From Hydrogenovibrio halophilus DSM 15072 (GTDB lineage Bacteria; Pseudomonadota; Gammaproteobacteria; Thiomicrospirales; Thiomicrospiraceae): a stretch of 64,000 nucleotides of DNA. Positions 1 to 64,000 of this stretch are shown piece after piece (position 1 is the stretch's first letter; each line of letters starts with the position of its first letter). Both the position numbers and the translations under genes were made by a program. Location of the stretch: contig NZ_KB913033.1 in assembly GCF_000384235.1 (NCBI RefSeq), positions 558,001 through 622,000 on the forward strand, given 5' to 3'. The notes under the pieces are model-generated. The model did no database searches. It saw only the letters and a list, made by a program, of their open reading frames with translations, and was not told the DNA's origin.

Positions 1-150
1 TTCTCGGACCACTTCATGGTGCGCGAACTGGAAAAATTGTATGAAGAGGCCGTGCATTATCTGGCACTGCCGGACAATGCCATCAGCGCCGCCGAAGCGG
101 CACTGGAAAAATGGGGCCACAGCGGCCACTTACCGGACGCGGCGCACTAG
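1..150 (+). CDS. C-terminal end of an unidentified protein (partial)
   Basis: An open frame enters from the left edge and ends at a TAG at 148-150, giving 49 residues of a carboxy terminus. The visible part looks helical and charged (FMVRELEKLYEEAV, then an Ala/Glu-rich helix) and ends in His-rich residues. No motif identifies a family. It is convergent with the chemoreceptor gene that ends 14 bp further on. Codon use resembles its neighbours, so it is probably a real gene truncated by the window edge. Confidence 0.55.
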   Translation, partial: FSDHFMVRELEKLYEEAVHYLALPDNAISAAEAALEKWGHSGHLPDAAH

Positions 151-164
151 CCCGAACAGTCGTT

Positions 165-2186
165 TTAAATTTTGAACTGTCGTACCAGCTCGTCCAGCTT
201 GCTGGCCAGCTGCTGCAGGCGGTTGCTGGAGGCTTCGGTATTGCCTGCGCCATCGGCGGTGTTTTGCGACACATAATGAATCTTGTTGATGTGCGCATTC
301 ACCTCTTGCGCCAGCGCTGTCTGCGCCTGCGCCGCGGTCAGCATTTCCGAGCTCATGTGATTGATGTCTTCAATCAGAATCACCACCGGACTGAGCACCT
401 CTTCCACCCGCATGACCGAGTCATAGCCTTGCTTGGTGGTTTTGCGGCCGACTTCGACCACACTCACCGTGCTTTCGGTGGCTTTCTGGATTTTTTCGAT
501 CACTTCTTCGATCTGCGTGGTCGACTCCTGGGTGCGCTGAGCCAGCACCCGAACCTGATCGGCCACCACCGCGAACCCGCGACCGTGCTCACCGGCCCGC
601 GCCGCTTCGATCGCCGCATTCAGCGCCAACAGATTGGTCTGTTCCGCAATCTCGCGAATCACGTTGGTGACCGTACTGATGGTCTGGCTGTCGTGATTGA
701 GCTGATTGACCGCTTCGGTGATTTTTTCCATTTCAGTGGAAACCTGGCGAATGGTCATGCCGGCGCTCTTGACCACTTCGCCCCCTTCCTTGACCCGTTC
801 GGCCGCCTGCTCGGTCGAACGTGAGGTGTTGTGCGAATGGTCTTCCACGCTCTTGGCTTTTTCCGACATCGAAATCATGGATTCCGACAACTGGTTTGAG
901 GCGTCCAGCTGTTCGTCCGTGCCTTCCTTGGTGGAATGGGTCACTTCCAGCATGCTGCGTGACGCGGTTTCCAGTTCACGCACCGTCTCGGTGACTTCGC
1001 GCAGAGTCTGCTGCATGCGACTGATGAACTCATTGAAATAATAAGCCAGACTGGCCAGTTCGTCCTTGCCGTCCACATGCAGGCGTCGGGTCAGATCGCC
1101 TTCGCCATAGGCGATGTCTTTCATCGCTTCGGCCGAACGTTTGACCGGACGCACCACCGAATCGGTGACGCGCTTGGAAATCAGCATCCCGACCAGTTGA
1201 CCGAAGACCGACAGCGCCAGCAGAATGATCAGGTTGCGCAGGGTGGAATCCACCACCTCATCACTGGTTTCCTGCATCGCCAGCGCAGCGCCGGAGGAAA
1301 TCTCTTCCAGCTGCGTTTCCAGTGAATGGAACAACGGCTGGATTTTATTCTGCATCAACCAGGTGTCCATGCGCCATTTGGGGCCTTCGTGGATCAGCTT
1401 GAGCTGCATGAAATTTTCGCGGTAGATTTCGTAGGCTTTCTGTGCGGATTCCACGCCCATTTCTTCTTCGAACGTCAGTTCCAGCGCATCCTGCTCGGCC
1501 AGTTCGCGCAAACCGGACTCGACCTGATCCAGATAATCCTCGGTGGAACTGACCATGTTGTCAGAGCGGAAGGCCACATAGCCGCGCACACCGCTGAGCA
1601 CATTCAGCCAGTTTTTCTGCAAATCCAGCAGAATGTCCAGAATCGGTTTGCGCTCGGGGCGCAAATCGTTCCATTCGGATTGGATCATCAGGCTGATTTG
1701 CTGCTGAATGGTCACCGCGTGCGGCATCAAATTTTCGTCAACAAAGGCAAAAGCGGGGAATTTTTTGCCGCGATCGGACTGCAGGGCCTGCACCTGCTTC
1801 ACATATTCCGGCAAAGCGCTCAGGCTGGTGGCAATTTTTTCCAGGTTTTCAGATTGAATGTCGGATTGACCAGCGGCTTTCTTTTTCAGCCCCGAGAGCA
1901 TGGATTCGGTCTGAGACAAGCCATTGCGCACCGCGTCCAGGGTTTTGTCCTCCCCGGTCAGCATGTACTGCCCCAGGGTGCTCATGGTTTTTTCAAGTTG
2001 CATCGCCATCTGATTGGCTTGCAAGGCAATGGGCTGTCGCTCTTCCACCACTTCCTTGACGTTTTCACGCACAATATAGAGATTGACCACGGCCTGAATG
2101 GTGATCACGGCCAATACCGCCCAGATCACCCCAAAACCGAAACGCATCTTTTGTTTGATGGTGAGTTTTTTTAAAAAGTTTTCCAT
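165..2186 (-). CDS. Methyl-accepting chemotaxis protein
   Basis: A 673-residue transmembrane chemoreceptor that would signal to CheA/CheW. The layout is classical: TM1 about 17-37, a long mostly helical periplasmic sensor domain of about 275 residues, TM2 about 316-337, HAMP about 338-392 and a cytoplasmic signalling domain about 420-660. The hairpin tip is well conserved near 515-542 ([20 protein letters not shown], then GRGFAVVA). The periplasmic part is larger than a four-helix-bundle sensor and its ligand cannot be read. The C terminus has no NWETF-type CheR tether. The start shows only a poor ribosome site. It lies downstream of the dcw cluster on the same strand, after a GC-rich hairpin, and probably has its own promoter. 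Confidence 0.93.
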
Positions 2187-2209
2187 GAAAAAACCCGCTG
2201 TTGACTTGG

Positions 2210-2230
2210 GAGCCCCCTCAAATGGGGCTC
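2210..2230 (-). other. GC-rich inverted repeat between the SDR and MCP genes
   Basis: A 7-bp arm GAGCCCC (2210-2216) is repeated in inverse at 2224-2230, giving a short stable hairpin 24 bp upstream of the chemoreceptor start. In the minus-strand transcript the stem is not followed directly by a U tract; the six Ts come about 14 nt later. It may end transcription of the dcw/SDR operon inefficiently or act as a 5' hairpin of the chemoreceptor mRNA. Confidence 0.35.
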
Positions 2231-2298
2231 TGAAAAATGAACCTGGAAGTGGTCAAGCAATCATGGTGCCAACAACGGGTTGGGGCAAACCTGACAAA

Positions 2299-3096
2299 TC
2301 AGTCGCGACGCGGATACTGGCCCCGGGCGATCAGCCCGCCGTCCATGGTCAGGTTGGCACCGGTCATCCAGGCCGAAGAATCGCTGAGCAGGAAAGCGGT
2401 GGCCTGCCCCATGTCCTCCACTGTGCCATAACGACCGACGGGCATGGCCCCTTCCCATTTCTGCTTCATCGCCGGTTGCGACAGAATTTTCTCGGTCCGC
2501 TCCACCGGCACCACGCCGGGTGCCAGAACATTGACACGTATCCCGTACTGACCCCATTCCACTGCCTGAACTTTGCTCATTGCATCCATGCCCGCTTTGG
2601 ATGCGGCATAAGCGGCAAACCATTCACAAGTCTGCTGGCCGTGGATACTGCTGTTGTTCACAATCACCCCCGGCTGGGACTGGGCACGACAAGCCTGAGC
2701 AAAGGCGGTGCTCAACAGGTATGGGGCTTGAAGATTCACCGCCAGGGTTTCGGCAAACTTTGTGCCTTCCGGGTCTTTTTCGCTCAGACACTTGGTGACA
2801 ATCCCGGCATTGTTCACCAGCCCGTCCAGACCGCTGTAAATGGACCAGGCCTGGTCAAAAAAGGGTCGCAACCGATGGGTGTCGGCAAAATCCTGCTGCA
2901 GCACCGTGGCTTCGGCTCCCCGCTGTTGCACCGCCGCCAGGGTTTTCTCGATGCCTGCCTGATTGCGGTTGTAATGCAGCACCAACCGACAGCCGTTTTC
3001 GGCCAGGGTTCGGGCCATGCCCGCGCCGATGCCACTGGAGGCACCGGTAATCAGAATGCGCTTGTCGCGCAAATCGGCAAACATTGCGTTGCTCAT
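2299..3096 (-). CDS. Short-chain dehydrogenase/reductase, coupled to murG
   Basis: A 265-residue NAD(P)-dependent oxidoreductase of the classical SDR family. The cofactor motif TGASSGIG is at 17-24, NNAG at 95-98, the catalytic Ser near 149-150 and the YxxxK pair at Tyr163/Lys167, so the active site is complete. The carboxy terminus (TGANLTMDGG) is typical of 3-oxoacyl reductase or glucose dehydrogenase-like members; the substrate cannot be assigned. Its ATG overlaps the murG stop by 4 bp (ATGA), so it is translated with the cell-wall operon, in the place where murC usually stands. A copy of the window's palindrome at 2844-2855 encodes the DQAWS segment at residues 81-85. Confidence 0.9.
   Translation of the reverse strand: MSNAMFADLRDKRILITGASSGIGAGMARTLAENGCRLVLHYNRNQAGIEKTLAAVQQRGAEATVLQQDFADTHRLRPFFDQAWSIYSGLDGLVNNAGIVTKCLSEKDPEGTKFAETLAVNLQAPYLLSTAFAQACRAQSQPGVIVNNSSIHGQQTCEWFAAYAASKAGMDAMSKVQAVEWGQYGIRVNVLAPGVVPVERTEKILSQPAMKQKWEGAMPVGRYGTVEDMGQATAFLLSDSSAWMTGANLTMDGGLIARGQYPRRD
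2844..2855. repeat. ACCAGGCCTGGT palindrome (exact), inside the SDR gene
   Basis: Exact 12-mer, extended by G/C to a 14-bp perfect palindrome. Read within the SDR gene as Asp-Gln-Ala-Trp-Ser. Confidence 0.95.
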
Positions 3097-4184
3097 CGTT
3101 GCTCCTTTGTGTTTTCCAATCGGGTCAGAATGCGTTCTGTGATCGCCTGAGTCACCTGTTTAGGGGCGGAGGCCCGCAACGCTTCAGAGGCCTGACGGGC
3201 CTGTTCGGGCGCCAGCCAGTGCTGCAATCTCTCGGCCAGTTGTTCCGCGGTCAAATCGGCCTGTTGCCGCACCTCTCCCCCGCCGATGGCCACCAGGGCC
3301 TGGGCATTGGCGGTCTGGTGATCGTCTACCGCAAACGGAAACGGAATCAGAATGGCCGGACGCGCCGCGCTCATCAATTCCGACACTGTGAGGGCCCCGG
3401 AACGGGCAATCACCAGATCGGCCTGGCGATACGCCGCCACCATGTCATCGATGAACGCCACCACCTCGGCTTTGACGCCTGCCTTCTGATAGGCCTGCCG
3501 GGTGGTGTCCAAAAGTGCCTGCCCGGTTTGATGTCGCACCGTCGGACGCTGCCCGGGCGGCAGCTTCGCCAATGCCTGAGGCACCAGTTCATTGATCGCT
3601 TTGGCCCCGCGGCTGCCACCCATTACCAATACATGCCCGACTTGAGAATGGGCCACCGTGGGCAGCGCTTCCAGCCCCGAACGCACCGGATTGCCCAGCA
3701 CCTGCGCGTTGCGCCGACCTTCTGCCGCCTGTTCAAACGCACAGATCACGGTTTCGGCCAGAGGGCTGAGCCAACGATTGGTCAATCCCATGATCGCGTT
3801 CTGCTCGTGCAGCCACAAGGGTCGTCGGAGCAACCGCGCAGCCAATCCGCCCGGACCACAGACGAACCCGCCCATGCCCAGAATCAGATCGGGCCGGGTC
3901 TGACGGATCACGGCGGCGCTCTGCCACATCGCCTTGAGCACGCGCCAGGGCGCCTTCAACCAACCCAATAGCCCTTTGCCCCGAAGCCCCTGAATCCGAA
4001 CCGGGTAAAAGGCAATACCGGCCTGTTGCACCCATTTCGCTTCCATGCCGCCTTCGGTGCCCAGCCACACGACTCTGACGTGATTCTCGGAATTCACAGA
4101 CAATGCCTCGGCCAGCGCCAGGCCCGGAAACACATGCCCGCCTGTGCCGCCGGCCATGATCATCAATGTCCGTGGTTCACTCAT
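3093..4184 (-). CDS. murG: UDP-N-acetylglucosamine--undecaprenyl-PP-MurNAc-pentapeptide GlcNAc transferase
   Basis: MurG turns lipid I into lipid II on the inner face of the cytoplasmic membrane. The 363-residue protein has the family size, the N-terminal glycine loop AGGTGGHVFPG at 11-21 and the donor-binding region with VMGGSRGA and later RSGALTVSEL motifs of GT28 glycosyltransferases. It overlaps the ftsW stop by 8 bp and is followed by the SDR gene with a 4-bp overlap, so it is part of one tightly packed transcript. Normally murC follows; here it does not. Confidence 0.96.
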   Translation of the reverse strand: MSEPRTLMIMAGGTGGHVFPGLALAEALSVNSENHVRVVWLGTEGGMEAKWVQQAGIAFYPVRIQGLRGKGLLGWLKAPWRVLKAMWQSAAVIRQTRPDLILGMGGFVCGPGGLAARLLRRPLWLHEQNAIMGLTNRWLSPLAETVICAFEQAAEGRRNAQVLGNPVRSGLEALPTVAHSQVGHVLVMGGSRGAKAINELVPQALAKLPPGQRPTVRHQTGQALLDTTRQAYQKAGVKAEVVAFIDDMVAAYRQADLVIARSGALTVSELMSAARPAILIPFPFAVDDHQTANAQALVAIGGGEVRQQADLTAEQLAERLQHWLAPEQARQASEALRASAPKQVTQAITERILTRLENTKEQR

Positions 4185-5436
4185 TTGCGCCCCCGTTGTG
4201 TTTGTCCGAGAGGTGATTGGTGGAGTCTGAATCCGCCGTTTGTGGAAAGCGGCGACGGGCCTGGCGGGTTTCCATATCTACCCGCAGTACCAGCGCCAGC
4301 GCCATCATGATCATCAACACACTGGAGCCACCGTAACTCATCAATGGCAGGGTCAGACCTTTGGTCGGAAACAGTCCGACATTGACCCCGATATTGATCA
4401 TGGCCTGCAATGCCACCCAGATGCCGACGCCATAAGCCACCAGTCCGCCGAAATGGGTCTGGGTCGCTTCCGTCTCAAACACCCGGTTGGCCTGATGGCC
4501 GATGCGAAAACAGCGCCACAGAATCAGGGCGTAGAGACCGATCAAGGCCACCACCCCGACAAAACCGTATTCTTCGGCAAAGATCGCAAACAGAAAATCG
4601 GTGTGGGCATCGGGCAGATACAGCAGTTTTTGCACGCTTTCGCCCATGCCCACGCCCAGCCATTCACCGCGACCCAGCGCAATCAGAGCCTGGGTCAACT
4701 GATACCCCTGTCCGAACGGATCGGCCCAGGGGTCCAGAAAATTGCTCACCCGGGCCATACGGTAAGGCGATGTGATGATCATAAACACCAGCAAGGCGGC
4801 GATGGGCACCACCGTGATCACAAAATAACGCCAGGGCGCACCGGCAATCAGCAACATCCCGGTGATGATCACCGCGATCACAAAGGTGCTGCCGAAATCG
4901 GGCTCCATCAGCAACAGGATCGCCATGGCACCAAACGGCAGCATCAACCGAAAAACCGCCTCGTACTGTTCCCGTACCGCCTGCCCGTGCCGGGCCAGAT
5001 ACCCGGCCATAAACACCACCACCGCCAGTTTCATGAATTCCGACACCTGAAAATTCATAAACACCAGTGGCAGCCAGCGCTTGGCCCCATTGACCTCCCG
5101 CCCAAAAATCAGCACCAGCACCAGCAGCAAAAGCCCCAACAGAAACAGCTTGCCCCGTTGCTGCCGCCACAGCGACAGAGGCATGTGCACCACCACCCAG
5201 GCCGCGATCAAGCCAAGGGTCATGGCCAGAGCCTGACGCCCCAGAAAATGGGTGGGATAGCCAAAATATTTTTCACTGATCGCCACCGAGCTGGAAGCGA
5301 CCATCAGCAGCCCCACACTCATCAAAGCCGCGATGGCCCCGATCAGAACCCAATCGACCGGCCAGTCATCTGCCGGGCGTCGGGGCGCAGCAGGCCTATG
5401 GGATCGCGTGTCAGTGCGTTGCGTCATTTGGCTCAT
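4177..5436 (-). CDS. ftsW: Lipid II polymerase / cell-division protein FtsW
   Basis: SEDS-family glycan polymerase of the division septum with about ten membrane segments. I place the start at 5436 (MSQMTQRT) because GAGG lies six bases upstream; longer N-terminal versions would run into murD. This gives 419 residues. Family marks are present: the long hydrophilic N terminus, the YRMARVSNFLDPW segment, DAHTDFLFA and the C-terminal GLTLPLMSYGGSS signature. The gene overlaps the end of murD by about 26 bp and the start of murG by 8 bp, the usual dcw order. It should work with FtsI, encoded in the same cluster. Confidence 0.95.
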   Translation of the reverse strand: MSQMTQRTDTRSHRPAAPRRPADDWPVDWVLIGAIAALMSVGLLMVASSSVAISEKYFGYPTHFLGRQALAMTLGLIAAWVVVHMPLSLWRQQRGKLFLLGLLLLVLVLIFGREVNGAKRWLPLVFMNFQVSEFMKLAVVVFMAGYLARHGQAVREQYEAVFRLMLPFGAMAILLLMEPDFGSTFVIAVIITGMLLIAGAPWRYFVITVVPIAALLVFMIITSPYRMARVSNFLDPWADPFGQGYQLTQALIALGRGEWLGVGMGESVQKLLYLPDAHTDFLFAIFAEEYGFVGVVALIGLYALILWRCFRIGHQANRVFETEATQTHFGGLVAYGVGIWVALQAMINIGVNVGLFPTKGLTLPLMSYGGSSVLMIMMALALVLRVDMETRQARRRFPQTADSDSTNHLSDKHNGGANE

Positions 5437-6760
5437 ACAGTGCCTCAACCTCATGCATAAACACTTCGCCCCGCTGAGCGTAGTTGTCAAACTGATCAAA
5501 ACTGGCGCAGGCCGGTGACAGCAAAACCGTGTCCCCCGGTGCGCTCATGGCCGCGGCGGCCTGGACCGCTTCCTGCAAGGTCGGCACCAGCGTTACCCGC
5601 TCAGAGGGCATGGCGCCGGCCAGGGTCTCGCGATCCTGACCAAACAGAATGACCCCGGCGACATAGCGGCGCACGGCCTTGCCCAGCTCGGCAAAATCGG
5701 CCGCCTTGTCCACCCCGCCGGCCAGCAGAAACAGACGCCCCTGATTGTCATTGGCGGTGGAAGCGATGGCGGTGACACTGGCCCCGACATTGGTGCCTTT
5801 GGAATCATTGATCCAGGTCACGCCGTCAAAACACCCGACTCTCTGAGTGCGATGCGGCAAGCCATTGAAACAGGCCAGTACCTGGGCGAACACCGCCTGC
5901 GATAACCGGAAGGGGCGACAAAGCGCCATCATCGCCAGCGCATTAAGCTGGTCGTGCTGGCCCTGTCGACACATTTCCGCCACCGGGACCACGGCTTCGC
6001 TGCCCCAGCCCAACCAGGCCTGGTCATTTTTGTATAAAACGCCATAACGCTGACTTTGTCCGGGCAAGGGCTCGCTCAACCCAAACACCAGTTTGTTGCC
6101 ATCGTCCGGGTAAAGATGGGTTAGACGCGGATCGTCTGGCAAAACAGCCCAGTCGGTGTCGCTGAGCAGACTCATTTTGGCTTCAATGTAATCGGCCAGA
6201 GAGGGATAACGATCCATGTGGTCTTCGCAGACATTGAGAATGGCCGCAGACGTGCATTGCAGGGAATAGGTGGTTTCCAGCTGAAAGCTGGAGAGTTCGA
6301 GCACATAGACATCGTAGTCCCGGGCATCGCAAAGCAGGTTGAGCGCAGGCTGGCCGATGTTGCCGCCCATGCCCACCTGATAACCACCCAGCGCCAGCGC
6401 CTGAGACACCAGCGTGGTCACAGTGGACTTGCCATTGGAACCGGTGATCGCCACAATCGGCGATCCTGCGGCGCGGGCAAACAGCTCGATGTCGCCAATG
6501 ACTTCGATCCCGTCATCCACCAGACGCTGTACCCAGGGTTCGGAACGGGCCAGGCCGGGACTGAGCACCAGCGTCGAGATCCGCTTGCGCCAACTGCCCG
6601 GCAGCGTCCCGGTGGCAAATGCCACTTCCGGAAACTGCGCCTGCAAAGAAGCAATCGCCAAATCGGAGCGGGTGTCATACGCCAGACAGGGCTCGCCCTG
6701 ACTGGCAAAATAATTCAGCACGCTCTGACCTGTCAAACCCAACCCGGCAACTAAATACAT
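5411..6760 (-). CDS. murD: UDP-N-acetylmuramoylalanine--D-glutamate ligase
   Basis: MurD adds D-Glu to UDP-MurNAc-L-Ala in the cytoplasm. The 449-residue protein starts with a dinucleotide-like loop (VAGLGLTGQS) and carries the Mur-ligase ATP loop TGSNGKST at 106-113, the conserved NVCEDHMDR segment and HRTQRV in the middle domain. The C-terminal domain has the SPACASFDQF signature. Length matches the family. A palindrome copy at 6013-6024 encodes NDQAWLGW in a surface segment of the middle domain. It lies between mraY and ftsW, in the usual order. Confidence 0.96.
   Translation of the reverse strand: MYLVAGLGLTGQSVLNYFASQGEPCLAYDTRSDLAIASLQAQFPEVAFATGTLPGSWRKRISTLVLSPGLARSEPWVQRLVDDGIEVIGDIELFARAAGSPIVAITGSNGKSTVTTLVSQALALGGYQVGMGGNIGQPALNLLCDARDYDVYVLELSSFQLETTYSLQCTSAAILNVCEDHMDRYPSLADYIEAKMSLLSDTDWAVLPDDPRLTHLYPDDGNKLVFGLSEPLPGQSQRYGVLYKNDQAWLGWGSEAVVPVAEMCRQGQHDQLNALAMMALCRPFRLSQAVFAQVLACFNGLPHRTQRVGCFDGVTWINDSKGTNVGASVTAIASTANDNQGRLFLLAGGVDKAADFAELGKAVRRYVAGVILFGQDRETLAGAMPSERVTLVPTLQEAVQAAAAMSAPGDTVLLSPACASFDQFDNYAQRGEVFMHEVEALYEPNDATH
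6013..6024. repeat. ACCAGGCCTGGT palindrome (exact), inside murD
   Basis: Exact 12-mer with no further symmetry. Read in murD as Asp-Gln-Ala-Trp. Confidence 0.95.
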
Positions 6761-6806
6761 ACGGACTCTCTCGCCTTTTTTTGACCTTGTGCAACTGGCC
6801 TTCGGT

Positions 6807-7892
6807 TCAACGAATTTTCAGACTGGCCAACCCGATCAACACCAACAAAATGGTGATGATCCAGAAGCGCACAATCACCTGGGATTCGTGCCAGCCTTTC
6901 TGTTCAAAATGGTGATGCAACGGCGCCATCAGAAAAATCCGTTTACCGTTGCGCAATTTGTAGGAACCAACCTGCAGAATCACCGACAGGGTTTCGGCCA
7001 CGAAAATACCGCCCATGATGAACAGCACCAGTTCCTGTTTGACCGCAAACGCCACCACGCCCAGAGCCGCGCCAATCGCCAGAGACCCCACGTCGCCCAT
7101 AAACACCTGAGCCGGATGCGCGTTGAACCACAAAAACCCGAGACCGGCACCGGCCAGCGCCGCACAGAAAACGGCCAGTTCGCCCACACCGGGGATATAG
7201 GGAATCTGCAGATAATCGGCAAAATACACATGCCCGGTCACGTAAGCGATCACCCCCAGAGCGGCGGCAATCATCACCGCCGGCATAATGGCCAACCCGT
7301 CCAGACCGTCGGTCAGGTTGACCGCATTGGAGGTCCCCACAATCACCAGATACCCCAGTAACATGCTCCAAGCCCCCAGATGGATGAAGGTGTCTTTCAT
7401 ATAGGGGATCAGCAACTGGGTCTCGGATGGAACCTGAGCCAGAGCAAACAGGGCATAGACACTGATGAGGCCGACCACCGACTGCCAGAAAAATTTGGTG
7501 CGCGAACGCATGCCGTTTGGGTCTTTGAACACCACCTTCTGGTAGTCGTCCACCAGTCCGATCAGGCCGAATCCCAGCATGGTCAAGGTGGCGATCAGCA
7601 GATAGTGGTTGCCCAGATCGCCCCAGAGCAGAATCGCAATCGACATCGAAAACAGGATCATCACCCCGCCCATGGTGGGGGTACCGGTTTTGGTCAAATG
7701 GGTTTGCGGGCCATCATCCCGAATGCTCTGGCCCACTTTCAGGCGTATCAGGGCCCGGATCACTTTGGGGCCAATCCAGAAGGAAATCAGCAACGCGGTC
7801 ACCACCGTCATAATGGCGCGCATGGTAATGTATTGGAACACGGTAAACCCGGAAACAAACTGAGACAGATAATCGGTCAGATAAATCAACAT
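6807..7892 (-). CDS. mraY: Phospho-N-acetylmuramoyl-pentapeptide transferase
   Basis: MraY transfers phospho-MurNAc-pentapeptide to undecaprenyl phosphate, making lipid I in the membrane. The 361-residue length equals that of E. coli MraY. Visible signatures are [11 protein letters not shown], the Asp-rich [20 protein letters not shown], the [18 protein letters not shown] segment and the cytoplasmic [12 protein letters not shown] loop, with about ten hydrophobic segments. The ATG overlaps the murF stop by 7 bp. A 46-bp gap precedes murD. Confidence 0.97.
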
Positions 7893-9322
7893 GAGGCGTT
7901 GCTCCCGGATTGCGGTTTTGAAGACAGAGCCCAGCGCTCGATCAAAGGCCGACTGACATTTTCCATCTGGGCCGAGCGCGACCCCTTGACCAGCACATGC
8001 TGGCAGGTTTCCGCAGCCAGTAATTGGTGGGCTGACTCGGTCAGCGCCGCATGGTCGTCAAACCATTGAGCCCGCTCGCCCAATCGCGCCAGCATGGGCT
8101 TGGTGCCTTCGCCATACAGAAGCACCCGGTCGATGTCTGCGGCGAGCAAAGCCTCGGCAATCTCCAGATGCGCGGCCTCGGCCGTGTCGCCCAGTTCGGA
8201 CATCGGCCCCAGACACGCCAGCGCCCGACTGCCCCGGTGGCTTTGTTTCAGCGCCGCCAGCGTTTCAATCGCCGCTTTGACCGACGAGGGGTTGGCATTG
8301 TAGACATCATTGATCAACTTGCCGTGCGCCAGATCCAGCACCTGCATGCGCTGATCCACGCCTTCAAACCCGGCCAGCGCATCGCTGATCGTATCCCATT
8401 CCATGCCCTCTTTCAGACAGACGGCGGTACAGGCCAGCGCATTCCAGGCGTTGTGCTGGCCCAGCATCGGCAAATGCAGGGTCCGAACCACCGCCTGACC
8501 GGCCTGATCATAGCCCAGATCAAACGCCAGTCCCTGCGCCTCCTGACTGAGCGCAAGCAACTGCAGACTGGCCTGTCGGCTTTGTCCGAAAGTGATGCAA
8601 TTGACGCCCTTTTGCCGACAGATCTGCTGCCAGTATTCAAAACCCTCGGAATTGCAATTAATGACCCCGTAGCCGCCTTGGGGCAAAGCCTCAAGCAGTT
8701 CGCCCTTGGTGCGCACAATGGTTTCAATCGAACCGAACCCTGCCAGATGCGCGCCCGTGGCCAGGGTCACAATGCCGCAATCGGGCCGGGCGATGTCACA
8801 GAGCTGGCCGATTTCATGCGCATGATTGGCCCCCATTTCCACCACCGCATAATCGTGTTCGGGTCGGATTCGCAGCAGGGTCAGGGGCACACCCAGATCG
8901 TTGTTGTAATTGCCCTGAGTGGCACAAACGGAAAAACGCTGGCTCAGACAATGGGCGAGCATCGCTTTGGTGGTGGTTTTGCCATTGGAACCGGTCACCC
9001 CGATCAGGGCCCGCAACGGCATCTGTTGACGGTGCCAGCGGGCCAGTGCCTGCAGCGCCAGACGCGCATCGTCCACGGTGATCACCGGCACATCGGCCTT
9101 GACCGGACGGCTTGCCACGATGGCACTCGCACCCAGTGACTGCGCCTGTTCCACATAGGCGTGGCCATCGTGATTCGGCCCCACCAGCGCAAAAAACACG
9201 TCGCCGGAGGCCAGATGGCGGGTGTCAATACTGACCCCGGTGACCGTCCGGGCGAGCGCCTGCGCATCCGTTTGGTCACATTGCCCGGCGACCGCCCGGC
9301 CTATCTGCTCAAGTGTCCACAC
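7886..9322 (-). CDS. murF: UDP-N-acetylmuramoyl-tripeptide--D-alanyl-D-alanine ligase
   Basis: MurF adds D-Ala-D-Ala to the UDP-MurNAc-tripeptide. I choose a GTG start at 9322 (VWTLEQIG) because MurF proteins begin with this kind of segment and GAGGAAA lies 8 bp upstream. The frame stays open to 9475 but that extension would overlap murE widely. The resulting protein has 478 residues. The ATP loop is TGSNGKTT near 110-117, followed by [23 protein letters not shown] and the [14 protein letters not shown] segment of MurF. It overlaps the end of murE by 14 bp and the mraY start by 7 bp. Confidence 0.95.
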
Positions 9323-10994
9323 AATCGTTTCCTCGTCTATGCTGTTGCGAGCGCTGCTTTCTTTGCTGTTCTCTGCGCTTTTGATAGGCAATGGTGACTG
9401 CCTCAGGGTCATAAAAAGAATGTTTTTCCCACCCCGTTTCCTGGGTGGTTTCGTGGCCTTTGCCCGCCACCACAATCACGTCCGTTGTCTGAGCCTGGGC
9501 CACCGCAAAATCGATGGCGGCCTGACGGTCGTGGATGACGGTGGCGTTTTGTTCTGCCTCTTCCCCCAGCACCGCACAAACGCCCTGCATAATGGCGTCC
9601 GTAATGACCTGGGGCGACTCCCGTCGTGGGTTGTCATCGGTGATCACGATTTGGTCGGCGTTTTGCGCGGCCACCTGCCCCATCTGTGCGCGCTTGCCCA
9701 CATCGCGGTTGCCGCCGCAGCCAAACACCGCCCACAGTTGTCCCGTCTGGGGCAGATGGGCGCGGGCCCCAGTCAATGCGGCCTGCAGGCCATCGGCGGT
9801 ATGGGCGTAATCGACCAGCACCACTGGCCCGGTCAGCCCCTCTGGCGGTGCCACCCTTTGCATCCGTCCGGGCACAGCGCTCAGGGAGGTCAAATCGTCT
9901 TCCGACAATTCGTGGGTCAGAGTTCGCACCAGCCCCAGAGCGCACATCACATTGTCCAGCTGAAACGCGCCCATCAGCCCCAGCGTGGTCGACCAGTGAT
10001 CCGTCCCCAGCGCCAACGCCATTTCCCAGCCAGTGGGACAGGCCCGCGCCGATTGCAGGGTGATGGTGGCCTCGGGACAGGGCGCATGACCGTAACCGAT
10101 CACTTCCGGCGCCTTATCTTGCGTCCCGGCTTGCTGTTGCAGGGTTCGCCCCAGCGCATCGTCCAGATTCAGAACCCAATATTCCGCTGGCCAATCGGTA
10201 AACAGACGCTTTTTGGCCGCCTGATACGCGCCCAGACTGCCGTGAAAATCCAAATGATCCTGCGTCACCTGCGTCAATGCCAGGGCATGAAAACGCAGCC
10301 CGGCAATCCGTCCCAGTTCGATGGCATGGGACGACACTTCCATCACCGCCGTGCGCAGATTCCGGTCCCGCCAGTCGGCCAAAGTCGCATTCAGTTCGAA
10401 CGCCTCCGGCGTGGTATTGAGCGATGCCTCGCCCTGCCAGTGACCCGACTGCCAAAAACCCATGCCCAGAGTGCCGATCAGACCGACTTTGTCGCCGTGC
10501 GCACTCAGCAGTTGCGCGGCAAATTGCGCCACCGAAGTTTTGCCATTGGTGCCGGTCACCCCCAGAAGCTTGATTGATTGCGAAGGCCGGTGATAAAACC
10601 AGTTGGCCAGTTCGTTCTGACGCCTTGCGTTGAGCGGTTCGCTCAGTGTGATCAGCACCACTGCCTGCTTGTGTTTGGGTCCGGCCGATGCCCATTTTGA
10701 CCAGGCCTGGTCAAAATGGGTCTGACCAACCGCATCGGTGATCACCAATCTGGCCCCGGCTGCCAGAGCCTGATCACTGAATTCGGCACCATGATGCCGT
10801 TCCCCCGGCAGAGCGACAAAACCGCCGTTTTCAGGCACCCGATCCGCCCTTGCCCGCAGGCCCGTTATCGTCCTGTCCCAATCGGGATGCCAGCCCTGTG
10901 CCTTTTCACCAGGCCTGGTCATTTCTGCAGAATACAGAGCCACTTGGGCATCCGACACCTGCAGGAAGGCGAGCAACTGCGAAAGCGCTCTCAT
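9309..10994 (-). CDS. murE: UDP-N-acetylmuramoyl-tripeptide synthetase (meso-diaminopimelate adding)
   Basis: MurE adds the third stem residue. The start at 10994 (MRALSQLL) follows the ftsI stop by one base, giving 561 residues, longer than the roughly 495 of E. coli. The ATP loop TGTNGKT is at 147-153, and DNPR in the C-terminal domain predicts meso-diaminopimelate specificity. Part of the extra length is a loop near residues 90-112 in the N-terminal domain that contains HFDQAWSKW. That segment is encoded by a 30-bp perfect palindrome (10691-10720). A second palindrome copy (10908-10919) encodes TRPG near residue 26. Confidence 0.95.
   Translation of the reverse strand: MRALSQLLAFLQVSDAQVALYSAEMTRPGEKAQGWHPDWDRTITGLRARADRVPENGGFVALPGERHHGAEFSDQALAAGARLVITDAVGQTHFDQAWSKWASAGPKHKQAVVLITLSEPLNARRQNELANWFYHRPSQSIKLLGVTGTNGKTSVAQFAAQLLSAHGDKVGLIGTLGMGFWQSGHWQGEASLNTTPEAFELNATLADWRDRNLRTAVMEVSSHAIELGRIAGLRFHALALTQVTQDHLDFHGSLGAYQAAKKRLFTDWPAEYWVLNLDDALGRTLQQQAGTQDKAPEVIGYGHAPCPEATITLQSARACPTGWEMALALGTDHWSTTLGLMGAFQLDNVMCALGLVRTLTHELSEDDLTSLSAVPGRMQRVAPPEGLTGPVVLVDYAHTADGLQAALTGARAHLPQTGQLWAVFGCGGNRDVGKRAQMGQVAAQNADQIVITDDNPRRESPQVITDAIMQGVCAVLGEEAEQNATVIHDRQAAIDFAVAQAQTTDVIVVAGKGHETTQETGWEKHSFYDPEAVTIAYQKRREQQRKQRSQQHRRGNDCVDT
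10691..10720. repeat. 30-bp perfect palindrome around ACCAGGCCTGGT, inside murE
   Basis: The core 12-mer is at 10700-10711. Arms CCCATTTTG and CAAAATGGG extend it symmetrically to 30 bp without mismatch. It is read in murE as His-Phe-Asp-Gln-Ala-Trp-Ser-Lys-Trp. This is the longest copy in the window. Confidence 0.97.
10908..10919. repeat. ACCAGGCCTGGT palindrome (exact), second copy in murE
   Basis: Exact 12-mer 208 bp from the 30-bp copy. It is the only exact genic copy read in another frame (Thr-Arg-Pro-Gly), near the amino terminus of MurE. Confidence 0.95.
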
Positions 10995-10995
10995 A

Positions 10996-12837
10996 TTACC
11001 GGGCCTGCTCGGCGGTTTCATCGTCCGAAGACAGCTGGCCCGGCGGACGGGCCACCTCTTCGACCGGCGTTTCGTCTGTCTCGTCCACCGGCTCGGCTTT
11101 GGGACGGGTGTGGGCATCGGGCGGAACCTGATAAAGACGCAGGGCTTCGCTCATCACCGACTGAAACACCGGCCCGATCAATTTGCCGCCATAATAGACC
11201 CCGCGACTGGGATCGACCACCGCCGTGGCCATGATAAAGCGCGGCTGATCCACCGGCACCACCCCCGCAAACAGGGCCGCATAGCGATTGGCCGCATAGC
11301 CGCCGCCCTGACTCAAATGCACGGTGCCGGTTTTGCCCGCCACCCGATAGCCTTCGATCTGCGCCTGAGGCGCTGTGCCCCCGGAAGCCACCACCGATTC
11401 CAGCATCCGCAACACCGTCTGTGCGGTTTCCGGCGTAATCACGGCCCGGCCCGAAGACGGGGAAGGCGGCGGCTCCTGCTTGATCACACTCAGGGGCTGA
11501 ATCCGCCCCTGATTGCTGAAAATCAGATAGGCCTGGGCCAGCTGCAACAGATTGATGTTGAAGCCATAGCCAAAGGCGCTGGAAGTCTGATCCAGTTCCT
11601 GCCATTCCCTTGCCGGTTTCAGGTAGCCCATGATTTCACCGGGCAGAAACAAACCGGAATCCTGAGCAAAGCCTATGTCGTGATACATTTGCCATTGCTG
11701 TTGCGGCGTCAGGGTCAGGGCGATTTTGGCGGCCCCCACATTGCTCGAACGCTGCAGAATTTCTTTCGGAGTCAGATCGCCATGGGCATGGGTGTCGGTG
11801 ATCACTTCGCCCTGTACCCGCATGCGTCCGCGACCGGTCTCAATCACCGAATCCGGTTCAATCTGCCCCTGATCCAGTGCCTTGGCCACCACAAACGGCT
11901 TGACGGTGGAGCCGGGTTCCAGACGATCGGTGACAGGCCGGTTACGCAGACTTTCCCCCAGCAACTGACTGCGGTCATTGGGATTGAACCCCGGCACCGA
12001 GACCATGGCCAGCACTTCGCCACTGCGAGCGTCCAGAATCACCGACATGGCCGAAGCGGCCTGATGTTCGATCTGCAGGCGCTTCAGGCGGTGGTACAGG
12101 AAAAACTGCAAATCCTGATCAATCGACAACAGCAGATCCTGCCCGACTTTGGCCGGTTGCAGATCCTTGACGAAATGCACCACCCGGCCGGTTCGGTCCC
12201 GTATGACCTGTTTCTTGCCCGGCTCACCCCGAAGCCACTCGTTGTAGATTTTTTCAATGCCGGCAATGCCGCGATCGTCAATGTCATTAAAGCCGACCAG
12301 ATGCCCGGCCACTTCGCCCGCCGGATAATAGCGTTTATAGGCGGTCTCCACATAAACGCCCGGCAGCGCCAGTTCGCGAATGCGCGCGCCCATTTCGGGC
12401 AGAACCTGACGTTTGACATACATAAAACGCCGCTGCTTCTGCGCCAGTATCTGCGGGGTCAATCCAGGTTCGGACAGTTTCAGCCATTGCAGCAGCGTCT
12501 GATACCCCTCCTGAAACGTCTCAACCCGCTGTTTTTTTTCTGTGGACCAGTCGGCAGTCTGCTGTGGTGACGGGGCCAGCCAGGCTGAGACGACCTGGGG
12601 GTCCAGCCATACGGTATTGACCGGCGTACTCAATGCCAGCAGGCGTCCATGCCGGTCCAGTATGTCCCCGCGTGGCGCGGCCATGTCCAGCACCCGGACC
12701 TGACGCTTGTTGCCCTCCGACTGCAGAAAATCGGCCTGAAGGATCTGCACATAAAATGCACGCGCACCCAGCGCCACAAACACCGCCAGCATCAGCCATA
12801 AAATCAATCGGTCGCGTGGAAGCATTCGGGGGATCAT
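10996..12837 (-). CDS. ftsI: Peptidoglycan D,D-transpeptidase FtsI (PBP3)
   Basis: Septal class B penicillin-binding protein of 613 residues. One N-terminal anchor at about 11-30 is followed by a PBP dimerisation domain (RGDILDRHGRLLA near 56-68). The transpeptidase domain holds Ser310 in STVK, SSN at 364-366 and KTGT at 502-505, so the enzyme should be active. After the transpeptidase domain there is a tail of about 50 residues rich in Pro, Glu and Asp. The start overlaps ftsL by 4 bp, and only one base separates its stop from murE. It should form the septal synthase with FtsW from the same cluster. Confidence 0.96.
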   Translation of the reverse strand: MIPRMLPRDRLILWLMLAVFVALGARAFYVQILQADFLQSEGNKRQVRVLDMAAPRGDILDRHGRLLALSTPVNTVWLDPQVVSAWLAPSPQQTADWSTEKKQRVETFQEGYQTLLQWLKLSEPGLTPQILAQKQRRFMYVKRQVLPEMGARIRELALPGVYVETAYKRYYPAGEVAGHLVGFNDIDDRGIAGIEKIYNEWLRGEPGKKQVIRDRTGRVVHFVKDLQPAKVGQDLLLSIDQDLQFFLYHRLKRLQIEHQAASAMSVILDARSGEVLAMVSVPGFNPNDRSQLLGESLRNRPVTDRLEPGSTVKPFVVAKALDQGQIEPDSVIETGRGRMRVQGEVITDTHAHGDLTPKEILQRSSNVGAAKIALTLTPQQQWQMYHDIGFAQDSGLFLPGEIMGYLKPAREWQELDQTSSAFGYGFNINLLQLAQAYLIFSNQGRIQPLSVIKQEPPPSPSSGRAVITPETAQTVLRMLESVVASGGTAPQAQIEGYRVAGKTGTVHLSQGGGYAANRYAALFAGVVPVDQPRFIMATAVVDPSRGVYYGGKLIGPVFQSVMSEALRLYQVPPDAHTRPKAEPVDETDETPVEEVARPPGQLSSDDETAEQAR

Positions 12838-13205
12838 GGTGCGGCATCCCTGACGAGACCCTGCGAAATACCAGGCAACGACAACACGATTGTCTGGCCC
12901 CGAGTGTCGGGCAAGCGCGAACGCAACTGCAATTCGGTTTTGGCTTTGCGTTCCACCCTGGCCAGAGCGGTCAAATGATGTTTTTCCAGAACCAGACGGC
13001 CACGATCATGAATCAACACCTGCTCCTGGACAATGGCTTGCGCCAACCGGGTTTCCAGATGGCGCACATGATGCTGGACCAGCACCACCGCCAAAGCGGA
13101 AACCAAAACGACCGCTGAAAGTCCGCCCACGAGCAGACCCCGTCCGCTGAACCGTGTCAGCGAAACGAGGCCGGGGAGTCGTGGCGAACCGTCAGCGGTC
13201 GTCAT
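12834..13205 (-). CDS. ftsL: Cell-division protein FtsL
   Basis: Small bitopic division protein, about 123 residues if read from the second of two adjacent ATGs (13205, with AGG six bases upstream; 13208 is the alternative). A basic N-terminal cytoplasmic stretch is followed by one membrane segment (GLLVGGLSAVVLVSALAVVL) and a periplasmic coiled-coil with heptad hydrophobics. Identification rests on this topology and on its position directly before ftsI, since FtsL sequences diverge strongly. Its ORF ends inside the ftsI start. It should join the FtsQ-FtsB-FtsL complex, whose other members are not in this window. Confidence 0.88.
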   Translation of the reverse strand: MTTADGSPRLPGLVSLTRFSGRGLLVGGLSAVVLVSALAVVLVQHHVRHLETRLAQAIVQEQVLIHDRGRLVLEKHHLTALARVERKAKTELQLRSRLPDTRGQTIVLSLPGISQGLVRDAAP

Positions 13206-13237
13206 CATGGACCTGGTCTGCTCAGGTCGGCGTAAAA

Positions 13238-14437
13238 TCAATCAACCTGGCGGCGCAAAAAAGCCGGAATGTCCAGGTAATTGGAACCTTTGTCTTGGGT
13301 CTGAGCATGAGAACCGTTGACCGCCATTTTTTCACGGCTGATTTCCGGTTCTCTGCGGGCCGCAATACTGGGTTCGACCGGTTTTGACGAGGTCATGGCC
13401 TGTTTTTCTTCGGCCTTGGAAGCCTCCACCGCCTGCAGATTGGGGGTGACTTTTTCCGGTTTGGCCTGAGCGTCCTGCGCTTCGGACAAGCCGGTTGCCA
13501 CCACCGTGACCCGGATTTCATCCGACATGGCTTCGTCGATTGAGGTCCCGATGATCACTTTGGCATCCGCCGAAGCCACCTGGTCAATCACATCCCCGAC
13601 TTCGTTGAATTCACCCAGAGTGAAATCCAGCCCGGACGTGATATTGACCAGCAGGCCACGTGCGCCGGACACAGAAATGTCTTCCAGAAGCGGATTGGCA
13701 ATGGCTTTTTCTGCGGCCTTGATCGCCCGATCTTCGCCGGTGGCATGCCCCACGCCCATCATGGCAACGCCCCGTTCGCTCATGACTGTGCGCAAATCCT
13801 CAAAGTCGACGTTGATCATGCCCGGACGGGTCACCAGTTCGGAAATGCCCTGGACCGCACCGTGCAACACTTCGTTGGCGTAATCAAACGCTTTGGCCAG
13901 CACAAAATCGCTGCCCAGCACTTTGAGCAGTTTGTCATTGGGCACGGTGATCAGTGAATCCACATGCTCCGACAATTCGGCAATACCGGCTTCGGCCACT
14001 TTGGCCCGCCGTTCAAACCCGAACGGACGACTGACCACGCCCACGGTCAGAATCCCCATGTCGCGTGCGGCCTGTGCCACCACTGGCGCAGCGCCGGTGC
14101 CGGTGCCCCCGCCCATACCAGCGGTAATGAACACCATGTCCGCGCCTTTCAGCGACTCCTTGACCTGTTCGATGTTTTCCTTGGCCGCTTCCATCCCCTT
14201 TTCCGGGTTGGCTCCGGCACCCAGACCATTTTCACCCAATTGAATGCAGGTGGTCACAGCCGAGTTTTTCAGTGCCTGCACATCGGTGTTGGCACACATG
14301 AATTCCACGCCCTCAACCTGAGAACGCACCATATAATCCACGGCATTGCCGCCGCCGCCACCCAGGCCAATGACCTTAATGGAGGGCAACCCGGCCTGAT
14401 CGGCCGTGGTTTCCTTAAGTTCAAACTGCATAGACAT
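13238..14437 (-). CDS. ftsZ: Cell-division GTPase FtsZ, in an unusual position
   Basis: Tubulin-like GTPase of 399 residues that forms the Z ring. The nucleotide loop GGGTGTG is at 109-115, the N-terminal [16 protein letters not shown] motif is intact, and the T7 loop [11 protein letters not shown] is present. A variable linker leads to the conserved C-terminal peptide DIPAFLRRQ that binds FtsA and ZipA. A good ribosome site (GGGGAG) precedes the ATG. The oddity is location: it lies between rsmH and ftsL, whereas in typical gammaproteobacterial dcw clusters it is last, after ftsQ and ftsA. It would thus be transcribed early from the mraZ promoter. Confidence 0.98.
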
Positions 14438-14511
14438 TGATACTCCCCTTTATCAACCGATGAACGCCCGCTTTTGCGGACAAAAATGACTACCGACAAC
14501 CGGCCCAAATC

Positions 14512-15465
14512 TTAGAGCTTTTGAGCCACCCTCAAAACCGCACTGCGAGCGCGCGGATTACGCTGGCACTCCGTCTCAGATGGAAAAACCGGCTTGCCAA
14601 CTTTTTTCAATACCGGCGCCACCACCTCGATTTCGATGGGCGACGCCGGAAACAAATCTTTTGGTGTCGAATGATCGCGAATGAACCGCTTGACCATCCG
14701 ATCTTCCAACGAATGGAAACTGATGACCGCCAGACGCCCGCCCGGTGCCAGCACCGAGAGTGACTGATCGAGCACCTGCTCCAGACCTTCCAACTCACGA
14801 TTGACCGAGATGCGAATCGCCTGAAAGGTCCGAGTGGCCGGATGCTTGTGACGTTCTTTTCTGGGGCTGGCGGCTTTCACCACCTCCGCCAATTGCGTGG
14901 TGGTCTGCAGCGCTTCGGTGCCACTGACCTCTTTGATCGCCCGGGCAATGCGTCCGGCAAATTTTTCTTCGCCGTATTCCCGCAACACCTTCATCAGCGT
15001 TTTCTCTTCCACCTGGGCCAGCCATTGTTCGGCGCTCAGTCCGGCCTCCGGGTTCATGCGCATGTCCAGTGGCCCTTCGCGCATAAAGCTGAAACCACGC
15101 TCGGCTTCGTCCAGTTGCGGCGAAGACACGCCAATGTCCAGAAACACCCCGTTGACCCGCCCGGTCCAGCCCCTTTGCTCACAAAGTTCAGCCAATTGAT
15201 CAAAGCGGGCATGGGCCATCTCAAACCGGGGATCGTCGCCCATGTGCGCATTGGCCCAGGCCACCGCTTCGGGATCCTGATCGATTCCCAGCAAGCGCCC
15301 TTTTTCGGACAGCTCGGCCAGAATCGCCTGACTGTGACCGCCCCGCCCGAATGTCCCGTCAATGTAAATCCCATCCGGGACCAACGCCAGCGCCTGCACA
15401 CTTTCTTCCAACAGAACCGACGCATGGTGGCCAGCGGCCGCATGGCTTCCAGACGGTGCCATCAC
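14512..15465 (-). CDS. rsmH: 16S rRNA (cytosine(1402)-N(4))-methyltransferase
   Basis: RsmH (MraW) methylates C1402 of 16S rRNA using S-adenosylmethionine. The 317-residue protein has the family start HHASVLLEESVQAL, the SAM-binding region DGTFGRGGHSQAIL, FLDIGVSSPQLDEAERGFSF, and the C-terminal RLAVISFHSLEDRMVKRFI segment. Its start overlaps the mraZ stop by 4 bp. The 74-bp gap before ftsZ is the widest inside the cluster and could hold an extra ftsZ promoter. Confidence 0.97.
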   Translation of the reverse strand: MMAPSGSHAAAGHHASVLLEESVQALALVPDGIYIDGTFGRGGHSQAILAELSEKGRLLGIDQDPEAVAWANAHMGDDPRFEMAHARFDQLAELCEQRGWTGRVNGVFLDIGVSSPQLDEAERGFSFMREGPLDMRMNPEAGLSAEQWLAQVEEKTLMKVLREYGEEKFAGRIARAIKEVSGTEALQTTTQLAEVVKAASPRKERHKHPATRTFQAIRISVNRELEGLEQVLDQSLSVLAPGGRLAVISFHSLEDRMVKRFIRDHSTPKDLFPASPIEIEVVAPVLKKVGKPVFPSETECQRNPRARSAVLRVAQKL

Positions 15466-15920
15466 AGACTCAGGTTCGACAGCGCTTCCGACATGTCGCC
15501 CCCCTGAGCATCGGCCAGCATGTCCGGCCGACTCTCATCCCAGGCCGCTTGCGACCAGAGTTCAAATTTGTTGCCCTGACCCAGCAGGATGGCCGATTTG
15601 TCCAGCCCGGCATGCTCGCGCAACAGGCCCGGCAACAATACCCGGCCCTGCGAATCCATTTCCATTTCCGAAGCATGGCCCAGCAACAGGCGCTGCACCA
15701 GCCGGGCTTGCGGGTCCATATTGGGCAGGCTGATCAGCTTGCGTTCAATCGCTTCCCATTCATCCAAGGTATAAATCAGCAGGCAAGGGCTGTGCAAGTC
15801 AATGGTGGCCACCAGCTCATTGTCGCTGGCCTCCTCAATCGCGGCACGATAGCGCTTGGGGATCGCCAAACGACCCTTCGCGTCCATATTGATTGCGTTG
15901 ATACCACGAAAAAACAACAT
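15462..15920 (-). CDS. mraZ: Transcriptional regulator MraZ
   Basis: MraZ is a DNA-binding protein of the SpoVT/AbrB type that represses its own dcw operon in E. coli. The 152-residue protein shows two tandem MraZ repeats, seen as INAINMDAKGRLAIPKRYR near 8-26 and EMEMDSQGRVLLPGLLREH in the second half. It is the first gene of the cluster. Just upstream lie a near-consensus promoter and four AGTGG direct repeats, the expected type of MraZ operator. The ribosome site is weak and overlaps the last repeat. Confidence 0.96.
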   Translation of the reverse strand: MLFFRGINAINMDAKGRLAIPKRYRAAIEEASDNELVATIDLHSPCLLIYTLDEWEAIERKLISLPNMDPQARLVQRLLLGHASEMEMDSQGRVLLPGLLREHAGLDKSAILLGQGNKFELWSQAAWDESRPDMLADAQGGDMSEALSNLSL

Positions 15921-15926
15921 TTATTT

Positions 15927-15961
15927 CCACTATTCGCCACTTGCCACCACTTATCGCCACT
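15927..15961 (-). promoter_or_regulatory. Probable MraZ operator: four AGTGG repeats at 10-bp spacing
   Basis: On the minus strand AGTGG occurs four times with start points exactly 10 bp apart (plus-strand CCACT at 15927, 15937, 15947 and 15957). They run from the -10 element to just before the mraZ ATG. E. coli MraZ is known to bind TGGGN direct repeats spaced on the same 10-bp helical period near this promoter. Here the core is GTGG rather than TGGG, so the match is by arrangement and position. Occupancy would block RNA polymerase and give autorepression. Confidence 0.8.
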
Positions 15962-15987
15962 ATATTGACTTTCCGAACCCCTGTCAA
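15959..15987 (-). promoter_or_regulatory. Sigma-70 promoter of the dcw cluster
   Basis: On the minus strand a perfect -35 TTGACA (15987-15982) is followed after 17 bp by TATAGT (15964-15959). Transcription would start near 15952, about 32 bp before the mraZ ATG. The -10 overlaps the first AGTGG repeat of the presumed operator. No equally good promoter was seen inside the downstream gene series. Confidence 0.85.
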
Positions 15988-16486
15988 GCAATCGAACGGG
16001 ATTGATTTAAGAAATTCTTATTGCAGACCAACAACTTAGCGCTGACAGCAAACCGGACGGGATTCGGAAAAAAGAAAAAATAACATCTGTTTATTCATAC
16101 GGTTACACACATAACCAAACAATGCATTTGAACTGAAAAAAATAAGCAATTGAAAGAATGGAAAGTTTACAGAATCAAACGCAGAGTTAAAAAACCACAA
16201 CATCTAGCGGTTAGTAGAAAATTAATCGCTATATATTGAAAATCAGAAGACAAGTCCATCGAGATAAAGAATTCACCAGGCCTGGTGAAAAGAGCAGGAG
16301 AACCTAACCCGAATATTTCACAAATTTGCACCGATCTCGCTTGCCCCTTGATTCCACAAGCAATATTTTCTCAGTCGATCGTAATCAGGTAGATACGACG
16401 CTTCTTCGAAAATTTCCTTGTGAAAACAAGTTCCTGCGCGACCTCAGCACAAATTCATGAAACATTCGGGCTAAAAGAAAAAGGGC
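15988..16486. other. AT-rich gene-free stretch between mraZ and rnpB
   Basis: About 500 bp clearly richer in A and T than the rest of the window, with several A tracts and no convincing gene. It contains one palindrome copy (16272-16289). On the minus strand about 41 codons ending at 16318 lack a start and read like a protein fragment (EEASYLPDYDRLRKY), so a gene relic is possible but not shown. Confidence 0.6.
16272..16289. repeat. ACCAGGCCTGGT palindrome (exact), intergenic, 18 bp
   Basis: Core at 16275-16286, extended by TTC/GAA to an 18-bp perfect palindrome, in the AT-rich gap upstream of the mraZ promoter. Confidence 0.95.
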
Positions 16487-16856
16487 AAGAAGGTCTGTAA
16501 GCCGGGTTCTGTCCTGTTGCCAGGTAGCAACCATTCATCTGGGCGTGCCATCACTGACAGCCTCAAGCGACCTACCCGAAAACCCGGTGCGAGCCACACC
16601 GTGCCCGTGCGAAACGGACCCGTTTTCCTATTTGGTCTTGCACTGAATGGGGTTTGCCCTGCCGCAGACGGTTACCCGCTGCGCGGTGCGCTCTTACCGC
16701 ACCTTTTCACCCTTACCGGTTGCCCGGCGGTTCGTTTTCTGTGGCACTTTCCGTCGGCTCACGCCGCCCAGCCGTTAGCTGGCATTCTGCTCTGCAGTGC
16801 CCGGACTTTCCTCGAACTCGATTTGACTCAAGCCCGCGATTGCCCGACCTTCTTGC
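16487..16856 (-). ncRNA. rnpB: RNase P RNA (type A)
   Basis: Catalytic RNA of RNase P, which matures tRNA 5' ends. On the minus strand the conserved GAGGAAAGTCCGGGC segment follows the 5' region, and the RNA ends near GGCTTACAGACC. The two ends pair in a perfect 9-bp P1 helix, AAGAAGGTC at the 5' end with GACCTTCTT at the 3' end (16846-16854 with 16487-16495). The size of about 370 nt is normal for bacterial type A. A promoter lies directly upstream. It is divergent from the DUF2062 gene. Confidence 0.95.
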
Positions 16857-16863
16857 GAAGGCT

Positions 16864-16892
16864 ACTCTACCCGAAAGCCGCGATCATGTCCA
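16864..16892 (-). promoter_or_regulatory. Promoter of rnpB
   Basis: Minus-strand TGGACA (16892-16887), a 17-bp spacer and TAGAGT (16869-16864) predict a start near 16857, right at the first base of the P1 helix. Agreement between the predicted start and the RNA end supports both calls. Confidence 0.7.
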
Positions 16893-16933
16893 TTTTGTTA
16901 CAAACACGTGCGCCCGGTTGGTACAATGACTTA

Positions 16934-17461
16934 ATGGTTCGTTATCTCAAATTGCAAATGCACCGAATCGGCCGCAAAGTCCGGCAATCGGCCCTACTCA
17001 ACCGCTATTTCCCGCGCTTCAAGGACCGGGTGTACTGGGCGGGCAACCGCATGTCTTTTGCACGGGCGGGGTTCATCGGTGCCTTCTGCATGATGCTGCC
17101 CATTCCGTTTCAGATGTTGCTGGGCTCGATTCTGGCCTATTATGGCCGGGCCAATATCCCGCTGGCCACAGCACTGGCCTGGATCACCAACCCTCTGACC
17201 ATGGGCCCCATCTGGTATGGCGGCTATCAATTCGGCACCTGGTTTCTGAACGTCCCCGACGTGCATCCGAGCATGCAAAACCTGGCCATTGGCTCACCCA
17301 TCTGGTTTGAACAGGTTTTCCCATTGATCTGGCAGCCGTTTTTTCTGGGCAATCTGATGCTGGGCGTGATTTTTGGCAGCCTGCTGTTTGCGCTGATTGC
17401 TTACCTGCATCCGGTGCGTTTCCTGTTTAATGCCCTGTCACGACGCCGGAGTCAGCGCTGA
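16934..17461 (+). CDS. DUF2062 membrane protein
   Basis: A 175-residue inner-membrane protein of the DUF2062 family (function unknown). The frame is open far upstream but that part overlaps rnpB. The start at 16934 (MVRYLKLQ) lies after rnpB; an ATG at 16886 (MSILLQ) is possible but would fall in the rnpB promoter. A basic N terminus is followed by the family segment (RMSFARAGFIGAFCMMLP, then IPFQM) and ITNPLTMGPIWYGGYQFG, with about three hydrophobic helices. The stop TGA shares one base with the ATG of the GGDEF gene, so the two are coupled. Confidence 0.85.
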   Translation: MVRYLKLQMHRIGRKVRQSALLNRYFPRFKDRVYWAGNRMSFARAGFIGAFCMMLPIPFQMLLGSILAYYGRANIPLATALAWITNPLTMGPIWYGGYQFGTWFLNVPDVHPSMQNLAIGSPIWFEQVFPLIWQPFFLGNLMLGVIFGSLLFALIAYLHPVRFLFNALSRRRSQR

Positions 17462-19359
17462 TGTATCTGCAGTTTTATCAACAACGCATCCTCCTGACCT
17501 CGATTCTGATCATGCTGTTCACCGCCATCGTGGTCGGGTTGAGCGTGGCCCTGCCCCTGTTTCAGTCGGCACAACAGGGCATCGACAAAGCCACCCGCAT
17601 CAGCGTCCAGGCCCACACCAACTCACTGGATCATCTGCTGCAGGGCTACCACAACATCGCCGAACAGTTCACCAGCCGGACCGAAATCCGCAAGCGGCTG
17701 GTCGCCTACAGTCAGGGAGACCTGTCACTGCAGGCCGCGGTTGACTTTTCACAGCCTCGACTCGCCGATGCCGCCCGCAAAATTCCAAGTCTGGCCGCCT
17801 TCTACCGCCTGGGGCCCGAGGGCGAAATCATCACCCGCAGCCATGAGGGCGAACTGGGGTTTGATTCGGTCAGCGAACTGTTCCCTGATATCGAAGGCGC
17901 GTCGCTGTCTTTTCGGCAAAACCCCAATCTGCACAAGCAACTGGCGCCCATCGGTTTTTACTTTACCGACACCTCTCTGCTGATTGTGGCCACCGCGCCC
18001 ATTCGCGATCCGCAAAAACAGGTGGTCGGGATGGACGTGCTGATCTTTGCGCCGGATCAGTGGCTGGATCGATTGCAATCGCCCGAACACCTTCATCCCA
18101 GCACTCGTCTCTATCTTTACAACCCGCAAAATCACCAGGCCTGGTCGATTCGCAACCATCAGGCCCAGCCGCTTGAAAGCGGGGATTCGCTGCTGACCAC
18201 CTTGAAGCAGCACCCCAATCAGTCCTACCTGATGCCAATGGACCAGCAGGAGCACACCCTGTTTCAAAGCCCGCTGGAACAGGCTCCCTGGGACCTGATA
18301 GTGGCATTGCCGCAGTCCACGCTCTACCACGAAGCCTATGACGATCTGCTCTGGGCACTGGTGTCGATTGCGCTGATGATGCTGATCGGCGGGATTCTGA
18401 CCCATCAGGCCATTCAGCCACTGATCAAACGCCTCAGTCGTCAGGCCGAAGAGATTCAGGCCTCGGAAAAAGCGCTGAGACAGGCCGCCAGTGTGTTCGA
18501 CAACACCAAAGAGGCGATTGCCATCACCGACGCCGATTTTCGCCTCAGCAAAGTCAACCATGCCTTTGAACAGTTGCTGGCCAGTTCCGATGAGCTGGCC
18601 CGCTACCGCTCCCTGACCCGGTTGATGACCACCGAATCGGCCGACCCGGATCACCTGCGCAGCATTCTGGAGCAAGTGGAAGCGCGCGATCACTGGCAGG
18701 GCGAAATCTGGTACCAGACGCCTTCAGGGGAAAAACTGCCCGCCTTGCAGACCATCAGCGCGGTTCGGGACAAACAGACCGAACAGATTGAGCAGCTGAT
18801 TCACATTTTCAATGACATCAGTCAGCACAAAGCCAAAGAAAACCACATGAAGCATCTGGCGCACTTCGACAGCCTGACCCAGCTGCCCAACCGCGCCTCG
18901 ACCATGCAGGAACTGGAGCGCCGACTGGACTCGCTGAAAAAAGGAGAAAGTCTGGCGGTGCTGTTTCTGGATCTGGACCGATTCAAGCCCATCAACGACA
19001 CCTATGGCCACGAATGCGGCGATGAAATCCTCAGAGACGTAGCCAAACGTTTGAACAACCATGTGCGGCCCGAAGACTGGGTCGGGCGTCTGGGCGGTGA
19101 CGAGTTTCTGATTCTGCTGACCGGCACCGACATGGCCCGCCATGCCCGGACCATTGCCCTCAAACTGGTCGAAATCCTGGAAGTGCCGTTTTCAACCAAA
19201 GAACACCAACTAAGCCTGAGTGGATCCATCGGCATCGCACTGGCCCCGCAGAACGGGAATCAAGTACGGGCACTGCTCAAACTGGCCGATCAGGCCATGT
19301 ACCAGACCAAATCCAACCAGAATTCCCCGGTGGGACTGGCCGACGATCTGCAAAACTAG
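17461..19359 (+). CDS. Membrane PAS-GGDEF diguanylate cyclase
   Basis: A 632-residue sensor that should make cyclic di-GMP. TM1 at about 10-33 and TM2 at about 295-317 enclose a periplasmic region of about 260 residues that resembles a double-Cache-type sensor. A short linker coiled-coil leads to a PAS domain about 340-455 and a GGDEF domain about 465-620. The active-site motif GGDEF is intact at about 544-548 (RLGGDEFLIL) and the DLDRFKPINDTYGHECGD segment is present. No EAL domain follows. Start and stop overlap with the DUF2062 gene (TGATG). A palindrome copy encodes NHQAWSIR in the periplasmic part. Confidence 0.93.
   Translation: MYLQFYQQRILLTSILIMLFTAIVVGLSVALPLFQSAQQGIDKATRISVQAHTNSLDHLLQGYHNIAEQFTSRTEIRKRLVAYSQGDLSLQAAVDFSQPRLADAARKIPSLAAFYRLGPEGEIITRSHEGELGFDSVSELFPDIEGASLSFRQNPNLHKQLAPIGFYFTDTSLLIVATAPIRDPQKQVVGMDVLIFAPDQWLDRLQSPEHLHPSTRLYLYNPQNHQAWSIRNHQAQPLESGDSLLTTLKQHPNQSYLMPMDQQEHTLFQSPLEQAPWDLIVALPQSTLYHEAYDDLLWALVSIALMMLIGGILTHQAIQPLIKRLSRQAEEIQASEKALRQAASVFDNTKEAIAITDADFRLSKVNHAFEQLLASSDELARYRSLTRLMTTESADPDHLRSILEQVEARDHWQGEIWYQTPSGEKLPALQTISAVRDKQTEQIEQLIHIFNDISQHKAKENHMKHLAHFDSLTQLPNRASTMQELERRLDSLKKGESLAVLFLDLDRFKPINDTYGHECGDEILRDVAKRLNNHVRPEDWVGRLGGDEFLILLTGTDMARHARTIALKLVEILEVPFSTKEHQLSLSGSIGIALAPQNGNQVRALLKLADQAMYQTKSNQNSPVGLADDLQN
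18134..18145. repeat. ACCAGGCCTGGT palindrome (exact), inside the GGDEF gene
   Basis: Exact 12-mer read as His-Gln-Ala-Trp-Ser in the periplasmic sensor part. Confidence 0.95.
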
Positions 19360-19360
19360 A

Positions 19361-21898
19361 CTAACGTTTGATCGAACGGCCCGGCAGCGCCTGCATCGGA
19401 TCTTCCGGCCAGCGATGCTTGGGATAACGTCCCCGCATCTCTTTGGCCACCTCGTGATAAGAGCTCTGCCAGAAGCCTGCCAGATCCGAAGTCACCTGAA
19501 TCGGCCGACGCGCCGGTGACAGCAGTTCAAAACGCAAAGCCACCTGCCCTCCTGCCAGACGCGGGGCCTCGCGCATCCCGAACAATGCCTGCAAAGGCAC
19601 CGAGACCGTCGGTGGCGACTGGGCACTGGGGTCGTAGCCAATCGGTACCGCACGCCCGGCAGGCGGTTCAAACACAGGCGGAGCCAATGCGGCCAATTGC
19701 CGGCTGGCGTCATAGCCCAGTTGCGTCTGCCAGATCGATACCCAGTCCAGCCGTGCCAAGTTTTTCAAATCCTTTGTGTCCCCCAGAAACGGGGCCAGCC
19801 ACTGGTCCAGCGTCTGCATCAGGGGCTCAGCTTCAAACCCGGCAAAGCCGTCACGGTAATGACTGAGCCAGCGCACCCGATCCAACCAGGCCTGCGCCTT
19901 GTCGGGCCAACGCAATAATTCGGGCTGTTTTTGCAGGGCCTGCAGCAAGCAGGCCTGGCACTTTTCAACCGACCAGTGCGCTTGCGCCAAAGGCTGCTGA
20001 CGCAAAACAATCGCCCCCAGCCGCTCCTCTTCATACGCCCGGACCCGCTCCGCCCCGGCATCAAACCGATAAACCGTCCGGGTGCGAAAGGCCTCGTCCA
20101 GAACCGCTCTCAACGCCGACTCGGTCACCGACACAGCCAGACGCATGCGCCCGGATTCGCCCGCGATTTCCGCAGCGACCAGCCATTCGGCATTGCGCAG
20201 TGGCGCATTTTCCGGCAGGCTTGCCCGTCCCCCTTGCGCCAATTGATAGCCGGTCCCATCGGGCGTCATCCGCCGGGCCACACGTTCGGGATAGGCCAGA
20301 GCCAGCAAAGCCGACAGCGCTTCGCGGTCGCCGGGGTCATCCGATGACGCCTGACGGGATAAACCCAGCGCCGAACGCAACGCCATTGTCGTTTTTTGCC
20401 AACGCCTGTGGGCCGGATGCCCTGCCACCTCACTCTGATGCCAGCCGGTCCAGTGGGTCAGAAAATCCACATCGCCACGTTTCGCACTTTGCGCGGCCAG
20501 ACCTTCGGTCAAAAACGCCGCCAGTGACGCCGCCAGCGCCTGTTGCGATGCCGGTGCCCGCAACAGCATCGCTGCCAGCCTGGGAGACACGGGCAGCTTG
20601 AGCGCTTTTTGTCCCCACTCAGTCATGGCCCCTTTCGTATCCAACAAGTCCCAATCCTGCAAATGACGTTGTGCGGCCGCAAAATGCCCGGCCGGTGGTG
20701 GGGTCAGCCAGTGCAATTCGGCTGGATCCACCACGCCCCATTGCGCCAGTTCCAGACACAGGCGCGACAAATCCACCCGCTGAATTTCCGGCGCATCCGA
20801 AGCAGAAAGACGCGCCTGATCGGCTTCTCGCCAGAGGCGGTAGCAATGACCGGCTTGCAGGCGTCCAGCACGGCCGCGGCGCTGCTCCGCCGAGGCTTGA
20901 GAAAGGCATTGGGTCTGCAGGTGATCGAGGCCGGTATTGGGATCGTACAGCATCTGTTTTTGCCAGCCACTGTCGACCACGGCGGTAATGCCTTCAATGG
21001 TCAGACTGGTTTCGGCAATATTGGTTGCGAGCACCACTTTGCGCTCCCCGGCCGGACAGGGCGCAATCGCCGCCGACTGTTCCGCCGGAGGCAAACGCCC
21101 ATACAGCGCGCGAATCCGGATGTGCGGTTCGTGCGCAAGCATCTCGTTCAGCCGCCCTGTCAGACGGTGAATCGCGCCTTCTCCCGGCAAAAACACCAGC
21201 ACATCCCCATCGGAGTCCGTGAGTGCCCGTCGGATCAGTGCCGGCACCTGTGGCAACCAATCCGAATGCGGGGAATGGGACGAAGACAGGTAATGCGTGG
21301 CCACCGGAAACTGGCGACCACTGGCCTGACTGATGGAGACGGGTTGCTGGTAAGCGCCCAGCCATTGGGCCATGGATTCCGCCGCCAGCGTCGCCGACAT
21401 CACCAGAATCCGCAGGTCCGGGCGCAAAGCGCTCTGCACCTCCAACAACAGTGTCAGCGCCAGATCCGCATGCAAAGAGCGCTCATGAAACTCGTCAAAA
21501 ATCACCAGACCGATCCCGGCCAGTTCCGGGTCGGACTGTAACCGCCGGGTCAGAATACCCTCGGTCAGGATTTCCAGGCGCGTGGCCTGACTGATCCGGC
21601 GTTCGTGACGCACTTGATAACCGATGCTCTGCCCCACTGGCTGCTGATGGCAGCGGGCCAGATAAGTCGCCAGGGATTTGACCGCCAGCCGACGCGGTTC
21701 CAGCATCAGGATTTTCTGGCCGGCCAGCCAGTCTCTCGACAGGAGATAACTCGGTACCGCAGTGGATTTACCGGCACCCGGATCGGCCTGCAGCACCACA
21801 TTGTCGCCCCGGGTCAGGGCGGCATCGATCTCCGGCAACTGCGCCGCAATCGGCAGCGACGCATCCCATGTCGTGTCACAAGACGTGCGCTCAATCAT
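19361..21898 (-). CDS. hrpB: ATP-dependent helicase HrpB
   Basis: DEAH-box RNA helicase family protein, 845 residues from the ATG at 21898 (MIERTSCDTTW), close to the 824 of E. coli HrpB. The frame is open further up but that extension would run through tRNA-Arg. Walker A is DPGAGKSTAVP, the DEAH position reads DEFH (FDEFHERSLHADLAL) as usual in HrpB, SAT is present (VMSATL), and motif VI is QRRGRAGRLQ. A long HrpB-specific C-terminal region follows. The stop is one base from the stop of the convergent GGDEF gene. The cellular role of HrpB is poorly known. Confidence 0.95.
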   Translation of the reverse strand: MIERTSCDTTWDASLPIAAQLPEIDAALTRGDNVVLQADPGAGKSTAVPSYLLSRDWLAGQKILMLEPRRLAVKSLATYLARCHQQPVGQSIGYQVRHERRISQATRLEILTEGILTRRLQSDPELAGIGLVIFDEFHERSLHADLALTLLLEVQSALRPDLRILVMSATLAAESMAQWLGAYQQPVSISQASGRQFPVATHYLSSSHSPHSDWLPQVPALIRRALTDSDGDVLVFLPGEGAIHRLTGRLNEMLAHEPHIRIRALYGRLPPAEQSAAIAPCPAGERKVVLATNIAETSLTIEGITAVVDSGWQKQMLYDPNTGLDHLQTQCLSQASAEQRRGRAGRLQAGHCYRLWREADQARLSASDAPEIQRVDLSRLCLELAQWGVVDPAELHWLTPPPAGHFAAAQRHLQDWDLLDTKGAMTEWGQKALKLPVSPRLAAMLLRAPASQQALAASLAAFLTEGLAAQSAKRGDVDFLTHWTGWHQSEVAGHPAHRRWQKTTMALRSALGLSRQASSDDPGDREALSALLALAYPERVARRMTPDGTGYQLAQGGRASLPENAPLRNAEWLVAAEIAGESGRMRLAVSVTESALRAVLDEAFRTRTVYRFDAGAERVRAYEEERLGAIVLRQQPLAQAHWSVEKCQACLLQALQKQPELLRWPDKAQAWLDRVRWLSHYRDGFAGFEAEPLMQTLDQWLAPFLGDTKDLKNLARLDWVSIWQTQLGYDASRQLAALAPPVFEPPAGRAVPIGYDPSAQSPPTVSVPLQALFGMREAPRLAGGQVALRFELLSPARRPIQVTSDLAGFWQSSYHEVAKEMRGRYPKHRWPEDPMQALPGRSIKR
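19885..19896. repeat. Degenerate palindrome copy (10 of 12) in hrpB
   Basis: ACCAGGCCTGCG, two mismatches in one arm. Read as Ala-Gln-Ala-Trp in HrpB (minus strand), the same frame as most genic exact copies. Confidence 0.6.
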
Positions 21899-21939
21899 GG
21901 CGTCGCACTCCGTGTGTACGCCGACACAGGCCATGGAAA

Positions 21940-21955
21940 CCACCAGGCCTGGTGG
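21940..21955. repeat. ACCAGGCCTGGT palindrome (exact), upstream of tRNA-Arg, 16 bp
   Basis: Core at 21942-21953, extended to 16 bp by CC/GG. It lies between hrpB and the tRNA, about where the -35 region of the tRNA promoter would be if CATAAT at 21975-21980 is the -10. Confidence 0.95.
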
Positions 21956-22008
21956 ATTTTGGGGTAGAAATTTGCATAATAGCAAGTGTAGTGCATTCGC
22001 AAGCGTTG

Positions 22009-22084
22009 GTGCCATTCGATTAACAGGATAAATCCCGGGCCTCCTAAGCCCGAGCTGCTGGTTCGAGTCCAGCATGGCACACCA
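22009..22084 (+). tRNA. tRNA-Arg (anticodon CCT)
   Basis: A 76-nt cloverleaf with CCA encoded. The acceptor stem GTGCCAT pairs with ATGGCAC, followed by A and CCA. The D arm has GATT/AATC, the anticodon stem CGGGC/GCCCG encloses loop CTCCTAA with anticodon CCT, and the T arm is GCTGG-TTCGAGT-CCAGC. It reads AGG codons. A CATAAT box at 21975-21980 is a possible -10. The next gene starts 29 bp downstream without an obvious terminator. Confidence 0.95.
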
Positions 22085-22113
22085 TTCTCTCCTTCTTTGC
22101 AAAGGCGCGCGTC

Positions 22114-22899
22114 ATGCCCCCATTATTCCGTTGCCACCGATGGCTCTCTCCTCTGATCGCACTGATGTGCCTGACCCCTGCCAACGCGGTTCTGGCCGAG
22201 ATCGAATTCAGCGACGACCTGTCGGACCTGACCCCGGCGGAACGGGCCTGGCTGGAAGGAGAAGGGCCGCGCCCGGACCTGGCCGACACAGCGGACCCGG
22301 ACGCCTCACAATCGGCAGAGGACGACTTCCCCACCCGCTTTGAAAACCACCAGATCAAATGGTTGAAACCCGAGGCGGTGCCCGATGCGTCCTATTATCT
22401 GGTCAATCGGCTGACCGTGACGTCGGATTCGTTGCGCAACGGCTGGGTGAGGTTTGAGCAGTGCCATCATCAACTGGACGCCATCAATAAAATCGAAGTG
22501 GTTTACAACAGCGAGACCACACGGGCGCTGGAAGTCACGCACACACAGGGCATTGGTCGCACCCAGACCCAGTCGGCCAGCGTGATTTTGCAAGCGGTGA
22601 GCCGCGGTGCCAGCGTCTGCATTCAAGGCCAGAGCCAGACCCTGGTGGCCATTGATGACCGGCGCTGGCAGCTCAGACGCGGTCCTTACATGCGCAAATT
22701 TTTCAATGGCTACTACCCCATGCACCTGCAGGAAACACTAAACTGGTCACAGACAGAACTGACGCTGACGCACCCCGAATCCGGGCAGCCTCTGGGACGG
22801 GACTTTGATCTCAATCCGCAGGCCAAACGCCTCAGCGCCCGCTACTGGTTTGAAGGCGAACTGCGCCCCGTCTACCAATTCCGGCAGAGGACGCCATAG
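22114..22899 (+). CDS. Secreted protein of unknown function
   Basis: A 261-residue protein with a Sec signal peptide: basic start, hydrophobic stretch LSPLIALMCL and a likely cleavage after the Ala residues near 25-28. The mature N terminus is acidic, and the rest is predicted mainly beta with two cysteines far apart that could be paired. No family was recognised. AAAGG precedes the ATG by 8 bases. It begins 29 bp after tRNA-Arg and may share its transcript. It ends 31 bp from the convergent adaptor gene. Confidence 0.75.
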   Translation: MPPLFRCHRWLSPLIALMCLTPANAVLAEIEFSDDLSDLTPAERAWLEGEGPRPDLADTADPDASQSAEDDFPTRFENHQIKWLKPEAVPDASYYLVNRLTVTSDSLRNGWVRFEQCHHQLDAINKIEVVYNSETTRALEVTHTQGIGRTQTQSASVILQAVSRGASVCIQGQSQTLVAIDDRRWQLRRGPYMRKFFNGYYPMHLQETLNWSQTELTLTHPESGQPLGRDFDLNPQAKRLSARYWFEGELRPVYQFRQRTP

Positions 22900-22930
22900 T
22901 GTAAACCAGAGAAAACCGGTCCTGACCCGC

Positions 22931-23440
22931 TTAATCCCGCGTCAGTTCCAGCATGGGCGTGTGTTCCTTGAACACCGTGGCCCCGACCGGGGTTTTGATC
23001 GCACTGACGGTGGCGTCCACCGGAGCCTTGACCCGATAATACCCCGCCCAGCCCTGATAATAGCGCACATCGGCCCGGGCTTTCAGGTAGCTCTGTTCGG
23101 CCACATCATGCGCCACCTGAGCGGCGTCCAGTGTGCGCTTGGCGGTGACGGTCCGGTCGAACAGATCCAGCGCCTGCTCCAGTTCGATTTTGGCGTCGTC
23201 GAAACGGGCCTTGGCCGCCGCCGCTTGCGCCTTGGCCCCTTCCAGCTTGGCCCAGAAAGGCGGATGATCAATGCGCAGCAACAGCTGGCCCTTTTCGACC
23301 GTATCGCCTTCTGCGACCAGCACTTCCTCCACCTGACCGGTGACCAGTGCGCCGATCTGAATGGTCTGGGCGGCGCCCGCATTCAAGCTCAGCCAGCACA
23401 ACCCCAATGTCACAACTGTTTTCCATCCCATTGTTTTCAT
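22931..23440 (-). CDS. Short periplasmic adaptor-like protein (HlyD/RND type)
   Basis: A 169-residue secreted protein with signal peptide (cleavage near AGAAQ, residue 23). It has a lipoyl-type half-motif at the start (GALVTGQVEEVLVAEGDTVEKGQLLLRID), an alpha-helical hairpin of about 70 residues, and a second half-motif at the end (VKAPVDATVSAIKTPVGATV). It stops there, so the beta-barrel and membrane-proximal domains of full-length adaptors (usually 350 or more residues) are missing. It follows the TolC-like gene by 22 bp. The role is inferred: it could bridge the TolC-like channel to a pump coded elsewhere. Confidence 0.82.
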   Translation of the reverse strand: MKTMGWKTVVTLGLCWLSLNAGAAQTIQIGALVTGQVEEVLVAEGDTVEKGQLLLRIDHPPFWAKLEGAKAQAAAAKARFDDAKIELEQALDLFDRTVTAKRTLDAAQVAHDVAEQSYLKARADVRYYQGWAGYYRVKAPVDATVSAIKTPVGATVFKEHTPMLELTRD

Positions 23441-23462
23441 CGCAACGTCCTTTAGTGAATCC

Positions 23463-24851
23463 TTATTGATACTGACTGACGGCCAGTGATTGACCGGTCA
23501 GATGATCGAGCCGTGCCCAGTCCAGCGTTTCTTCAAACCGCTGGCGCATAATGTTGTACGTGGATTGCGACAGCTTCACCATCGAATCCCCCAGATCGGT
23601 CTGCATTTCGTTTTCGTACATGCCGCGACTGAACTCGAAATACAATTCGGCGTAATCGCTGTAGCGCTCATTCTGTCGGGCCTGCGCCTTCGCCAGCTGC
23701 AAGTCGAAATACACCTCTGCCACCTGATCACGCAGCGTCTGTTCCGTCAAACGGCGCTCTGCCTGCAATGATTTGATTTCGGCCCGAACCGATTGCATCC
23801 GTGCTTTTCGGGTGCCGCCATCGTACAAGGGATAGTGCATCGACAACCCGAACTCCCAGTTGCCGTGACGCTCGTCCGGGTAGCTGGACAGCTTACCGCC
23901 CCAGGCATCGGCCCGGAAGGTCGGGGTATCGGCCGCCGATTCGCTCTGCAAACGGTGCTGCAATGCCTCGATTTCGGTACGCAGGCGTCGGATTTCCAGA
24001 TTGTCTTCCACTGCGGCCTGCTGATACGCTTCAAGACTTTTCAGGGAACGTTCCGCCAGAAACGCCAGTTCCGGCATCCGCACCTTGTCCGGCAATTGCC
24101 CCGGCTGACCGGCGAGATTGGCGAGGTGTTCGCGCGTGCGCCGCTGCTCGTATTCGGAGCGGGTTCGCCGGGTCAACACTTTCTCGTACTCGGCTTCCAG
24201 TCGCAGAAATTCCACGTCCGAAATCCGACTCAATTCATGGCGATCGCGGGCCTTGTCAAAATCGATGTAGGCAACGGCCATGGCTTCGTTGTCAATCCGA
24301 TACTGGAAATCGGCCAGAATGATGTCGAAGTAGGCTTTCATCGCCCGAACCCGAAATTGCCACAAACGATCCTGATAACGCAGATCCTCGGCTCCCATCA
24401 GGGTATCCTCGGCCAAAGCCGCCTGCTCCGTGCGGCCGAAATCGTACAACTCCTTGCCCAGATGCAGAGCCAGCCGGTGATGGTCCTGAGTTTCGTTCTG
24501 ATAATCGCGCCACCCCAGGCGGCCTTCGATTCCGACGTCCACGCCGTTGTCGGCCTGCCTTTCATCCCGCCGACTGGCGCGCAGTGCTTTGCGGGCCTGA
24601 GCCTGAACCACCGCCGGACTCACCCGGTCCGGCAGAGACAGGACGGCAGACAACGTCAAGGGAGCAGGCAGCGTCGGAGTGGGGTCTTTCGCCGCGGCGG
24701 CAGGATTCTCCGACCCCGTCTGTGCTGCGTCAGCATCGGCCTTTTCCGCGCCCGCCTCTTGCGCTTGCGCAGGCAAAAAGCTGAGCGCGGCACACAACGC
24801 CAATGTCTCGGGTCGCCACAAACGTTTCAGGGCATGCAGTCTGGCTTTCAT
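23463..24851 (-). CDS. TolC-like outer-membrane efflux protein
   Basis: A 462-residue outer-membrane factor with a signal peptide (cleavage near AQAQ, residue 31), then an Ala/Pro/Asp-rich linker of about 30 residues. Two OEP-type halves follow, with long helices rich in Ala, Gln, Glu and Arg and a LHYPLYDGG-like segment (SMHYPLYDGGTRKARMQ) typical of the second half. It should form a trimeric channel. It lies between the thioredoxin-like gene (12 bp away) and the short adaptor. No inner-membrane transporter gene accompanies it. Confidence 0.85.
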   Translation of the reverse strand: MKARLHALKRLWRPETLALCAALSFLPAQAQEAGAEKADADAAQTGSENPAAAAKDPTPTLPAPLTLSAVLSLPDRVSPAVVQAQARKALRASRRDERQADNGVDVGIEGRLGWRDYQNETQDHHRLALHLGKELYDFGRTEQAALAEDTLMGAEDLRYQDRLWQFRVRAMKAYFDIILADFQYRIDNEAMAVAYIDFDKARDRHELSRISDVEFLRLEAEYEKVLTRRTRSEYEQRRTREHLANLAGQPGQLPDKVRMPELAFLAERSLKSLEAYQQAAVEDNLEIRRLRTEIEALQHRLQSESAADTPTFRADAWGGKLSSYPDERHGNWEFGLSMHYPLYDGGTRKARMQSVRAEIKSLQAERRLTEQTLRDQVAEVYFDLQLAKAQARQNERYSDYAELYFEFSRGMYENEMQTDLGDSMVKLSQSTYNIMRQRFEETLDWARLDHLTGQSLAVSQYQ

Positions 24852-24863
24852 AGTCTGGCCTCT

Positions 24864-25373
24864 TTACTTCTGTGAACGCTTGTAACGGGTAAACGACATG
24901 TCTTTGTAGACGCCGTCCACCACATACTGTCCCAACAGCAGAAACGCTTCTTTGCTGCGGGTCGGACCGGTGTACCGCACCAGCGGCTTGCCTTCCAGGT
25001 CAAACACAATCATCACTGGTGTCGCCCGCACCCGATAGATTTTTTCCGACAATTCCTGAGAGGTGCCTTCGCGGCCATCAAAATTGACCATGTGATTGGA
25101 CCCTTCAATGTCCATCTGATAGGTCAGGAAATGTTCGCGGAAATAGTCGATCACTTCCGGCTGATTGAGGATGGTGTTTTTCATACGGTCACAGAACGGG
25201 CATTCTTCCATATGAAAGAAAATAAAAATGCCCTTCTTTCCGGCCTCTCTGGCAATCTCAAGTTCTTCCTGCAAATCGCCAAAGGTCTCATCAAAAAAGT
25301 CCTGTGCCTGAACCGGCAGGACCAGAAAGAGAGCCAGAAAACTCCCCCAAATCCATTGCTGCGCTTTGTGCAT
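24864..25373 (-). CDS. Thioredoxin-fold periplasmic protein (CPFC)
   Basis: A 169-residue exported thioredoxin-like protein, resembling SoxW-type proteins. The start at 25373 (MHKAQQW) has GGAGG six bases upstream; a longer frame begins at 25394. The signal peptide ends near AQAQ, residue 24. The redox motif CPFC lies in FHMEECPFCDRMKNTI, and the cis-Pro loop is VRATPVMIVFD, as in thioredoxins. A reductase or isomerase role in the periplasm is likely; the partner is unknown. It is the first gene of the thioredoxin-TolC-adaptor set, separated from the ectoine operon by a terminator. Confidence 0.85.
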   Translation of the reverse strand: MHKAQQWIWGSFLALFLVLPVQAQDFFDETFGDLQEELEIAREAGKKGIFIFFHMEECPFCDRMKNTILNQPEVIDYFREHFLTYQMDIEGSNHMVNFDGREGTSQELSEKIYRVRATPVMIVFDLEGKPLVRYTGPTRSKEAFLLLGQYVVDGVYKDMSFTRYKRSQK

Positions 25374-25498
25374 GACAACCCTCCCGAGAAGCATTCGCTG
25401 TTAACATGGGCATTTTTTCATAAATGGACAAAAATAACTATGGATAAATCTTGCAACCCCCTTTTGTGAGGCCTTTGCGAACAAAAACACGCAGACAC

Positions 25499-25523
25499 AA
25501 AAAAAGCGCAGACACTGCGCTTT
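25499..25523 (-). terminator. Rho-independent terminator of the ectoine operon
   Basis: In the minus-strand transcript AAAGCGCAG and CTGCGCTTT form a perfect 9-bp stem with a 3-nt loop (25523-25503), directly followed by further Ts. It lies about 30 bp after the stop of the TPR gene and closes the ectABC-ask-TPR unit. Confidence 0.88.
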
Positions 25524-25551
25524 CAATGACGTCGGGACGTTCACAGCACGG

Positions 25552-26457
25552 TCAGGACGTTTTTTTGTCTGACGTCCCGTCAGCGCCCTCGGCAATCAAC
25601 TGCTGGAATTCGGCATTGTCCCGCAATTCGGCAAAGACCGGATCATTTTTGACCTGATCCTTGTAGCCTTCGGTGCCTTCCAGCGCCACTTTCAGATACT
25701 CCATCGCCTCGGACGCTTTGTCCAGCTGGGCGTAGGCACCGGCCAGCTGATAAAAGGCGTGTTTGTTTTCCGGGTCCATGCGCAGGGCCTGATTACACAG
25801 ATTGATGGCCCATTGCGGCTCGTTCATTTCCAGCGCGGCATCGGCCTTGTAGGTCATGGCTTCCACATTGTCCGGGTCCATTTCCAGAATCTGGTCATAA
25901 ATGGTCATGCGATTGCTCAGAATCTGTTCCTGGCCGGCTTTCAGCCACAGACTGTGAATGTCCTGATGTTGGGAAAGACGCTTCTGGGCACTGGTGATGC
26001 CGCGTGACTTGCGCTGCAATTCTTCTTCCAGTTTCTTCAGCCGTTCTTCGTAGGTGGCAATCACTTTGCTGACCTTGGTATCGGCCATGTCGTGCACTTT
26101 TACCTTGATGTCACGAATCGAGGTCCAGCCGACCAGCAGCAACACCGACGAAATCCCGGCAATCAGGTAGAAGAAGTAGGTAACCGTATCGGTGGCGTAA
26201 CCGACCGCGCGACTGGTCGCAGTCAGTTCGCGGTTGACCACCTCTTTGGTCATTTCCACATGCATGTCGTTCATGTCCACCCGCAGTTGACGCAGTTCGT
26301 CCATCACATAGCGTTCGACAAACGGGTTGTACATGGGCTTTTCCAGCTGCTCGACGTCCTGAGTTTCCTTGTCGTGTGGCGTTGCCGCCTGCACAAGCGG
26401 TGCCCAGAAAACCAGCACCAGCAGACAAGTACCCAAACGCGCCATCAGTGTTCGCAT
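25552..26457 (-). CDS. Membrane-anchored TPR protein downstream of ask
   Basis: A 301-residue protein of unknown function. It has an N-terminal signal-like segment (ending near VQAATP, 24-27), a second membrane helix at about 93-114, a charged coiled-coil near 125-165, then about three TPR-like helix pairs (DPDNVEAMTYKADAALEMNE, DPENKHAFYQLAGAYAQLDK) near 190-260. The ATG at 26457 overlaps the end of ask by 13 bp; an ATG at 26445 is an alternative. It is therefore translated with the ectoine genes, before the operon terminator. A role in scaffolding or osmotic response is only inferred from this linkage. Confidence 0.82.
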   Translation of the reverse strand: MRTLMARLGTCLLVLVFWAPLVQAATPHDKETQDVEQLEKPMYNPFVERYVMDELRQLRVDMNDMHVEMTKEVVNRELTATSRAVGYATDTVTYFFYLIAGISSVLLLVGWTSIRDIKVKVHDMADTKVSKVIATYEERLKKLEEELQRKSRGITSAQKRLSQHQDIHSLWLKAGQEQILSNRMTIYDQILEMDPDNVEAMTYKADAALEMNEPQWAINLCNQALRMDPENKHAFYQLAGAYAQLDKASEAMEYLKVALEGTEGYKDQVKNDPVFAELRDNAEFQQLIAEGADGTSDKKTS

Positions 26458-27890
26458 ATTGCCTTACCGTGATCGTGCACTTCAATCAGGGTGCTGTGCA
26501 TAGCCTTGACCGCCTTTTCGTAATCGCTTTCGTTGACGAAAAACTGCATTTCCACCTGACGGGTATTCTGGTGAATGGCTTCCACATTGATCGCCTGATC
26601 GAAAAGCGTCTGCACCGCTTTGGCCAGCAGACCCTTGATCCGCATGTCACTGCCCATGGCCGAGACCAGCGAAACCTTGGCTGTGCTGATCGCGGCGGTC
26701 TCATAGACCGACTCCAGCTGCTCGGCCAGACGCTTGGCTTTTTTCAGTGAGGAATCCAGATACAGGGTGATGGTGTTGGCATTGAAATCTTTGGTGACCA
26801 CATCGATTTTGAGGCGATCACAGACTTCCACCAGATGCTTTTCATATTTACCCTGCTGTCCCATCATCTCCTGATCGAACACTTCCAGCGCAATCAGACG
26901 CGACATGCCGGCAATGATTTCCACCTGCGGGTATTCGCTGACGTAATCCTCGGTAAAAATCGTGCCGTGGTGTGCCGGGTCAAAGGTGTTTTTGATCCGC
27001 AGGGGAATCTGGGCCTGACGAAGGCCCTGTGCGGCTTTGGGATGCACCGCTTCCATTCCCAGGTTGGCAAGCTGATCGGCGATGTCGTAATTGGTTTTGC
27101 CAATCGGCACCACATTATCCTCCCCCACCAGTGTGGGATCGGCACTGCTCAGGTGGTATTCCTTGTGAATCACCGCTTCCGTGGCCTGCAGCATCACCGC
27201 AATGCGGCTGAACGTCATTTCGCTGTAACCGCGGTCAAAGGTGTGCATCAGGTTTTCCTGACAGTGAGCGTAGCCAGTCACGATCGGCAGTTCTTTGGAA
27301 AAATCGATTTCGCCCATGTGCATCCGGATCATGTCGTCCAGCGCCAAGGTTTCGTCTGCCTGCCAGCCGGTCAGATCCACAAACCGGGCATTCACGCCTT
27401 CGGTCTGCAACAGATGCGCCAGGTTCCAGGCACTGTGAGCTTCGCCCAGACTGGCCAGCAACTCTCGCACTGTCAGCAAATGTTTCTCCAGCGAAAAGTG
27501 GCCGTGGCTGCACAGATCCTGCAGGTGGTTGAGCAACTGTTTGGTTTCCGCAATGCGCTCGTCAATGAACGCATTGGCCTGAATGCGCAACTCGTCGTTG
27601 GCAAACAGATCGGCGTTGATCTTGTTCATTTTCAGGCTGAGTTGATCCAGGGCAATGCGCCAATCGTCGTCCACATCGTCGTTGGCAAACAGCCCGTAAA
27701 CGCCGGGCTGATCGGTTTTTTTGTGCTCCAGAAGATCGTTGGTGATGCCGCCATAGGCCGACACCACAAAAGCCCGCCCATAACGTTCTTCAGGGAACAG
27801 AATGATGTTGTCGCGCACGGCCGCGTAATCACTCATGGAGGTGCCGCCGATTTTTTCTACACTGAGCGTTTGCGTGTTTGTCTGTGACAT
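26445..27890 (-). CDS. ask: Aspartate kinase of the ectoine type
   Basis: Aspartokinase phosphorylates aspartate, the first step towards aspartate semialdehyde used by EctB. The 481-residue protein begins with VEKIGGTSMSDY, where common aspartokinases have KFGGTS, and carries an insert rich in Asp after residue 70. A C-terminal ACT-type region is seen from about 400. These features and the place after ectC fit the specialised Ask_Ect branch, thought to be less sensitive to feedback by Lys and Thr. It is 93 bp from ectC, with an inverted repeat in the gap, and overlaps the TPR gene. Confidence 0.95.
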   Translation of the reverse strand: MSQTNTQTLSVEKIGGTSMSDYAAVRDNIILFPEERYGRAFVVSAYGGITNDLLEHKKTDQPGVYGLFANDDVDDDWRIALDQLSLKMNKINADLFANDELRIQANAFIDERIAETKQLLNHLQDLCSHGHFSLEKHLLTVRELLASLGEAHSAWNLAHLLQTEGVNARFVDLTGWQADETLALDDMIRMHMGEIDFSKELPIVTGYAHCQENLMHTFDRGYSEMTFSRIAVMLQATEAVIHKEYHLSSADPTLVGEDNVVPIGKTNYDIADQLANLGMEAVHPKAAQGLRQAQIPLRIKNTFDPAHHGTIFTEDYVSEYPQVEIIAGMSRLIALEVFDQEMMGQQGKYEKHLVEVCDRLKIDVVTKDFNANTITLYLDSSLKKAKRLAEQLESVYETAAISTAKVSLVSAMGSDMRIKGLLAKAVQTLFDQAINVEAIHQNTRQVEMQFFVNESDYEKAVKAMHSTLIEVHDHGKAICEH

Positions 27891-27941
27891 GTTTCTCTAC
27901 TGTTTGTCTTGGATGGTTCCCCTGAAAACGGGGCATTCATT

Positions 27942-27976
27942 CCAAAGTCACCGGGCTGCTAGCCTAGTGACTTTGG
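27942..27976 (-). other. Inverted repeat in the ectC-ask gap
   Basis: Perfect 10-bp arms CCAAAGTCAC (27942-27951) and GTGACTTTGG (27967-27976) enclose a 15-nt loop. A second small hairpin of CCCC and GGGG lies at 27919-27933. No U tract follows in the minus-strand RNA, so this looks more like an mRNA-processing, attenuation or stability element that sets Ask levels relative to EctABC than a full terminator. Confidence 0.6.
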
Positions 27977-27983
27977 ACTTACG

Positions 27984-28382
27984 TCATTCCTGATCAGGCA
28001 GTTTGTAGGAGCCGTCTTCGTCGTGAGTTTCACGTCCGGTCACCGGTGGGTTGAACACACAGACCATGCGCATGTCCACGCCTTTGTTGGCGCTGAGAAT
28101 GTGCTGATCGTGCTCGTTCAGCGCGTAGATCGTGCCTTCGCGAATTTCATGCACGGTGCCGTCTTTTTTCTCGGTGATCTGGCCTTCACCGGCGATGCAA
28201 TAGACCGCTTCCAAATGGTTTTTGTACCACAGGTGCAGGTCTTCGCCCGCTTTGATGATGGTGTCGTGCACGGAAAAACCCATGCCTTCATGAGCCAGCA
28301 GCAAACGGCGGCTGTTCCACTGTTTGGAATCCACATCGGCGTCGGTGCCGATCACATCGTCATACAAATTCTTAACAATCAT
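27984..28382 (-). CDS. ectC: L-ectoine synthase
   Basis: EctC cyclises N-gamma-acetyl-diaminobutyrate to ectoine. The start at 28382 (MIVKNLYDDVIGTD) matches EctC N termini, giving 132 residues, the family size. It is a small cupin: RRLLLAHEGMGFSVHDTII, WYKNHLEAVYCIAGEGQI and YALNEHDQHILSA contain the His/Glu/Tyr residues expected around the iron site. The 86-bp gap from ectB holds a palindrome copy. Cytoplasmic; the product is the compatible solute itself. Confidence 0.97.
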   Translation of the reverse strand: MIVKNLYDDVIGTDADVDSKQWNSRRLLLAHEGMGFSVHDTIIKAGEDLHLWYKNHLEAVYCIAGEGQITEKKDGTVHEIREGTIYALNEHDQHILSANKGVDMRMVCVFNPPVTGRETHDEDGSYKLPDQE

Positions 28383-28433
28383 TTTCAATTCCTTGTTATC
28401 AGAGGTGTCCCGGATAAAACACAAGCCTGTATT

Positions 28434-28445
28434 ACCAGGCCTGGT
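28434..28445. repeat. ACCAGGCCTGGT palindrome (exact), ectB-ectC gap
   Basis: Exact 12-mer, intergenic within the ectoine operon, 52 bp upstream of the ectC start. Confidence 0.95.
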
Positions 28446-28468
28446 CAATTCTCCTGTCGGAGGGCGAA

Positions 28469-29728
28469 TTACTTGAAGATTTTGGTCAAGGCGTTGTCCA
28501 GAATGTCAAAGCCTTCGTTGATCTGGTCTTCGGTAATCACCAACGGCCCCAGGAATTTCAGCACTTCGTCGTCGGCGCCCGCAGACTCAATGATCAGACC
28601 ATCCTGGAAACACTGAGCGGCCGCATCGGAGGCTTTGGCCGGGTCCTTGAACTCACAGCCCCAGATCATGCCGTAACCGCGCACATCAATGATGTGATCC
28701 GGGTATTTTTCCATGATCTGACGCATCCGTTTTTCCACCAGCGGCGCTTTTTTCTCTTTGATCTCGGTCGAGAAGCTGTCGTCGGACCAATACTTGTTGA
28801 TCGCGGCCGTAGACGCCACAAACGCGTAGTTGTTGCCACGGAAGGTCCCGGTATGCTCGCCCGGACTCCACTTGTCCAGTTCTTCCTTCAGCAGCACCAT
28901 CGCCATCGGATGGCCCGCGCCAATGGACTTGGACAGGGTGATGATGTCCGGCTCAATGCCCGCACGTTCAAAGCTGAAGAAGTTACCGGAACGGCCGTTG
29001 CCGACCTGAATGTCGTCCACAATCATCAGAATGTCGAAGTCGTCACAGATCTGACGCAGATCGCGCAGCCATTGCTCGCCCGAGACATTGATGCCGCCTT
29101 CGGCCTGAATGGTTTCGAGCACAATCGCCGCCGGCAACTCGGTCCCACTGGAATCGTCTTCAATGATTTTGCGCAAATAGGCGATGGTGTCGACCTTGTC
29201 GCCCAGATACTTGTGGAAAGGCACCTGATAGGTATAGCCCGGCACACCGTAGCTGGCGTCGTGGTAATACTGGTTGCCGGTGATGCTCAACGAGCCCATG
29301 GACATGCCGTGGAAACCGTTGGTGAATGACATCACCTGCTTGCGGCCCTTGACCTTGCGCGCGATTTTCAGTGCGGTTTCAATGGCGTTGGTACCGGTCG
29401 GCCCGACAAACTGCAGTTTGTAGTCCAGGTCACGGGGCTTAAGCACCTTGTTGACAAAGGCTTCAATGAAATCGCGCTTGGCCACGGTGCCCATGTCCAG
29501 CGCGTGGCCAATGCCGTCACGCTGCAGGTATTCAATCACCGCCTGATTGATCACATCGTTGTTGTGACCGTAGTTCAGGGCGCCGGCACCGGCAAAAAAA
29601 TCGACGTAGCGCTTGCCGTCTGTGTCCCAGACTTCCGCCATTTTGGAGCGGTCGAACAACACGGGAAAAGCGCGGATGTAACCGCGAACGGCGGATTCGT
29701 ATTTATCAAAGGTTTCGAGTGATGACAT
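28469..29728 (-). CDS. ectB: Diaminobutyrate--2-oxoglutarate transaminase
   Basis: EctB converts aspartate semialdehyde to L-2,4-diaminobutyrate with glutamate as amino donor. I use the ATG at 29728 (MSSLETFDKYES), typical of EctB, for 419 residues; the frame is open to 29752. It is a class III PLP aminotransferase with FVGPTGTNAIETALKIAR, the Asp in IVDDIQVGNGRSG and the PLP lysine in TLSKSIGAGHPMAM. It starts 20 bp after ectA. Confidence 0.97.
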   Translation of the reverse strand: MSSLETFDKYESAVRGYIRAFPVLFDRSKMAEVWDTDGKRYVDFFAGAGALNYGHNNDVINQAVIEYLQRDGIGHALDMGTVAKRDFIEAFVNKVLKPRDLDYKLQFVGPTGTNAIETALKIARKVKGRKQVMSFTNGFHGMSMGSLSITGNQYYHDASYGVPGYTYQVPFHKYLGDKVDTIAYLRKIIEDDSSGTELPAAIVLETIQAEGGINVSGEQWLRDLRQICDDFDILMIVDDIQVGNGRSGNFFSFERAGIEPDIITLSKSIGAGHPMAMVLLKEELDKWSPGEHTGTFRGNNYAFVASTAAINKYWSDDSFSTEIKEKKAPLVEKRMRQIMEKYPDHIIDVRGYGMIWGCEFKDPAKASDAAAQCFQDGLIIESAGADDEVLKFLGPLVITEDQINEGFDILDNALTKIFK

Positions 29729-29748
29729 AGTATTGGTGTCCTTTGTGA

Positions 29749-30279
29749 TCAAGTGAAAAGGGGTTTCGTCAGGTCCGAATGATCCGGTGCCTCAACGGTG
29801 TATAAATCTTCGGCCTCGTGGCCTTCGCCGCCGAAATCGGCTTCGCGAATGAACGGATCGCAGCTCAGTGTCCAGCCATATTGCTCGGCAAATGAGCGGA
29901 ACAGAGCTTGCGACGCCTCGTTAGACGGGCTGATGGTACAGGTCACGCGTTGGACTCCGTGAGCGGCCTGGTTGACCACCAGCTGGCGCAACATTTTCTT
30001 GGCCAGTCCCAGCCCGCGCGCCGCTTTGGAGACCACCACCTGCCAGACAAACAGGGTGTCGGTGGCATCCGGTTGAAAATAGGCCGACACAAAGCCCAGC
30101 AACTGGCCGTCGTGCTCGACCACCAGACAGGTGTCGGCAAAATGCGACGCCTGCAGAAAATACAGGTAGCTGGAGTTCACATCCAGCGGCGGCGATGCCT
30201 TTACCAGTTCATAAATCGCATAACCGTCCTGCAGAGTCGGTTTGCGAAACGTTAATGAGTCAATCGCAATGTCAGTCAT
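29749..30279 (-). CDS. ectA: L-2,4-diaminobutyric acid acetyltransferase
   Basis: EctA acetylates diaminobutyrate using acetyl-CoA. The ATG at 30279 (MTDIAIDSLTFRKPT) gives 176 residues; upstream codons in the same frame lie in the leader. It has a GNAT fold with the acetyl-CoA loop VVVSKAARGLGLAKKM and the EctA segments LVKASPPLDVNSSY and TISPSNEASQALFRSFA. It heads the ectABC-ask operon behind a strong promoter and a leader of about 257 nt. No ectR-type MarR regulator is adjacent. Confidence 0.96.
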   Translation of the reverse strand: MTDIAIDSLTFRKPTLQDGYAIYELVKASPPLDVNSSYLYFLQASHFADTCLVVEHDGQLLGFVSAYFQPDATDTLFVWQVVVSKAARGLGLAKKMLRQLVVNQAAHGVQRVTCTISPSNEASQALFRSFAEQYGWTLSCDPFIREADFGGEGHEAEDLYTVEAPDHSDLTKPLFT

Positions 30280-30542
30280 GGCATCAATCTTTGGTTGGTT
30301 GGAAAAAAGTGGCAAACGCGTCGGGCTGGCGGCCACCGGGGCCATCGACCAAAACAGATCTGCGCGCGGGGCTCACAGGAGAAAGAAAAGCGAAAAAATT
30401 CCGAGTCAGACCGGCAAGGCGAACACATTCCAGAAAGGGAAAAAGGTCTGATTGAAGAAGGCGTGACAACGCCGAAGACTGTGTCAAAACAACAGTGTTG
30501 GAAGTAATAACGTAACCTGCTTGGGCTATGAACGTAGGCATT

Positions 30543-30570
30543 ATTATAATGAACCCTCCGCTGATTTCAA
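30543..30570 (-). promoter_or_regulatory. Probable promoter of the ectABC-ask operon
   Basis: On the minus strand TTGAAA (30570-30565) and a perfect TATAAT (30548-30543) are separated by 16 bp. The start would be near 30536, leaving a leader of about 257 nt before ectA that is purine-rich on the plus strand and has no convincing gene. A palindrome copy lies about 60 bp upstream of the -35. Osmotic control of ect promoters is known in other bacteria; here it is inferred. Confidence 0.7.
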
Positions 30571-30632
30571 GGCCCCCATGCCAAACCGGGTCGGATGAGA
30601 GGCGGTTCTCCCGCTCCCCATCCGCGGTTTTG

Positions 30633-30644
30633 ACCAGGCCTGGT
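30633..30644. repeat. ACCAGGCCTGGT palindrome (exact), upstream of the ect promoter
   Basis: Exact 12-mer between the ectoine promoter and the stop of the 93-residue gene. Confidence 0.95.
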
Positions 30645-30661
30645 GCCAGCCATTTGTCCGA

Positions 30662-30943
30662 TCAGAATCGGTCTGCGCCGAACTGCCGCATTTTGTAATA
30701 ATACTTCACTTTGTAGGGGTCTGGCCCCTCTTTGGCCAACATGCGCTCCATGTCTTCAAACAGCCCCGGAAACAACAGCTCGTAAACCTGTTGCAGGGTT
30801 TCCAGATCGTCGTCGGCCACCGGCACCTCAATGATGCGCAGCTTGGGACAGGAAAACGCGGTGATGTCCATGGATTCCAGATTCATACGATCCACTTCAA
30901 AATCGTAATCGTCCTCGTACATGTCTTTGATGATCCAGCCCAT
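30662..30943 (-). CDS. Small acidic protein of unknown function (93 aa)
   Basis: A 93-residue cytoplasmic-looking protein with no signal or membrane segment. The first half is acidic (DMYEDDYDFEVDRMNLES), then a beta-like stretch (PKLRIIEVPVADDD) and helical segments rich in Leu and Glu, ending with Tyr/Lys-rich YKVKYYYKMRQF. No family was recognised. Its ATG overlaps the stop of the upstream lipoprotein gene (TAATG), which argues for a real, coupled gene. It ends 18 bp from a palindrome copy. Confidence 0.75.
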   Translation of the reverse strand: MGWIIKDMYEDDYDFEVDRMNLESMDITAFSCPKLRIIEVPVADDDLETLQQVYELLFPGLFEDMERMLAKEGPDPYKVKYYYKMRQFGADRF

Positions 30944-31614
30944 TATTCCTCCGAGACCGTCAAGTCACCGGAGACCGAACGATTCGCCAGATCCGATGCC
31001 ATTTCTTCAAAACTCTGCTCTGCCTTGAAGGTTTGCCAGAGCGCCTGGTGCTTATTCATCGAGTTCAAGGCGGTTTGCTCGACCACCTGAGCGTAATTCA
31101 CCGGGTCCAGACCCACCAGCGCATAAAGCCGTCCGTTTGGACCGGTGCGGGTTTGATACACGCGCGAACCAATCAGTTCCTGACGCACCAGAGTTTTGGT
31201 GGTCACACTGGCCACGGCATCGATGGTCTCGCTTTCACCGCGTCCGGTGCTGCCCAGATACTGTTTGACCATCTGATCGACTTGCACCTGCATTTGCGCC
31301 GCCAGCCGCCCCCGACCGTCGGCTGCCGCCAGCGTTTTCATAAAGCTGATGCCGCCGGCACTGGGTTCGGCAATGCCCACGGTGGACAGCGCCAACCCTT
31401 CCACCGGCTGGTCACAGACCCAGCCCGGGGCCGGCACATCCGATCCCGGATACACACAGGCCTGCGGGTCCACGGTCACCGATTCCACCACCGGCTCACT
31501 GACGGGGTCCTGAGCCTTCTGCGCCTCGGCTTCGGCCTCTTTGGTTTCCTGGCCGCTGCAACCGGCCAAAAGCAACAGCGACAGTGCCATCCACAAAAAT
31601 GGTTTGACAGTCAT
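30943..31614 (-). CDS. LPP20-like lipoprotein
   Basis: A 223-residue lipoprotein: signal peptide with lipobox LLAGC (Cys19), then an acidic Glu/Ala-rich linker. The main domain (LALSTVGIAEPS, AAADGRGRLAAQMQVQVDQMVKQY, and VGLDPVNYAQVVEQ) resembles the LPP20 family, found in outer-membrane or flagella-associated lipoproteins in several bacteria. AGGAGG stands at proper distance from the ATG. Residue after Cys is Ser, so export to the outer membrane is expected. It is coupled to the 93-residue gene. Confidence 0.82.
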   Translation of the reverse strand: MTVKPFLWMALSLLLLAGCSGQETKEAEAEAQKAQDPVSEPVVESVTVDPQACVYPGSDVPAPGWVCDQPVEGLALSTVGIAEPSAGGISFMKTLAAADGRGRLAAQMQVQVDQMVKQYLGSTGRGESETIDAVASVTTKTLVRQELIGSRVYQTRTGPNGRLYALVGLDPVNYAQVVEQTALNSMNKHQALWQTFKAEQSFEEMASDLANRSVSGDLTVSEE

Positions 31615-31659
31615 TCAGACCTCCTGAAGGCGTGGTTGGAATGCACAAGCGACGCAAGC

Positions 31660-32190
31660 TTACTCAGGCGTTGCGCGTTTCTCCGCATCTCGATAGGATT
31701 GATTATAATAGCGAATTCGCGTGATTTCATGGTTTTTCTTCTGCCCGAGATGATCCGTCAGGGGCAATTCATCTCCCAACGACCGTCCCAGCAAGCGTTT
31801 GGCCAGTGGCGCGTCCACCGAAATCTCACCCGCATCCAGCCGGGCTTCCAGACCGCCGACCAGACGATACACCCGCACATCCCCGGCCTGATGGCTCGCG
31901 TCCGTCGGGGTCAGTGTCACCTCGGCCCCAAAAAAAACCCGCGACTGGTCTTTGGGATTGTCACGCACGACCTTGGCTCGGCTCAATCCGGCCTCCAGCT
32001 GGCGGATTTTGCGATCGGTTTCGCGCAGCTCTTTTTTGCGGTAAATGTATTCGGCGTTCTCGGAACGGTCGCCTTCGGCCGCCGCCGTCTGCAACGCCTT
32101 GACAATGTGAGGCCGTTTGCGCTGCCAGAGCTGAGCCAACTCGTCATTGAGCCGCTGAAAACCGGCCAGGGTCAGATATTGCGCCGCCAT
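31660..32190 (-). CDS. greB: Transcription elongation factor GreB
   Basis: GreB rescues backtracked RNA polymerase by stimulating transcript cleavage. The 176-residue protein has the N-terminal coiled-coil with the acidic tip GDRSENAEYIYRKK (Asp and Glu that reach the active site) and the C-terminal FKBP-like domain (FFGAEVTL, SVDAPLAKRLLGRSLGDE). The tip sequence and the YIYRKKELRE stretch favour GreB over GreA. The C terminus is about 10 residues longer than E. coli GreB. Its start shares a base with the DUF3392 gene stop. Confidence 0.94.
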   Translation of the reverse strand: MAAQYLTLAGFQRLNDELAQLWQRKRPHIVKALQTAAAEGDRSENAEYIYRKKELRETDRKIRQLEAGLSRAKVVRDNPKDQSRVFFGAEVTLTPTDASHQAGDVRVYRLVGGLEARLDAGEISVDAPLAKRLLGRSLGDELPLTDHLGQKKNHEITRIRYYNQSYRDAEKRATPE

Positions 32191-32534
32191 CAGAGCAGAC
32201 CCTTTTTCTGAGCCAGCCAGCCGATGCCATAAAACGCCGCCACCACGACCAACCCCAGCCAGCGACGATCCAACTGGTCCAACAACGCGGTCAAAAGCGG
32301 CGCGAAAAAGCTGGTCAGCAAGCCAAAACCGACGGCACAGAACAGCACAAACAGGGTCACTTTCAGAAACCAGGCCAGAGACCCCAGCTGCTGTTTCAGC
32401 AACGCCATCAGGTCATTGCCGAAAATCACCAGCAAACTGGCCACCATGGCCAACACCAGCTGCCCCAGATAAGGGCGCAGCCACAGGGAAAAGGCGATCA
32501 ATTGCTCGCTCAACCAGCCGATTGTTGCTTCCAT
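32190..32534 (-). CDS. DUF3392 inner-membrane protein
   Basis: A 114-residue protein with three hydrophobic helices (LGQLVLAMVASLLVIFG, FLKVTLFVLFCAVGFGLLTS, WLGLVVVAAFYGIGWLA) and a short basic C terminus. Length and pattern fit the DUF3392 family of gammaproteobacteria, whose function is unknown. It is the first gene before greB and probably uses the promoter at 32565-32592. Confidence 0.8.
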   Translation of the reverse strand: MEATIGWLSEQLIAFSLWLRPYLGQLVLAMVASLLVIFGNDLMALLKQQLGSLAWFLKVTLFVLFCAVGFGLLTSFFAPLLTALLDQLDRRWLGLVVVAAFYGIGWLAQKKGLL

Positions 32535-32564
32535 GGGTCACCTGTCTGTTTCGCAAATGCCCCC

Positions 32565-32592
32565 ATTTTAGCCGCCCGACCGCCAAACGCAA
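32565..32592 (-). promoter_or_regulatory. Possible promoter of the DUF3392-greB pair
   Basis: Minus-strand TTGCGT (32592-32587), a 16-bp GC-rich spacer and TAAAAT (32570-32565) lie 31 bp before the ATG at 32534. The -10 is good and the -35 only half matches. Confidence 0.4.
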
Positions 32593-32624
32593 AGCGTGTT
32601 GACTCCTGGCAGTCAGCTGCTAGG

Positions 32625-35144
32625 TCAATCCTTGACCGTGATCGGCGTCAGATGCCAGATGTCTTCGTTGTATTGCTGCATGGTGCGGTCGGTCGAGAAG
32701 ATGCCACTGCGCGCGCTGTTGATGATGCTCATGGTGTTCCAGCGCTCATGATCCTGATAGGCTTCGGCCACATTGGCCTGGGCATCGACATACTCACGGA
32801 AATCGGCCAAGGTCATCCAGGGATCGTGCGGGCTTTTCAGATTCTGCAGAATCTGGTCGAATAGCCCCGGTTCAAACTGACTGAAATGCCCGGACTCCAG
32901 CAGTCCGAACACGGCCTGCAGATCGTGATCACGATCAATGCAGCCTTGCGGGTCATAGTGGTGACGCAACTCACTGACCTCTTCGGTGCGCAGCCCGAAC
33001 AGGAAGAAATTCTCCGGTCCGACCGCATCGTGTATTTCCACATTGGCCCCGTCATAGGTGCCGATGGTCACCGCGCCGTTCATCATGAACTTCATATTGC
33101 CGGTGCCGGAGGCTTCCTTGCCGGCGGTCGAAATCTGCTCGGACAGATCGGTGCCGGGCGCGATGATTTCCATGGCCGACACATTGTAATCGGGGATAAA
33201 CACCAGCTTGAGCTTGTCGCCCACATCCGGATCGTCGTTGACCACACTGGCCACATTATTGATCAGTTTGATGATGTTTTTGGCCACCGCATAGCCAGGG
33301 GCCGCCTTGCCGCCGATGATCACCGCCCGGTTGGTCCAGTTATCGGTGTCGCCGCGTTTGATCCGTGAATACAGATGGATCACGTGCAACACGTTCAACA
33401 GCTGACGCTTGTATTCGTGTACCCGTTTGACCTGCACATCGAACAGACTGGTCACGTCCAGGGTCACGCCGGTTTTGCGCTGGATCATGTCCGCCAGGCG
33501 CTGTTTGTTTTCGCGCTTGACCGCCATCCAGTTCTGACGAAACGCCTTGTCTTTCACCAGCGGTTCGATCTGCGCCAACTGGCTCAGGTCGGTGATCCAG
33601 TCTTCGCCGATCTGTTCTTTCAATAACCGACGCAAACCGGGATTGGCACTGGCCATCCAGCGACGCTGGGTGACGCCGTTGGTTTTGTTATTGAACTTGT
33701 GCGGCCAGAGCTGGTAAAAATCGTGAAACAGGCCTTCTTTCAACAGACGCGAATGCAGTGCCGCCACACCATTGACGGAAAAACTGCCGACAATGGCCAG
33801 ATACGCCATGCTCACCTGATCGTCGCCGTCAATGATCGACATCCGCTGCTGGCGAGCGGTGTCGCCCGGCCATTTCATCGCCACCTGGCGCAGGAAGCGG
33901 GCATTGATTTCGTAAATGATCTCCAGCAGACGCGGCAGCAATTTTTCAAACAGCGCCACCGGCCATTTTTCCAGGGCTTCCGGCAGGAGCGTGTGATTGG
34001 TATAGGCCATGCAACGGCTCACAATTGACCAGGCCTGGTCCCAATCCAACCGATGTTCGTCAACCAGCAAACGCATCAGCTCCGCCACCGCCAGGCTGGG
34101 GTGGGTGTCGTTCAACTGGAACACATTCTGTTCATGGAATCGGTCGAATTCACGCCCATTACGCTCCACCCACTGGGCGACCACATCCTGCAACGAGGCC
34201 GAGACCAGAAAATACTGCTGGCGCAAACGCAGTTCCTTGCCGTTTTCGCTGGCGTCATTGGGGTAAAGCACCATGGTGATGTTTTCGGCTTCGCTTTTTT
34301 TGGCCACCGCTTCAAAATAAGAGCCCTGATTGAATTCGGCCAGATCGAATTCTTCGGGCGAAGAGGCCGACCACAAACGCAGGGTGTTGACGGTGTTGTT
34401 CTTGAAACCAGGAATCGGGACGTCAAACGGCACCGCCAGCACTTCTTCTGCGTCTTCCCAGTGCACAATGAACTCCCCGGTTTCCGGGTCTTTGTAAGGG
34501 CGGGTGTAGCCGCCGAAACGCACCATCCTCGTGTATTCGGCACGCTGGATTTCCCAGGGATAGGAGCCATAGGCCAACCAGTGATCCGGCTCTTCGATCT
34601 GAAAACCGTTTTGAATCAGCTGCTTGAACATGCCGTATTCGTAACGCAGACCGTAGCCCAGCACCGGCAATTTCAGCGTGGCGCAGGAATCCATAAAGCA
34701 GGCCGCCAATCGGCCCAGCCCGCCGTTGCCCAGCCCGGCATCCCGTTCGGCCTGCTCGATTTCCTCGATCGACAGTCCCAGGTTGTAAAGTGCCTGATCG
34801 GTCTTGTTTTCAATGCCGAGATTGAGCATGTTGTTGGAGAGGGAGCGTCCGATCAGAAACTCCATCGACAGGTAATAGGCTTTTTTGGTATTGCAGCTCT
34901 GGTAAGCCTGCCAGGTCTGCTTCCAGTGAGTCATGATCCGATCGCGCACCGTGAAAGACAGCGCATTGAATTGATACCAGGCATCGGAACGCATACTGCG
35001 GCCAAAGGTGTTGTAGAGGTAATTGATAAAATCCTCTTCAATGTCTTCGACCTCCAGCCCGGTCTGCTTGAGCAGTTCGGCAATGCGCTGTTCCTGTTCC
35101 GGGGTCAGATTGGGACGAGCTTGCTCTGTGTGTCGTGCGGTCAT
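32625..35144 (-). CDS. glgP: Glycogen phosphorylase
   Basis: GlgP releases glucose-1-phosphate from glycogen ends. I choose the ATG at 35144 (MTARHTEQ) because GGAG lies nine bases upstream; an ATG at 35159 is possible. This gives 839 residues, the family size. The PLP lysine lies in EASGTGNMKFMMNGA, and other landmarks are GNGGLGRLAACFMDS, YEYGMFKQ, LNDTHPSLAVAELMR and RVHEYKRQLLN. It is the last gene of the glycogen series, 162 bp after glgA. A palindrome copy at 34028-34039 encodes DQAWSIV. Confidence 0.97.
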   Translation of the reverse strand: MTARHTEQARPNLTPEQEQRIAELLKQTGLEVEDIEEDFINYLYNTFGRSMRSDAWYQFNALSFTVRDRIMTHWKQTWQAYQSCNTKKAYYLSMEFLIGRSLSNNMLNLGIENKTDQALYNLGLSIEEIEQAERDAGLGNGGLGRLAACFMDSCATLKLPVLGYGLRYEYGMFKQLIQNGFQIEEPDHWLAYGSYPWEIQRAEYTRMVRFGGYTRPYKDPETGEFIVHWEDAEEVLAVPFDVPIPGFKNNTVNTLRLWSASSPEEFDLAEFNQGSYFEAVAKKSEAENITMVLYPNDASENGKELRLRQQYFLVSASLQDVVAQWVERNGREFDRFHEQNVFQLNDTHPSLAVAELMRLLVDEHRLDWDQAWSIVSRCMAYTNHTLLPEALEKWPVALFEKLLPRLLEIIYEINARFLRQVAMKWPGDTARQQRMSIIDGDDQVSMAYLAIVGSFSVNGVAALHSRLLKEGLFHDFYQLWPHKFNNKTNGVTQRRWMASANPGLRRLLKEQIGEDWITDLSQLAQIEPLVKDKAFRQNWMAVKRENKQRLADMIQRKTGVTLDVTSLFDVQVKRVHEYKRQLLNVLHVIHLYSRIKRGDTDNWTNRAVIIGGKAAPGYAVAKNIIKLINNVASVVNDDPDVGDKLKLVFIPDYNVSAMEIIAPGTDLSEQISTAGKEASGTGNMKFMMNGAVTIGTYDGANVEIHDAVGPENFFLFGLRTEEVSELRHHYDPQGCIDRDHDLQAVFGLLESGHFSQFEPGLFDQILQNLKSPHDPWMTLADFREYVDAQANVAEAYQDHERWNTMSIINSARSGIFSTDRTMQQYNEDIWHLTPITVKD
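34028..34039. repeat. ACCAGGCCTGGT palindrome (exact), inside glgP
   Basis: Exact 12-mer, 14 bp with G/C. Read as Asp-Gln-Ala-Trp-Ser in GlgP. Confidence 0.95.
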
Positions 35145-35294
35145 GTTCCGATTCTCCATTAGAATGTGATGATCGTCGTTTGGGGTTTTGCCACAAGATT
35201 CATTAAAACCTTTATTGCAACGCAAAACGCCTGAATTGTGGGTGACAGCTGGATGACATTCGACCCGGTTTCAAGATCAGAAAACCCGTTTTTT

Positions 35295-35306
35295 ACCAGG
35301 CCTGCT
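35295..35306. repeat. Near-copy of the palindrome (11 of 12), glgA-glgP gap
   Basis: ACCAGGCCTGCT preceded by a T tract, directly after the glgA stop. The same T-tract flank occurs at 40456 and 57584. Confidence 0.7.
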
Positions 35307-36782
35307 TTATTCAGGCACGCTTTGGAAAAGCTGCAGGTATTTCTGAGCGCTCTTCTCCCAGCTGTAGTCCTGTTGCATTGCGGTTTTCTGCAGTTTCTGC
35401 CAGGTGCGTTTGCGCCCGTACAAATACAGCGCATGCATCAAGGTGGACTTAAGCGCATGGCGACTGGGGTCAAAAAACACAAACCCGGTGGCTTTGCCTT
35501 CGGCCAGATTTTCATCGGTGGCATTGACCACCGTGTCGGCCAGCCCGCCGGTGGCGTGCACCACCGGCAAGGTGCCATAAGCCAGACTGTAGAGCTGATT
35601 GAGGCCACAGGGTTCGAACCGCGAAGGCATCAGAAACAGGTCCGCACCGGCTTCCACCCGGTGCGCCAGCTTTTCCGAGTAGCCGATGTACACCATCACT
35701 CGGTCCGGGTAATGGTGCGCCAGTTCGTTCAGCGCGTATTCAAAATGGCGCTCGCCGCTGCCGACGATCACAAACCGGGCGTCGGTCTGTTCCAGCAACT
35801 CCGGAAGCACTTCCAGCACCAGATCGATGCCCTTCTGCGCCACCAGACGCCCTACCAAACCGATCACCGGTGCTTCGGATTCGAGCACGTCTTTGGGCAG
35901 ATCCCAGAAATCAAGCATGGCCGCCTTGTTGACTTTTTTGGCGGCGACCCGCCCTTTTTCCACCGAATAATGGCGTTTGATCAAAGGGTCCGTGGCCGGG
36001 TTCCAAACCGTGGTGTCAATCCCATTGAGAATGCCCAACAGTCGCCCTTCGCGTTCGCGCTGCAACAGCACGCCTTCCAGACCATAAGCGTATTCCGGGA
36101 AAGTGATTTCGCGGGCATAACTGGGACTGACGGTGCTGACCCAATCGGCCATCACAATGCCGGCCTTGAGCATGGAAAGGTGGCCGTGAAACTCCACGCC
36201 CTGCAGGCCCCACCAGTGCCAGGGCAACCAGAGGCTGTCAAACAGGGACTTGGGAAACAAACCGGCGTAGGCCATATTGTGAATGGTAAACAGTGTCCGT
36301 GGCGGAGCCACTTCCTCACTCAGCAAAGCCGGCACCAATCCGGTCTGCCAGTCGTTGGCATGCACCCAGTCCGGCTGCCAGTCCAGTCCGGCCCGGTTCA
36401 TGGCCACTTCGGCCACCACCTTGGCAAAGACGCCGAAGCGTTCGCCATTGTCCCACCAGTCTTCACCGTCTGCGGCCATGTAAGGGTTGCCGGAGCGTTT
36501 GAACAGCTCCGGAATGTCCACCAGCCACACCGGCACATCAATGCCCGCGACCTTCGCCTTGAGAATCCGAGCATGCAGTTGGCGATCACAGGCCCCGACC
36601 GTGAGATCGGCGACCTCTTTGACGTGGTCGAGCTTTTCCATCACATCGCCATAGGCCGGCATGATCAAACGCACCTTCTGTTTGAGATGCGCGTAGGCAT
36701 TGGGCAAACTGCCCGACACGTCGGCCAGACCGCCCGTTTTGATCAGAGGGTGGGCTTCAGAGGTGGCAAACAGTATTTTCAT
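35307..36782 (-). CDS. glgA: Glycogen synthase (ADP-glucose)
   Basis: GlgA elongates alpha-1,4-glucan from ADP-glucose. The 491-residue GT5 enzyme has the substrate-binding KTGGLADV at 15-22, an N-terminal Rossmann half (HANDWQTGLVPALL), and the GT-B C-terminal half with VGRLVAQKGIDLV and the Glu-containing SRFEPCGLNQLYSLAYG. The ATG follows the glgB stop by one base. With glgC, glgB and glgP it forms a complete classical glycogen pathway. Confidence 0.97.
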   Translation of the reverse strand: MKILFATSEAHPLIKTGGLADVSGSLPNAYAHLKQKVRLIMPAYGDVMEKLDHVKEVADLTVGACDRQLHARILKAKVAGIDVPVWLVDIPELFKRSGNPYMAADGEDWWDNGERFGVFAKVVAEVAMNRAGLDWQPDWVHANDWQTGLVPALLSEEVAPPRTLFTIHNMAYAGLFPKSLFDSLWLPWHWWGLQGVEFHGHLSMLKAGIVMADWVSTVSPSYAREITFPEYAYGLEGVLLQREREGRLLGILNGIDTTVWNPATDPLIKRHYSVEKGRVAAKKVNKAAMLDFWDLPKDVLESEAPVIGLVGRLVAQKGIDLVLEVLPELLEQTDARFVIVGSGERHFEYALNELAHHYPDRVMVYIGYSEKLAHRVEAGADLFLMPSRFEPCGLNQLYSLAYGTLPVVHATGGLADTVVNATDENLAEGKATGFVFFDPSRHALKSTLMHALYLYGRKRTWQKLQKTAMQQDYSWEKSAQKYLQLFQSVPE

Positions 36783-36783
36783 G

Positions 36784-39027
36784 TTACGAGGTCTCTCCCG
36801 AGTCTTGTGTTTGTGTTGAGCTGTGTTTGAGCACCAGTGCGCCCAGTGGGGGCAGGGTGATTTCCGCTGACACCGCGCGGTTCATCCATTCAACGGCCTG
36901 GGTTTCAATGCCCGCGCCGTTGCCCAGATTGCCGCCGCCATACATCGCAGCGTCGCTGTTGATCAATTCTTCGTAGCGCCCGGGCTCGGGCAGACCGATG
37001 CGATACCCTTCCCGCGGCACCGGAGTAAAGTTGAACACACAAATCACGGTCTCATTCTGATGGTGGCCGTCTGCGTCCACCCAACTGGCTTTGCGTTCAA
37101 AACTGATGATGGACTGTTGGTAATCGTGGCAATCGATCCAGGCAAAGCCTTCGGATTCGAAATCCTTCTGATGCAATGCCGTCTGATCCCGGTAAAGCTT
37201 GAGACCGTCTTTGAGAAAGGTCTGCACGCCCCGGTGCATGGGTTGGTCACACAAATGCCAGTCCAGGCCGATTTCTTCGTTCCATTCCCGCCACTGGGCG
37301 AATTCCGACCCCATAAACAACAGTTTCTTGCCCGGATGGCACAACTGATAGGCCAGCAGCAGACGCAGGTTGGCCATTTTCTGCCACAGGTCGCCGGGCA
37401 TCTTGTCCACCAGAGAGTGTTTCAAATGCACCACTTCGTCATGCGACAGCGGCAACACAAAATTTTCGGTGTAGGCATACATCTGGGTAAACGTCAGCTG
37501 ATCATGATGATAGGGCCGATAAATCGGGTCCTGCTCGAAATAGGCCAGGGTGTCGTTCATCCAGCCCATGTTCCATTTCATCGAAAAGCCGAGTCCGCCC
37601 ATCCAGGTCGGGCGCGACACCATGGGCCAGGAAGTGGATTCCTCGGCCATCACCACCGTGCCCGGACACTGGGCATGCACCTGTTCGTTGAGCTGGCGCA
37701 TAAAACCGATGGCGGCCAGGTTTTCCGGTCCGCCGTGTTCGTTGGGAATCCACTCGCCCTCTTCGCGCGAATAATTCAGATACAGCATCGAGGCCACGGC
37801 GTCCACCCGCAAGCCGTCCAGATGGAATTCCTTGAGCCAGTAGAGGGCATTGGCAATCAGAAAGTTGCGGACTTCATTGCGCCCGTAATTGAAAATGTAG
37901 GTGCCCCAATCCTGATGCTCACCCTGACGCGGGTCTTCGTGCTCAAACAGGGCGGTGCCATCGAACCGGGCCAGCGCAAATTCGTCTTTGGGAAAATGCG
38001 CCGGGACCCAGTCCAGATAAATGCCGATGCCATGCCGGTGCATCACATCAACAAAATAACGGAAGTCGTCCGGGGTGCCGTGACGGCTGGTGGGCGCGTA
38101 GTAGCCATGCGTCTGGTAGCCCCAGGACATGTCCAGCCCGTGTTCGGTAATCGGCAAAAGCTCGATGTGGGTAAAGCCCATCCAGTTCACATACTCGGCC
38201 AGACGGTGCGCAATCTCCCGATAATTGAGAAATTCGCCTTGATCGCCCTGCTGCCACGAACCAAGGTGCACCTCGTAAATGCTGATGGGCTCACGCTGCC
38301 AGTCAAAATCGGGCCGGGCGTCCATCCAGTCGTTATCCTGCCACTGATATTGACTCTGAAACACCATCGAGCCGGTGGCCGGGCGCATTTCCATGGCCTG
38401 GGCAAACGGATCGGTTTTGACCAGACAGTGACCGGTCTGGTAGTTGCGAATTTCAAATTTGTACAGATCCCCCGGATGCAGGCCCGGAATGAACAGTTCC
38501 CAGACACCGGAGGTGCCATTGGTGCGCATCGGGTGACGCAAACCGTGCCAGCCATTGAAGTCCCCAATCACCGAAACTCTGGCCGCAGCCGGTGCCCAGA
38601 CCGCAAACTGCACGCCTTCCACGCCGTCCACGGTTTTTAGCTGCGAGCCCAAATGCTCATACAGATGCCAGTGCTGACCTTCGGCAAACAGATGCAAATC
38701 CAGTTCGCCCAACTGCGGCCAGAAAGTCCAGGGGGAAATGCCCTGATACGAACGCCCGGCTTCCTCCCACTGGACGCGGTAATGTTCCGGCAGACGCGCT
38801 TTTTGCTTGGCATCCAGCGTGGCTTCGAACACAAACGACTTGCCCACTCGTTCCAGAGGCACAAGTTCGTCCCCTTCCAGACACACCGATGCGCTTTCCG
38901 CCGTTGGCAACCAGGCTCGCACCGCCCATTGTCTGGCCGATTCCGTGAGCGGATGGCATCCCAGATACAGGAAAGGGTCGTGATGGGTGCCCGTCATCAG
39001 ACGGTCGAGGTGCATTTGTGACGTCAT
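36784..39027 (-). CDS. glgB: 1,4-alpha-glucan branching enzyme
   Basis: GlgB (GH13) makes alpha-1,6 branches. Two ATGs stand close together; 39027 (MTSQMHLD) has AAGGA at the right distance, 39033 does not, so I use 39027 for 747 residues. A CBM48 N-terminal domain ([25 protein letters not shown]) precedes the barrel with [18 protein letters not shown] (nucleophile Asp), VMAEESTSW (acid Glu) and [12 protein letters not shown] (third Asp), followed by a C-terminal beta domain. It begins about 10 bp after malQ. Confidence 0.97.
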
Positions 39028-39037
39028 AGTCATCCTT

Positions 39038-40441
39038 TTAAATTTGGGTGCGGTCGGCGGCCTGCAGATGCTGGCGGATGGTAGCGGCCAGCTCGGCATT
39101 CACATCCGACCAGTCAAACTGCCAATCCCAGTTGCTGTCCACCGTGCCTGGCACATTCATCCGGTGGCGGGCATCCAGTGCCAGAAAATCCTGCAATGGC
39201 ACCACGGCGAGCCTAGCCGGTGAGGCCAGCGCCGCGTCGATGATCGGCCAGGGCATGGGGGCCTGCGCATCGATGTTGGGCGAATACTCCGCCAGCTGCG
39301 ACAGAATCCACTGTTTCTGGCCTTCGTCGGTCAGCGATTGCCACCAGCCCAGGGTGGTGTCATTGTCGTGAGTGCCGGTATACACCACAGAATTCGCGAC
39401 CTGGGATGCCAGCGCATGTGGGTTGTCCGGCAGGCCATTGAAGCCAAATTGCAACACCGCCATGCCCGGCAGGCCAAACGCCTCTTTCAGCGCGACCACT
39501 TCCGGGGTAATGATGCCCAGGTCCTCGGCCACCAGTTTCAAATCCGGCACTTCTCGGCGTACAGCCTGGAGCAACGCCTTGCCCGGTCCCAGCACCCAAT
39601 GACCGTTCATCGCCGTTTCCTCGTGGGCGTCGATTTCCCAACTGGCTTCCAGTCCGCGAAAGTGATCGATCCGCACCCGGTCAAACAGCAGCGCCATTTC
39701 CTGCATGCGCTGACGCCACCACTGAAAATCGTCCTGCTCCATCACGTCCCAGTCATAATGCGGGTTGCCCCAACGCTGACCGGTTTCGGAAAAGTAATCC
39801 GGCGGCACCCCTGTGACCACTTCCGGCTGACCTTTGGCATCCAGCTTGAACTGATCCGGGTTGGCCCAGACATCGGCGCTGTCATAGGCCACAAAAATAG
39901 GCACATCGCCGAACAGTTCAATCCCGCGGGCGTTGGCATCGGCTTTGAGCCGCTGCCACAGGGTCCGCAGCTGAAATTGCTGGCGTTTGATCTGTTCGAT
40001 TTCCGCGGCATGCGCGCGGGCAAACTCCGCCAGCGCGGCCGGTTCCCGATCCCGAAAAGGCACGGGCCAGTCCGCCCAGGACGCCTGCTGATGCGCATCC
40101 CGCAGGGCGCGGAACAGGGCATAATCCTCCAGCCAGTGCGGCGGCGACTGGCAAAAGGCCTCAAACGCCGACGCATCCACCTCGGCTTCCCAGTTTTGCG
40201 GCAACAGCGCCGGATTCAGTGCAAAGGCCGACACACTCTGATAAGGCGACAACCCCTGAACCGGTTCGCTTAGCGGCAAAACCTGCCAGACCGTCAGACC
40301 CGCCTGTTCCAGCCAGTCCACAAACTGCCAGGCCTGGTGATCCAGGCGTCCCGAAGGCAGCGAGGTCGGATGCAGCAACACCCCACCCAGACGCTCATTG
40401 GCGTCTTGCACCCGATCCGTCTCTGAAGCCGTGTGTGCCAT
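39038..40441 (-). CDS. malQ: 4-alpha-glucanotransferase
   Basis: Amylomaltase of GH77 that rearranges maltodextrins released from glycogen. The 467-residue protein is of the short type, without the N-terminal extension of E. coli MalQ. Catalytic residues are visible in [15 protein letters not shown] (Asp nucleophile), [13 protein letters not shown] (Glu) and [12 protein letters not shown] (Asp). AAAGGAG precedes the ATG. It starts 44 bp after the GH57 gene; a palindrome copy lies in that gap, and a one-mismatch copy encodes DHQAWQF near residue 35. Confidence 0.95.
40327..40338. repeat. Near-copy of the palindrome (11 of 12), inside malQ
   Basis: GCCAGGCCTGGT, read as His-Gln-Ala-Trp in MalQ. 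Confidence 0.7.
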
Positions 40442-40455
40442 AAAACTCCTTTTTT

Positions 40456-40467
40456 ACCAGGCCTGGT
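40456..40467. repeat. ACCAGGCCTGGT palindrome (exact), GH57-malQ gap
   Basis: Exact 12-mer with a run of Ts on one side, just upstream of the malQ ribosome site. Confidence 0.95.
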
Positions 40468-40485
40468 TAATAATTGCACAGGTCT

Positions 40486-42213
40486 TTAATTACGACGCAT
40501 GGTTCCGGCGTTTGCCATGTTGCCACCGCCCTGTGACAAAGGCTGCGACAGCGCGGCCGGTACCGGCTCACCCAGCGCTTCATACAGGCGTCGCAGATGG
40601 CGTCGGTACAAACGGTCGAAGTCGCGCACACTGTCGGAAGGGTTGTAATCCCCGAACCACCAGAACCAGTCCGAACCTTCGCAAATGGCGAGTTGTTCGG
40701 CCGCTTCCTTGGCCTGAACCTCATTCAGACGCCCGGTAGCAATGACTTGATCATACGCGCTTTTCGCCTCGACCAACAGATCCCAGGCCGCATTTTTGTC
40801 GGCCTCACCGATCCAGGTGGAAAAGGACCCGAACACCCAGCTCCCGGCCTTAAGCGTGGACAGGTGGCGCGGCCGAATCGGCGTCGCCAGCGCATCGGAA
40901 AAGGTGGTCATTTCGATCGATGAATGCTGGCTCAAGGTGTCATACAGACATTGCAGAAATTTCCAGGCATTGTCCGGGTAATATTCCCAGGCGTTTTCGC
41001 CGTCCAGAATCACCGACACCACATGGTCTTCCACGTCTTCGCCCAGACCGCGGGCAATGTTCTGCAAATGGTGGGCGAAGTTGCTGGCCGCGTCCTGCGG
41101 ACCCCAGTCCTTGTACTGGAAACCGATCAGATCGGACAGGCCGTCATCACGGAAAAACAGGGCGCAATGCTGGGTTGCATGCTGCAAAGGCTGATACAGC
41201 GCTTTTTTGGACGCCACATCGTGCTGATCCATGTGCGAAGCTTCGCAGGAATGACGCCAGACGCCCTCGCCAGACGCCGTCCATTCGATCTCGTAATGGT
41301 CCAGCAAGCCGATGGCCGCCGAACTGATGGCCCCTTCCGACAGCCAGACCCCTTTGGGACGGCGTTCAAAATAATGCTGGTAGACCTCAATGCCTTTGTC
41401 CATGTGCCACTTGGCACGCTCGAACCCGTCCGGATACACCGGTGAAACCGGCATGGGCGCATGAGGCTGAGCATCGCGCATCGACTGAAAATCGATCATC
41501 AACGGCACAATCGGATGGCCGTAAGGGGTCATGGAAATTTCAATCTGACCCCGATCCTGACAGGCCTTGTAACGCGGGATCAATTGCCCGATCACATCGG
41601 CCATCACCTGCATCAGCTGTTCCCGGTCGGCCTCGGAAAAATGGCCACCGGCCTCGCCTTTCGCGATCAGTTTCCGGACACGCTTGTCACTGCGGCGCAC
41701 GCTCTGCCCCATCCAGGCCAGGTGATACCACACCATCAGATCCACAAAAAACTGGTCATTGAAATAGGCCAGGCACGCCGCCTCTTCCAGCGTGGTTTTC
41801 TGATCGCAATTGGCCATGTCCAGCAATTTCTGGAAAGGCGCAAACGGGTGAATCATGGTCGGGGCAAACGCTTTCTGACACGACTGAATGATGTCATAGC
41901 GCTGTTTGATCTCGTCACCGATTGGCTCGGCCCCAGCCAGAAGATTGAGCAGACCGTCCTGCATCGGTGTCCGGTTTTCGAGCCAGTCCCGCATCTGGTC
42001 GGCGTAATCGCTGAGCTGCTCCAACAGCACCGGGGCAAAATTCACCACCACCCGTGCCTGAGGACAGGCTTCCAGATGCGCCACCATGTCGGAATAATCC
42101 TTGATCCCGTGCAGATACACCCACGGCAAACGGAAGGCGCCGTTCACGCCATCGCGGTAATGTGGTTGGTGCATGTGCCAGCACAGGACCAGCTTGATTT
42201 TGTTTTCGCTCAT
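40486..42213 (-). CDS. GH57 family glycoside hydrolase
   Basis: A 575-residue enzyme of family 57, whose members include alpha-amylases and amylopullulanases that act on glucans. The N terminus LVLCWHMHQPHYRDG holds the HQPH motif of the family. The likely nucleophile Glu is in GVWLSEGAISSAAIG and the acid Asp in SVILDGENAWEYYPDN. No signal peptide is seen, so it acts in the cytoplasm, consistent with its place between glgC and malQ in a glycogen operon. It may debranch or trim glycogen, as no glgX is present here. Confidence 0.9.
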   Translation of the reverse strand: MSENKIKLVLCWHMHQPHYRDGVNGAFRLPWVYLHGIKDYSDMVAHLEACPQARVVVNFAPVLLEQLSDYADQMRDWLENRTPMQDGLLNLLAGAEPIGDEIKQRYDIIQSCQKAFAPTMIHPFAPFQKLLDMANCDQKTTLEEAACLAYFNDQFFVDLMVWYHLAWMGQSVRRSDKRVRKLIAKGEAGGHFSEADREQLMQVMADVIGQLIPRYKACQDRGQIEISMTPYGHPIVPLMIDFQSMRDAQPHAPMPVSPVYPDGFERAKWHMDKGIEVYQHYFERRPKGVWLSEGAISSAAIGLLDHYEIEWTASGEGVWRHSCEASHMDQHDVASKKALYQPLQHATQHCALFFRDDGLSDLIGFQYKDWGPQDAASNFAHHLQNIARGLGEDVEDHVVSVILDGENAWEYYPDNAWKFLQCLYDTLSQHSSIEMTTFSDALATPIRPRHLSTLKAGSWVFGSFSTWIGEADKNAAWDLLVEAKSAYDQVIATGRLNEVQAKEAAEQLAICEGSDWFWWFGDYNPSDSVRDFDRLYRRHLRRLYEALGEPVPAALSQPLSQGGGNMANAGTMRRN

Positions 42214-42247
42214 AAACCTCTTCCGTTTACGCGGATGGCGGTGGCCA

Positions 42248-43516
42248 TCAGCGTGTCATATGAATGCTTTGACCCAGCATGTCCGGCGTCACCAGCACAA
42301 TGCCCGATTGCGGTTCCACGTAATAACGCTCGGCATCGGCTTTGGGGTCTTCGCCAATAATGGTGCCCGGCAGAATGGTACACCCTTTGTCGATCACCGC
42401 ATTCTGAATGCGGCAATTGCGGCCCACTTCCACCCGGGGCAGCAACACCGAGTCCTTGATCAGACTGTAGCTGTGCACACGACCGCCACTGGAAATGACC
42501 GAACGCTTGATCCGCGCGCCGGACACAATGCAGCCACCGGCCACCATCGAATCGATCGCCTCGCCACGACGGCCTTCGTCATCAAAAATGAATTTGGCTG
42601 GCGGCATCTGAGCCTGATAGGTCCAGATCGGCCAGTCCTCATTGTAAAGGTTCAGGTCGGGCGTGATCGAACACAGATCCAGACTGGCTTTCCAGTAGGA
42701 TTCGATCGTCCCCACATCCCGCCAGTAAACCGGGGCACCGTCATCGTCCACAAACGGGTAGGCCTGAACCTTGTGGTCTTCGATCACCGACGGAATGATG
42801 TCTTTGCCGAAATCCTTGGACGACTCCGGATTGTCGTGATCCTCGATCAGTTTCTGAAACAGAAACTCACGTGAAAACACATAAATGCCCATGGACGCCA
42901 GCGCCCGATCCGGCTTGCCGGGCATCGCATCCGGGTTGGCCGGTTTCTCGGTAAAGTGGGTGATCTCCAGATCGTCATTGACAGACATCACGCCAAAACC
43001 GGTGGCTTCTTCGCGCGGCACTTCAATGCAGCCGATGGTCACATCGGCCCCGGACTCGGCATGGTCATACAGCATTTTGCTGTAGTCCATGGAATAAATG
43101 TGGTCTCCGCCCAGCACCAGCACATATTCCGGGGTATGGCGGCGCATAATGTCTAGGTTCTGATAAAGCGCATCGGCCGTGCCCTGATACCAGCCCTTGT
43201 CAATGCGCTGCTGCGCGGGCAACAGCTCGACAAATTCGCCCACTTCGTAACGCATGAACGACCAGGCCCGTTGCACGTGTCGAATCAGGGAGTGAGACTT
43301 GTACTGGGTCAGGACGCCAATTTTCCGAATCCCGGAATTGACGCAGTTGGACAGCACAAAATCGATGATGCGGTATTTGCCACCAAACGGCACCGCCGGT
43401 TTGGCCCGCCATTTGGTCAGATCTTTCAGGCGGCTGCCTTCGCCCCCGGCCAGCACCAGCGCCAGCGTCTGGCGCGTCAGGTCGGTGGCGGTTTTGGTTT
43501 CGCAATAATTCTTCAT
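42248..43516 (-). CDS. glgC: Glucose-1-phosphate adenylyltransferase
   Basis: GlgC makes ADP-glucose, the committed step of glycogen synthesis. The 422-residue protein has the nucleotidyltransferase loop LVLAGGEGSRLKDLT, KPAVPFGGKYRIIDF, the substrate-binding EKPANPDAMPG segment and a C-terminal left-handed beta-helix (RIKRSVISSGGRVHS). GAGGAGAGAG precedes the ATG. Allosteric control by glycolytic intermediates is known for the family. It is 34 bp from GH57 and 81 bp after glk. Confidence 0.97.
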   Translation of the reverse strand: MKNYCETKTATDLTRQTLALVLAGGEGSRLKDLTKWRAKPAVPFGGKYRIIDFVLSNCVNSGIRKIGVLTQYKSHSLIRHVQRAWSFMRYEVGEFVELLPAQQRIDKGWYQGTADALYQNLDIMRRHTPEYVLVLGGDHIYSMDYSKMLYDHAESGADVTIGCIEVPREEATGFGVMSVNDDLEITHFTEKPANPDAMPGKPDRALASMGIYVFSREFLFQKLIEDHDNPESSKDFGKDIIPSVIEDHKVQAYPFVDDDGAPVYWRDVGTIESYWKASLDLCSITPDLNLYNEDWPIWTYQAQMPPAKFIFDDEGRRGEAIDSMVAGGCIVSGARIKRSVISSGGRVHSYSLIKDSVLLPRVEVGRNCRIQNAVIDKGCTILPGTIIGEDPKADAERYYVEPQSGIVLVTPDMLGQSIHMTR

Positions 43517-43597
43517 GCTCTCTCTCCTCTTGTCGCTTACAGGACGACTGATATGTATTTGCTTTGCCTGCTGCGGTCTGGCTCGAAGGCTCAGACC

Positions 43598-44557
43598 TTA
43601 TTCTTTCGCCAGCTGCTCGGCTTCGGCCAGAGCTCCCAGCAATCCCACCGATTCGTTGACCACCAGCTTCACTGGAAACTGAGCCACCAGTGAACGCATG
43701 CGCCCCTTGCTCAACATCCCTTCCATAAAGCGCTTTGACCGCATCCAGTCCTGAATTTTCGGTGCAATGCCACCGGCCAGAAACACACCGGCCCGGGCCT
43801 CCCATATCAGGGCCGCATTGCCGACATAAGCGCCATAGACCTCGACAAAGGTCTCCAGTGTGCTCTGGGCAATCGCATCCCCCGCTTGAGCACTGTCAAG
43901 CATTTCTGCGGCCCGGATGCGCTTGCGCCCATGTCCGTGGGATTGCTGACTGTAGAAGTGGTACAGGGTTTCCAGGCCTTCGCCTGACAGCAGCCGCTCA
44001 TAGGACACGTGCGACCATTTCTGACGCAGCCAGGTCAAAATCCTCATCTGGGCGTCATTGACGGGCGCAAAATCGATGTGCCCCCCCTCGGAAGACTGCG
44101 GAATGAAGCGCCCGTCGCAGTTTTTGACCGGCGCCACCCCCAGCCCGGAACCGGCCCCAATCACCAGGCGGTTACCCTGCGGGTCGATCTGACCTTCCTG
44201 CAGTGTGATCCAGTCATCCTCATGAAGTTCATCGACCCCGCGGGCGGCAGCATAAAAATCATTGACCAGCTTAACACGGGAAAAACCACAGGCGTTTTCC
44301 AGTTCGTCGGCCTCGACCCGCCAGGGCAGATTGGTCAAATCAACCAAACGGCCATTGACCGGCCCCGGAACGCCAAAGACGGCGGCGTCCATGACGGGCA
44401 AGGGGTAATCATTCTGAAACTGCTTGACCAGCGCCACCAGAGACGGAAACCCCTTGCTCAAATAACGGGCTTCGGCCAGAACCTCTTTGCTGGCGGTATC
44501 GCGGGCCTGCAACAACACTTTGGTCGCGCCCGCATCGGCGGCAAGAACAACGGACAT
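43598..44557 (-). CDS. glk: Glucokinase
   Basis: Phosphorylates glucose at position 6 with ATP. The start at 44557 (MSVVLAADAGATK) has GAGGAGA upstream; the frame is open to 44599. The 319-residue protein belongs to the proteobacterial Glk family: phosphate loop ADAGATKV, catalytic Asp in LVNDFYAAARG, GAGSGLGVAPV and the EGGHIDFAP segment. In the glycogen operon it would recycle free glucose released by MalQ or GH57. Confidence 0.92.
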   Translation of the reverse strand: MSVVLAADAGATKVLLQARDTASKEVLAEARYLSKGFPSLVALVKQFQNDYPLPVMDAAVFGVPGPVNGRLVDLTNLPWRVEADELENACGFSRVKLVNDFYAAARGVDELHEDDWITLQEGQIDPQGNRLVIGAGSGLGVAPVKNCDGRFIPQSSEGGHIDFAPVNDAQMRILTWLRQKWSHVSYERLLSGEGLETLYHFYSQQSHGHGRKRIRAAEMLDSAQAGDAIAQSTLETFVEVYGAYVGNAALIWEARAGVFLAGGIAPKIQDWMRSKRFMEGMLSKGRMRSLVAQFPVKLVVNESVGLLGALAEAEQLAKE

Positions 44558-44605
44558 TGGCTCTCCTCGACCTGCTTCGATTTGCCCGACCGCTTTCAAA
44601 GGCGT

Positions 44606-45172
44606 TCAGGCAAAATGGGTGTCCAGGCCTTCACAAATTAAATGGCTGATAAAAGTATGCGCTTCCTGAATGCGGGCGGTCTCGTGTGAGTCCACCTGAA
44701 ACACACAGTGGGCCATTCGACTCAGGGGCGATTCGGCCTGACCGGTGAGGACCACACAGTAACACCCCTTTTTCATGGCCGCTTCCATGCCGCGCACAAC
44801 ATTGGCGCTGTGACCGGAAGTCGACAGGGCCATAACCACATCTTCCCGCTGCGCCAGGCCCTCAATCTGACGGGAAAACACGGTTTCAAAATCATAGTCA
44901 TTGCTGTGCGCGGTCAGAATCGAGGTGTCGGTATTCAGCGCAATCGCCGGCAAAGGCCGACGGTCTTTGACATAGCGCACCATCATCTCTGCGGCCATGT
45001 GCTGCGCATCGGCGGCACTGCCGCCATTGCCCATCCACAGCACCTTTCCGCCCGCTTCAAACGCTTGAATGATTCTAGCAATCAGGTTTTCGATTTTCTG
45101 TGACGATTGCGTGACAGAAGCCAGGGCCCGCTGATGCTCTGCCAACGCCCTTTTCAGGTCAATCCGTGCCAT
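44606..45172 (-). CDS. gmhA: Phosphoheptose isomerase
   Basis: GmhA converts sedoheptulose-7-phosphate to D-glycero-D-manno-heptose-7-phosphate for the LPS core. The 188-residue SIS-domain protein has WMGNGGSAADAQHMAAEMMVR, the family signature, and LSTSGHSANVV. It overlaps the hldE stop by 14 bp, so the two heptose steps are coupled. Downstream on the same strand, after 48 bp, comes glk. Confidence 0.95.
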   Translation of the reverse strand: MARIDLKRALAEHQRALASVTQSSQKIENLIARIIQAFEAGGKVLWMGNGGSAADAQHMAAEMMVRYVKDRRPLPAIALNTDTSILTAHSNDYDFETVFSRQIEGLAQREDVVMALSTSGHSANVVRGMEAAMKKGCYCVVLTGQAESPLSRMAHCVFQVDSHETARIQEAHTFISHLICEGLDTHFA

Positions 45173-46592
45173 CTTCTGCCCCTTCCGTGCGAACTTTGCT
45201 CACCAGCCGCGTGGTGGAATGCCCTTGCCAGAATGACAGCACTTCCACCTGACCGCCCCGGGCCAGCACACAATCGGCCCCGGCAATCTCTTCGGGGCGA
45301 TAATCGCCGCCTTTCACCAGAATGTCCGGCTGCAGGCCACAGATCAGACGCTGCGGCGTGTCCTCGTCAAATGGCACCACCCAGTCGACGCAACTGAGCG
45401 CGGAAAGCACTTCCATCCGCCCGTTCAAATCCACAATGGGACGCGTCGGCCCTTTGAGCCGCTGAACCGAGGCATCGGAATTGACCCCGATCACCAGCCG
45501 GTCTCCCAACCGGGCCGCTTCGCTCAGGTAACGCACATGACCGCTATGCAATAAATCAAAACAGCCATTGGTAAACACCACCTTTTCGCCTTTGACCTGC
45601 GCCAACAGCACCAGATGGGCGACTTCGTCCTCGCTCATGCTGGCATACCCCTGATGGCTCTGCGATTGCCGCCATTGCGCCTGTAGTTCGGCCCGGGAGA
45701 CGGTGGAGGTGCCCACTTTTTTTACTACCAGTCCGGCAGCTTCGTTGGCCAGCCGCACCGACTGGGGCAGGGTCATGCCACTGGCGTAGGCGGTGGCCAG
45801 GGCCGCCATCACGGTGTCACCGGCACCGGTCACGTCAAACACGTCCTGCGCCTGAGACTGCAAAGTGGTGGCGGCGTGACCGCCTTCCACCAGCGCCATG
45901 CCGTGTTCGCTGCGCGTGATCAGCAAGGCCTGAATCCCCAGCGTTTTCCGCAGGGATTCGGCTTTTTCCAGCAGGGTTTCGGTGGTCGGGCAGTCGCCGA
46001 CAATCTGCTCAAATTCCGATTGGTTGGGTTTGATCAGGGTGGCCGAGCGATAACGACTGAAATCGTCGCCTTTGGGATCAATCAACACCGGCAGATCCGC
46101 TTGGTTGGCCGCGGCGATCATGCTTTCCACCTCCGCCAGACTCCCCTTGGCATAATCCGAAATCACCAGGGCGTCAAACCCGGCTACCTTCTGCGCGACT
46201 TTCTGCGCCAGAGAGTGAGCCGAAGCGGATGGCACCACCTGTTCGAAGTCCATGCGAATCAATTGCTGATGATGGCTCAGCACCCGCAATTTGCAAATGG
46301 TGCCGCAATCACTGCGTACCCAGTCGGTTGCAACCCCGGCCTGTTCGACCACCTCGTTCAATTGTGTGCCATGTTCGTCCTGACCGATGATGCCCATCAG
46401 GGTGGCTTGAGCACCCAATGCGGCCACATTCAGTGCCACATTGGCGGCACCGCCGGCGCGAACGGTCTGCTCGCCCACCTTGACCACCGGCACGGGCGCT
46501 TCCGGGGAAATCCGTTTGGCCGATCCGGTCCAGTACTGGTCGAGCATCACATCGCCCACCACCAGAATCCGGGTCTTTGAAAATTCGTCCAT
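45159..46592 (-). CDS. hldE: Bifunctional heptose-7-P kinase / heptose-1-P adenylyltransferase
   Basis: HldE carries out two steps of ADP-heptose synthesis. The 477-residue protein has an N-terminal ribokinase-like kinase (VGDVMLDQYW near 12-21, and the anion-hole loop VTGAGDTVMAAL) and a C-terminal nucleotidyltransferase with FTNGCFDLLHSGHVRYL, including the HxGH motif. It is the first gene on the minus strand in front of gmhA and the glycogen series and diverges from pagL across 103 bp. The ribosome site is weak. Confidence 0.97.
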   Translation of the reverse strand: MDEFSKTRILVVGDVMLDQYWTGSAKRISPEAPVPVVKVGEQTVRAGGAANVALNVAALGAQATLMGIIGQDEHGTQLNEVVEQAGVATDWVRSDCGTICKLRVLSHHQQLIRMDFEQVVPSASAHSLAQKVAQKVAGFDALVISDYAKGSLAEVESMIAAANQADLPVLIDPKGDDFSRYRSATLIKPNQSEFEQIVGDCPTTETLLEKAESLRKTLGIQALLITRSEHGMALVEGGHAATTLQSQAQDVFDVTGAGDTVMAALATAYASGMTLPQSVRLANEAAGLVVKKVGTSTVSRAELQAQWRQSQSHQGYASMSEDEVAHLVLLAQVKGEKVVFTNGCFDLLHSGHVRYLSEAARLGDRLVIGVNSDASVQRLKGPTRPIVDLNGRMEVLSALSCVDWVVPFDEDTPQRLICGLQPDILVKGGDYRPEEIAGADCVLARGGQVEVLSFWQGHSTTRLVSKVRTEGAEDGTD

Positions 46593-46695
46593 AATCGTGA
46601 AAGAGTTTGTTTAAAATAGTGCGTCAACGTCACGGATGTGACAACCATGTACCCATGTTACCGTATTCTGAAAAAGTCTGACAGGATTCTACTTT

Positions 46696-47352
46696 ATGCC
46701 CTTTGTGCCACGTTCCATCTCCCAACCCTTGACCGGGTGCCTGATCGCTCTCACATTGGCGTTGCCTGCTCAGGCTGCAGACGCCAACCGTGCCCTCCTG
46801 TCCACCGCGATTGTCGGCACCCTGGCCTCGCTTGGTCTGGCCTGTTATCAGCAGAAAACACCCTGTTCTCTGTCGCAGGAACTGGCCAGTGACCGCCGCA
46901 CCCTTTCCATTGACATCGGTCGTGACGACACACTGCAAAACCGCGCCTTGTGGCTGGGCATGGACTGGCAGGGACCGATTTACGAATCCAGCCGTTTTCG
47001 GGTCAACGGTCGCTGGGACCTCAACCTGCAATACTGGTACAGCAACGAATCGGACGTGCGCAATGACAGCGGTTACATTCTGGGACTGACCCCGGTGTTT
47101 CGTTATTACTACAAGACCGGCGGCGTTCTGCCTTACCTTGAAACCGGCATTGGCCCGCAACTTCTCAGCGACGTGTGGCTGGAAAACGACAACAAATCCA
47201 CCCAGTTTCAGTTTGGCAGCATTCTGGGCATCGGACTGACGCACGACCAATACGAAATCGGTTACCGCTACCAGCACATTTCCAACAACGACATTCAAAC
47301 CCCCAACCCCGACACGGATTTTCACAATCTGCACTTCGGATGGCGGTTTTAA
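46696..47352 (+). CDS. pagL: PagL-like lipid A 3-O-deacylase
   Basis: An outer-membrane beta-barrel enzyme that removes the 3-position acyl chain of lipid A. The 218-residue precursor has a signal peptide ending near AQAA (residues 26-28) and alternating beta strands up to a terminal Phe (FGWRF). The active-site motif is YQHISNND, with the catalytic His and Ser. In Pseudomonas PagL the third residue, a Glu, stands 14 positions after the His; here an Asp occupies that spacing. It lies with LPS genes hldE, kdsD and waaA. The family call is good; activity is less sure. Confidence 0.83.
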   Translation: MPFVPRSISQPLTGCLIALTLALPAQAADANRALLSTAIVGTLASLGLACYQQKTPCSLSQELASDRRTLSIDIGRDDTLQNRALWLGMDWQGPIYESSRFRVNGRWDLNLQYWYSNESDVRNDSGYILGLTPVFRYYYKTGGVLPYLETGIGPQLLSDVWLENDNKSTQFQFGSILGIGLTHDQYEIGYRYQHISNNDIQTPNPDTDFHNLHFGWRF

Positions 47353-47363
47353 CCAGGCCTGGT
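47352..47363. repeat. ACCAGGCCTGGT palindrome (exact), pagL-kdsD gap
   Basis: Exact 12-mer that starts at the last base of the pagL stop and ends 5 bp before the kdsD ATG, filling the place where a ribosome site would be. Confidence 0.95.
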
Positions 47364-47368
47364 CAAAT

Positions 47369-48325
47369 ATGAGTCAAATCAACATTCAGCAAATTGCCAA
47401 AGACGTGATCCAGATCGAAGCCGAGGCGGTGCAGCACCTGGCGCACCTGCTCGACGCCCAGTTCGAGCAGAGCGTCAAAGCCATTCTGAACACCCAGGGC
47501 CGCCTGGTCATCTGCGGCATGGGCAAATCGGGACTGATCGGCAAAAAGATCATGGCCACTCTGGCCAGTACCGGCACCCCCTGTTTCTTCATGCACCCGG
47601 GCGAAGCCTTCCACGGTGATCTGGGCATGGTGGCACCGGACGACATCTTTCTGGCGCTCTCCAATTCCGGCGAGACCGACGAAGTGATCAAGCTGATTCC
47701 GTTTCTGAAAGACAATGGCAACCGGATCATTGCCATGACCGGACGCCCGGACTCGACACTGGCCCAGAACGCCGACTTTCACCTGAACATTGCGGTGCCC
47801 AAGGAAGCCTGTCCGCTGCAACTGGCGCCCACGTCTTCCACCACCGCCACGCTGGTGATGGGCGATGCACTGGCCGTGGCGCTGATGCAGGCGCGCGATT
47901 TTCAGCCACAGGATTTTGCCCGTTTTCACCCAGGCGGCAGTCTGGGGCGCAAGCTGCTGACCCGGGTCAAACACGAAATGACCGCCGGTGCCCTGCCGTT
48001 TGTCGATGGCGAGGCCCCCATGATCGAAGTGGTGCACACCATGACCGACGGCCGTCTGGGCATGTGCATTGTCAATCAGGGCGAAGGCGTGATCACCGAT
48101 GGCGATCTGCGCCGCGAAATGGAAGCCGACCCCCAAACCTTCATGCAAAAAACCGCCGCCGAAATCATGAGCGCCAATCCCCAGTGGATTCATCAGGAAG
48201 CACGTCTGACCGAGGCCGAAGAACGCATGACCGGCAAGAAAATCACCTCTCTGCTGGTGCGTCAGTCCGAATCCGGCCAGCCCAATCCGGTAGTCGGCGT
48301 GATTCAGATTTATGATCTGGCCTGA
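47369..48325 (+). CDS. kdsD: Arabinose-5-phosphate isomerase
   Basis: KdsD makes arabinose-5-phosphate from ribulose-5-phosphate, the first step to Kdo. The 318-residue protein has an N-terminal SIS domain (CGMGKSGLIGKKIMATLAST, SNSGETDEVI, and HPGGSLGRKLL) and two C-terminal CBS repeats from about 205. The ATG at 47369 has no Shine-Dalgarno; a palindrome copy lies in its place, so translation may depend on coupling with pagL. waaA follows after 21 bp. Confidence 0.95.
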   Translation: MSQINIQQIAKDVIQIEAEAVQHLAHLLDAQFEQSVKAILNTQGRLVICGMGKSGLIGKKIMATLASTGTPCFFMHPGEAFHGDLGMVAPDDIFLALSNSGETDEVIKLIPFLKDNGNRIIAMTGRPDSTLAQNADFHLNIAVPKEACPLQLAPTSSTTATLVMGDALAVALMQARDFQPQDFARFHPGGSLGRKLLTRVKHEMTAGALPFVDGEAPMIEVVHTMTDGRLGMCIVNQGEGVITDGDLRREMEADPQTFMQKTAAEIMSANPQWIHQEARLTEAEERMTGKKITSLLVRQSESGQPNPVVGVIQIYDLA

Positions 48326-48346
48326 TCGGCGCGGCGGAGGTCGAAC

Positions 48347-49690
48347 ATGACTCTGCGCACCTATCGCTGGTTATTGCGCCTGCTGTGGCCCCTGATCGTC
48401 TGGTCCGGTTACCGGCGCTGTCGCAAGGCCGCTCGCCGGGCGGCTGACTCACAGGACGAGCGACCAATCGAACATTGTCTGGCCGCCCGTTTCGGCCGCC
48501 ATCCCGGCCCTTTCAAACAGGGTGGCATCTGGGTGCATGCGGTGTCGGTGGGCGAGACCCGTTCTGTGTTCCCTCTCCTCAACGCCTTGCACCAGCGCGC
48601 GCCCGACTGCCCGTTAACCCTGACCAGCGGCTCTACCCAGGGCGCACAGCAGGCGCTGCGTTTTGCGCCCGTGCCAATCCAACATCAGATGATCCCCTAT
48701 GACTTGCCCGGACCGGTCAACCGCTTTTTGGATCAAGTACAGCCGCGCCTGGTATTGATGGTGGAAACCGAAATCTGGCCCAATCTTTACCAGGCCTGCT
48801 CTGAACGCGGCATTCCGCTGATGCTGATCAATGCCCGAATCAAACAACGTTCGTTTCGGGCCTATCAAAAATGGGGCGGCAAATTGGTCCGGCAGGCCTT
48901 GCGCCAGACAGAGGGGATTGCGGCGCAATTTCCGGTGGACAGGGAGCGTTTGATCGCATTGGGCGCCGACCCCGAGAAAGTGCAAACACTCGGCAATCTG
49001 AAATTCGATCTGGAAATCGACCCCAACCTGCCGCAACAGGCGCAGGATTGGCGTGAGGAAAATGGCTTGGACGGACGCTTTGTCTGGGTCGCGGCCAGCA
49101 CCCATGAAGGCGAAGAGGCGCTGATGCTGGAAGCGCATCGGCGTTTGCGGCAACAGGTGCCCGATGCGCTGCTGATTCTGGTGCCGCGCCACAATGACCG
49201 TTTTGACGAGGTCGCGGGCCTGTTGACCGACACGCCCAGTGCCATTCGCTCTCGGCAGGACCTGATAAAACCCGCCACCCAGGTATATCTGGCCGACACC
49301 ATCGGCGAACTGCTGCTATGGTATGCGGTGGCGGACACGGCCTTTGTCGGCGGCAGTCTGGTCGCGTTTGGCGGGCACAACATTCTGGAACCGGCCGCAC
49401 TGGGCAAACCGGTGCTTTCCGGGCCTGACTACAGCAATCTGCAAGCGCTGTACGACACCTTCCGGCGGGACGAGGCCATTCAGGTGGTCGAGTCACCCAC
49501 TCAGCTGGGCGACACCCTGACCGAGCTGGCTCAAACCCCGGACCAACGGCACCGACAGGGACAAAAAGCGCACCAGTGCTTTCAGAGCCAGACCGGCGCA
49601 CTGCCCAAATTACTGGCTTTGCTTGCGCCCTGGCTGTCTGACAACGGACCGACGAAACCGCCAGCCGATACCGATCAACAACACCAATAA
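48347..49690 (+). CDS. waaA: 3-deoxy-D-manno-octulosonic acid transferase
   Basis: WaaA (KdtA) attaches Kdo to lipid IVA on the cytoplasmic side of the inner membrane. The 447-residue protein has an N-terminal membrane anchor (LLRLLWPLIVWSGYRR), the GT30 segment WVHAVSVGETRSVFPLL, LVLMVETEIWPNLY and the C-terminal FVGGSLVAFGGHNILEPAALGKPV donor site. Its last 81 bp overlap the end of the convergent lnt gene. A one-mismatch palindrome copy encodes YQAC. Confidence 0.96.
   Translation: MTLRTYRWLLRLLWPLIVWSGYRRCRKAARRAADSQDERPIEHCLAARFGRHPGPFKQGGIWVHAVSVGETRSVFPLLNALHQRAPDCPLTLTSGSTQGAQQALRFAPVPIQHQMIPYDLPGPVNRFLDQVQPRLVLMVETEIWPNLYQACSERGIPLMLINARIKQRSFRAYQKWGGKLVRQALRQTEGIAAQFPVDRERLIALGADPEKVQTLGNLKFDLEIDPNLPQQAQDWREENGLDGRFVWVAASTHEGEEALMLEAHRRLRQQVPDALLILVPRHNDRFDEVAGLLTDTPSAIRSRQDLIKPATQVYLADTIGELLLWYAVADTAFVGGSLVAFGGHNILEPAALGKPVLSGPDYSNLQALYDTFRRDEAIQVVESPTQLGDTLTELAQTPDQRHRQGQKAHQCFQSQTGALPKLLALLAPWLSDNGPTKPPADTDQQHQ
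48789..48800. repeat. Near-copy of the palindrome (11 of 12), inside waaA
   Basis: ACCAGGCCTGCT, read as Tyr-Gln-Ala-Cys-Ser. Same frame as the QAW copies but with one base changed in the second arm. Confidence 0.65.
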
Positions 49691-51157
49691 CGTACCCAGC
49701 CACAAGGGCGTATGGCCCCAGCGCACAAACGGGGTTTCGCCCTGATAGGGCTGAATCTTCTCCCGCAATACCCCTGGTCCATACAGGGGCAACTGCTCCC
49801 GCACCAGCCCGTCAACGCCCACGATGGCGGTATAACCGGTATTGGTGGCGCGGGCAATTTCACGGCCCAATTCCAGCGCCCGCATCTGCGCGTCCTGCAT
49901 CTGTTGTGCCGGTTCCAGGGTGTGCGCAAACCAGGCATCGTTGCTGACCGTCACCAGAAAATCCGCGTCTCTGGCTCCGGGGGCCAACTCGGTGCCAAAC
50001 GCCATTTCGTAGCAGACCGACAAAGCCACCTTGTGCTCTCCCAGCTGCAACGGTTTCTGGCCGATGCCACCGGCGGTGAATTCCGAGAACGGAATGTCAA
50101 ACCAGCCGCTGATCACCGAAAGCAGGTCGTAAAACGGAAAAAACTCGCTGAAAGGCACCAGATGGCGCTTGTCGTAAAACTGTTCCGGATTGCCCGCGTT
50201 CACAATGGAATTGAAATAGGCGTCGTTTGCGCCGTCACGTCGGATCACGCCCATCAGAATGGTTTTTTCCAGCAGCTGGGCATCGCGGACAAACGAACGC
50301 AAGGCACCGCGTTCGACCACATCAAAATAACCGGGCACCGCCGTTTCCGGCCACACCACCAGATCCGCGCTCATGTTCTCCCGGGTCATCGACACATAGC
50401 GTTCCAGCGTCGGCCGCAACTGATCGCCCTGCCATTTCTGCTCCTGAGGCACATTGCCCTGCAACAGGGCGATGTCGACCGGCTGGCCTTTGGGCGTGAC
50501 CCAGACCACGCGGTCGAGCAAAAAGCCGCCGCCCCAGATCAGAACCAGCGCCGCACTCGCCAGCACCCAGCCCCGGGTTTTGAACAGCCACAGCAACAGC
50601 CCGGCGGTCAGCGCCACCAACCAGGACACGCCCATGGCACCGATCACCGGCACATACCCGGAAAGACTGGTGTACAAATGGCTGTTGCCGGTGACCAGAA
50701 AGGGGAAACCGCCAAACAGCGAGCCGCGGATCAACTCGGCCAGCACCCAGACCGCCGGCATCAGCCCCAGCCAATACCAGGCCTGGTCAAATTGGCCTTC
50801 GACCGGACGCCTGAGCCAGCCCACCAGGGCACCGGCCAGCATAAAATACAGACTGAGAAAACCGATAAAGATCAGCACCGCCAGCACCGCCAGCGGCAAA
50901 GGCACTTCGGCGTAAAGGTAGATACTGGAAATGAGCCAACTGACGCCAATACCGAAAAAACCGAACCCGAACCACATGCCCTGTTGCACCGCGCGGGTGA
51001 CGGTGGGCGCCTGTTGCCAGAACCAGAAAAGCCCCATCAGCGCGATCAACGCCAAAGGGGCAATGCCAATCGGCGCATGGGCAAACACCATCAGCCCGCC
51101 CAGACCGAACAGCGCCGCATCCTGTCGTTTGGGGCGGAAAAAAGCCAGAAATTTCAT
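49610..51157 (-). CDS. lnt: Apolipoprotein N-acyltransferase
   Basis: Lnt adds the third acyl chain to lipoproteins at the inner membrane. The 515-residue protein has about six N-terminal membrane segments, a periplasmic nitrilase domain and a final hydrophobic helix (WLGTLLVLLIGIGWRF). The nitrilase triad is seen as Glu in VVWPETAVPG, Lys in YDKRHLVPFSEFFP and Cys in LSVCYEMAFG. It follows corC by 14 bp in the usual ybeZYX-lnt order. A palindrome copy encodes FDQAWYW in a loop between membrane segments. Confidence 0.96.
   Translation of the reverse strand: MKFLAFFRPKRQDAALFGLGGLMVFAHAPIGIAPLALIALMGLFWFWQQAPTVTRAVQQGMWFGFGFFGIGVSWLISSIYLYAEVPLPLAVLAVLIFIGFLSLYFMLAGALVGWLRRPVEGQFDQAWYWLGLMPAVWVLAELIRGSLFGGFPFLVTGNSHLYTSLSGYVPVIGAMGVSWLVALTAGLLLWLFKTRGWVLASAALVLIWGGGFLLDRVVWVTPKGQPVDIALLQGNVPQEQKWQGDQLRPTLERYVSMTRENMSADLVVWPETAVPGYFDVVERGALRSFVRDAQLLEKTILMGVIRRDGANDAYFNSIVNAGNPEQFYDKRHLVPFSEFFPFYDLLSVISGWFDIPFSEFTAGGIGQKPLQLGEHKVALSVCYEMAFGTELAPGARDADFLVTVSNDAWFAHTLEPAQQMQDAQMRALELGREIARATNTGYTAIVGVDGLVREQLPLYGPGVLREKIQPYQGETPFVRWGHTPLWLGTLLVLLIGIGWRFRRSVVRQPGRKQSQ
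50776..50787. repeat. ACCAGGCCTGGT palindrome (exact), inside lnt
   Basis: Exact 12-mer read as Asp-Gln-Ala-Trp-Tyr in Lnt. Confidence 0.95.
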
Positions 51158-51171
51158 CAGTGGTCCGGTCC

Positions 51172-52143
51172 TTATGACTGTGAGGTCGTATCCCGTGATG
51201 GCGAATCCTGTTGCGCCTGTTCTGCGGCGGCCTCATTCGCCGCCGCCGTTGCCGCCTGGACCGCTGCATCTTCCGCTGCGGCGTCATCGGCTTCGGCCTG
51301 ATCCCGCTCCTGAGCCTGCTCCAGCGGCTCCACCAGATAACTTTCCACCCGGCGCTGATCGGCCTTGAGCACGGTCAAACGCAGGGGCGGCAGATCAAAA
51401 GCTTCGCCCTCTTCGGGAATCCGGCCCAGCGTTTTATTGACCACCCCACCGATGGTTTCCAGCATGTCGTCTTCGATCTCGGTCTCAAACGCGGCATTGA
51501 AATCCGCCAGCGGGGTGATGGCCCTGACCGCATGGCCGCCACTGATGTGTTTCTGGATGTTGTCTTCGTCTTCGTCGTGTTCGTCCTCGATGTCGCCGAC
51601 AATCTGCTCCAGCACGTCTTCAATCGTGACCAGACCGGCGACTTCGCCGTATTCGTCCACCACCAGCGCCATGTGGTTGCGGCTGTTCTTGAACTCGCGC
51701 AACAGCACGTTGAGGCGCTTGCTTTCGCTCACCATCACAGGCGAACGATAGAGCTCGCGCAACTGATCCTTGTCAACCAACTGGCTTTTGACCACGGCCT
51801 TGAGTACGTCCTTGGCCAACAGAATGCCGATCACTTCGTCGGTCTCGGCCGACAGCACCGGATAGCGCGAATGCGACGACGCCATCATGGTGTCCAGAAT
51901 CTGCGACAGTTCGTCCGCTTCGTCCACACACACCATCTGCACTTTGGGAATCATCACGTCGCGCACTCGGGATTCCGACACCCCCAGCACACCCTGAATC
52001 ATCAGCATCGCATCACGGTCCAGCAGATCCTGAGATTGCGCCAATTCCAGAAACGCGTCCAGGTCTTCGCGGGTTTTGGGTTCGTCCGAAAAAAAGCGGC
52101 CCAGCTTTTCCAGCCAGGGTCTTCGACTGTCACTTTCACTCAT
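51172..52143 (-). CDS. corC: CorC/HlyC-family CBS protein (magnesium/cobalt efflux)
   Basis: A 323-residue cytosolic protein from the ATG at 52143 (MSESDSRRPW); 52161 is an alternative start. It has two CBS domains (VRDVMIPKVQMVCVDEAD, then VMVSESKRLNVLLREFKN with MALVVDEYGEVAGLVTIEDVLEQIVGDIEDEHD) and a CorC_HlyC domain to about residue 270. After that comes an unusual tail of about 50 residues made almost only of Ala, Glu, Gln and Asp. The start overlaps the ybeY end by 8 bp. CorC was linked to Mg/Co resistance; the exact role is unsettled. Confidence 0.93.
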   Translation of the reverse strand: MSESDSRRPWLEKLGRFFSDEPKTREDLDAFLELAQSQDLLDRDAMLMIQGVLGVSESRVRDVMIPKVQMVCVDEADELSQILDTMMASSHSRYPVLSAETDEVIGILLAKDVLKAVVKSQLVDKDQLRELYRSPVMVSESKRLNVLLREFKNSRNHMALVVDEYGEVAGLVTIEDVLEQIVGDIEDEHDEDEDNIQKHISGGHAVRAITPLADFNAAFETEIEDDMLETIGGVVNKTLGRIPEEGEAFDLPPLRLTVLKADQRRVESYLVEPLEQAQERDQAEADDAAAEDAAVQAATAAANEAAAEQAQQDSPSRDTTSQS

Positions 52144-52651
52144 CGGTCTGTTCGACTCCATCGTGCAACCATTGATACGGGTTTGCCACGCCCAGTTCTT
52201 TGAGCAACGCTGCTTCGAGCGTTTCCATTTCTTCGGCGTCTTCGGCATCCAGGTGATCGAACCCCTGCAGATGCAGACAACCGTGCACCACCATGTGCGC
52301 CCAATGCGCCATCAGCGGCTTGTTCTGTTCTTCGGCTTCGCGCGCCACCACCTCGGCACAGATCACCAGATCGCCCAGGTACGGCAGCGCCTCGCCCAAA
52401 TCTTCCAGGCCTGGTGGGTTTTCAAACGGAAAGGAAAGCACATTGGTGGGCCGGTCTTTGTCCCGGTAAGCGTCGTTGAGGGCGCGGCTTTCTTCCGGCT
52501 TGACCACGCGCACGGTCAGTTCGGTTTCGCCCAGCCGCCAGGGATCGCGCAGGGACGCGGCGACCCAGCTCTGAACCTGATCTTTCTCGGGCAATGCCCG
52601 TTTGCACGGGTCCTCATCGTCCAGTGCGACCTGCCAGTCCAACGTAATCAC
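52136..52651 (-). CDS. ybeY: Endoribonuclease YbeY
   Basis: YbeY is a metal-dependent RNase involved in 16S rRNA 3' maturation and ribosome quality control. The 171-residue protein contains the zinc motif HGCLHLQGFDH and NDAYRDKDRPTNVLSFPF. It starts with GTG at 52651, overlapping the phoH stop by 4 bp (GTGA). A one-mismatch palindrome copy encodes PPGLED. Confidence 0.96.
   Translation of the reverse strand: MITLDWQVALDDEDPCKRALPEKDQVQSWVAASLRDPWRLGETELTVRVVKPEESRALNDAYRDKDRPTNVLSFPFENPPGLEDLGEALPYLGDLVICAEVVAREAEEQNKPLMAHWAHMVVHGCLHLQGFDHLDAEDAEEMETLEAALLKELGVANPYQWLHDGVEQTDE
52404..52415. repeat. Near-copy of the palindrome (11 of 12), inside ybeY
   Basis: TCCAGGCCTGGT. Read as Pro-Gly-Leu in YbeY, so not in the QAW frame. 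Confidence 0.65.
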
Positions 52652-53628
52652 AAGGCTTCTCCCGGGTTGGTGTGACGTTTGTCGTATTGATCGTAAGCGC
52701 GCACAATGTTCTGCACCAGCCGGTGACGCACCACGTCCTGCGACTGGTAAAAGGTAAAGCCGATTTCGGGCACGCCTTCCAGCACTTCAATCACATGCCG
52801 CAGTCCCGAACGCTGATGTTTGGGCAAATCACACTGGGTGATGTCGCCGGTGATCACCGCTCTGGAGCCAAAGCCGATACGGGTCAGAAACATTTTCATC
52901 TGTTCGGTGGTGGTGTTCTGGGCCTCGTCCAGAATCATAAAGGCTTCGTTGAGGGTGCGCCCGCGCATGAACGCCAGCGGCGCCACTTCGATCACGCCCT
53001 TTTCCATCAGCCGCTCCACCGTTTCAAAGCCCAGCATTTCAAACAGGGCATCGAACAGCGGCCGCAGATACGGGTCGACTTTCTGGGTCAGGTCGCCCGG
53101 CAGAAAGCCCAGCTTTTCGCCCGCTTCCACCGCCGGCCGGGTCAGAATGATCCGACGCACCTCGTCCTGCTCCAGTGCCGCCACCGCCGCCGCGACCGCC
53201 AGATAGGTCTTGCCTGTGCCCGCCGGACCGATGCCGAAACTGACATCGTAATCGGCTAGGGTGCGCAAATAGTGCGCCTGATTGGCATTGCGGCTTTTGA
53301 TCACCTTTTTACGGGTTTTGATCAATTCCTGCGCGCTGTCAACCGACTGAGCTTGTTCGTGCCCCATCGCCTGCAGCGCCAGATGAATTTTGGGCGGGTC
53401 CAGCGGCTCTTTCAGCGCCTGCGCATACAGATCGCGCAGAAACTGTTCCGCTGCAACCAGCCGTTCCGGCAAACCGGTGACGCTGAATTGAAAGCCCATG
53501 TGGTTGATTTCCACGCCCAGACGCAACTCCAGTTGCGACAAATGCTCGCTCTGGTATCCGCACAGATTCAGCAGCGCGTCATTGTTTTCCGGGGTGAGCA
53601 CAAATTGTATGGTGTTGAGTGTGGTCAA
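52648..53628 (-). CDS. ybeZ: PhoH-like ATPase (YbeZ)
   Basis: A 326-residue PhoH family NTPase, a partner of YbeY in rRNA metabolism. An N-terminal nucleic-acid-binding-like region precedes Walker [12 protein letters not shown] and Walker [12 protein letters not shown], followed by [17 protein letters not shown]. The start codon appears to be TTG (53628) with GGAAGGG just upstream; no in-frame ATG lies nearby. This rare start may limit its output relative to YbeY. Confidence 0.95.
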
Positions 53629-53718
53629 AAACCCTTCCTGTGGTAATAGAGAACATCTGTCAGTTTACACAAATCCGTTTCGCTCGTCAGCCAGGCTTTT
53701 GTGACAAGTCGAACCTGA

Positions 53719-55149
53719 TTACAAGGCCACAAACTGACGCGGCTCAAACCGATCCGCTTCCGGCATGGCCACCAGCGTGCCTTTGAGCGAATTGGGATAG
53801 GCCTCGTCAATGCGCACCTCAACAAACTGCCCGATCAGATCGGGCGAACCGGCGAAGTTGACCACGCGGTTGTTTTCGGTGCGCCCCGACACCTCGTGCA
53901 CACTGTTGCGTGACAAGCGCTCCACCAGCAGGGTCTGGGTGCTGCCGATCATGGCCTCACTGTGGGCGGCGGTCTGCTCATTGAGCAGGGTTTGCAATGC
54001 CTGCAAGCGGCGCTTTTTCATGTGCATTTCCACGTCGTCCGGCAGGCTCGCCGCCGGTGTGCCCGGACGCGGGCTGTAGATAAAGCTGAACGAGCGGTCG
54101 TAGTTCAGATCTTCGACCAGCTTCAAAGTCTGTTTGAAATCGTCGCAGGTCTCACCCGGAAAACCGATGATGAAATCGCCGCTCAAACTCAGGTTGGGGC
54201 GCAATTCACGGATTTTGCGGATGGTGGCTTTGTATTCCAGCGCCATGTGGTTGCGCTTCATCATCGCCAGCACCCGATCCGAGCCGGATTGAATCGGCAA
54301 ATGCAGATGCGAAACCAGCTCAGGCACCTCGGCGTAGCAATCGATCAGGCTCTGGGTCATTTCATTGGGGTGCGAGGTGGTATAACGAATCCGGTCGATC
54401 CCCGGCACCGCGCGCACGGCATGGATCAGCAACGCCAGATCGGCGACATCGCCATCGGGCATCTCGCCCTGATAGGCGTTCACATTCTGACCCAGCAGAT
54501 TGATTTCGCGCACGCCCTGCCCGGCCAGGGATTCGACTTCGCGCATCACATCGGCGTAAGGGCGGCTGAATTCTTCGCCGCGGGTGTAAGGCACCACACA
54601 AAACGTGCAATATTTGGAACAGCCTTCCATCACCGACACAAACGCCGAGACGCCGCTGGATTCGGGTTCGGCCAGATTGTCGAACTTTTCGATTTCCGGG
54701 AAAGAAATGTCGATCACGGCGCGTTTTTTGAGCTTTTTGTCAGCGTCGGTTTGCGCCCGCAACGCCAGCGCTTCGTCCATCATCGCCGGCAGTCGATGCA
54801 ACGTCTGAGGCCCGAAGATCACATCCACCAGCGGCGCGCGCCGGCGAATTTCCTCGCCTTCCTGCGAGGCCACACAGCCGCCGACGCCGATGATGCGATT
54901 GGGTTTGGCCGCTTTCCATTTTTTCCAGCGCCCCAGTTCGTCAAACACTTTTTCCTGGGCTTTTTCGCGCACCGAGCAGGTATTGAGCAGCAGCACATCC
55001 GCCTCTTCCGGCGTCTCGACCATGCTCAAACCGTAGGTTTTTTCCAACAGCTTGGCCATCCGGTCCGAGTCGTACTCGTTCATCTGACAGCCATAGGTTT
55101 TGATCAGTAAACCGCCTTCAAACGGGCGTGATTGCGAAGTCTGGGCCAT
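53719..55149 (-). CDS. miaB: tRNA-2-methylthio-N6-dimethylallyladenosine synthase
   Basis: MiaB is a radical SAM methylthiotransferase acting on A37 of tRNAs that read UNN codons. The 476-residue protein has the N-terminal cluster cysteines (TYGCQMN, LNTCSVR, GGCVAS), the radical SAM motif CSKYCTFC followed by VVPYTRGEE, and a C-terminal TRAM domain. Length is standard. It is 90 bp upstream of phoH on the same strand. The 153-bp gap to hemN has a 28-bp palindrome. Confidence 0.97.
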
Positions 55150-55260
55150 AGAAATACTCGTGAAATCCGATTCTCGATTCAGGTTTGACAGAAAAGCCGA
55201 CCATTATAGCACAGCCATCCGAACACTTTCACAGTGGAAACAATCGATTAGATCAGGCCC

Positions 55261-55288
55261 CTTTTTGACCAGGCCTGGTCAAAAAGGC
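55261..55288. repeat. 28-bp perfect palindrome around ACCAGGCCTGGT, hemN-miaB gap
   Basis: The core is at 55269-55280, with arms CCTTTTTG and CAAAAAGG completing a 28-bp perfect palindrome between the hemN stop and the miaB start. The T tract precedes and the A tract follows the core on both strands, opposite to a rho-independent terminator, which needs Ts after the stem. Confidence 0.97.
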
Positions 55289-55302
55289 AGAAAGCACTTG
55301 GG

Positions 55303-56685
55303 TTAAATGACTTTGGAAAAACGGTTGGGCAGTTTGTCCTGCATATAGGCATCAAAGACCATGCAAATATTGCGGATCAGCAAACGCCCAGCGGCGGTCA
55401 CATAAATGTCCGAGTCCGACAGCGTGATCAGGCCGTCTTCCACCATCGGAGCCAGATTTGCCAGTTCTTTGGCGAAATACTCGGAAAACACAATGCCCCA
55501 CTGCTGACTCAAACGCTCGAAATTTAAATGGAAATGGCTCATCAAACGCGTGATCACATCCCGACGCAACTCATCGTCTTCCGACAGGGTCACGCCGCGA
55601 AACACCGCCAGCTCCCCCGAGTCGATCGCGGCGTAATAGTCATTGAGCGACTTGTGGTTCTGGGCGTAGGTGTTGTTGAGCAGTGAAATCGAGGTCGCGC
55701 CCATCCCGATCAAATCACACTCGGCATGGGTGGAATAGCCCTGAAAATTGCGATACAGGGTTTCTTCCCGTTGCGCCACCGCCAGCTCGTCATCGGGCTT
55801 GGCAAAGTGATCCATGCCAATGTAGATGTAACCGGCCTGCAGCAGACGTTCGGTGGCCGCATGCATAATCGCCAGCTTTTCGTCCGGCCCCGGCATCGCC
55901 GACTCGTCCATCTTCTTCTGGGTAGGGAACATGGCGGGCATGTGGGCGTAATTGAAAATCGAGAACCGATCCGGGTTCGACTCCAGCACCCGGTCCAGGG
56001 TTTTGAGAAAGCTCTGTTCGGTCTGATGCGGCAGGCCGTACATCAGGTCGATGTTGACCGACATGAACCCGCTTTCGTGGGCGGCTTCCAGTACCTCGAA
56101 GGTTTCGGATTCGGTCTGAATGCGATTGACCGCTTTCTGCACCCGCTCATCAAAATCCTGCACCCCCAGACTCATCCGGTTGAAGCCCAGTTCGCGCAGG
56201 CCCAGCACCGATTCGCGGCTGGCTTCCCGCGGATCGATCTCAATCGAGTACTCGCCCGAATCGTCGTCATGCAGATTGAAGTAACGACGCGTGGTTTCCA
56301 TCAACTGATGCATTTCATCCTGACTGATGAAAGTGGGCGTGCCGCCGCCCAGATGCAACTGGTCCACTTTGCGCGCCGGGTCAAACAGACGCGATTGCAG
56401 TTCGATTTCCTTGAACAGCCGCTTGAGATAAGGCGTGGTTTTTTTGCGATCACGGGTCCAGATTTTGTTGCAGGCACAAAAAAAGCAGACGGTGTCGCAA
56501 AACGGTATATGAAAATACAGCGACAACTGACGATTGGAGTCGTTGCTGCGTTCGGCAGCCGCCTTGTAATCGGCCACCTCAAACGCCTGATCGAACTCCA
56601 GTGCGGTGGGGTAAGAAGTGTAACGCGGCCCACTCTGGTTGTAGCGCTTGATCAATGCCTCATCAAATCGGATGGACTGTTCCAT
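55303..56685 (-). CDS. hemN: Oxygen-independent coproporphyrinogen III oxidase
   Basis: HemN makes protoporphyrinogen IX under low oxygen. The ATG at 56685 (MEQSIRFDEALIKRYN) fits the family and gives 460 residues; the open frame reaches 56718. The 4Fe-4S motif is CDTVCFFC with a further Cys (FCACNK), preceded by YFHIPF, and GGGTPTFIS and ISIGVQ-like LGVQDFDERVQKAVNR follow. No clear FNR box was found upstream. Confidence 0.95.
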   Translation of the reverse strand: MEQSIRFDEALIKRYNQSGPRYTSYPTALEFDQAFEVADYKAAAERSNDSNRQLSLYFHIPFCDTVCFFCACNKIWTRDRKKTTPYLKRLFKEIELQSRLFDPARKVDQLHLGGGTPTFISQDEMHQLMETTRRYFNLHDDDSGEYSIEIDPREASRESVLGLRELGFNRMSLGVQDFDERVQKAVNRIQTESETFEVLEAAHESGFMSVNIDLMYGLPHQTEQSFLKTLDRVLESNPDRFSIFNYAHMPAMFPTQKKMDESAMPGPDEKLAIMHAATERLLQAGYIYIGMDHFAKPDDELAVAQREETLYRNFQGYSTHAECDLIGMGATSISLLNNTYAQNHKSLNDYYAAIDSGELAVFRGVTLSEDDELRRDVITRLMSHFHLNFERLSQQWGIVFSEYFAKELANLAPMVEDGLITLSDSDIYVTAAGRLLIRNICMVFDAYMQDKLPNRFSKVI

Positions 56686-56809
56686 ATACCCTGTCTCTGC
56701 TGTGGTCAAAACCGCCATTCTACCAAAGCCGGGCGGTTTCGCCAGCGGGATTCCACTCTCTTTGCCTTAAGGTGCGACAAGGTTCGTCTTCAGAAGGATC
56801 GATCCAAAA

Positions 56810-57421
56810 TCAGCTCTCGGGCTGCAGCAAACGACCCAGTTGCGCGTAATCGCGACCGCCCAATCGGGCCAGCGGGTCCATGGCCAATGGATCGATTCCC
56901 TGATCGGCATCCAGAATCGCATCGTCGACGTGCATCGCCATCACTTCGCCGTAAATCACTGCCTGGGGCGCATGGCCAACTTCGTCCAGCCGGTGCAGGC
57001 GACAGGCCAGTGCCACCGGGCAGGCTTTCAGCCGAGGCAGGGCAAAACCGTCAAACGGCACGGTTTCCAGCCCCAGACGCGTCAGCTCCGATTCGCCATG
57101 CGCGAGGGTCGCGGCCGAATCCTGCACCGCATTGATCTGATCCGTGCCGGGCAGGTGAATCACAAAATCCTTTTGTTCAAGAATGTTGCGCCGCGTGTCC
57201 TTGGGCTCACCCGCTTCTTCACCGGCGGCTTTTTTGCCCGCTGAAATCAACACCAGCGGCGGATCGCTGCAGATGGCGGTAAAAAACGAATAGGGGGCCA
57301 GATTATGGCCGCCACTCGCTCCGTTGGCCGTCAGCACCCAGGCAATCGGTCGCGGAATGATCGCCTGCGCCAGACACTGGTAACGCGCCATGGGCGTTAA
57401 TTGTTCAAAATCCCACTGCAT
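56810..57421 (-). CDS. Flavin reductase-like FMN-binding protein
   Basis: A 203-residue protein of the flavin reductase-like (DIM6/NTAB, COG1853) family. The ATG at 57421 (MQWDFEQLTPMARYQ) is chosen because the longer frame lacks family similarity. Typical parts are IIPRPIAWVLTANGASGGHNLAPYSFFTAICSDPPLV and the FVIHLP strand. The substrate is unknown; such proteins bind FMN. A TATACT box (57463-57458) suits a -10 for this gene. It is divergent from the Amt-GGDEF gene. Confidence 0.87.
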   Translation of the reverse strand: MQWDFEQLTPMARYQCLAQAIIPRPIAWVLTANGASGGHNLAPYSFFTAICSDPPLVLISAGKKAAGEEAGEPKDTRRNILEQKDFVIHLPGTDQINAVQDSAATLAHGESELTRLGLETVPFDGFALPRLKACPVALACRLHRLDEVGHAPQAVIYGEVMAMHVDDAILDADQGIDPLAMDPLARLGGRDYAQLGRLLQPES

Positions 57422-57583
57422 GGTTTGGTCCCTTTTTCTTCTCGATGTGAAAGCGCAAGTATAACCAACCCATGGCGGGCAACAAACACCCTTTTTGCAC
57501 CATATTCGTTCAATAACATCAAAGCACATCGACCGACGGTAGCTCACAAAACCATTACTCACTCATATAAAGGCGCTTTTTTT

Positions 57584-57595
57584 ACCAGGCCTGTT
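57584..57595. repeat. Near-copy of the palindrome (11 of 12), upstream of Amt-GGDEF
   Basis: ACCAGGCCTGTT after a T tract, in the 221-bp divergent gap between the flavin reductase-like and Amt-GGDEF genes. Confidence 0.7.
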
Positions 57596-57642
57596 TCTTG
57601 CTTAAATTTATTACTACAGTCTCAGAAAAGGGCTCGCGGACC

Positions 57643-59460
57643 ATGACCATGATCGACTCCCTGTGGCTGCTGATCAGTGCCATGCTGGTGGCATTGATGC
57701 AGCCGGGCTTCACCGCGTTGGAAGCGGGCATCGCCCGCAGCAAAAACTCCATTTCCACCGCCATCAAAAACCTGAGCGATTTCCTGATCTCGTTTCTGAT
57801 TTTTGCGGTGTTTGGCGCAGGCATTCTGCTGGGCCCGTCCCTGAATGGGCTCTGGGGCCAGGACATTGGCTTTTTCTATCTGAACAATGCCGATCAGCTG
57901 GTACAGGTGCTGTTTCAGGCCATGTTTGCGTCCACCGCGGTCACGATCATTTCCGGGGCGATTGCCGAGCGCGCCAAATTCACCACCTATTTGATCATCG
58001 CGGTGGTGGTGTCGCTGTGCATCTACCCGTTTCAGGCGCACTGGGCCTGGCATGATGATGGCTGGCTGGCACAGCTCGGCTTCATCGATTTTGCCGGCTC
58101 CACCGTGGTGCATTCGGTGGGTGGCTGGGCCGCTTTGGCCGCCGTGATTCTGATCGGGCCGCGGTTCGGCCGCTTTGATCAGTCGGAACCCACGGTGTTT
58201 GAGCAGGCCAACCTCTCTTCCAGTGTGCTGGGCGTGTTCCTGATCTGGATCGGCTGGATCGGGTTCAACGGCGGCAGCGTTCTGGCTTGGGAGGCGGCGG
58301 TGATGCCGGTCATTCTCAACACCTTGCTGGCCGGGGTTTCCGGCGGACTCAGCAGCCTGGTTCTGGGCTATCAGCGCTATGGCTATTTTCACGTGGTGGA
58401 CCTGATCAACGGCGTGCTGGCGGGACTGGTGGCCATCACCGCCGGGGCGCATCTGGCGTCGCCCACGGGAGCGATGGCCGTGGGCGTTCTGGGGTATCTG
58501 GCCTACTGGTTGGGCAAGGCCGTTCTGGAAAAAGCCAAACTGGACGATGTGATCGAAGCGATCCCGGTGCACCTGTTTGCCGGTGCCGCCGGTACCCTAG
58601 CGGTGGCCGCGTTCACGCCTGACCCCTTGCAACAGTTTCTGATTCAGCTGATCGGGATCGTCAGCATTGGCGGCTTTGTGTTTCTGGTCAGCTGGAGCCT
58701 TCTCGCTCTGGTCAATCGTTTCTGGCCGTTGCGCACCTCCCACAGTGATGAAATTCTGGGGCTCAACATCAGCGAGCACAATGCCCGCGCCGCCATGTTG
58801 GACCTGGTCAGCGGCATGAACGAGCAGGCCAAAAAACAGGATTTTTCGCAAAAAGTGCTGGTGGAACCCTTTTCCGATGCCGCCGTGATCGCCAACTTCT
58901 ACAATCAGGTCACCGAAGCCTTCAATCAACTCTCATCCGAAAAGGAAGCTTTGATAAAGGAATCCCTTTACATCGCCAATTACGACCAGCTGACCGGCCT
59001 GGCAAAACGCCGCCCCCTGCTGATCGAGCTGGAAAAATGCCTGTCCGCCAGCGCCGGGGAGGAATACGCGCTGCTGTACATGGATTTGGACGGCTTCAAA
59101 GCGGTCAACGACAAACTGGGCCATCAGGCCGGGGACGCATTGCTCAAACAGGCCGCCGACCGGATCAAAGCCACGCTCTCGCATCACGACTTGGCGGCAC
59201 GCTTTGGCGGGGACGAATTTGTGATCCTGTTGCAGCGCATCGGCTCCCAAAGTCAGTTCGCGCAAACGGCTCAAGCCATGGTCGAGGCCATCGGCCAACC
59301 CTATTGGCTTGAGGATCAGCAGGTATCGCAAGTCAGCGCTTCCATTGGCGTGGTGGTTTTTTGTCCCGGCCAAAGCAAGGTCGATCCCCTGCTGCAACGC
59401 GCTGACAAGGCCATGTACAGCGCCAAAAAGCGTGGCAAAAACCAGTGGGTGATCGGCTGA
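57643..59460 (+). CDS. Ammonium transporter-like sensor fused to a GGDEF domain
   Basis: A 605-residue fusion. Residues 1-380 form an 11-helix Amt channel: LMQPGFTALEAGIARSKN near 18-35, FQAMFA with the outer Phe gate near 95, Trp134/136, Asp149 and twin histidines His157 (DFAGSTVVHSVGG) and His310 (IPVHLFAGAAG). A linker of about 80 residues leads to a GGDEF domain with YMDLDGFKAVNDKLGHQAGD and an intact GGDEF at about 522-526. The likely role is to couple ammonium sensing or transport to cyclic di-GMP synthesis. The start at 57643 is likely (57649 possible). No glnK is adjacent. Confidence 0.92.
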   Translation: MTMIDSLWLLISAMLVALMQPGFTALEAGIARSKNSISTAIKNLSDFLISFLIFAVFGAGILLGPSLNGLWGQDIGFFYLNNADQLVQVLFQAMFASTAVTIISGAIAERAKFTTYLIIAVVVSLCIYPFQAHWAWHDDGWLAQLGFIDFAGSTVVHSVGGWAALAAVILIGPRFGRFDQSEPTVFEQANLSSSVLGVFLIWIGWIGFNGGSVLAWEAAVMPVILNTLLAGVSGGLSSLVLGYQRYGYFHVVDLINGVLAGLVAITAGAHLASPTGAMAVGVLGYLAYWLGKAVLEKAKLDDVIEAIPVHLFAGAAGTLAVAAFTPDPLQQFLIQLIGIVSIGGFVFLVSWSLLALVNRFWPLRTSHSDEILGLNISEHNARAAMLDLVSGMNEQAKKQDFSQKVLVEPFSDAAVIANFYNQVTEAFNQLSSEKEALIKESLYIANYDQLTGLAKRRPLLIELEKCLSASAGEEYALLYMDLDGFKAVNDKLGHQAGDALLKQAADRIKATLSHHDLAARFGGDEFVILLQRIGSQSQFAQTAQAMVEAIGQPYWLEDQQVSQVSASIGVVVFCPGQSKVDPLLQRADKAMYSAKKRGKNQWVIG

Positions 59461-59478
59461 TGCCTGCGATCAGGCCAA

Positions 59479-61584
59479 TCAGGCCTGAGAAACCAGCCGC
59501 GCTTCCAATGCATCGATGGCTTCAACGGTCCGTTCTGAGGCCTGGGCAATTTGATCCAACAATTCGGCTTTGTCGCCCAGCATCGCCAGCTGTTTCTGCT
59601 GCAGGGCCTTCAGCATCCGCCCCAGCCGGTGATGAAAATCGGCATGCGCGGCCACCAGTTTCTGAAATTCCGGTATATCCGCCAGTTCTTCCTGGCATCT
59701 CACCAGCCATTGTCCCAACTCACATTGGTCCGACGCGCTGGCCTTGTCAGGATGGACGTCTCCCAACTGTTCGCTGTGCAAAATGTAGGTCATTCGGGTC
59801 ACCCAGGCCAGATGCGCGCGCCGAGCGGCCGCAAATTTGAAATCCCCGGTTTCCAATGCGTGACCCAGATGCAGGGTGCTGACATCAAAGGTAAAGCGTC
59901 CGACCACATCGATCAGCGTCTCGGCGGTGTGAGCCAGAGCTTCGTTTTCCTGAAAATTGGCTTCGACCTGCTGGGCATTGCTCTGCACCCCAGTGTCCAC
60001 ATCGGCCATCGCCTGGGCAATCTGACCGATGCCCTGTGCCTGTTCGCGCGCAGTGGTGGCCAAGTCTTCGGTGTGCGAACGCACCTCATCGGTGCCATCT
60101 ATCAGAATCTTCAGGCTGTCGGCGGCACGGGTCACATGCGCCGACCCCTCTTCGACTTTTTTGAGCGTGTCTTCAATCAGGCGATTGATGTGTCTGGCCG
60201 CATCGGCCGATTTCTGTGACAGGGTGCGCACCTCACCGGCCACCACCGCAAAACCACGCCCGTGCTCTCCGGCGCGCGCCGCTTCCACCGCGGCATTCAG
60301 CGCCAGCAGATTGGTCTGGAACGCAATCGAATCGATCATGCCGGTGATGTCGGCCACCTGTCTGGAGGCGTCCTGAATTTCGTGCATGGATTGCAGTGCC
60401 GCATCCATCACCTGGCCTTCCTCATGCACGGTCTGATGCAGGTTTTGTGTGAGTGTCAGCACCTTTTGCACATTGTCTTCCGACTGCTGAATGGTGGACT
60501 GAATTTCTTCGGTCGACGCAGCGGTTTCCTCCACCGCAGCCGCCTGTTTTTGGGTGGCGTCATTGAGCAGGCTGTTGCGTTCTCTCATCGACTGACTGCG
60601 ATTCTGGTTCTGGTGGCTTTCGTAATCAATCTGGGCAAACATCGAAGCCACATTGAACAAGGATCGGTTGATGATCGACTGCATCACCGCCAGAGATCCC
60701 TGATATTGACCCTCCACGCGCGCATTGAGGTTGTAATTGGACAGCCCCAACAAACTGATCTCGAATTCTTCAAATGCCTCGCGCAGATCGTTGTTGGCCC
60801 GGTTGAACCCATCACGGATCTGGGCCAAATCGCCCGGCACTTCCAGTCCGGTGGGTTTGGAAAAATCCGACACCGCCATACGCTGGGCCAGATTGGACAA
60901 ACGCCGCACCGACTCGGCCAGCTGTTGACGGGTCTGCGCCAAATGCTGCAAACAGTCTTTCCACTGCCCCTGTGCTTCCGGCAAGGGCGGCTCGGAAGAA
61001 AAATCGGCTTCGGCCAGCTCTTTCAGCCCCGCAATCAGTGTTTGCGTGACCTGACGGGTCTGATGCTGGGTGTGATTGATGTGTTGCTGCATCCGCGCAA
61101 ACACGCCACAGAACTGACCGCTCACCTCCGGGGTAAAGTCGCCGTGGGTTTGTGCCTGCAGCACGGTTTCGATCTGCCCGACGCTGCTTTCCAGATTGTC
61201 CATCAGGGTGTTGAACTTCTTGCCGATGTGCTGAATTTCATCGCGGATCGGCTGGTGCGGATAACGCACGGTCAGATCGCCCTGCTCCACCACCTTGACC
61301 ATGGCCGCATCCATGCGCTTGATCGGATTGACCACGCGATAAACCAGATACCGATCAATGGCGACAATGATCAAGCCAATCGCCACCAGATGCACCAGAA
61401 ACGACAACACAAAATAATCCGGCACCGGCTCGCTTTGCGCAATCGCCGTCTGCACCTGCTGGCCGACCCAGTTGTCATACAGGCCCAGTCCGCCCACAGA
61501 CACCACAAAAACCCCGACAAAAAACAGAAAAAAACGCCCGCGAATCCCGCCAATGCGACCGGGTTGATGACGATAGACACCCAT
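59479..61584 (-). CDS. Methyl-accepting chemotaxis protein with C-terminal CZB domain
   Basis: A 701-residue chemoreceptor. The ATG at 61584 (MGVYRHQPG) has GGGAGTGG upstream; the longer frame reaches into the divergent gap. TM1 about 17-36 and TM2 about 57-80 leave only about 20 periplasmic residues, so sensing is probably cytoplasmic. HAMP about 80-135, a further HAMP-like/PAS-less stretch, then the signalling domain with [24 protein letters not shown]. The last about 110 residues match a chemoreceptor zinc-binding domain: HLAWVTRM, CELGQWL and AHADFHHR supply the His/Cys ligands. CZB domains are known to sense zinc or hypochlorous acid. Confidence 0.92.
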   Translation of the reverse strand: MGVYRHQPGRIGGIRGRFFLFFVGVFVVSVGGLGLYDNWVGQQVQTAIAQSEPVPDYFVLSFLVHLVAIGLIIVAIDRYLVYRVVNPIKRMDAAMVKVVEQGDLTVRYPHQPIRDEIQHIGKKFNTLMDNLESSVGQIETVLQAQTHGDFTPEVSGQFCGVFARMQQHINHTQHQTRQVTQTLIAGLKELAEADFSSEPPLPEAQGQWKDCLQHLAQTRQQLAESVRRLSNLAQRMAVSDFSKPTGLEVPGDLAQIRDGFNRANNDLREAFEEFEISLLGLSNYNLNARVEGQYQGSLAVMQSIINRSLFNVASMFAQIDYESHQNQNRSQSMRERNSLLNDATQKQAAAVEETAASTEEIQSTIQQSEDNVQKVLTLTQNLHQTVHEEGQVMDAALQSMHEIQDASRQVADITGMIDSIAFQTNLLALNAAVEAARAGEHGRGFAVVAGEVRTLSQKSADAARHINRLIEDTLKKVEEGSAHVTRAADSLKILIDGTDEVRSHTEDLATTAREQAQGIGQIAQAMADVDTGVQSNAQQVEANFQENEALAHTAETLIDVVGRFTFDVSTLHLGHALETGDFKFAAARRAHLAWVTRMTYILHSEQLGDVHPDKASASDQCELGQWLVRCQEELADIPEFQKLVAAHADFHHRLGRMLKALQQKQLAMLGDKAELLDQIAQASERTVEAIDALEARLVSQA

Positions 61585-61841
61585 AAATACCACTCCCAGT
61601 AAAGACTTTGATTCCGTCAACGTCCTCACATTTAACCTTTCAAAGACTGGGGTTTGGGTGTCTGTTTTAAGACATCTGTTTGACAGCCCGGTGACAACCA
61701 CAGCCTGATTGTGGCTTTCATCCGCCCCGCCAGCCAGCCCTCTGAACCAAATCAGCCCGGGCTTATGTGTTCGAAGGCTGGCCTGCTGTTTGCTACACTG
61801 CCAAGTCACGGATTTCAATCATTTTTAAACGGAGGTTCTTC

Positions 61842-63926
61842 ATGACCATCAAGTTACGCCTGATCCTTCTTTCGCTGGTTTCCTTTGCCTCCATATTTCT
61901 TGTTGTCGCCATAAGCTTGTGGGGCGAAAACAAGCTTCATTCCACCATTATTGACAACAACCAGTTGAACGAGATCGAAGGTCTGGCCTCCTTTCAGGAA
62001 GTGTTGCTCAATGCGCACAATCAATTTGTGCTGACATTGCAGCATGACCCGGCCAGCCCGGAAATTGTCAGCATGCACGACCATCAGATCACAATGCATT
62101 TTGACAACATGGAAGGCCTGATGACCCAGGCGCGTGAACAGCTGGCCGCACTGAAAAGCCACCCCGCTTCGTCAAGATTCCGCAGCGACATTGAGCAGAT
62201 GGACACCCAAATCGAAAACTACTTTTCAATGACCGAACAAGGCATTGAGTATTATGCCAATGGCGAATTTGAACAAGCCAACCACCATTTTCTGACCCAG
62301 ATGAACCCCACCCTGGCAAGCATCATGAAAAACGTCAGAGCATTTGGGAAACGGATCACAGACCGGTCCAAACAAGCGCAGGTCGAAGCGGCCGAATTTT
62401 CCGACTTTCTGTTCAAATTAATCATGATTTCCGGGCTGATCTTCCTGGGCATCATTGGTGCCATCTCCTGGATGCTGACCCAATCGATTCGCAAGGGCAT
62501 TCAGTCGTCGGTCAACGACGTGCTGGATGTGGCCAACGGCATGAACTTTGACCGCACCTTGCCAGCACGCAAAGACGAGTTGGGCGAGGTGGCTTCGGCT
62601 CTCAACAAAATGTTTGGGGCCATCAAGACCAGTATTTCCGAAACCAATCAGGTGGTTTCCGCCATCGCCGAAGGCGACTTCAGCAAACGGATCGACTCCC
62701 CTCAGAAAGGCGATCTGGACGCGCTCAAACAAGGCGTGAATGCGTCCGCTGACAGCGTCGATTTCATGATGAACGAGCTCTCCAAAATCATGACCGCTCT
62801 GCAGCAGGGCCGATTCGACGTGCAAATGGACGAAAAAGTCCCCGAGGCTTTCAGCCAGCAGGTCGATGACGCCATGCACAGCATCAACACCGTGATGGTG
62901 GAAATCAATGATGTGATGGCAGCCATGAACCAGGGCGAGTTCAACCATCGGGTCAAGGTGTCCGCCAGAGGCCAGCTCAAAGAACTCAAGGACAACGTCA
63001 ATCAATCCATCGACTCGCTCGAAAGCGCCATCGCCGACATCAAACGCGTGGTGGTGGCCCAATCCGAAGGCGATTTGACCCAAAGCATCGACAACCACTA
63101 TGAAGGCGAACTGGCGGTGCTCAAAAAAGCGATCAACCAATCGATCTCGGCACTGGACGACATCGTCTCCATCACCATCGAGACGGCCAACACCGTGTCC
63201 ACCGCCGCCGACGAAGTGGCGCAGGGTTCGGCCGATTTGAGCCAGCGGGTACAGGAACAGGCCGCGTCAATCGAACAGAGCAGCGCCACCATGGAAGAAT
63301 TCAGCGCCGCTGTGCAAAACAACGCCAAAAGCGCGTCGGACGAGACCGAAATCGAGCATCAGGTCGAATCCAAAGCCAAAACGGCGGCGGATGTGATGTC
63401 AGAGACCATTGAAGCCATGACCGCGATTCAGGATTCCAGTCACAAAATCTCGGAAATTGTGACCCTGATCGACGGCATTGCCTTCCAGACCAACCTTCTG
63501 GCGCTCAATGCGGCGGTCGAAGCGGCCCGTGCCGGTGAACACGGTCGCGGCTTTGCCGTGGTCGCGGGCGAAGTGCGCGCACTGGCACAAAAATCGGCCG
63601 ACGCAGCCAAAGACATCACCTCGCTGATCAATGAAAGCGTGAAACGGATAGATCACGGTACCAAGCTGGCCACGGAATCGGGCGAGGTGATTCAGGAAAT
63701 CACCCAGTCGATCGACAGTGTGACCAAAATGAGTGATCAGATATCGCAATCGTCCGGTGAACAGGCCAAAGGCGTGGCCCAACTGGAAACCGCGATTTCA
63801 CAGATCGACGAAGTCACGCAACAGAATGCGGCGCTGGTCGAGCAAACCTCGGCCGCTGCCGAAAGCATGCAGGAACAAGCGACCCGACTCAGTCAGCGCA
63901 TGAGCTTTTTCAAAACCAAGCGCTGA
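61842..63926 (+). CDS. Methyl-accepting chemotaxis protein with repeated HAMP-like segments
   Basis: A 694-residue chemoreceptor. The ATG at 61842 has GGAGG nine bases upstream. TM1 about 8-28 and TM2 about 190-212 enclose a helical periplasmic domain of about 160 residues. Between TM2 and the signalling domain (from about 450) lie repeated HAMP-like units, seen as three similar segments ending in [19 protein letters not shown] and EGDLTQSID. The tip [20 protein letters not shown] is intact. It is divergent from the CZB receptor across 257 bp without a clear sigma-28 promoter. Confidence 0.93.
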
Positions 63927-63941
63927 TACCACTGCCAGGCC

Positions 63942-63953
63942 ACCAGGCTTGGT
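63942..63953. repeat. Near-copy of the palindrome (11 of 12), after the last MCP
   Basis: ACCAGGCTTGGT. The single change turns one CCTGG into CTTGG, the change expected from deamination of a methylated inner C of a CCWGG site. Confidence 0.7.
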
Positions 63954-64000
63954 AACTTTTACCAACAACCCTACCTGCGACAACGTCTGATGAGCGGTGT

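Follow-up and report, generated by a model that had tools for sequence, protein, structure and literature searches.

A palindromic repeat of Hydrogenovibrio halophilus as a probable dialect of an uptake-sequence-like family outside Neisseriaceae and Pasteurellaceae

The 12-letter palindrome ACCAGGCCTGGT is present at 515 copies in the genome (2.36 Mb) of Hydrogenovibrio halophilus DSM 15072, which is related to sulfur-oxidising bacteria, whilst the reversed control sequence has 0 copies. This corresponds to a density of ~1 per 4.6 kb (i.e. ~220 12-mers per Mb). We propose, with a probability of roughly 0.7, that ACCAGGCCTGGT represents, in this genome, one dialect of a mostly palindromic DUS/USS-like family outside the Neisseriaceae and Pasteurellaceae, a function in uptake that we infer from sequence. 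It also appears probable, if with somewhat less assurance, that environmental relatives of Thiomicrorhabdus carry uptake sequences for self-recognition that evolved independently as a third family, whose common palindrome a symmetric (dimeric) receptor would read and which would be one-sided in one clade. The observations cover the copy number, dialects, flanks, placement, conservation and spacing of the motif and the genes for ComEA, ComEC and DprA.

The window (i.e. the whole 64-kb stretch of DNA that was analysed, to which the coordinates below refer) contains 14 exact copies, none of which is assigned a strand. A recount reproduced the number given in a preliminary description, in which the start at 55269 was that of a 10-mer, the 12-mer starting at 55268. 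Six copies are within genes. These are found at 2844..2855 in a short-chain dehydrogenase gene (2299-3096, minus strand; Pfam), 6013..6024 in gene 5411-6760 (minus strand) and 18134..18145 in gene 17461-19359 (plus strand), all with an identical 12-mer in the related genome G005; at 10700..10711, as part of a longer perfect palindrome, in a Mur ligase gene (9309-10838, minus strand; probably murE, judging from its position), where the 12-mer is kept in G005 despite diverged flanks; at 34028..34039 in the gene for glycogen phosphorylase, where it codes for part of WDQAWS (two mismatches in G005); and at 50776..50787 in gene 49610-51157 (minus strand; one mismatch in G005).

Seven further copies are fully intergenic. 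Two of these lie between divergent genes, namely 16275..16286 between mraZ (15462-15869, minus strand) and gene 16934-17461 (plus strand), and 21942..21953 between the start of hrpB and tRNA-Arg (22009-22084), the latter being identical in G005. The copy at 10908..10919 occupies the gap between an ftsI-like gene (PBP domains) and the Mur ligase gene and is not conserved in G005, where the alignment is gapped. The remaining four sit 17-23 bp past a stop codon: 28434..28445, between a class-III aminotransferase gene (stop 28469; 23 bp) and ectoine synthase, is not conserved in G005 (gapped); 30633..30644 follows gene 30662-30943 (minus strand; 17 bp) and has two mismatches in G005; 40456..40467 lies 18 bp past the stop of a GH57 gene (stop 40486) in its 44-bp gap to malQ (start 40441) and is identical in G005; and 55268..55279, part of the longer palindrome TTTTTGACCAGGCCTGGTCAAAAA, follows a HemN-like gene (55303-56685, minus strand; 23 bp) and is also identical. 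The last copy, 47352..47363, overlaps by 1 base the stop codon of a PagL-like gene, ends 5 bp upstream of the start codon (ATG, 47369) of a SIS-CBS (kdsD-like) gene and is identical in G005. As the window is 7.6% non-coding, only ~1 of the 14 copies was expected to be intergenic. The earlier count of seven intergenic copies is retained with a changed membership, 47352 touching a stop codon and 10908 having been left off the list.

Placement relative to genes was determined for a 464-kb sample of the H. halophilus genome using a two-model gene caller (single-model callers missed low-GC genes). Fully intergenic positions were occupied by 45 of the 105 copies, as compared to 13.8 expected (p = 6e-14), and 54 copies were within genes. 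On contig 3 of G005, 42 of 73 copies were intergenic as compared to 11.4 expected; G005 and the genomes with an asymmetric dialect (see below) were called with a single model (84% and 74% coding, respectively), so that their intergenic shares are rougher. In both genomes the enrichment between genes claimed previously was above the non-coding fraction. The accompanying claim that copies are often near gene starts did not hold. For the 42 intergenic H. halophilus copies flanked by called genes on either side, a start was ≤60 bp away in 10 cases, as compared to 11.0 expected, and a stop in 26, as compared to 8.7 expected (p = 9e-9); in G005 the corresponding values were 11 (9.9 expected) and 30 of 42 (7.9 expected). 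Densities were 1.63 copies per kb in convergent gaps, 0.65 in tandem gaps and 0.33 in divergent gaps.

These distributions make it extremely improbable that the copies are regulatory sites near starts or promoters, as first suggested: neither genome has an excess by starts, and density is lowest between divergent genes, despite the fact that tRNA-Arg, malQ and the kdsD-like gene each have a copy nearby and that a start is ≤60 bp from 5 of 22 copies of the asymmetric dialect, where 2.3 were expected. The nearness of copies to these three sensitive sites stands, whilst a role at starts or promoters is opposed by the excess at 3′ sides and by the approximately half of all copies that are within genes. 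A simple consensus scan of positions 21880-22100, around the copy that had been placed in the presumed -35 region of tRNA-Arg, scored no sigma-70-like promoter.

The copies might instead serve as transcription terminators, or as hairpins at mRNA 3′ ends, with a stereotyped stem. In agreement with this, copies were overrepresented between convergent genes and in the 60 bp next to stops, and long perfect arms (at least five more paired bases) were commoner at gene ends (7 of 31 views, from 27 copies of which four were seen from two genes) than within genes (2 of 54). This explanation is nonetheless very improbable, and termination would be at most a secondary use, since at least five T in the 8 bases past the core were present in only 2 of the 31 views, T on average preceded the core and A followed it, and 54 of the 105 copies are within genes. 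The terminator model was tried and set aside as weakly supported, 29 of the 31 gene-end views having no T-rich tail.

One-base variants of ACCAGGCCTGGT were rarer than exact copies (42 versus 105) in the 464-kb sample, where A/T tracts flanked the motif and were alike in coding and intergenic copies. A T tract by the core had been taken to mark a subfamily; it belongs to this general A/T flank and so by itself marks no subfamily. Two of the supposed members are partial matches rather than exact 12-mers, i.e. 35295..35304 with the core CAGGCCTG at 35297 and 57584..57593 with this core at 57586.

Comparison of orthologous sites between H. halophilus and G005 found 14 of 26 to be identical, as compared to 9.9% of background 12-mers, with sites being kept while their flanks diverge. 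The other 12 of the 26 sites differed in G005, and 7 of the 26 aligned with gaps. For the glycogen phosphorylase copy (34028), 0 of 79 homologues were gapped, which points to an origin by substitution in existing sequence rather than by insertion at this site, the single coding site compared widely. Spacing of the copies was over-even both in H. halophilus (CV 0.73, P = 0.001; first 100 copies) and in G005 (CV 0.63, 0 of 5000 simulations as low; 400 kb), there being no control 8-mers of matching count in G005 for a spacing comparison. In G008 the overall spacing was random-like (CV 0.99, P = 0.56; first 68 cores), with zero gaps of <1 kb as compared to 10.9 expected. Genes of atypical composition were not depleted in copies (5 in 41 kb, i.e. 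0.121 versus 0.135 per kb). The longest gap free of 12-mers among the first 100 copies included a stretch next to tRNA-Asn that resembles an island, in which three 8-bp cores were nevertheless present.

The core CAGGCCTG was present at 409-1133 copies in 30 of 58 family genomes and at ≤74 copies in the other 28, and 365 genomes of the class from outside the family had at most 5 12-mers. Relatives carry related but different spellings, and the A/T flanks are present in several of them too. The G+C content of the sampled stretches ranged from 39% (G033) to 55% (the H. halophilus genome, G000). One spelling, AAAATCTRCCAGGYTGGG, is asymmetric. With ≤2 mismatches allowed and both strands counted, a 16-bp part of it had 381, 381 and 416 matches in G004, G010 and G001, respectively, whilst none of the other 55 genomes had more than 9. 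A tree of DprA from 30 genomes placed these three in one clade (100/100); G021 and G025, which share a dialect, were not resolved as a group in this one-gene tree, on which several genomes had been given dialect labels by counts and not by logos. Two inverted pairs of the AAAATCTRCCAGGYTGGG form, ~33 bp apart, were found in one stretch of G004. No such motif was detected in the 40 kb sampled from each of G012 and G018, in which ComEC, ComEA and DprA are present.

The main rival to uptake is that the motif is bound by a dimeric protein that organises the chromosome or is associated with the nucleoid, with dialects arising by co-evolution. A palindromic core with symmetric A/T flanks, even spacing and conservation at orthologous places are features that such a protein could produce; set against them are the asymmetric form in the clade of G001, G004 and G010, the inverted pairs of this form in G004 and the 12 sites that are not identical in G005, and we regard this explanation as unlikely. 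A HIP-type palindrome, which DNA methylation together with mismatch repair would generate and maintain according to the proposal for HIP1 of cyanobacteria, would likewise be GC-rich and highly iterated, and in related genomes different palindromes take each other's place. This origin is very improbable here, as the H. halophilus genome (100% complete) contained no match to PF00145 or PF01555 and, among the 30 CAGGCCTG-rich genomes, 21 were without a PF00145 match and 13 without a match to either; the asymmetric dialect, moreover, is no palindrome, though ACCAGGCCTGGT is.

Of the competence genes, ComEC, DprA and a ComEA-type domain are present in H. halophilus. Among 34 genomes of the family, 32 had ComEC (49 of 55 when outsiders are included), and DprA was present in 58 of 58. 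A ComEA-type HHH domain scored above the cut-off in 51 of 58 genomes, including all 30 CAGGCCTG-rich genomes, and was associated with CAGGCCTG richness (Fisher p = 0.004, for genomes that are not independent). DUS are biased towards genome-maintenance genes. The comEC loci contained 42 copies as compared to 21.9 expected (16 loci), partly due to copies inherited between species, whilst dprA loci showed no enrichment (20 copies versus 22.9 expected; 18 loci); random stretches gave 380 copies against 345.2 expected, so that the yardstick for both sets of loci is ~10% low. The dprA loci, the genes of atypical composition, the G008 spacing, the 12 of 26 sites in G005 and the genomes G012 and G018 are points against an uptake function.

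If ACCAGGCCTGGT is an uptake sequence, it would be the local form of a signal that many members of the family containing Thiomicrorhabdus cannonii have in common, and the natural-transformation machinery would bind the 8-12-bp core by a receptor on the cell surface, aided by A/T tracts located roughly a helical turn away from the centre. Such a receptor would favour DNA carrying the motif and might bind as a dimer or read either half. Accumulation may then be driven by uptake, with motif-bearing DNA being taken up and recombined more often; as a result, the motif would pile up where it is least harmful (i.e. gaps past stops and permissive codons) and near-misses would be rare. In literature searches (mostly open-access, no preprints), none of the matches listed for ACCAGGCCTGGT had a title on a bacterial repeat, Thiomicrospira uptake sequences and Hydrogenovibrio competence with transformation gave 0 papers, and broader searches gave no report on this family among the matches listed. 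A further family with several dialects and a symmetric core would provide an independent test of how uptake sequences arise, and would bear on selection versus molecular drive as their keeper and on the co-evolution of receptor and motif. If the proposal is true, a change in receptor specificity could be traced via the clade with the one-sided dialect. The findings suggest selective transformation as a means of DNA exchange among these environmental bacteria.

In the available excerpt of PMC3630211, Neisseriaceae and Pasteurellaceae are the only families with described uptake sequences, and the DUS and USS described in excerpts of PMC2397512, PMC3630211, PMC7811141 and PMC1626085 have traits in common with ACCAGGCCTGGT. 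The DUS of Neisseriaceae, as presented in parts of PMC3630211 and PMC2397512, resemble the present motif in that they number in the hundreds to thousands, come in dialects, are stringently conserved, occupy permissive and intergenic positions and form inverted pairs. Their ratio of perfect to one-base-variant copies is given as ~2.4 in aligned regions (PMC2397512, in excerpt), alongside the 105 and 42 counted here. Overlapping pairs with dyad symmetry account for 1294 simDUS/kingDUS copies in Simonsiella muelleri, where they are read as a possible sign of dimer recognition (PMC3630211 and PMC2397512, in part). The motif described here differs from these DUS in belonging to a different family, in being commonly a palindrome, with an asymmetric form in three genomes, and in its lower density.

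For the USS of Pasteurellaceae, the likeness extends to a core with A/T tracts and to substitution, not insertion, as the origin, and the two USS types that follow subclades can be likened to the dialects reported here (portions of PMC7811141, PMC1626085 and PMC12616744). USS are asymmetric with a GCGG core, whereas the present family has the core CAGGCCTG with A/T tracts on both sides; in the excerpt of PMC12616744, the USS described are not palindromic, unlike ACCAGGCCTGGT, a difference that was counted against an uptake function. Finally, HIP1 and the alternative HIPs of cyanobacteria are, in the accessible text of PMC4390886, highly iterated palindromes that are swapped for others in some relatives, whereas ACCAGGCCTGGT occurs in a genome without a PF00145 or PF01555 methylase, has a strong intergenic bias and belongs to a family with one asymmetric dialect.

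The repeated palindrome is ACCAGGCCTGGT, which occurs as 14 exact copies in the window and is the sole 12-bp palindrome with more than two copies there. The whole genome (2.36 Mb; G000) contains 515 copies, as compared to 0 for a reversed-letter control. A 55-genome search gave counts of 0–400 across other genus members and 0–660 across the remaining family, with every outsider having at most one. Of 369 class genomes, 365 lie outside the family and had five or fewer copies each; all 62 genomes obtained for the order were from this same family. For the core, CAGGCCTG, counts were 409–1133 in 30 of 58 genomes and 74 or fewer in the remaining 28. In a 464-kb sample of G000 (i.e. the window and twenty 20-kb stretches), 105 exact copies were found versus 42 one-base variants. 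Beyond the core, flank positions 2–5 were 69–94% A/T for both intergenic and coding copies (earlier gene set), indicating that the flanks are part of the motif and not mere intergenic composition. Coding copies exhibited two main frames (32/54 and 20/54), mostly translated as xQAWx or xPGLV. Many copies behind stops in this sample have a T tract before the core and an A tract after it on the gene strand, the opposite order to an intrinsic terminator (e.g. window 55268 and position 11466 of stretch L023), and one gene-end copy extends into a perfect palindrome ≥36 bp long.

Placement was assessed in the same sample using a home-made gene caller with approximate start positions (399 genes, 86.9% coding). 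Enrichment between genes, as claimed in the preliminary description, was confirmed: 45 of 105 copies were fully intergenic as compared to 13.8 expected (P = 6e-14), with 54 fully coding and six straddling boundaries, whilst 42 of 73 copies were intergenic in 400 kb of relative G005 (11.4 expected). The same description placed copies often near gene starts, but the excess lies at gene ends. For the 42 intergenic G000 copies flanked by called genes (17 convergent, 19 tandem and six divergent; 1.63, 0.65 and 0.33 copies per kb, respectively), 26 were within 60 bp of a stop (8.7 expected, P = 9e-9) and 10 within 60 bp of a start (11.0 expected). The G005 pattern matched, with 30/42 near stops (7.9 expected) and 11/42 near starts (9.9 expected), indicating that enrichment concerns gene ends and not starts. 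Classic terminators are unlikely to be the main function, as a T-rich tail was observed in only two of 31 gene-end views (27 copies) in G000.

Copies were more evenly spaced than random for the first 100 listed in G000 (CV 0.73 versus a random mean of 0.99, P = 0.001; five gaps <1 kb, 17.3 expected) and in the 400 kb of G005 (CV 0.63, 0/5000 simulations as low; four gaps <1 kb, 12.0 expected). The first 68 listed cores of G008 had no gaps <1 kb (10.9 expected) and random-like overall spacing (CV 0.99, P = 0.56), the longest gap covering tRNA genes and rpoB. The longest gap among the listed G000 copies, 401.8–426.3 kb, lacks the exact 12-mer and retains three 8-bp cores. Within it, positions 4826–18200 of stretch L270 (G000:C1:400001-420000) are island-like, with lower G+C, adjoin tRNA-Asn and encode an IS-type integrase, PhoX, a P450 and two-partner secretion proteins, among them an exoprotein of 1794 aa.

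In a G000–G005 alignment of ~115 kb (mean identity 77%), 14 of 26 G000 sites were identical over 12 bases, versus 9.9% of background 12-mers; several kept the 12-mer whilst the flanks had diverged. The other 12 comprised one site with one difference, three with two, one with five and seven gapped. With G005 as reference, 14/21 sites were identical. The glycogen phosphorylase site was gapped in 0/79 homologues, indicating that this coding copy arose within existing sequence. The phosphorylase belongs to a glycogen-type cluster (window 32625–42213, minus strand) with branching enzyme, malQ-like 4-alpha-glucanotransferase and a GH57 protein. Elsewhere, window 57643–59460 (plus strand) encodes a 605-aa protein that combines an ammonium transporter with a GGDEF diguanylate cyclase domain in a single fusion.

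Related genomes contain dialects of the motif: AACAGGCCTGTT-like words (G021, G025), ACCGGCCGGT (G031), CAGGCCGGGT (G029), AGCAGGCCTGCT alongside the standard word (G022) and the asymmetric AAAATCTGCCAGGYTGGG (G001, G004). Part of the latter, AATCTGCCAGGYTGGG, searched with up to two mismatches on both strands of 58 genomes, matched 381, 381 and 416 times in G004, G010 and G001 and at most nine times in each of the other 55; its reversal gave 0–2 matches in these three. A 30-genome DprA tree groups them as one clade (100/100) and does not resolve the remaining dialects. In 240 kb of these genomes (single-model caller, just 74% coding), 24 of 33 matches were intergenic (8.6 expected); of 22 between two called genes, 14 were near stops (2.2 expected) and five near starts (2.3 expected). 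One G004 stretch has two inverted AATCTGCCAGGYTGGG pairs ~33 bp apart. Certain 9- to 12-mers recur ~18–35 times across 80 kb of G010 (L037–L040), which suggests a gene with internal repeats. No such motifs were found in the 40–44 kb read per genome for G012, G016 and G018; dialect reading of G007 and G024 covered 20 kb only.

We propose that the motif represents a putative uptake-sequence family in the Thiomicrospiraceae lineage, as its traits agree with published DUS and USS. DprA was found in 58/58 genomes, ComEC in 32/34 family genomes (49/55 including outsiders) and a ComEA-type HHH domain above cut-off in 51/58, including all 30 CAGGCCTG-rich genomes (Fisher P = 0.004, kinship ignored). 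Against this proposal, competence loci were mixed (comEC, 42 copies versus 21.9 expected; dprA, 20 versus 22.9; random-stretch control, 380 versus 345.2), atypical genes showed no depletion and G008 spacing was random-like overall. The main rival is a nucleoid-protein binding site. A HIP1-like palindrome would be methylation-driven, according to the excerpted model (PMC4390886), but PF00145 and PF01555 had no matches in G000, leaving no evident enzyme from these two methylase families. A literature search excluding most subscription journals and all preprints found no such motif described for the family among the matches listed.

In the excerpted accounts, DUS and USS are mostly intergenic, in permissive places and stringently conserved, with perfect DUS copies exceeding near-misses at a ratio of ~2.4 (PMC2397512); A/T tracts flank uptake sequences (PMC7811141), which originate by substitution (PMC1626085). 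DUS dialects are likewise described, with Simonsiella muelleri offering a precedent for a symmetric form (PMC3630211).
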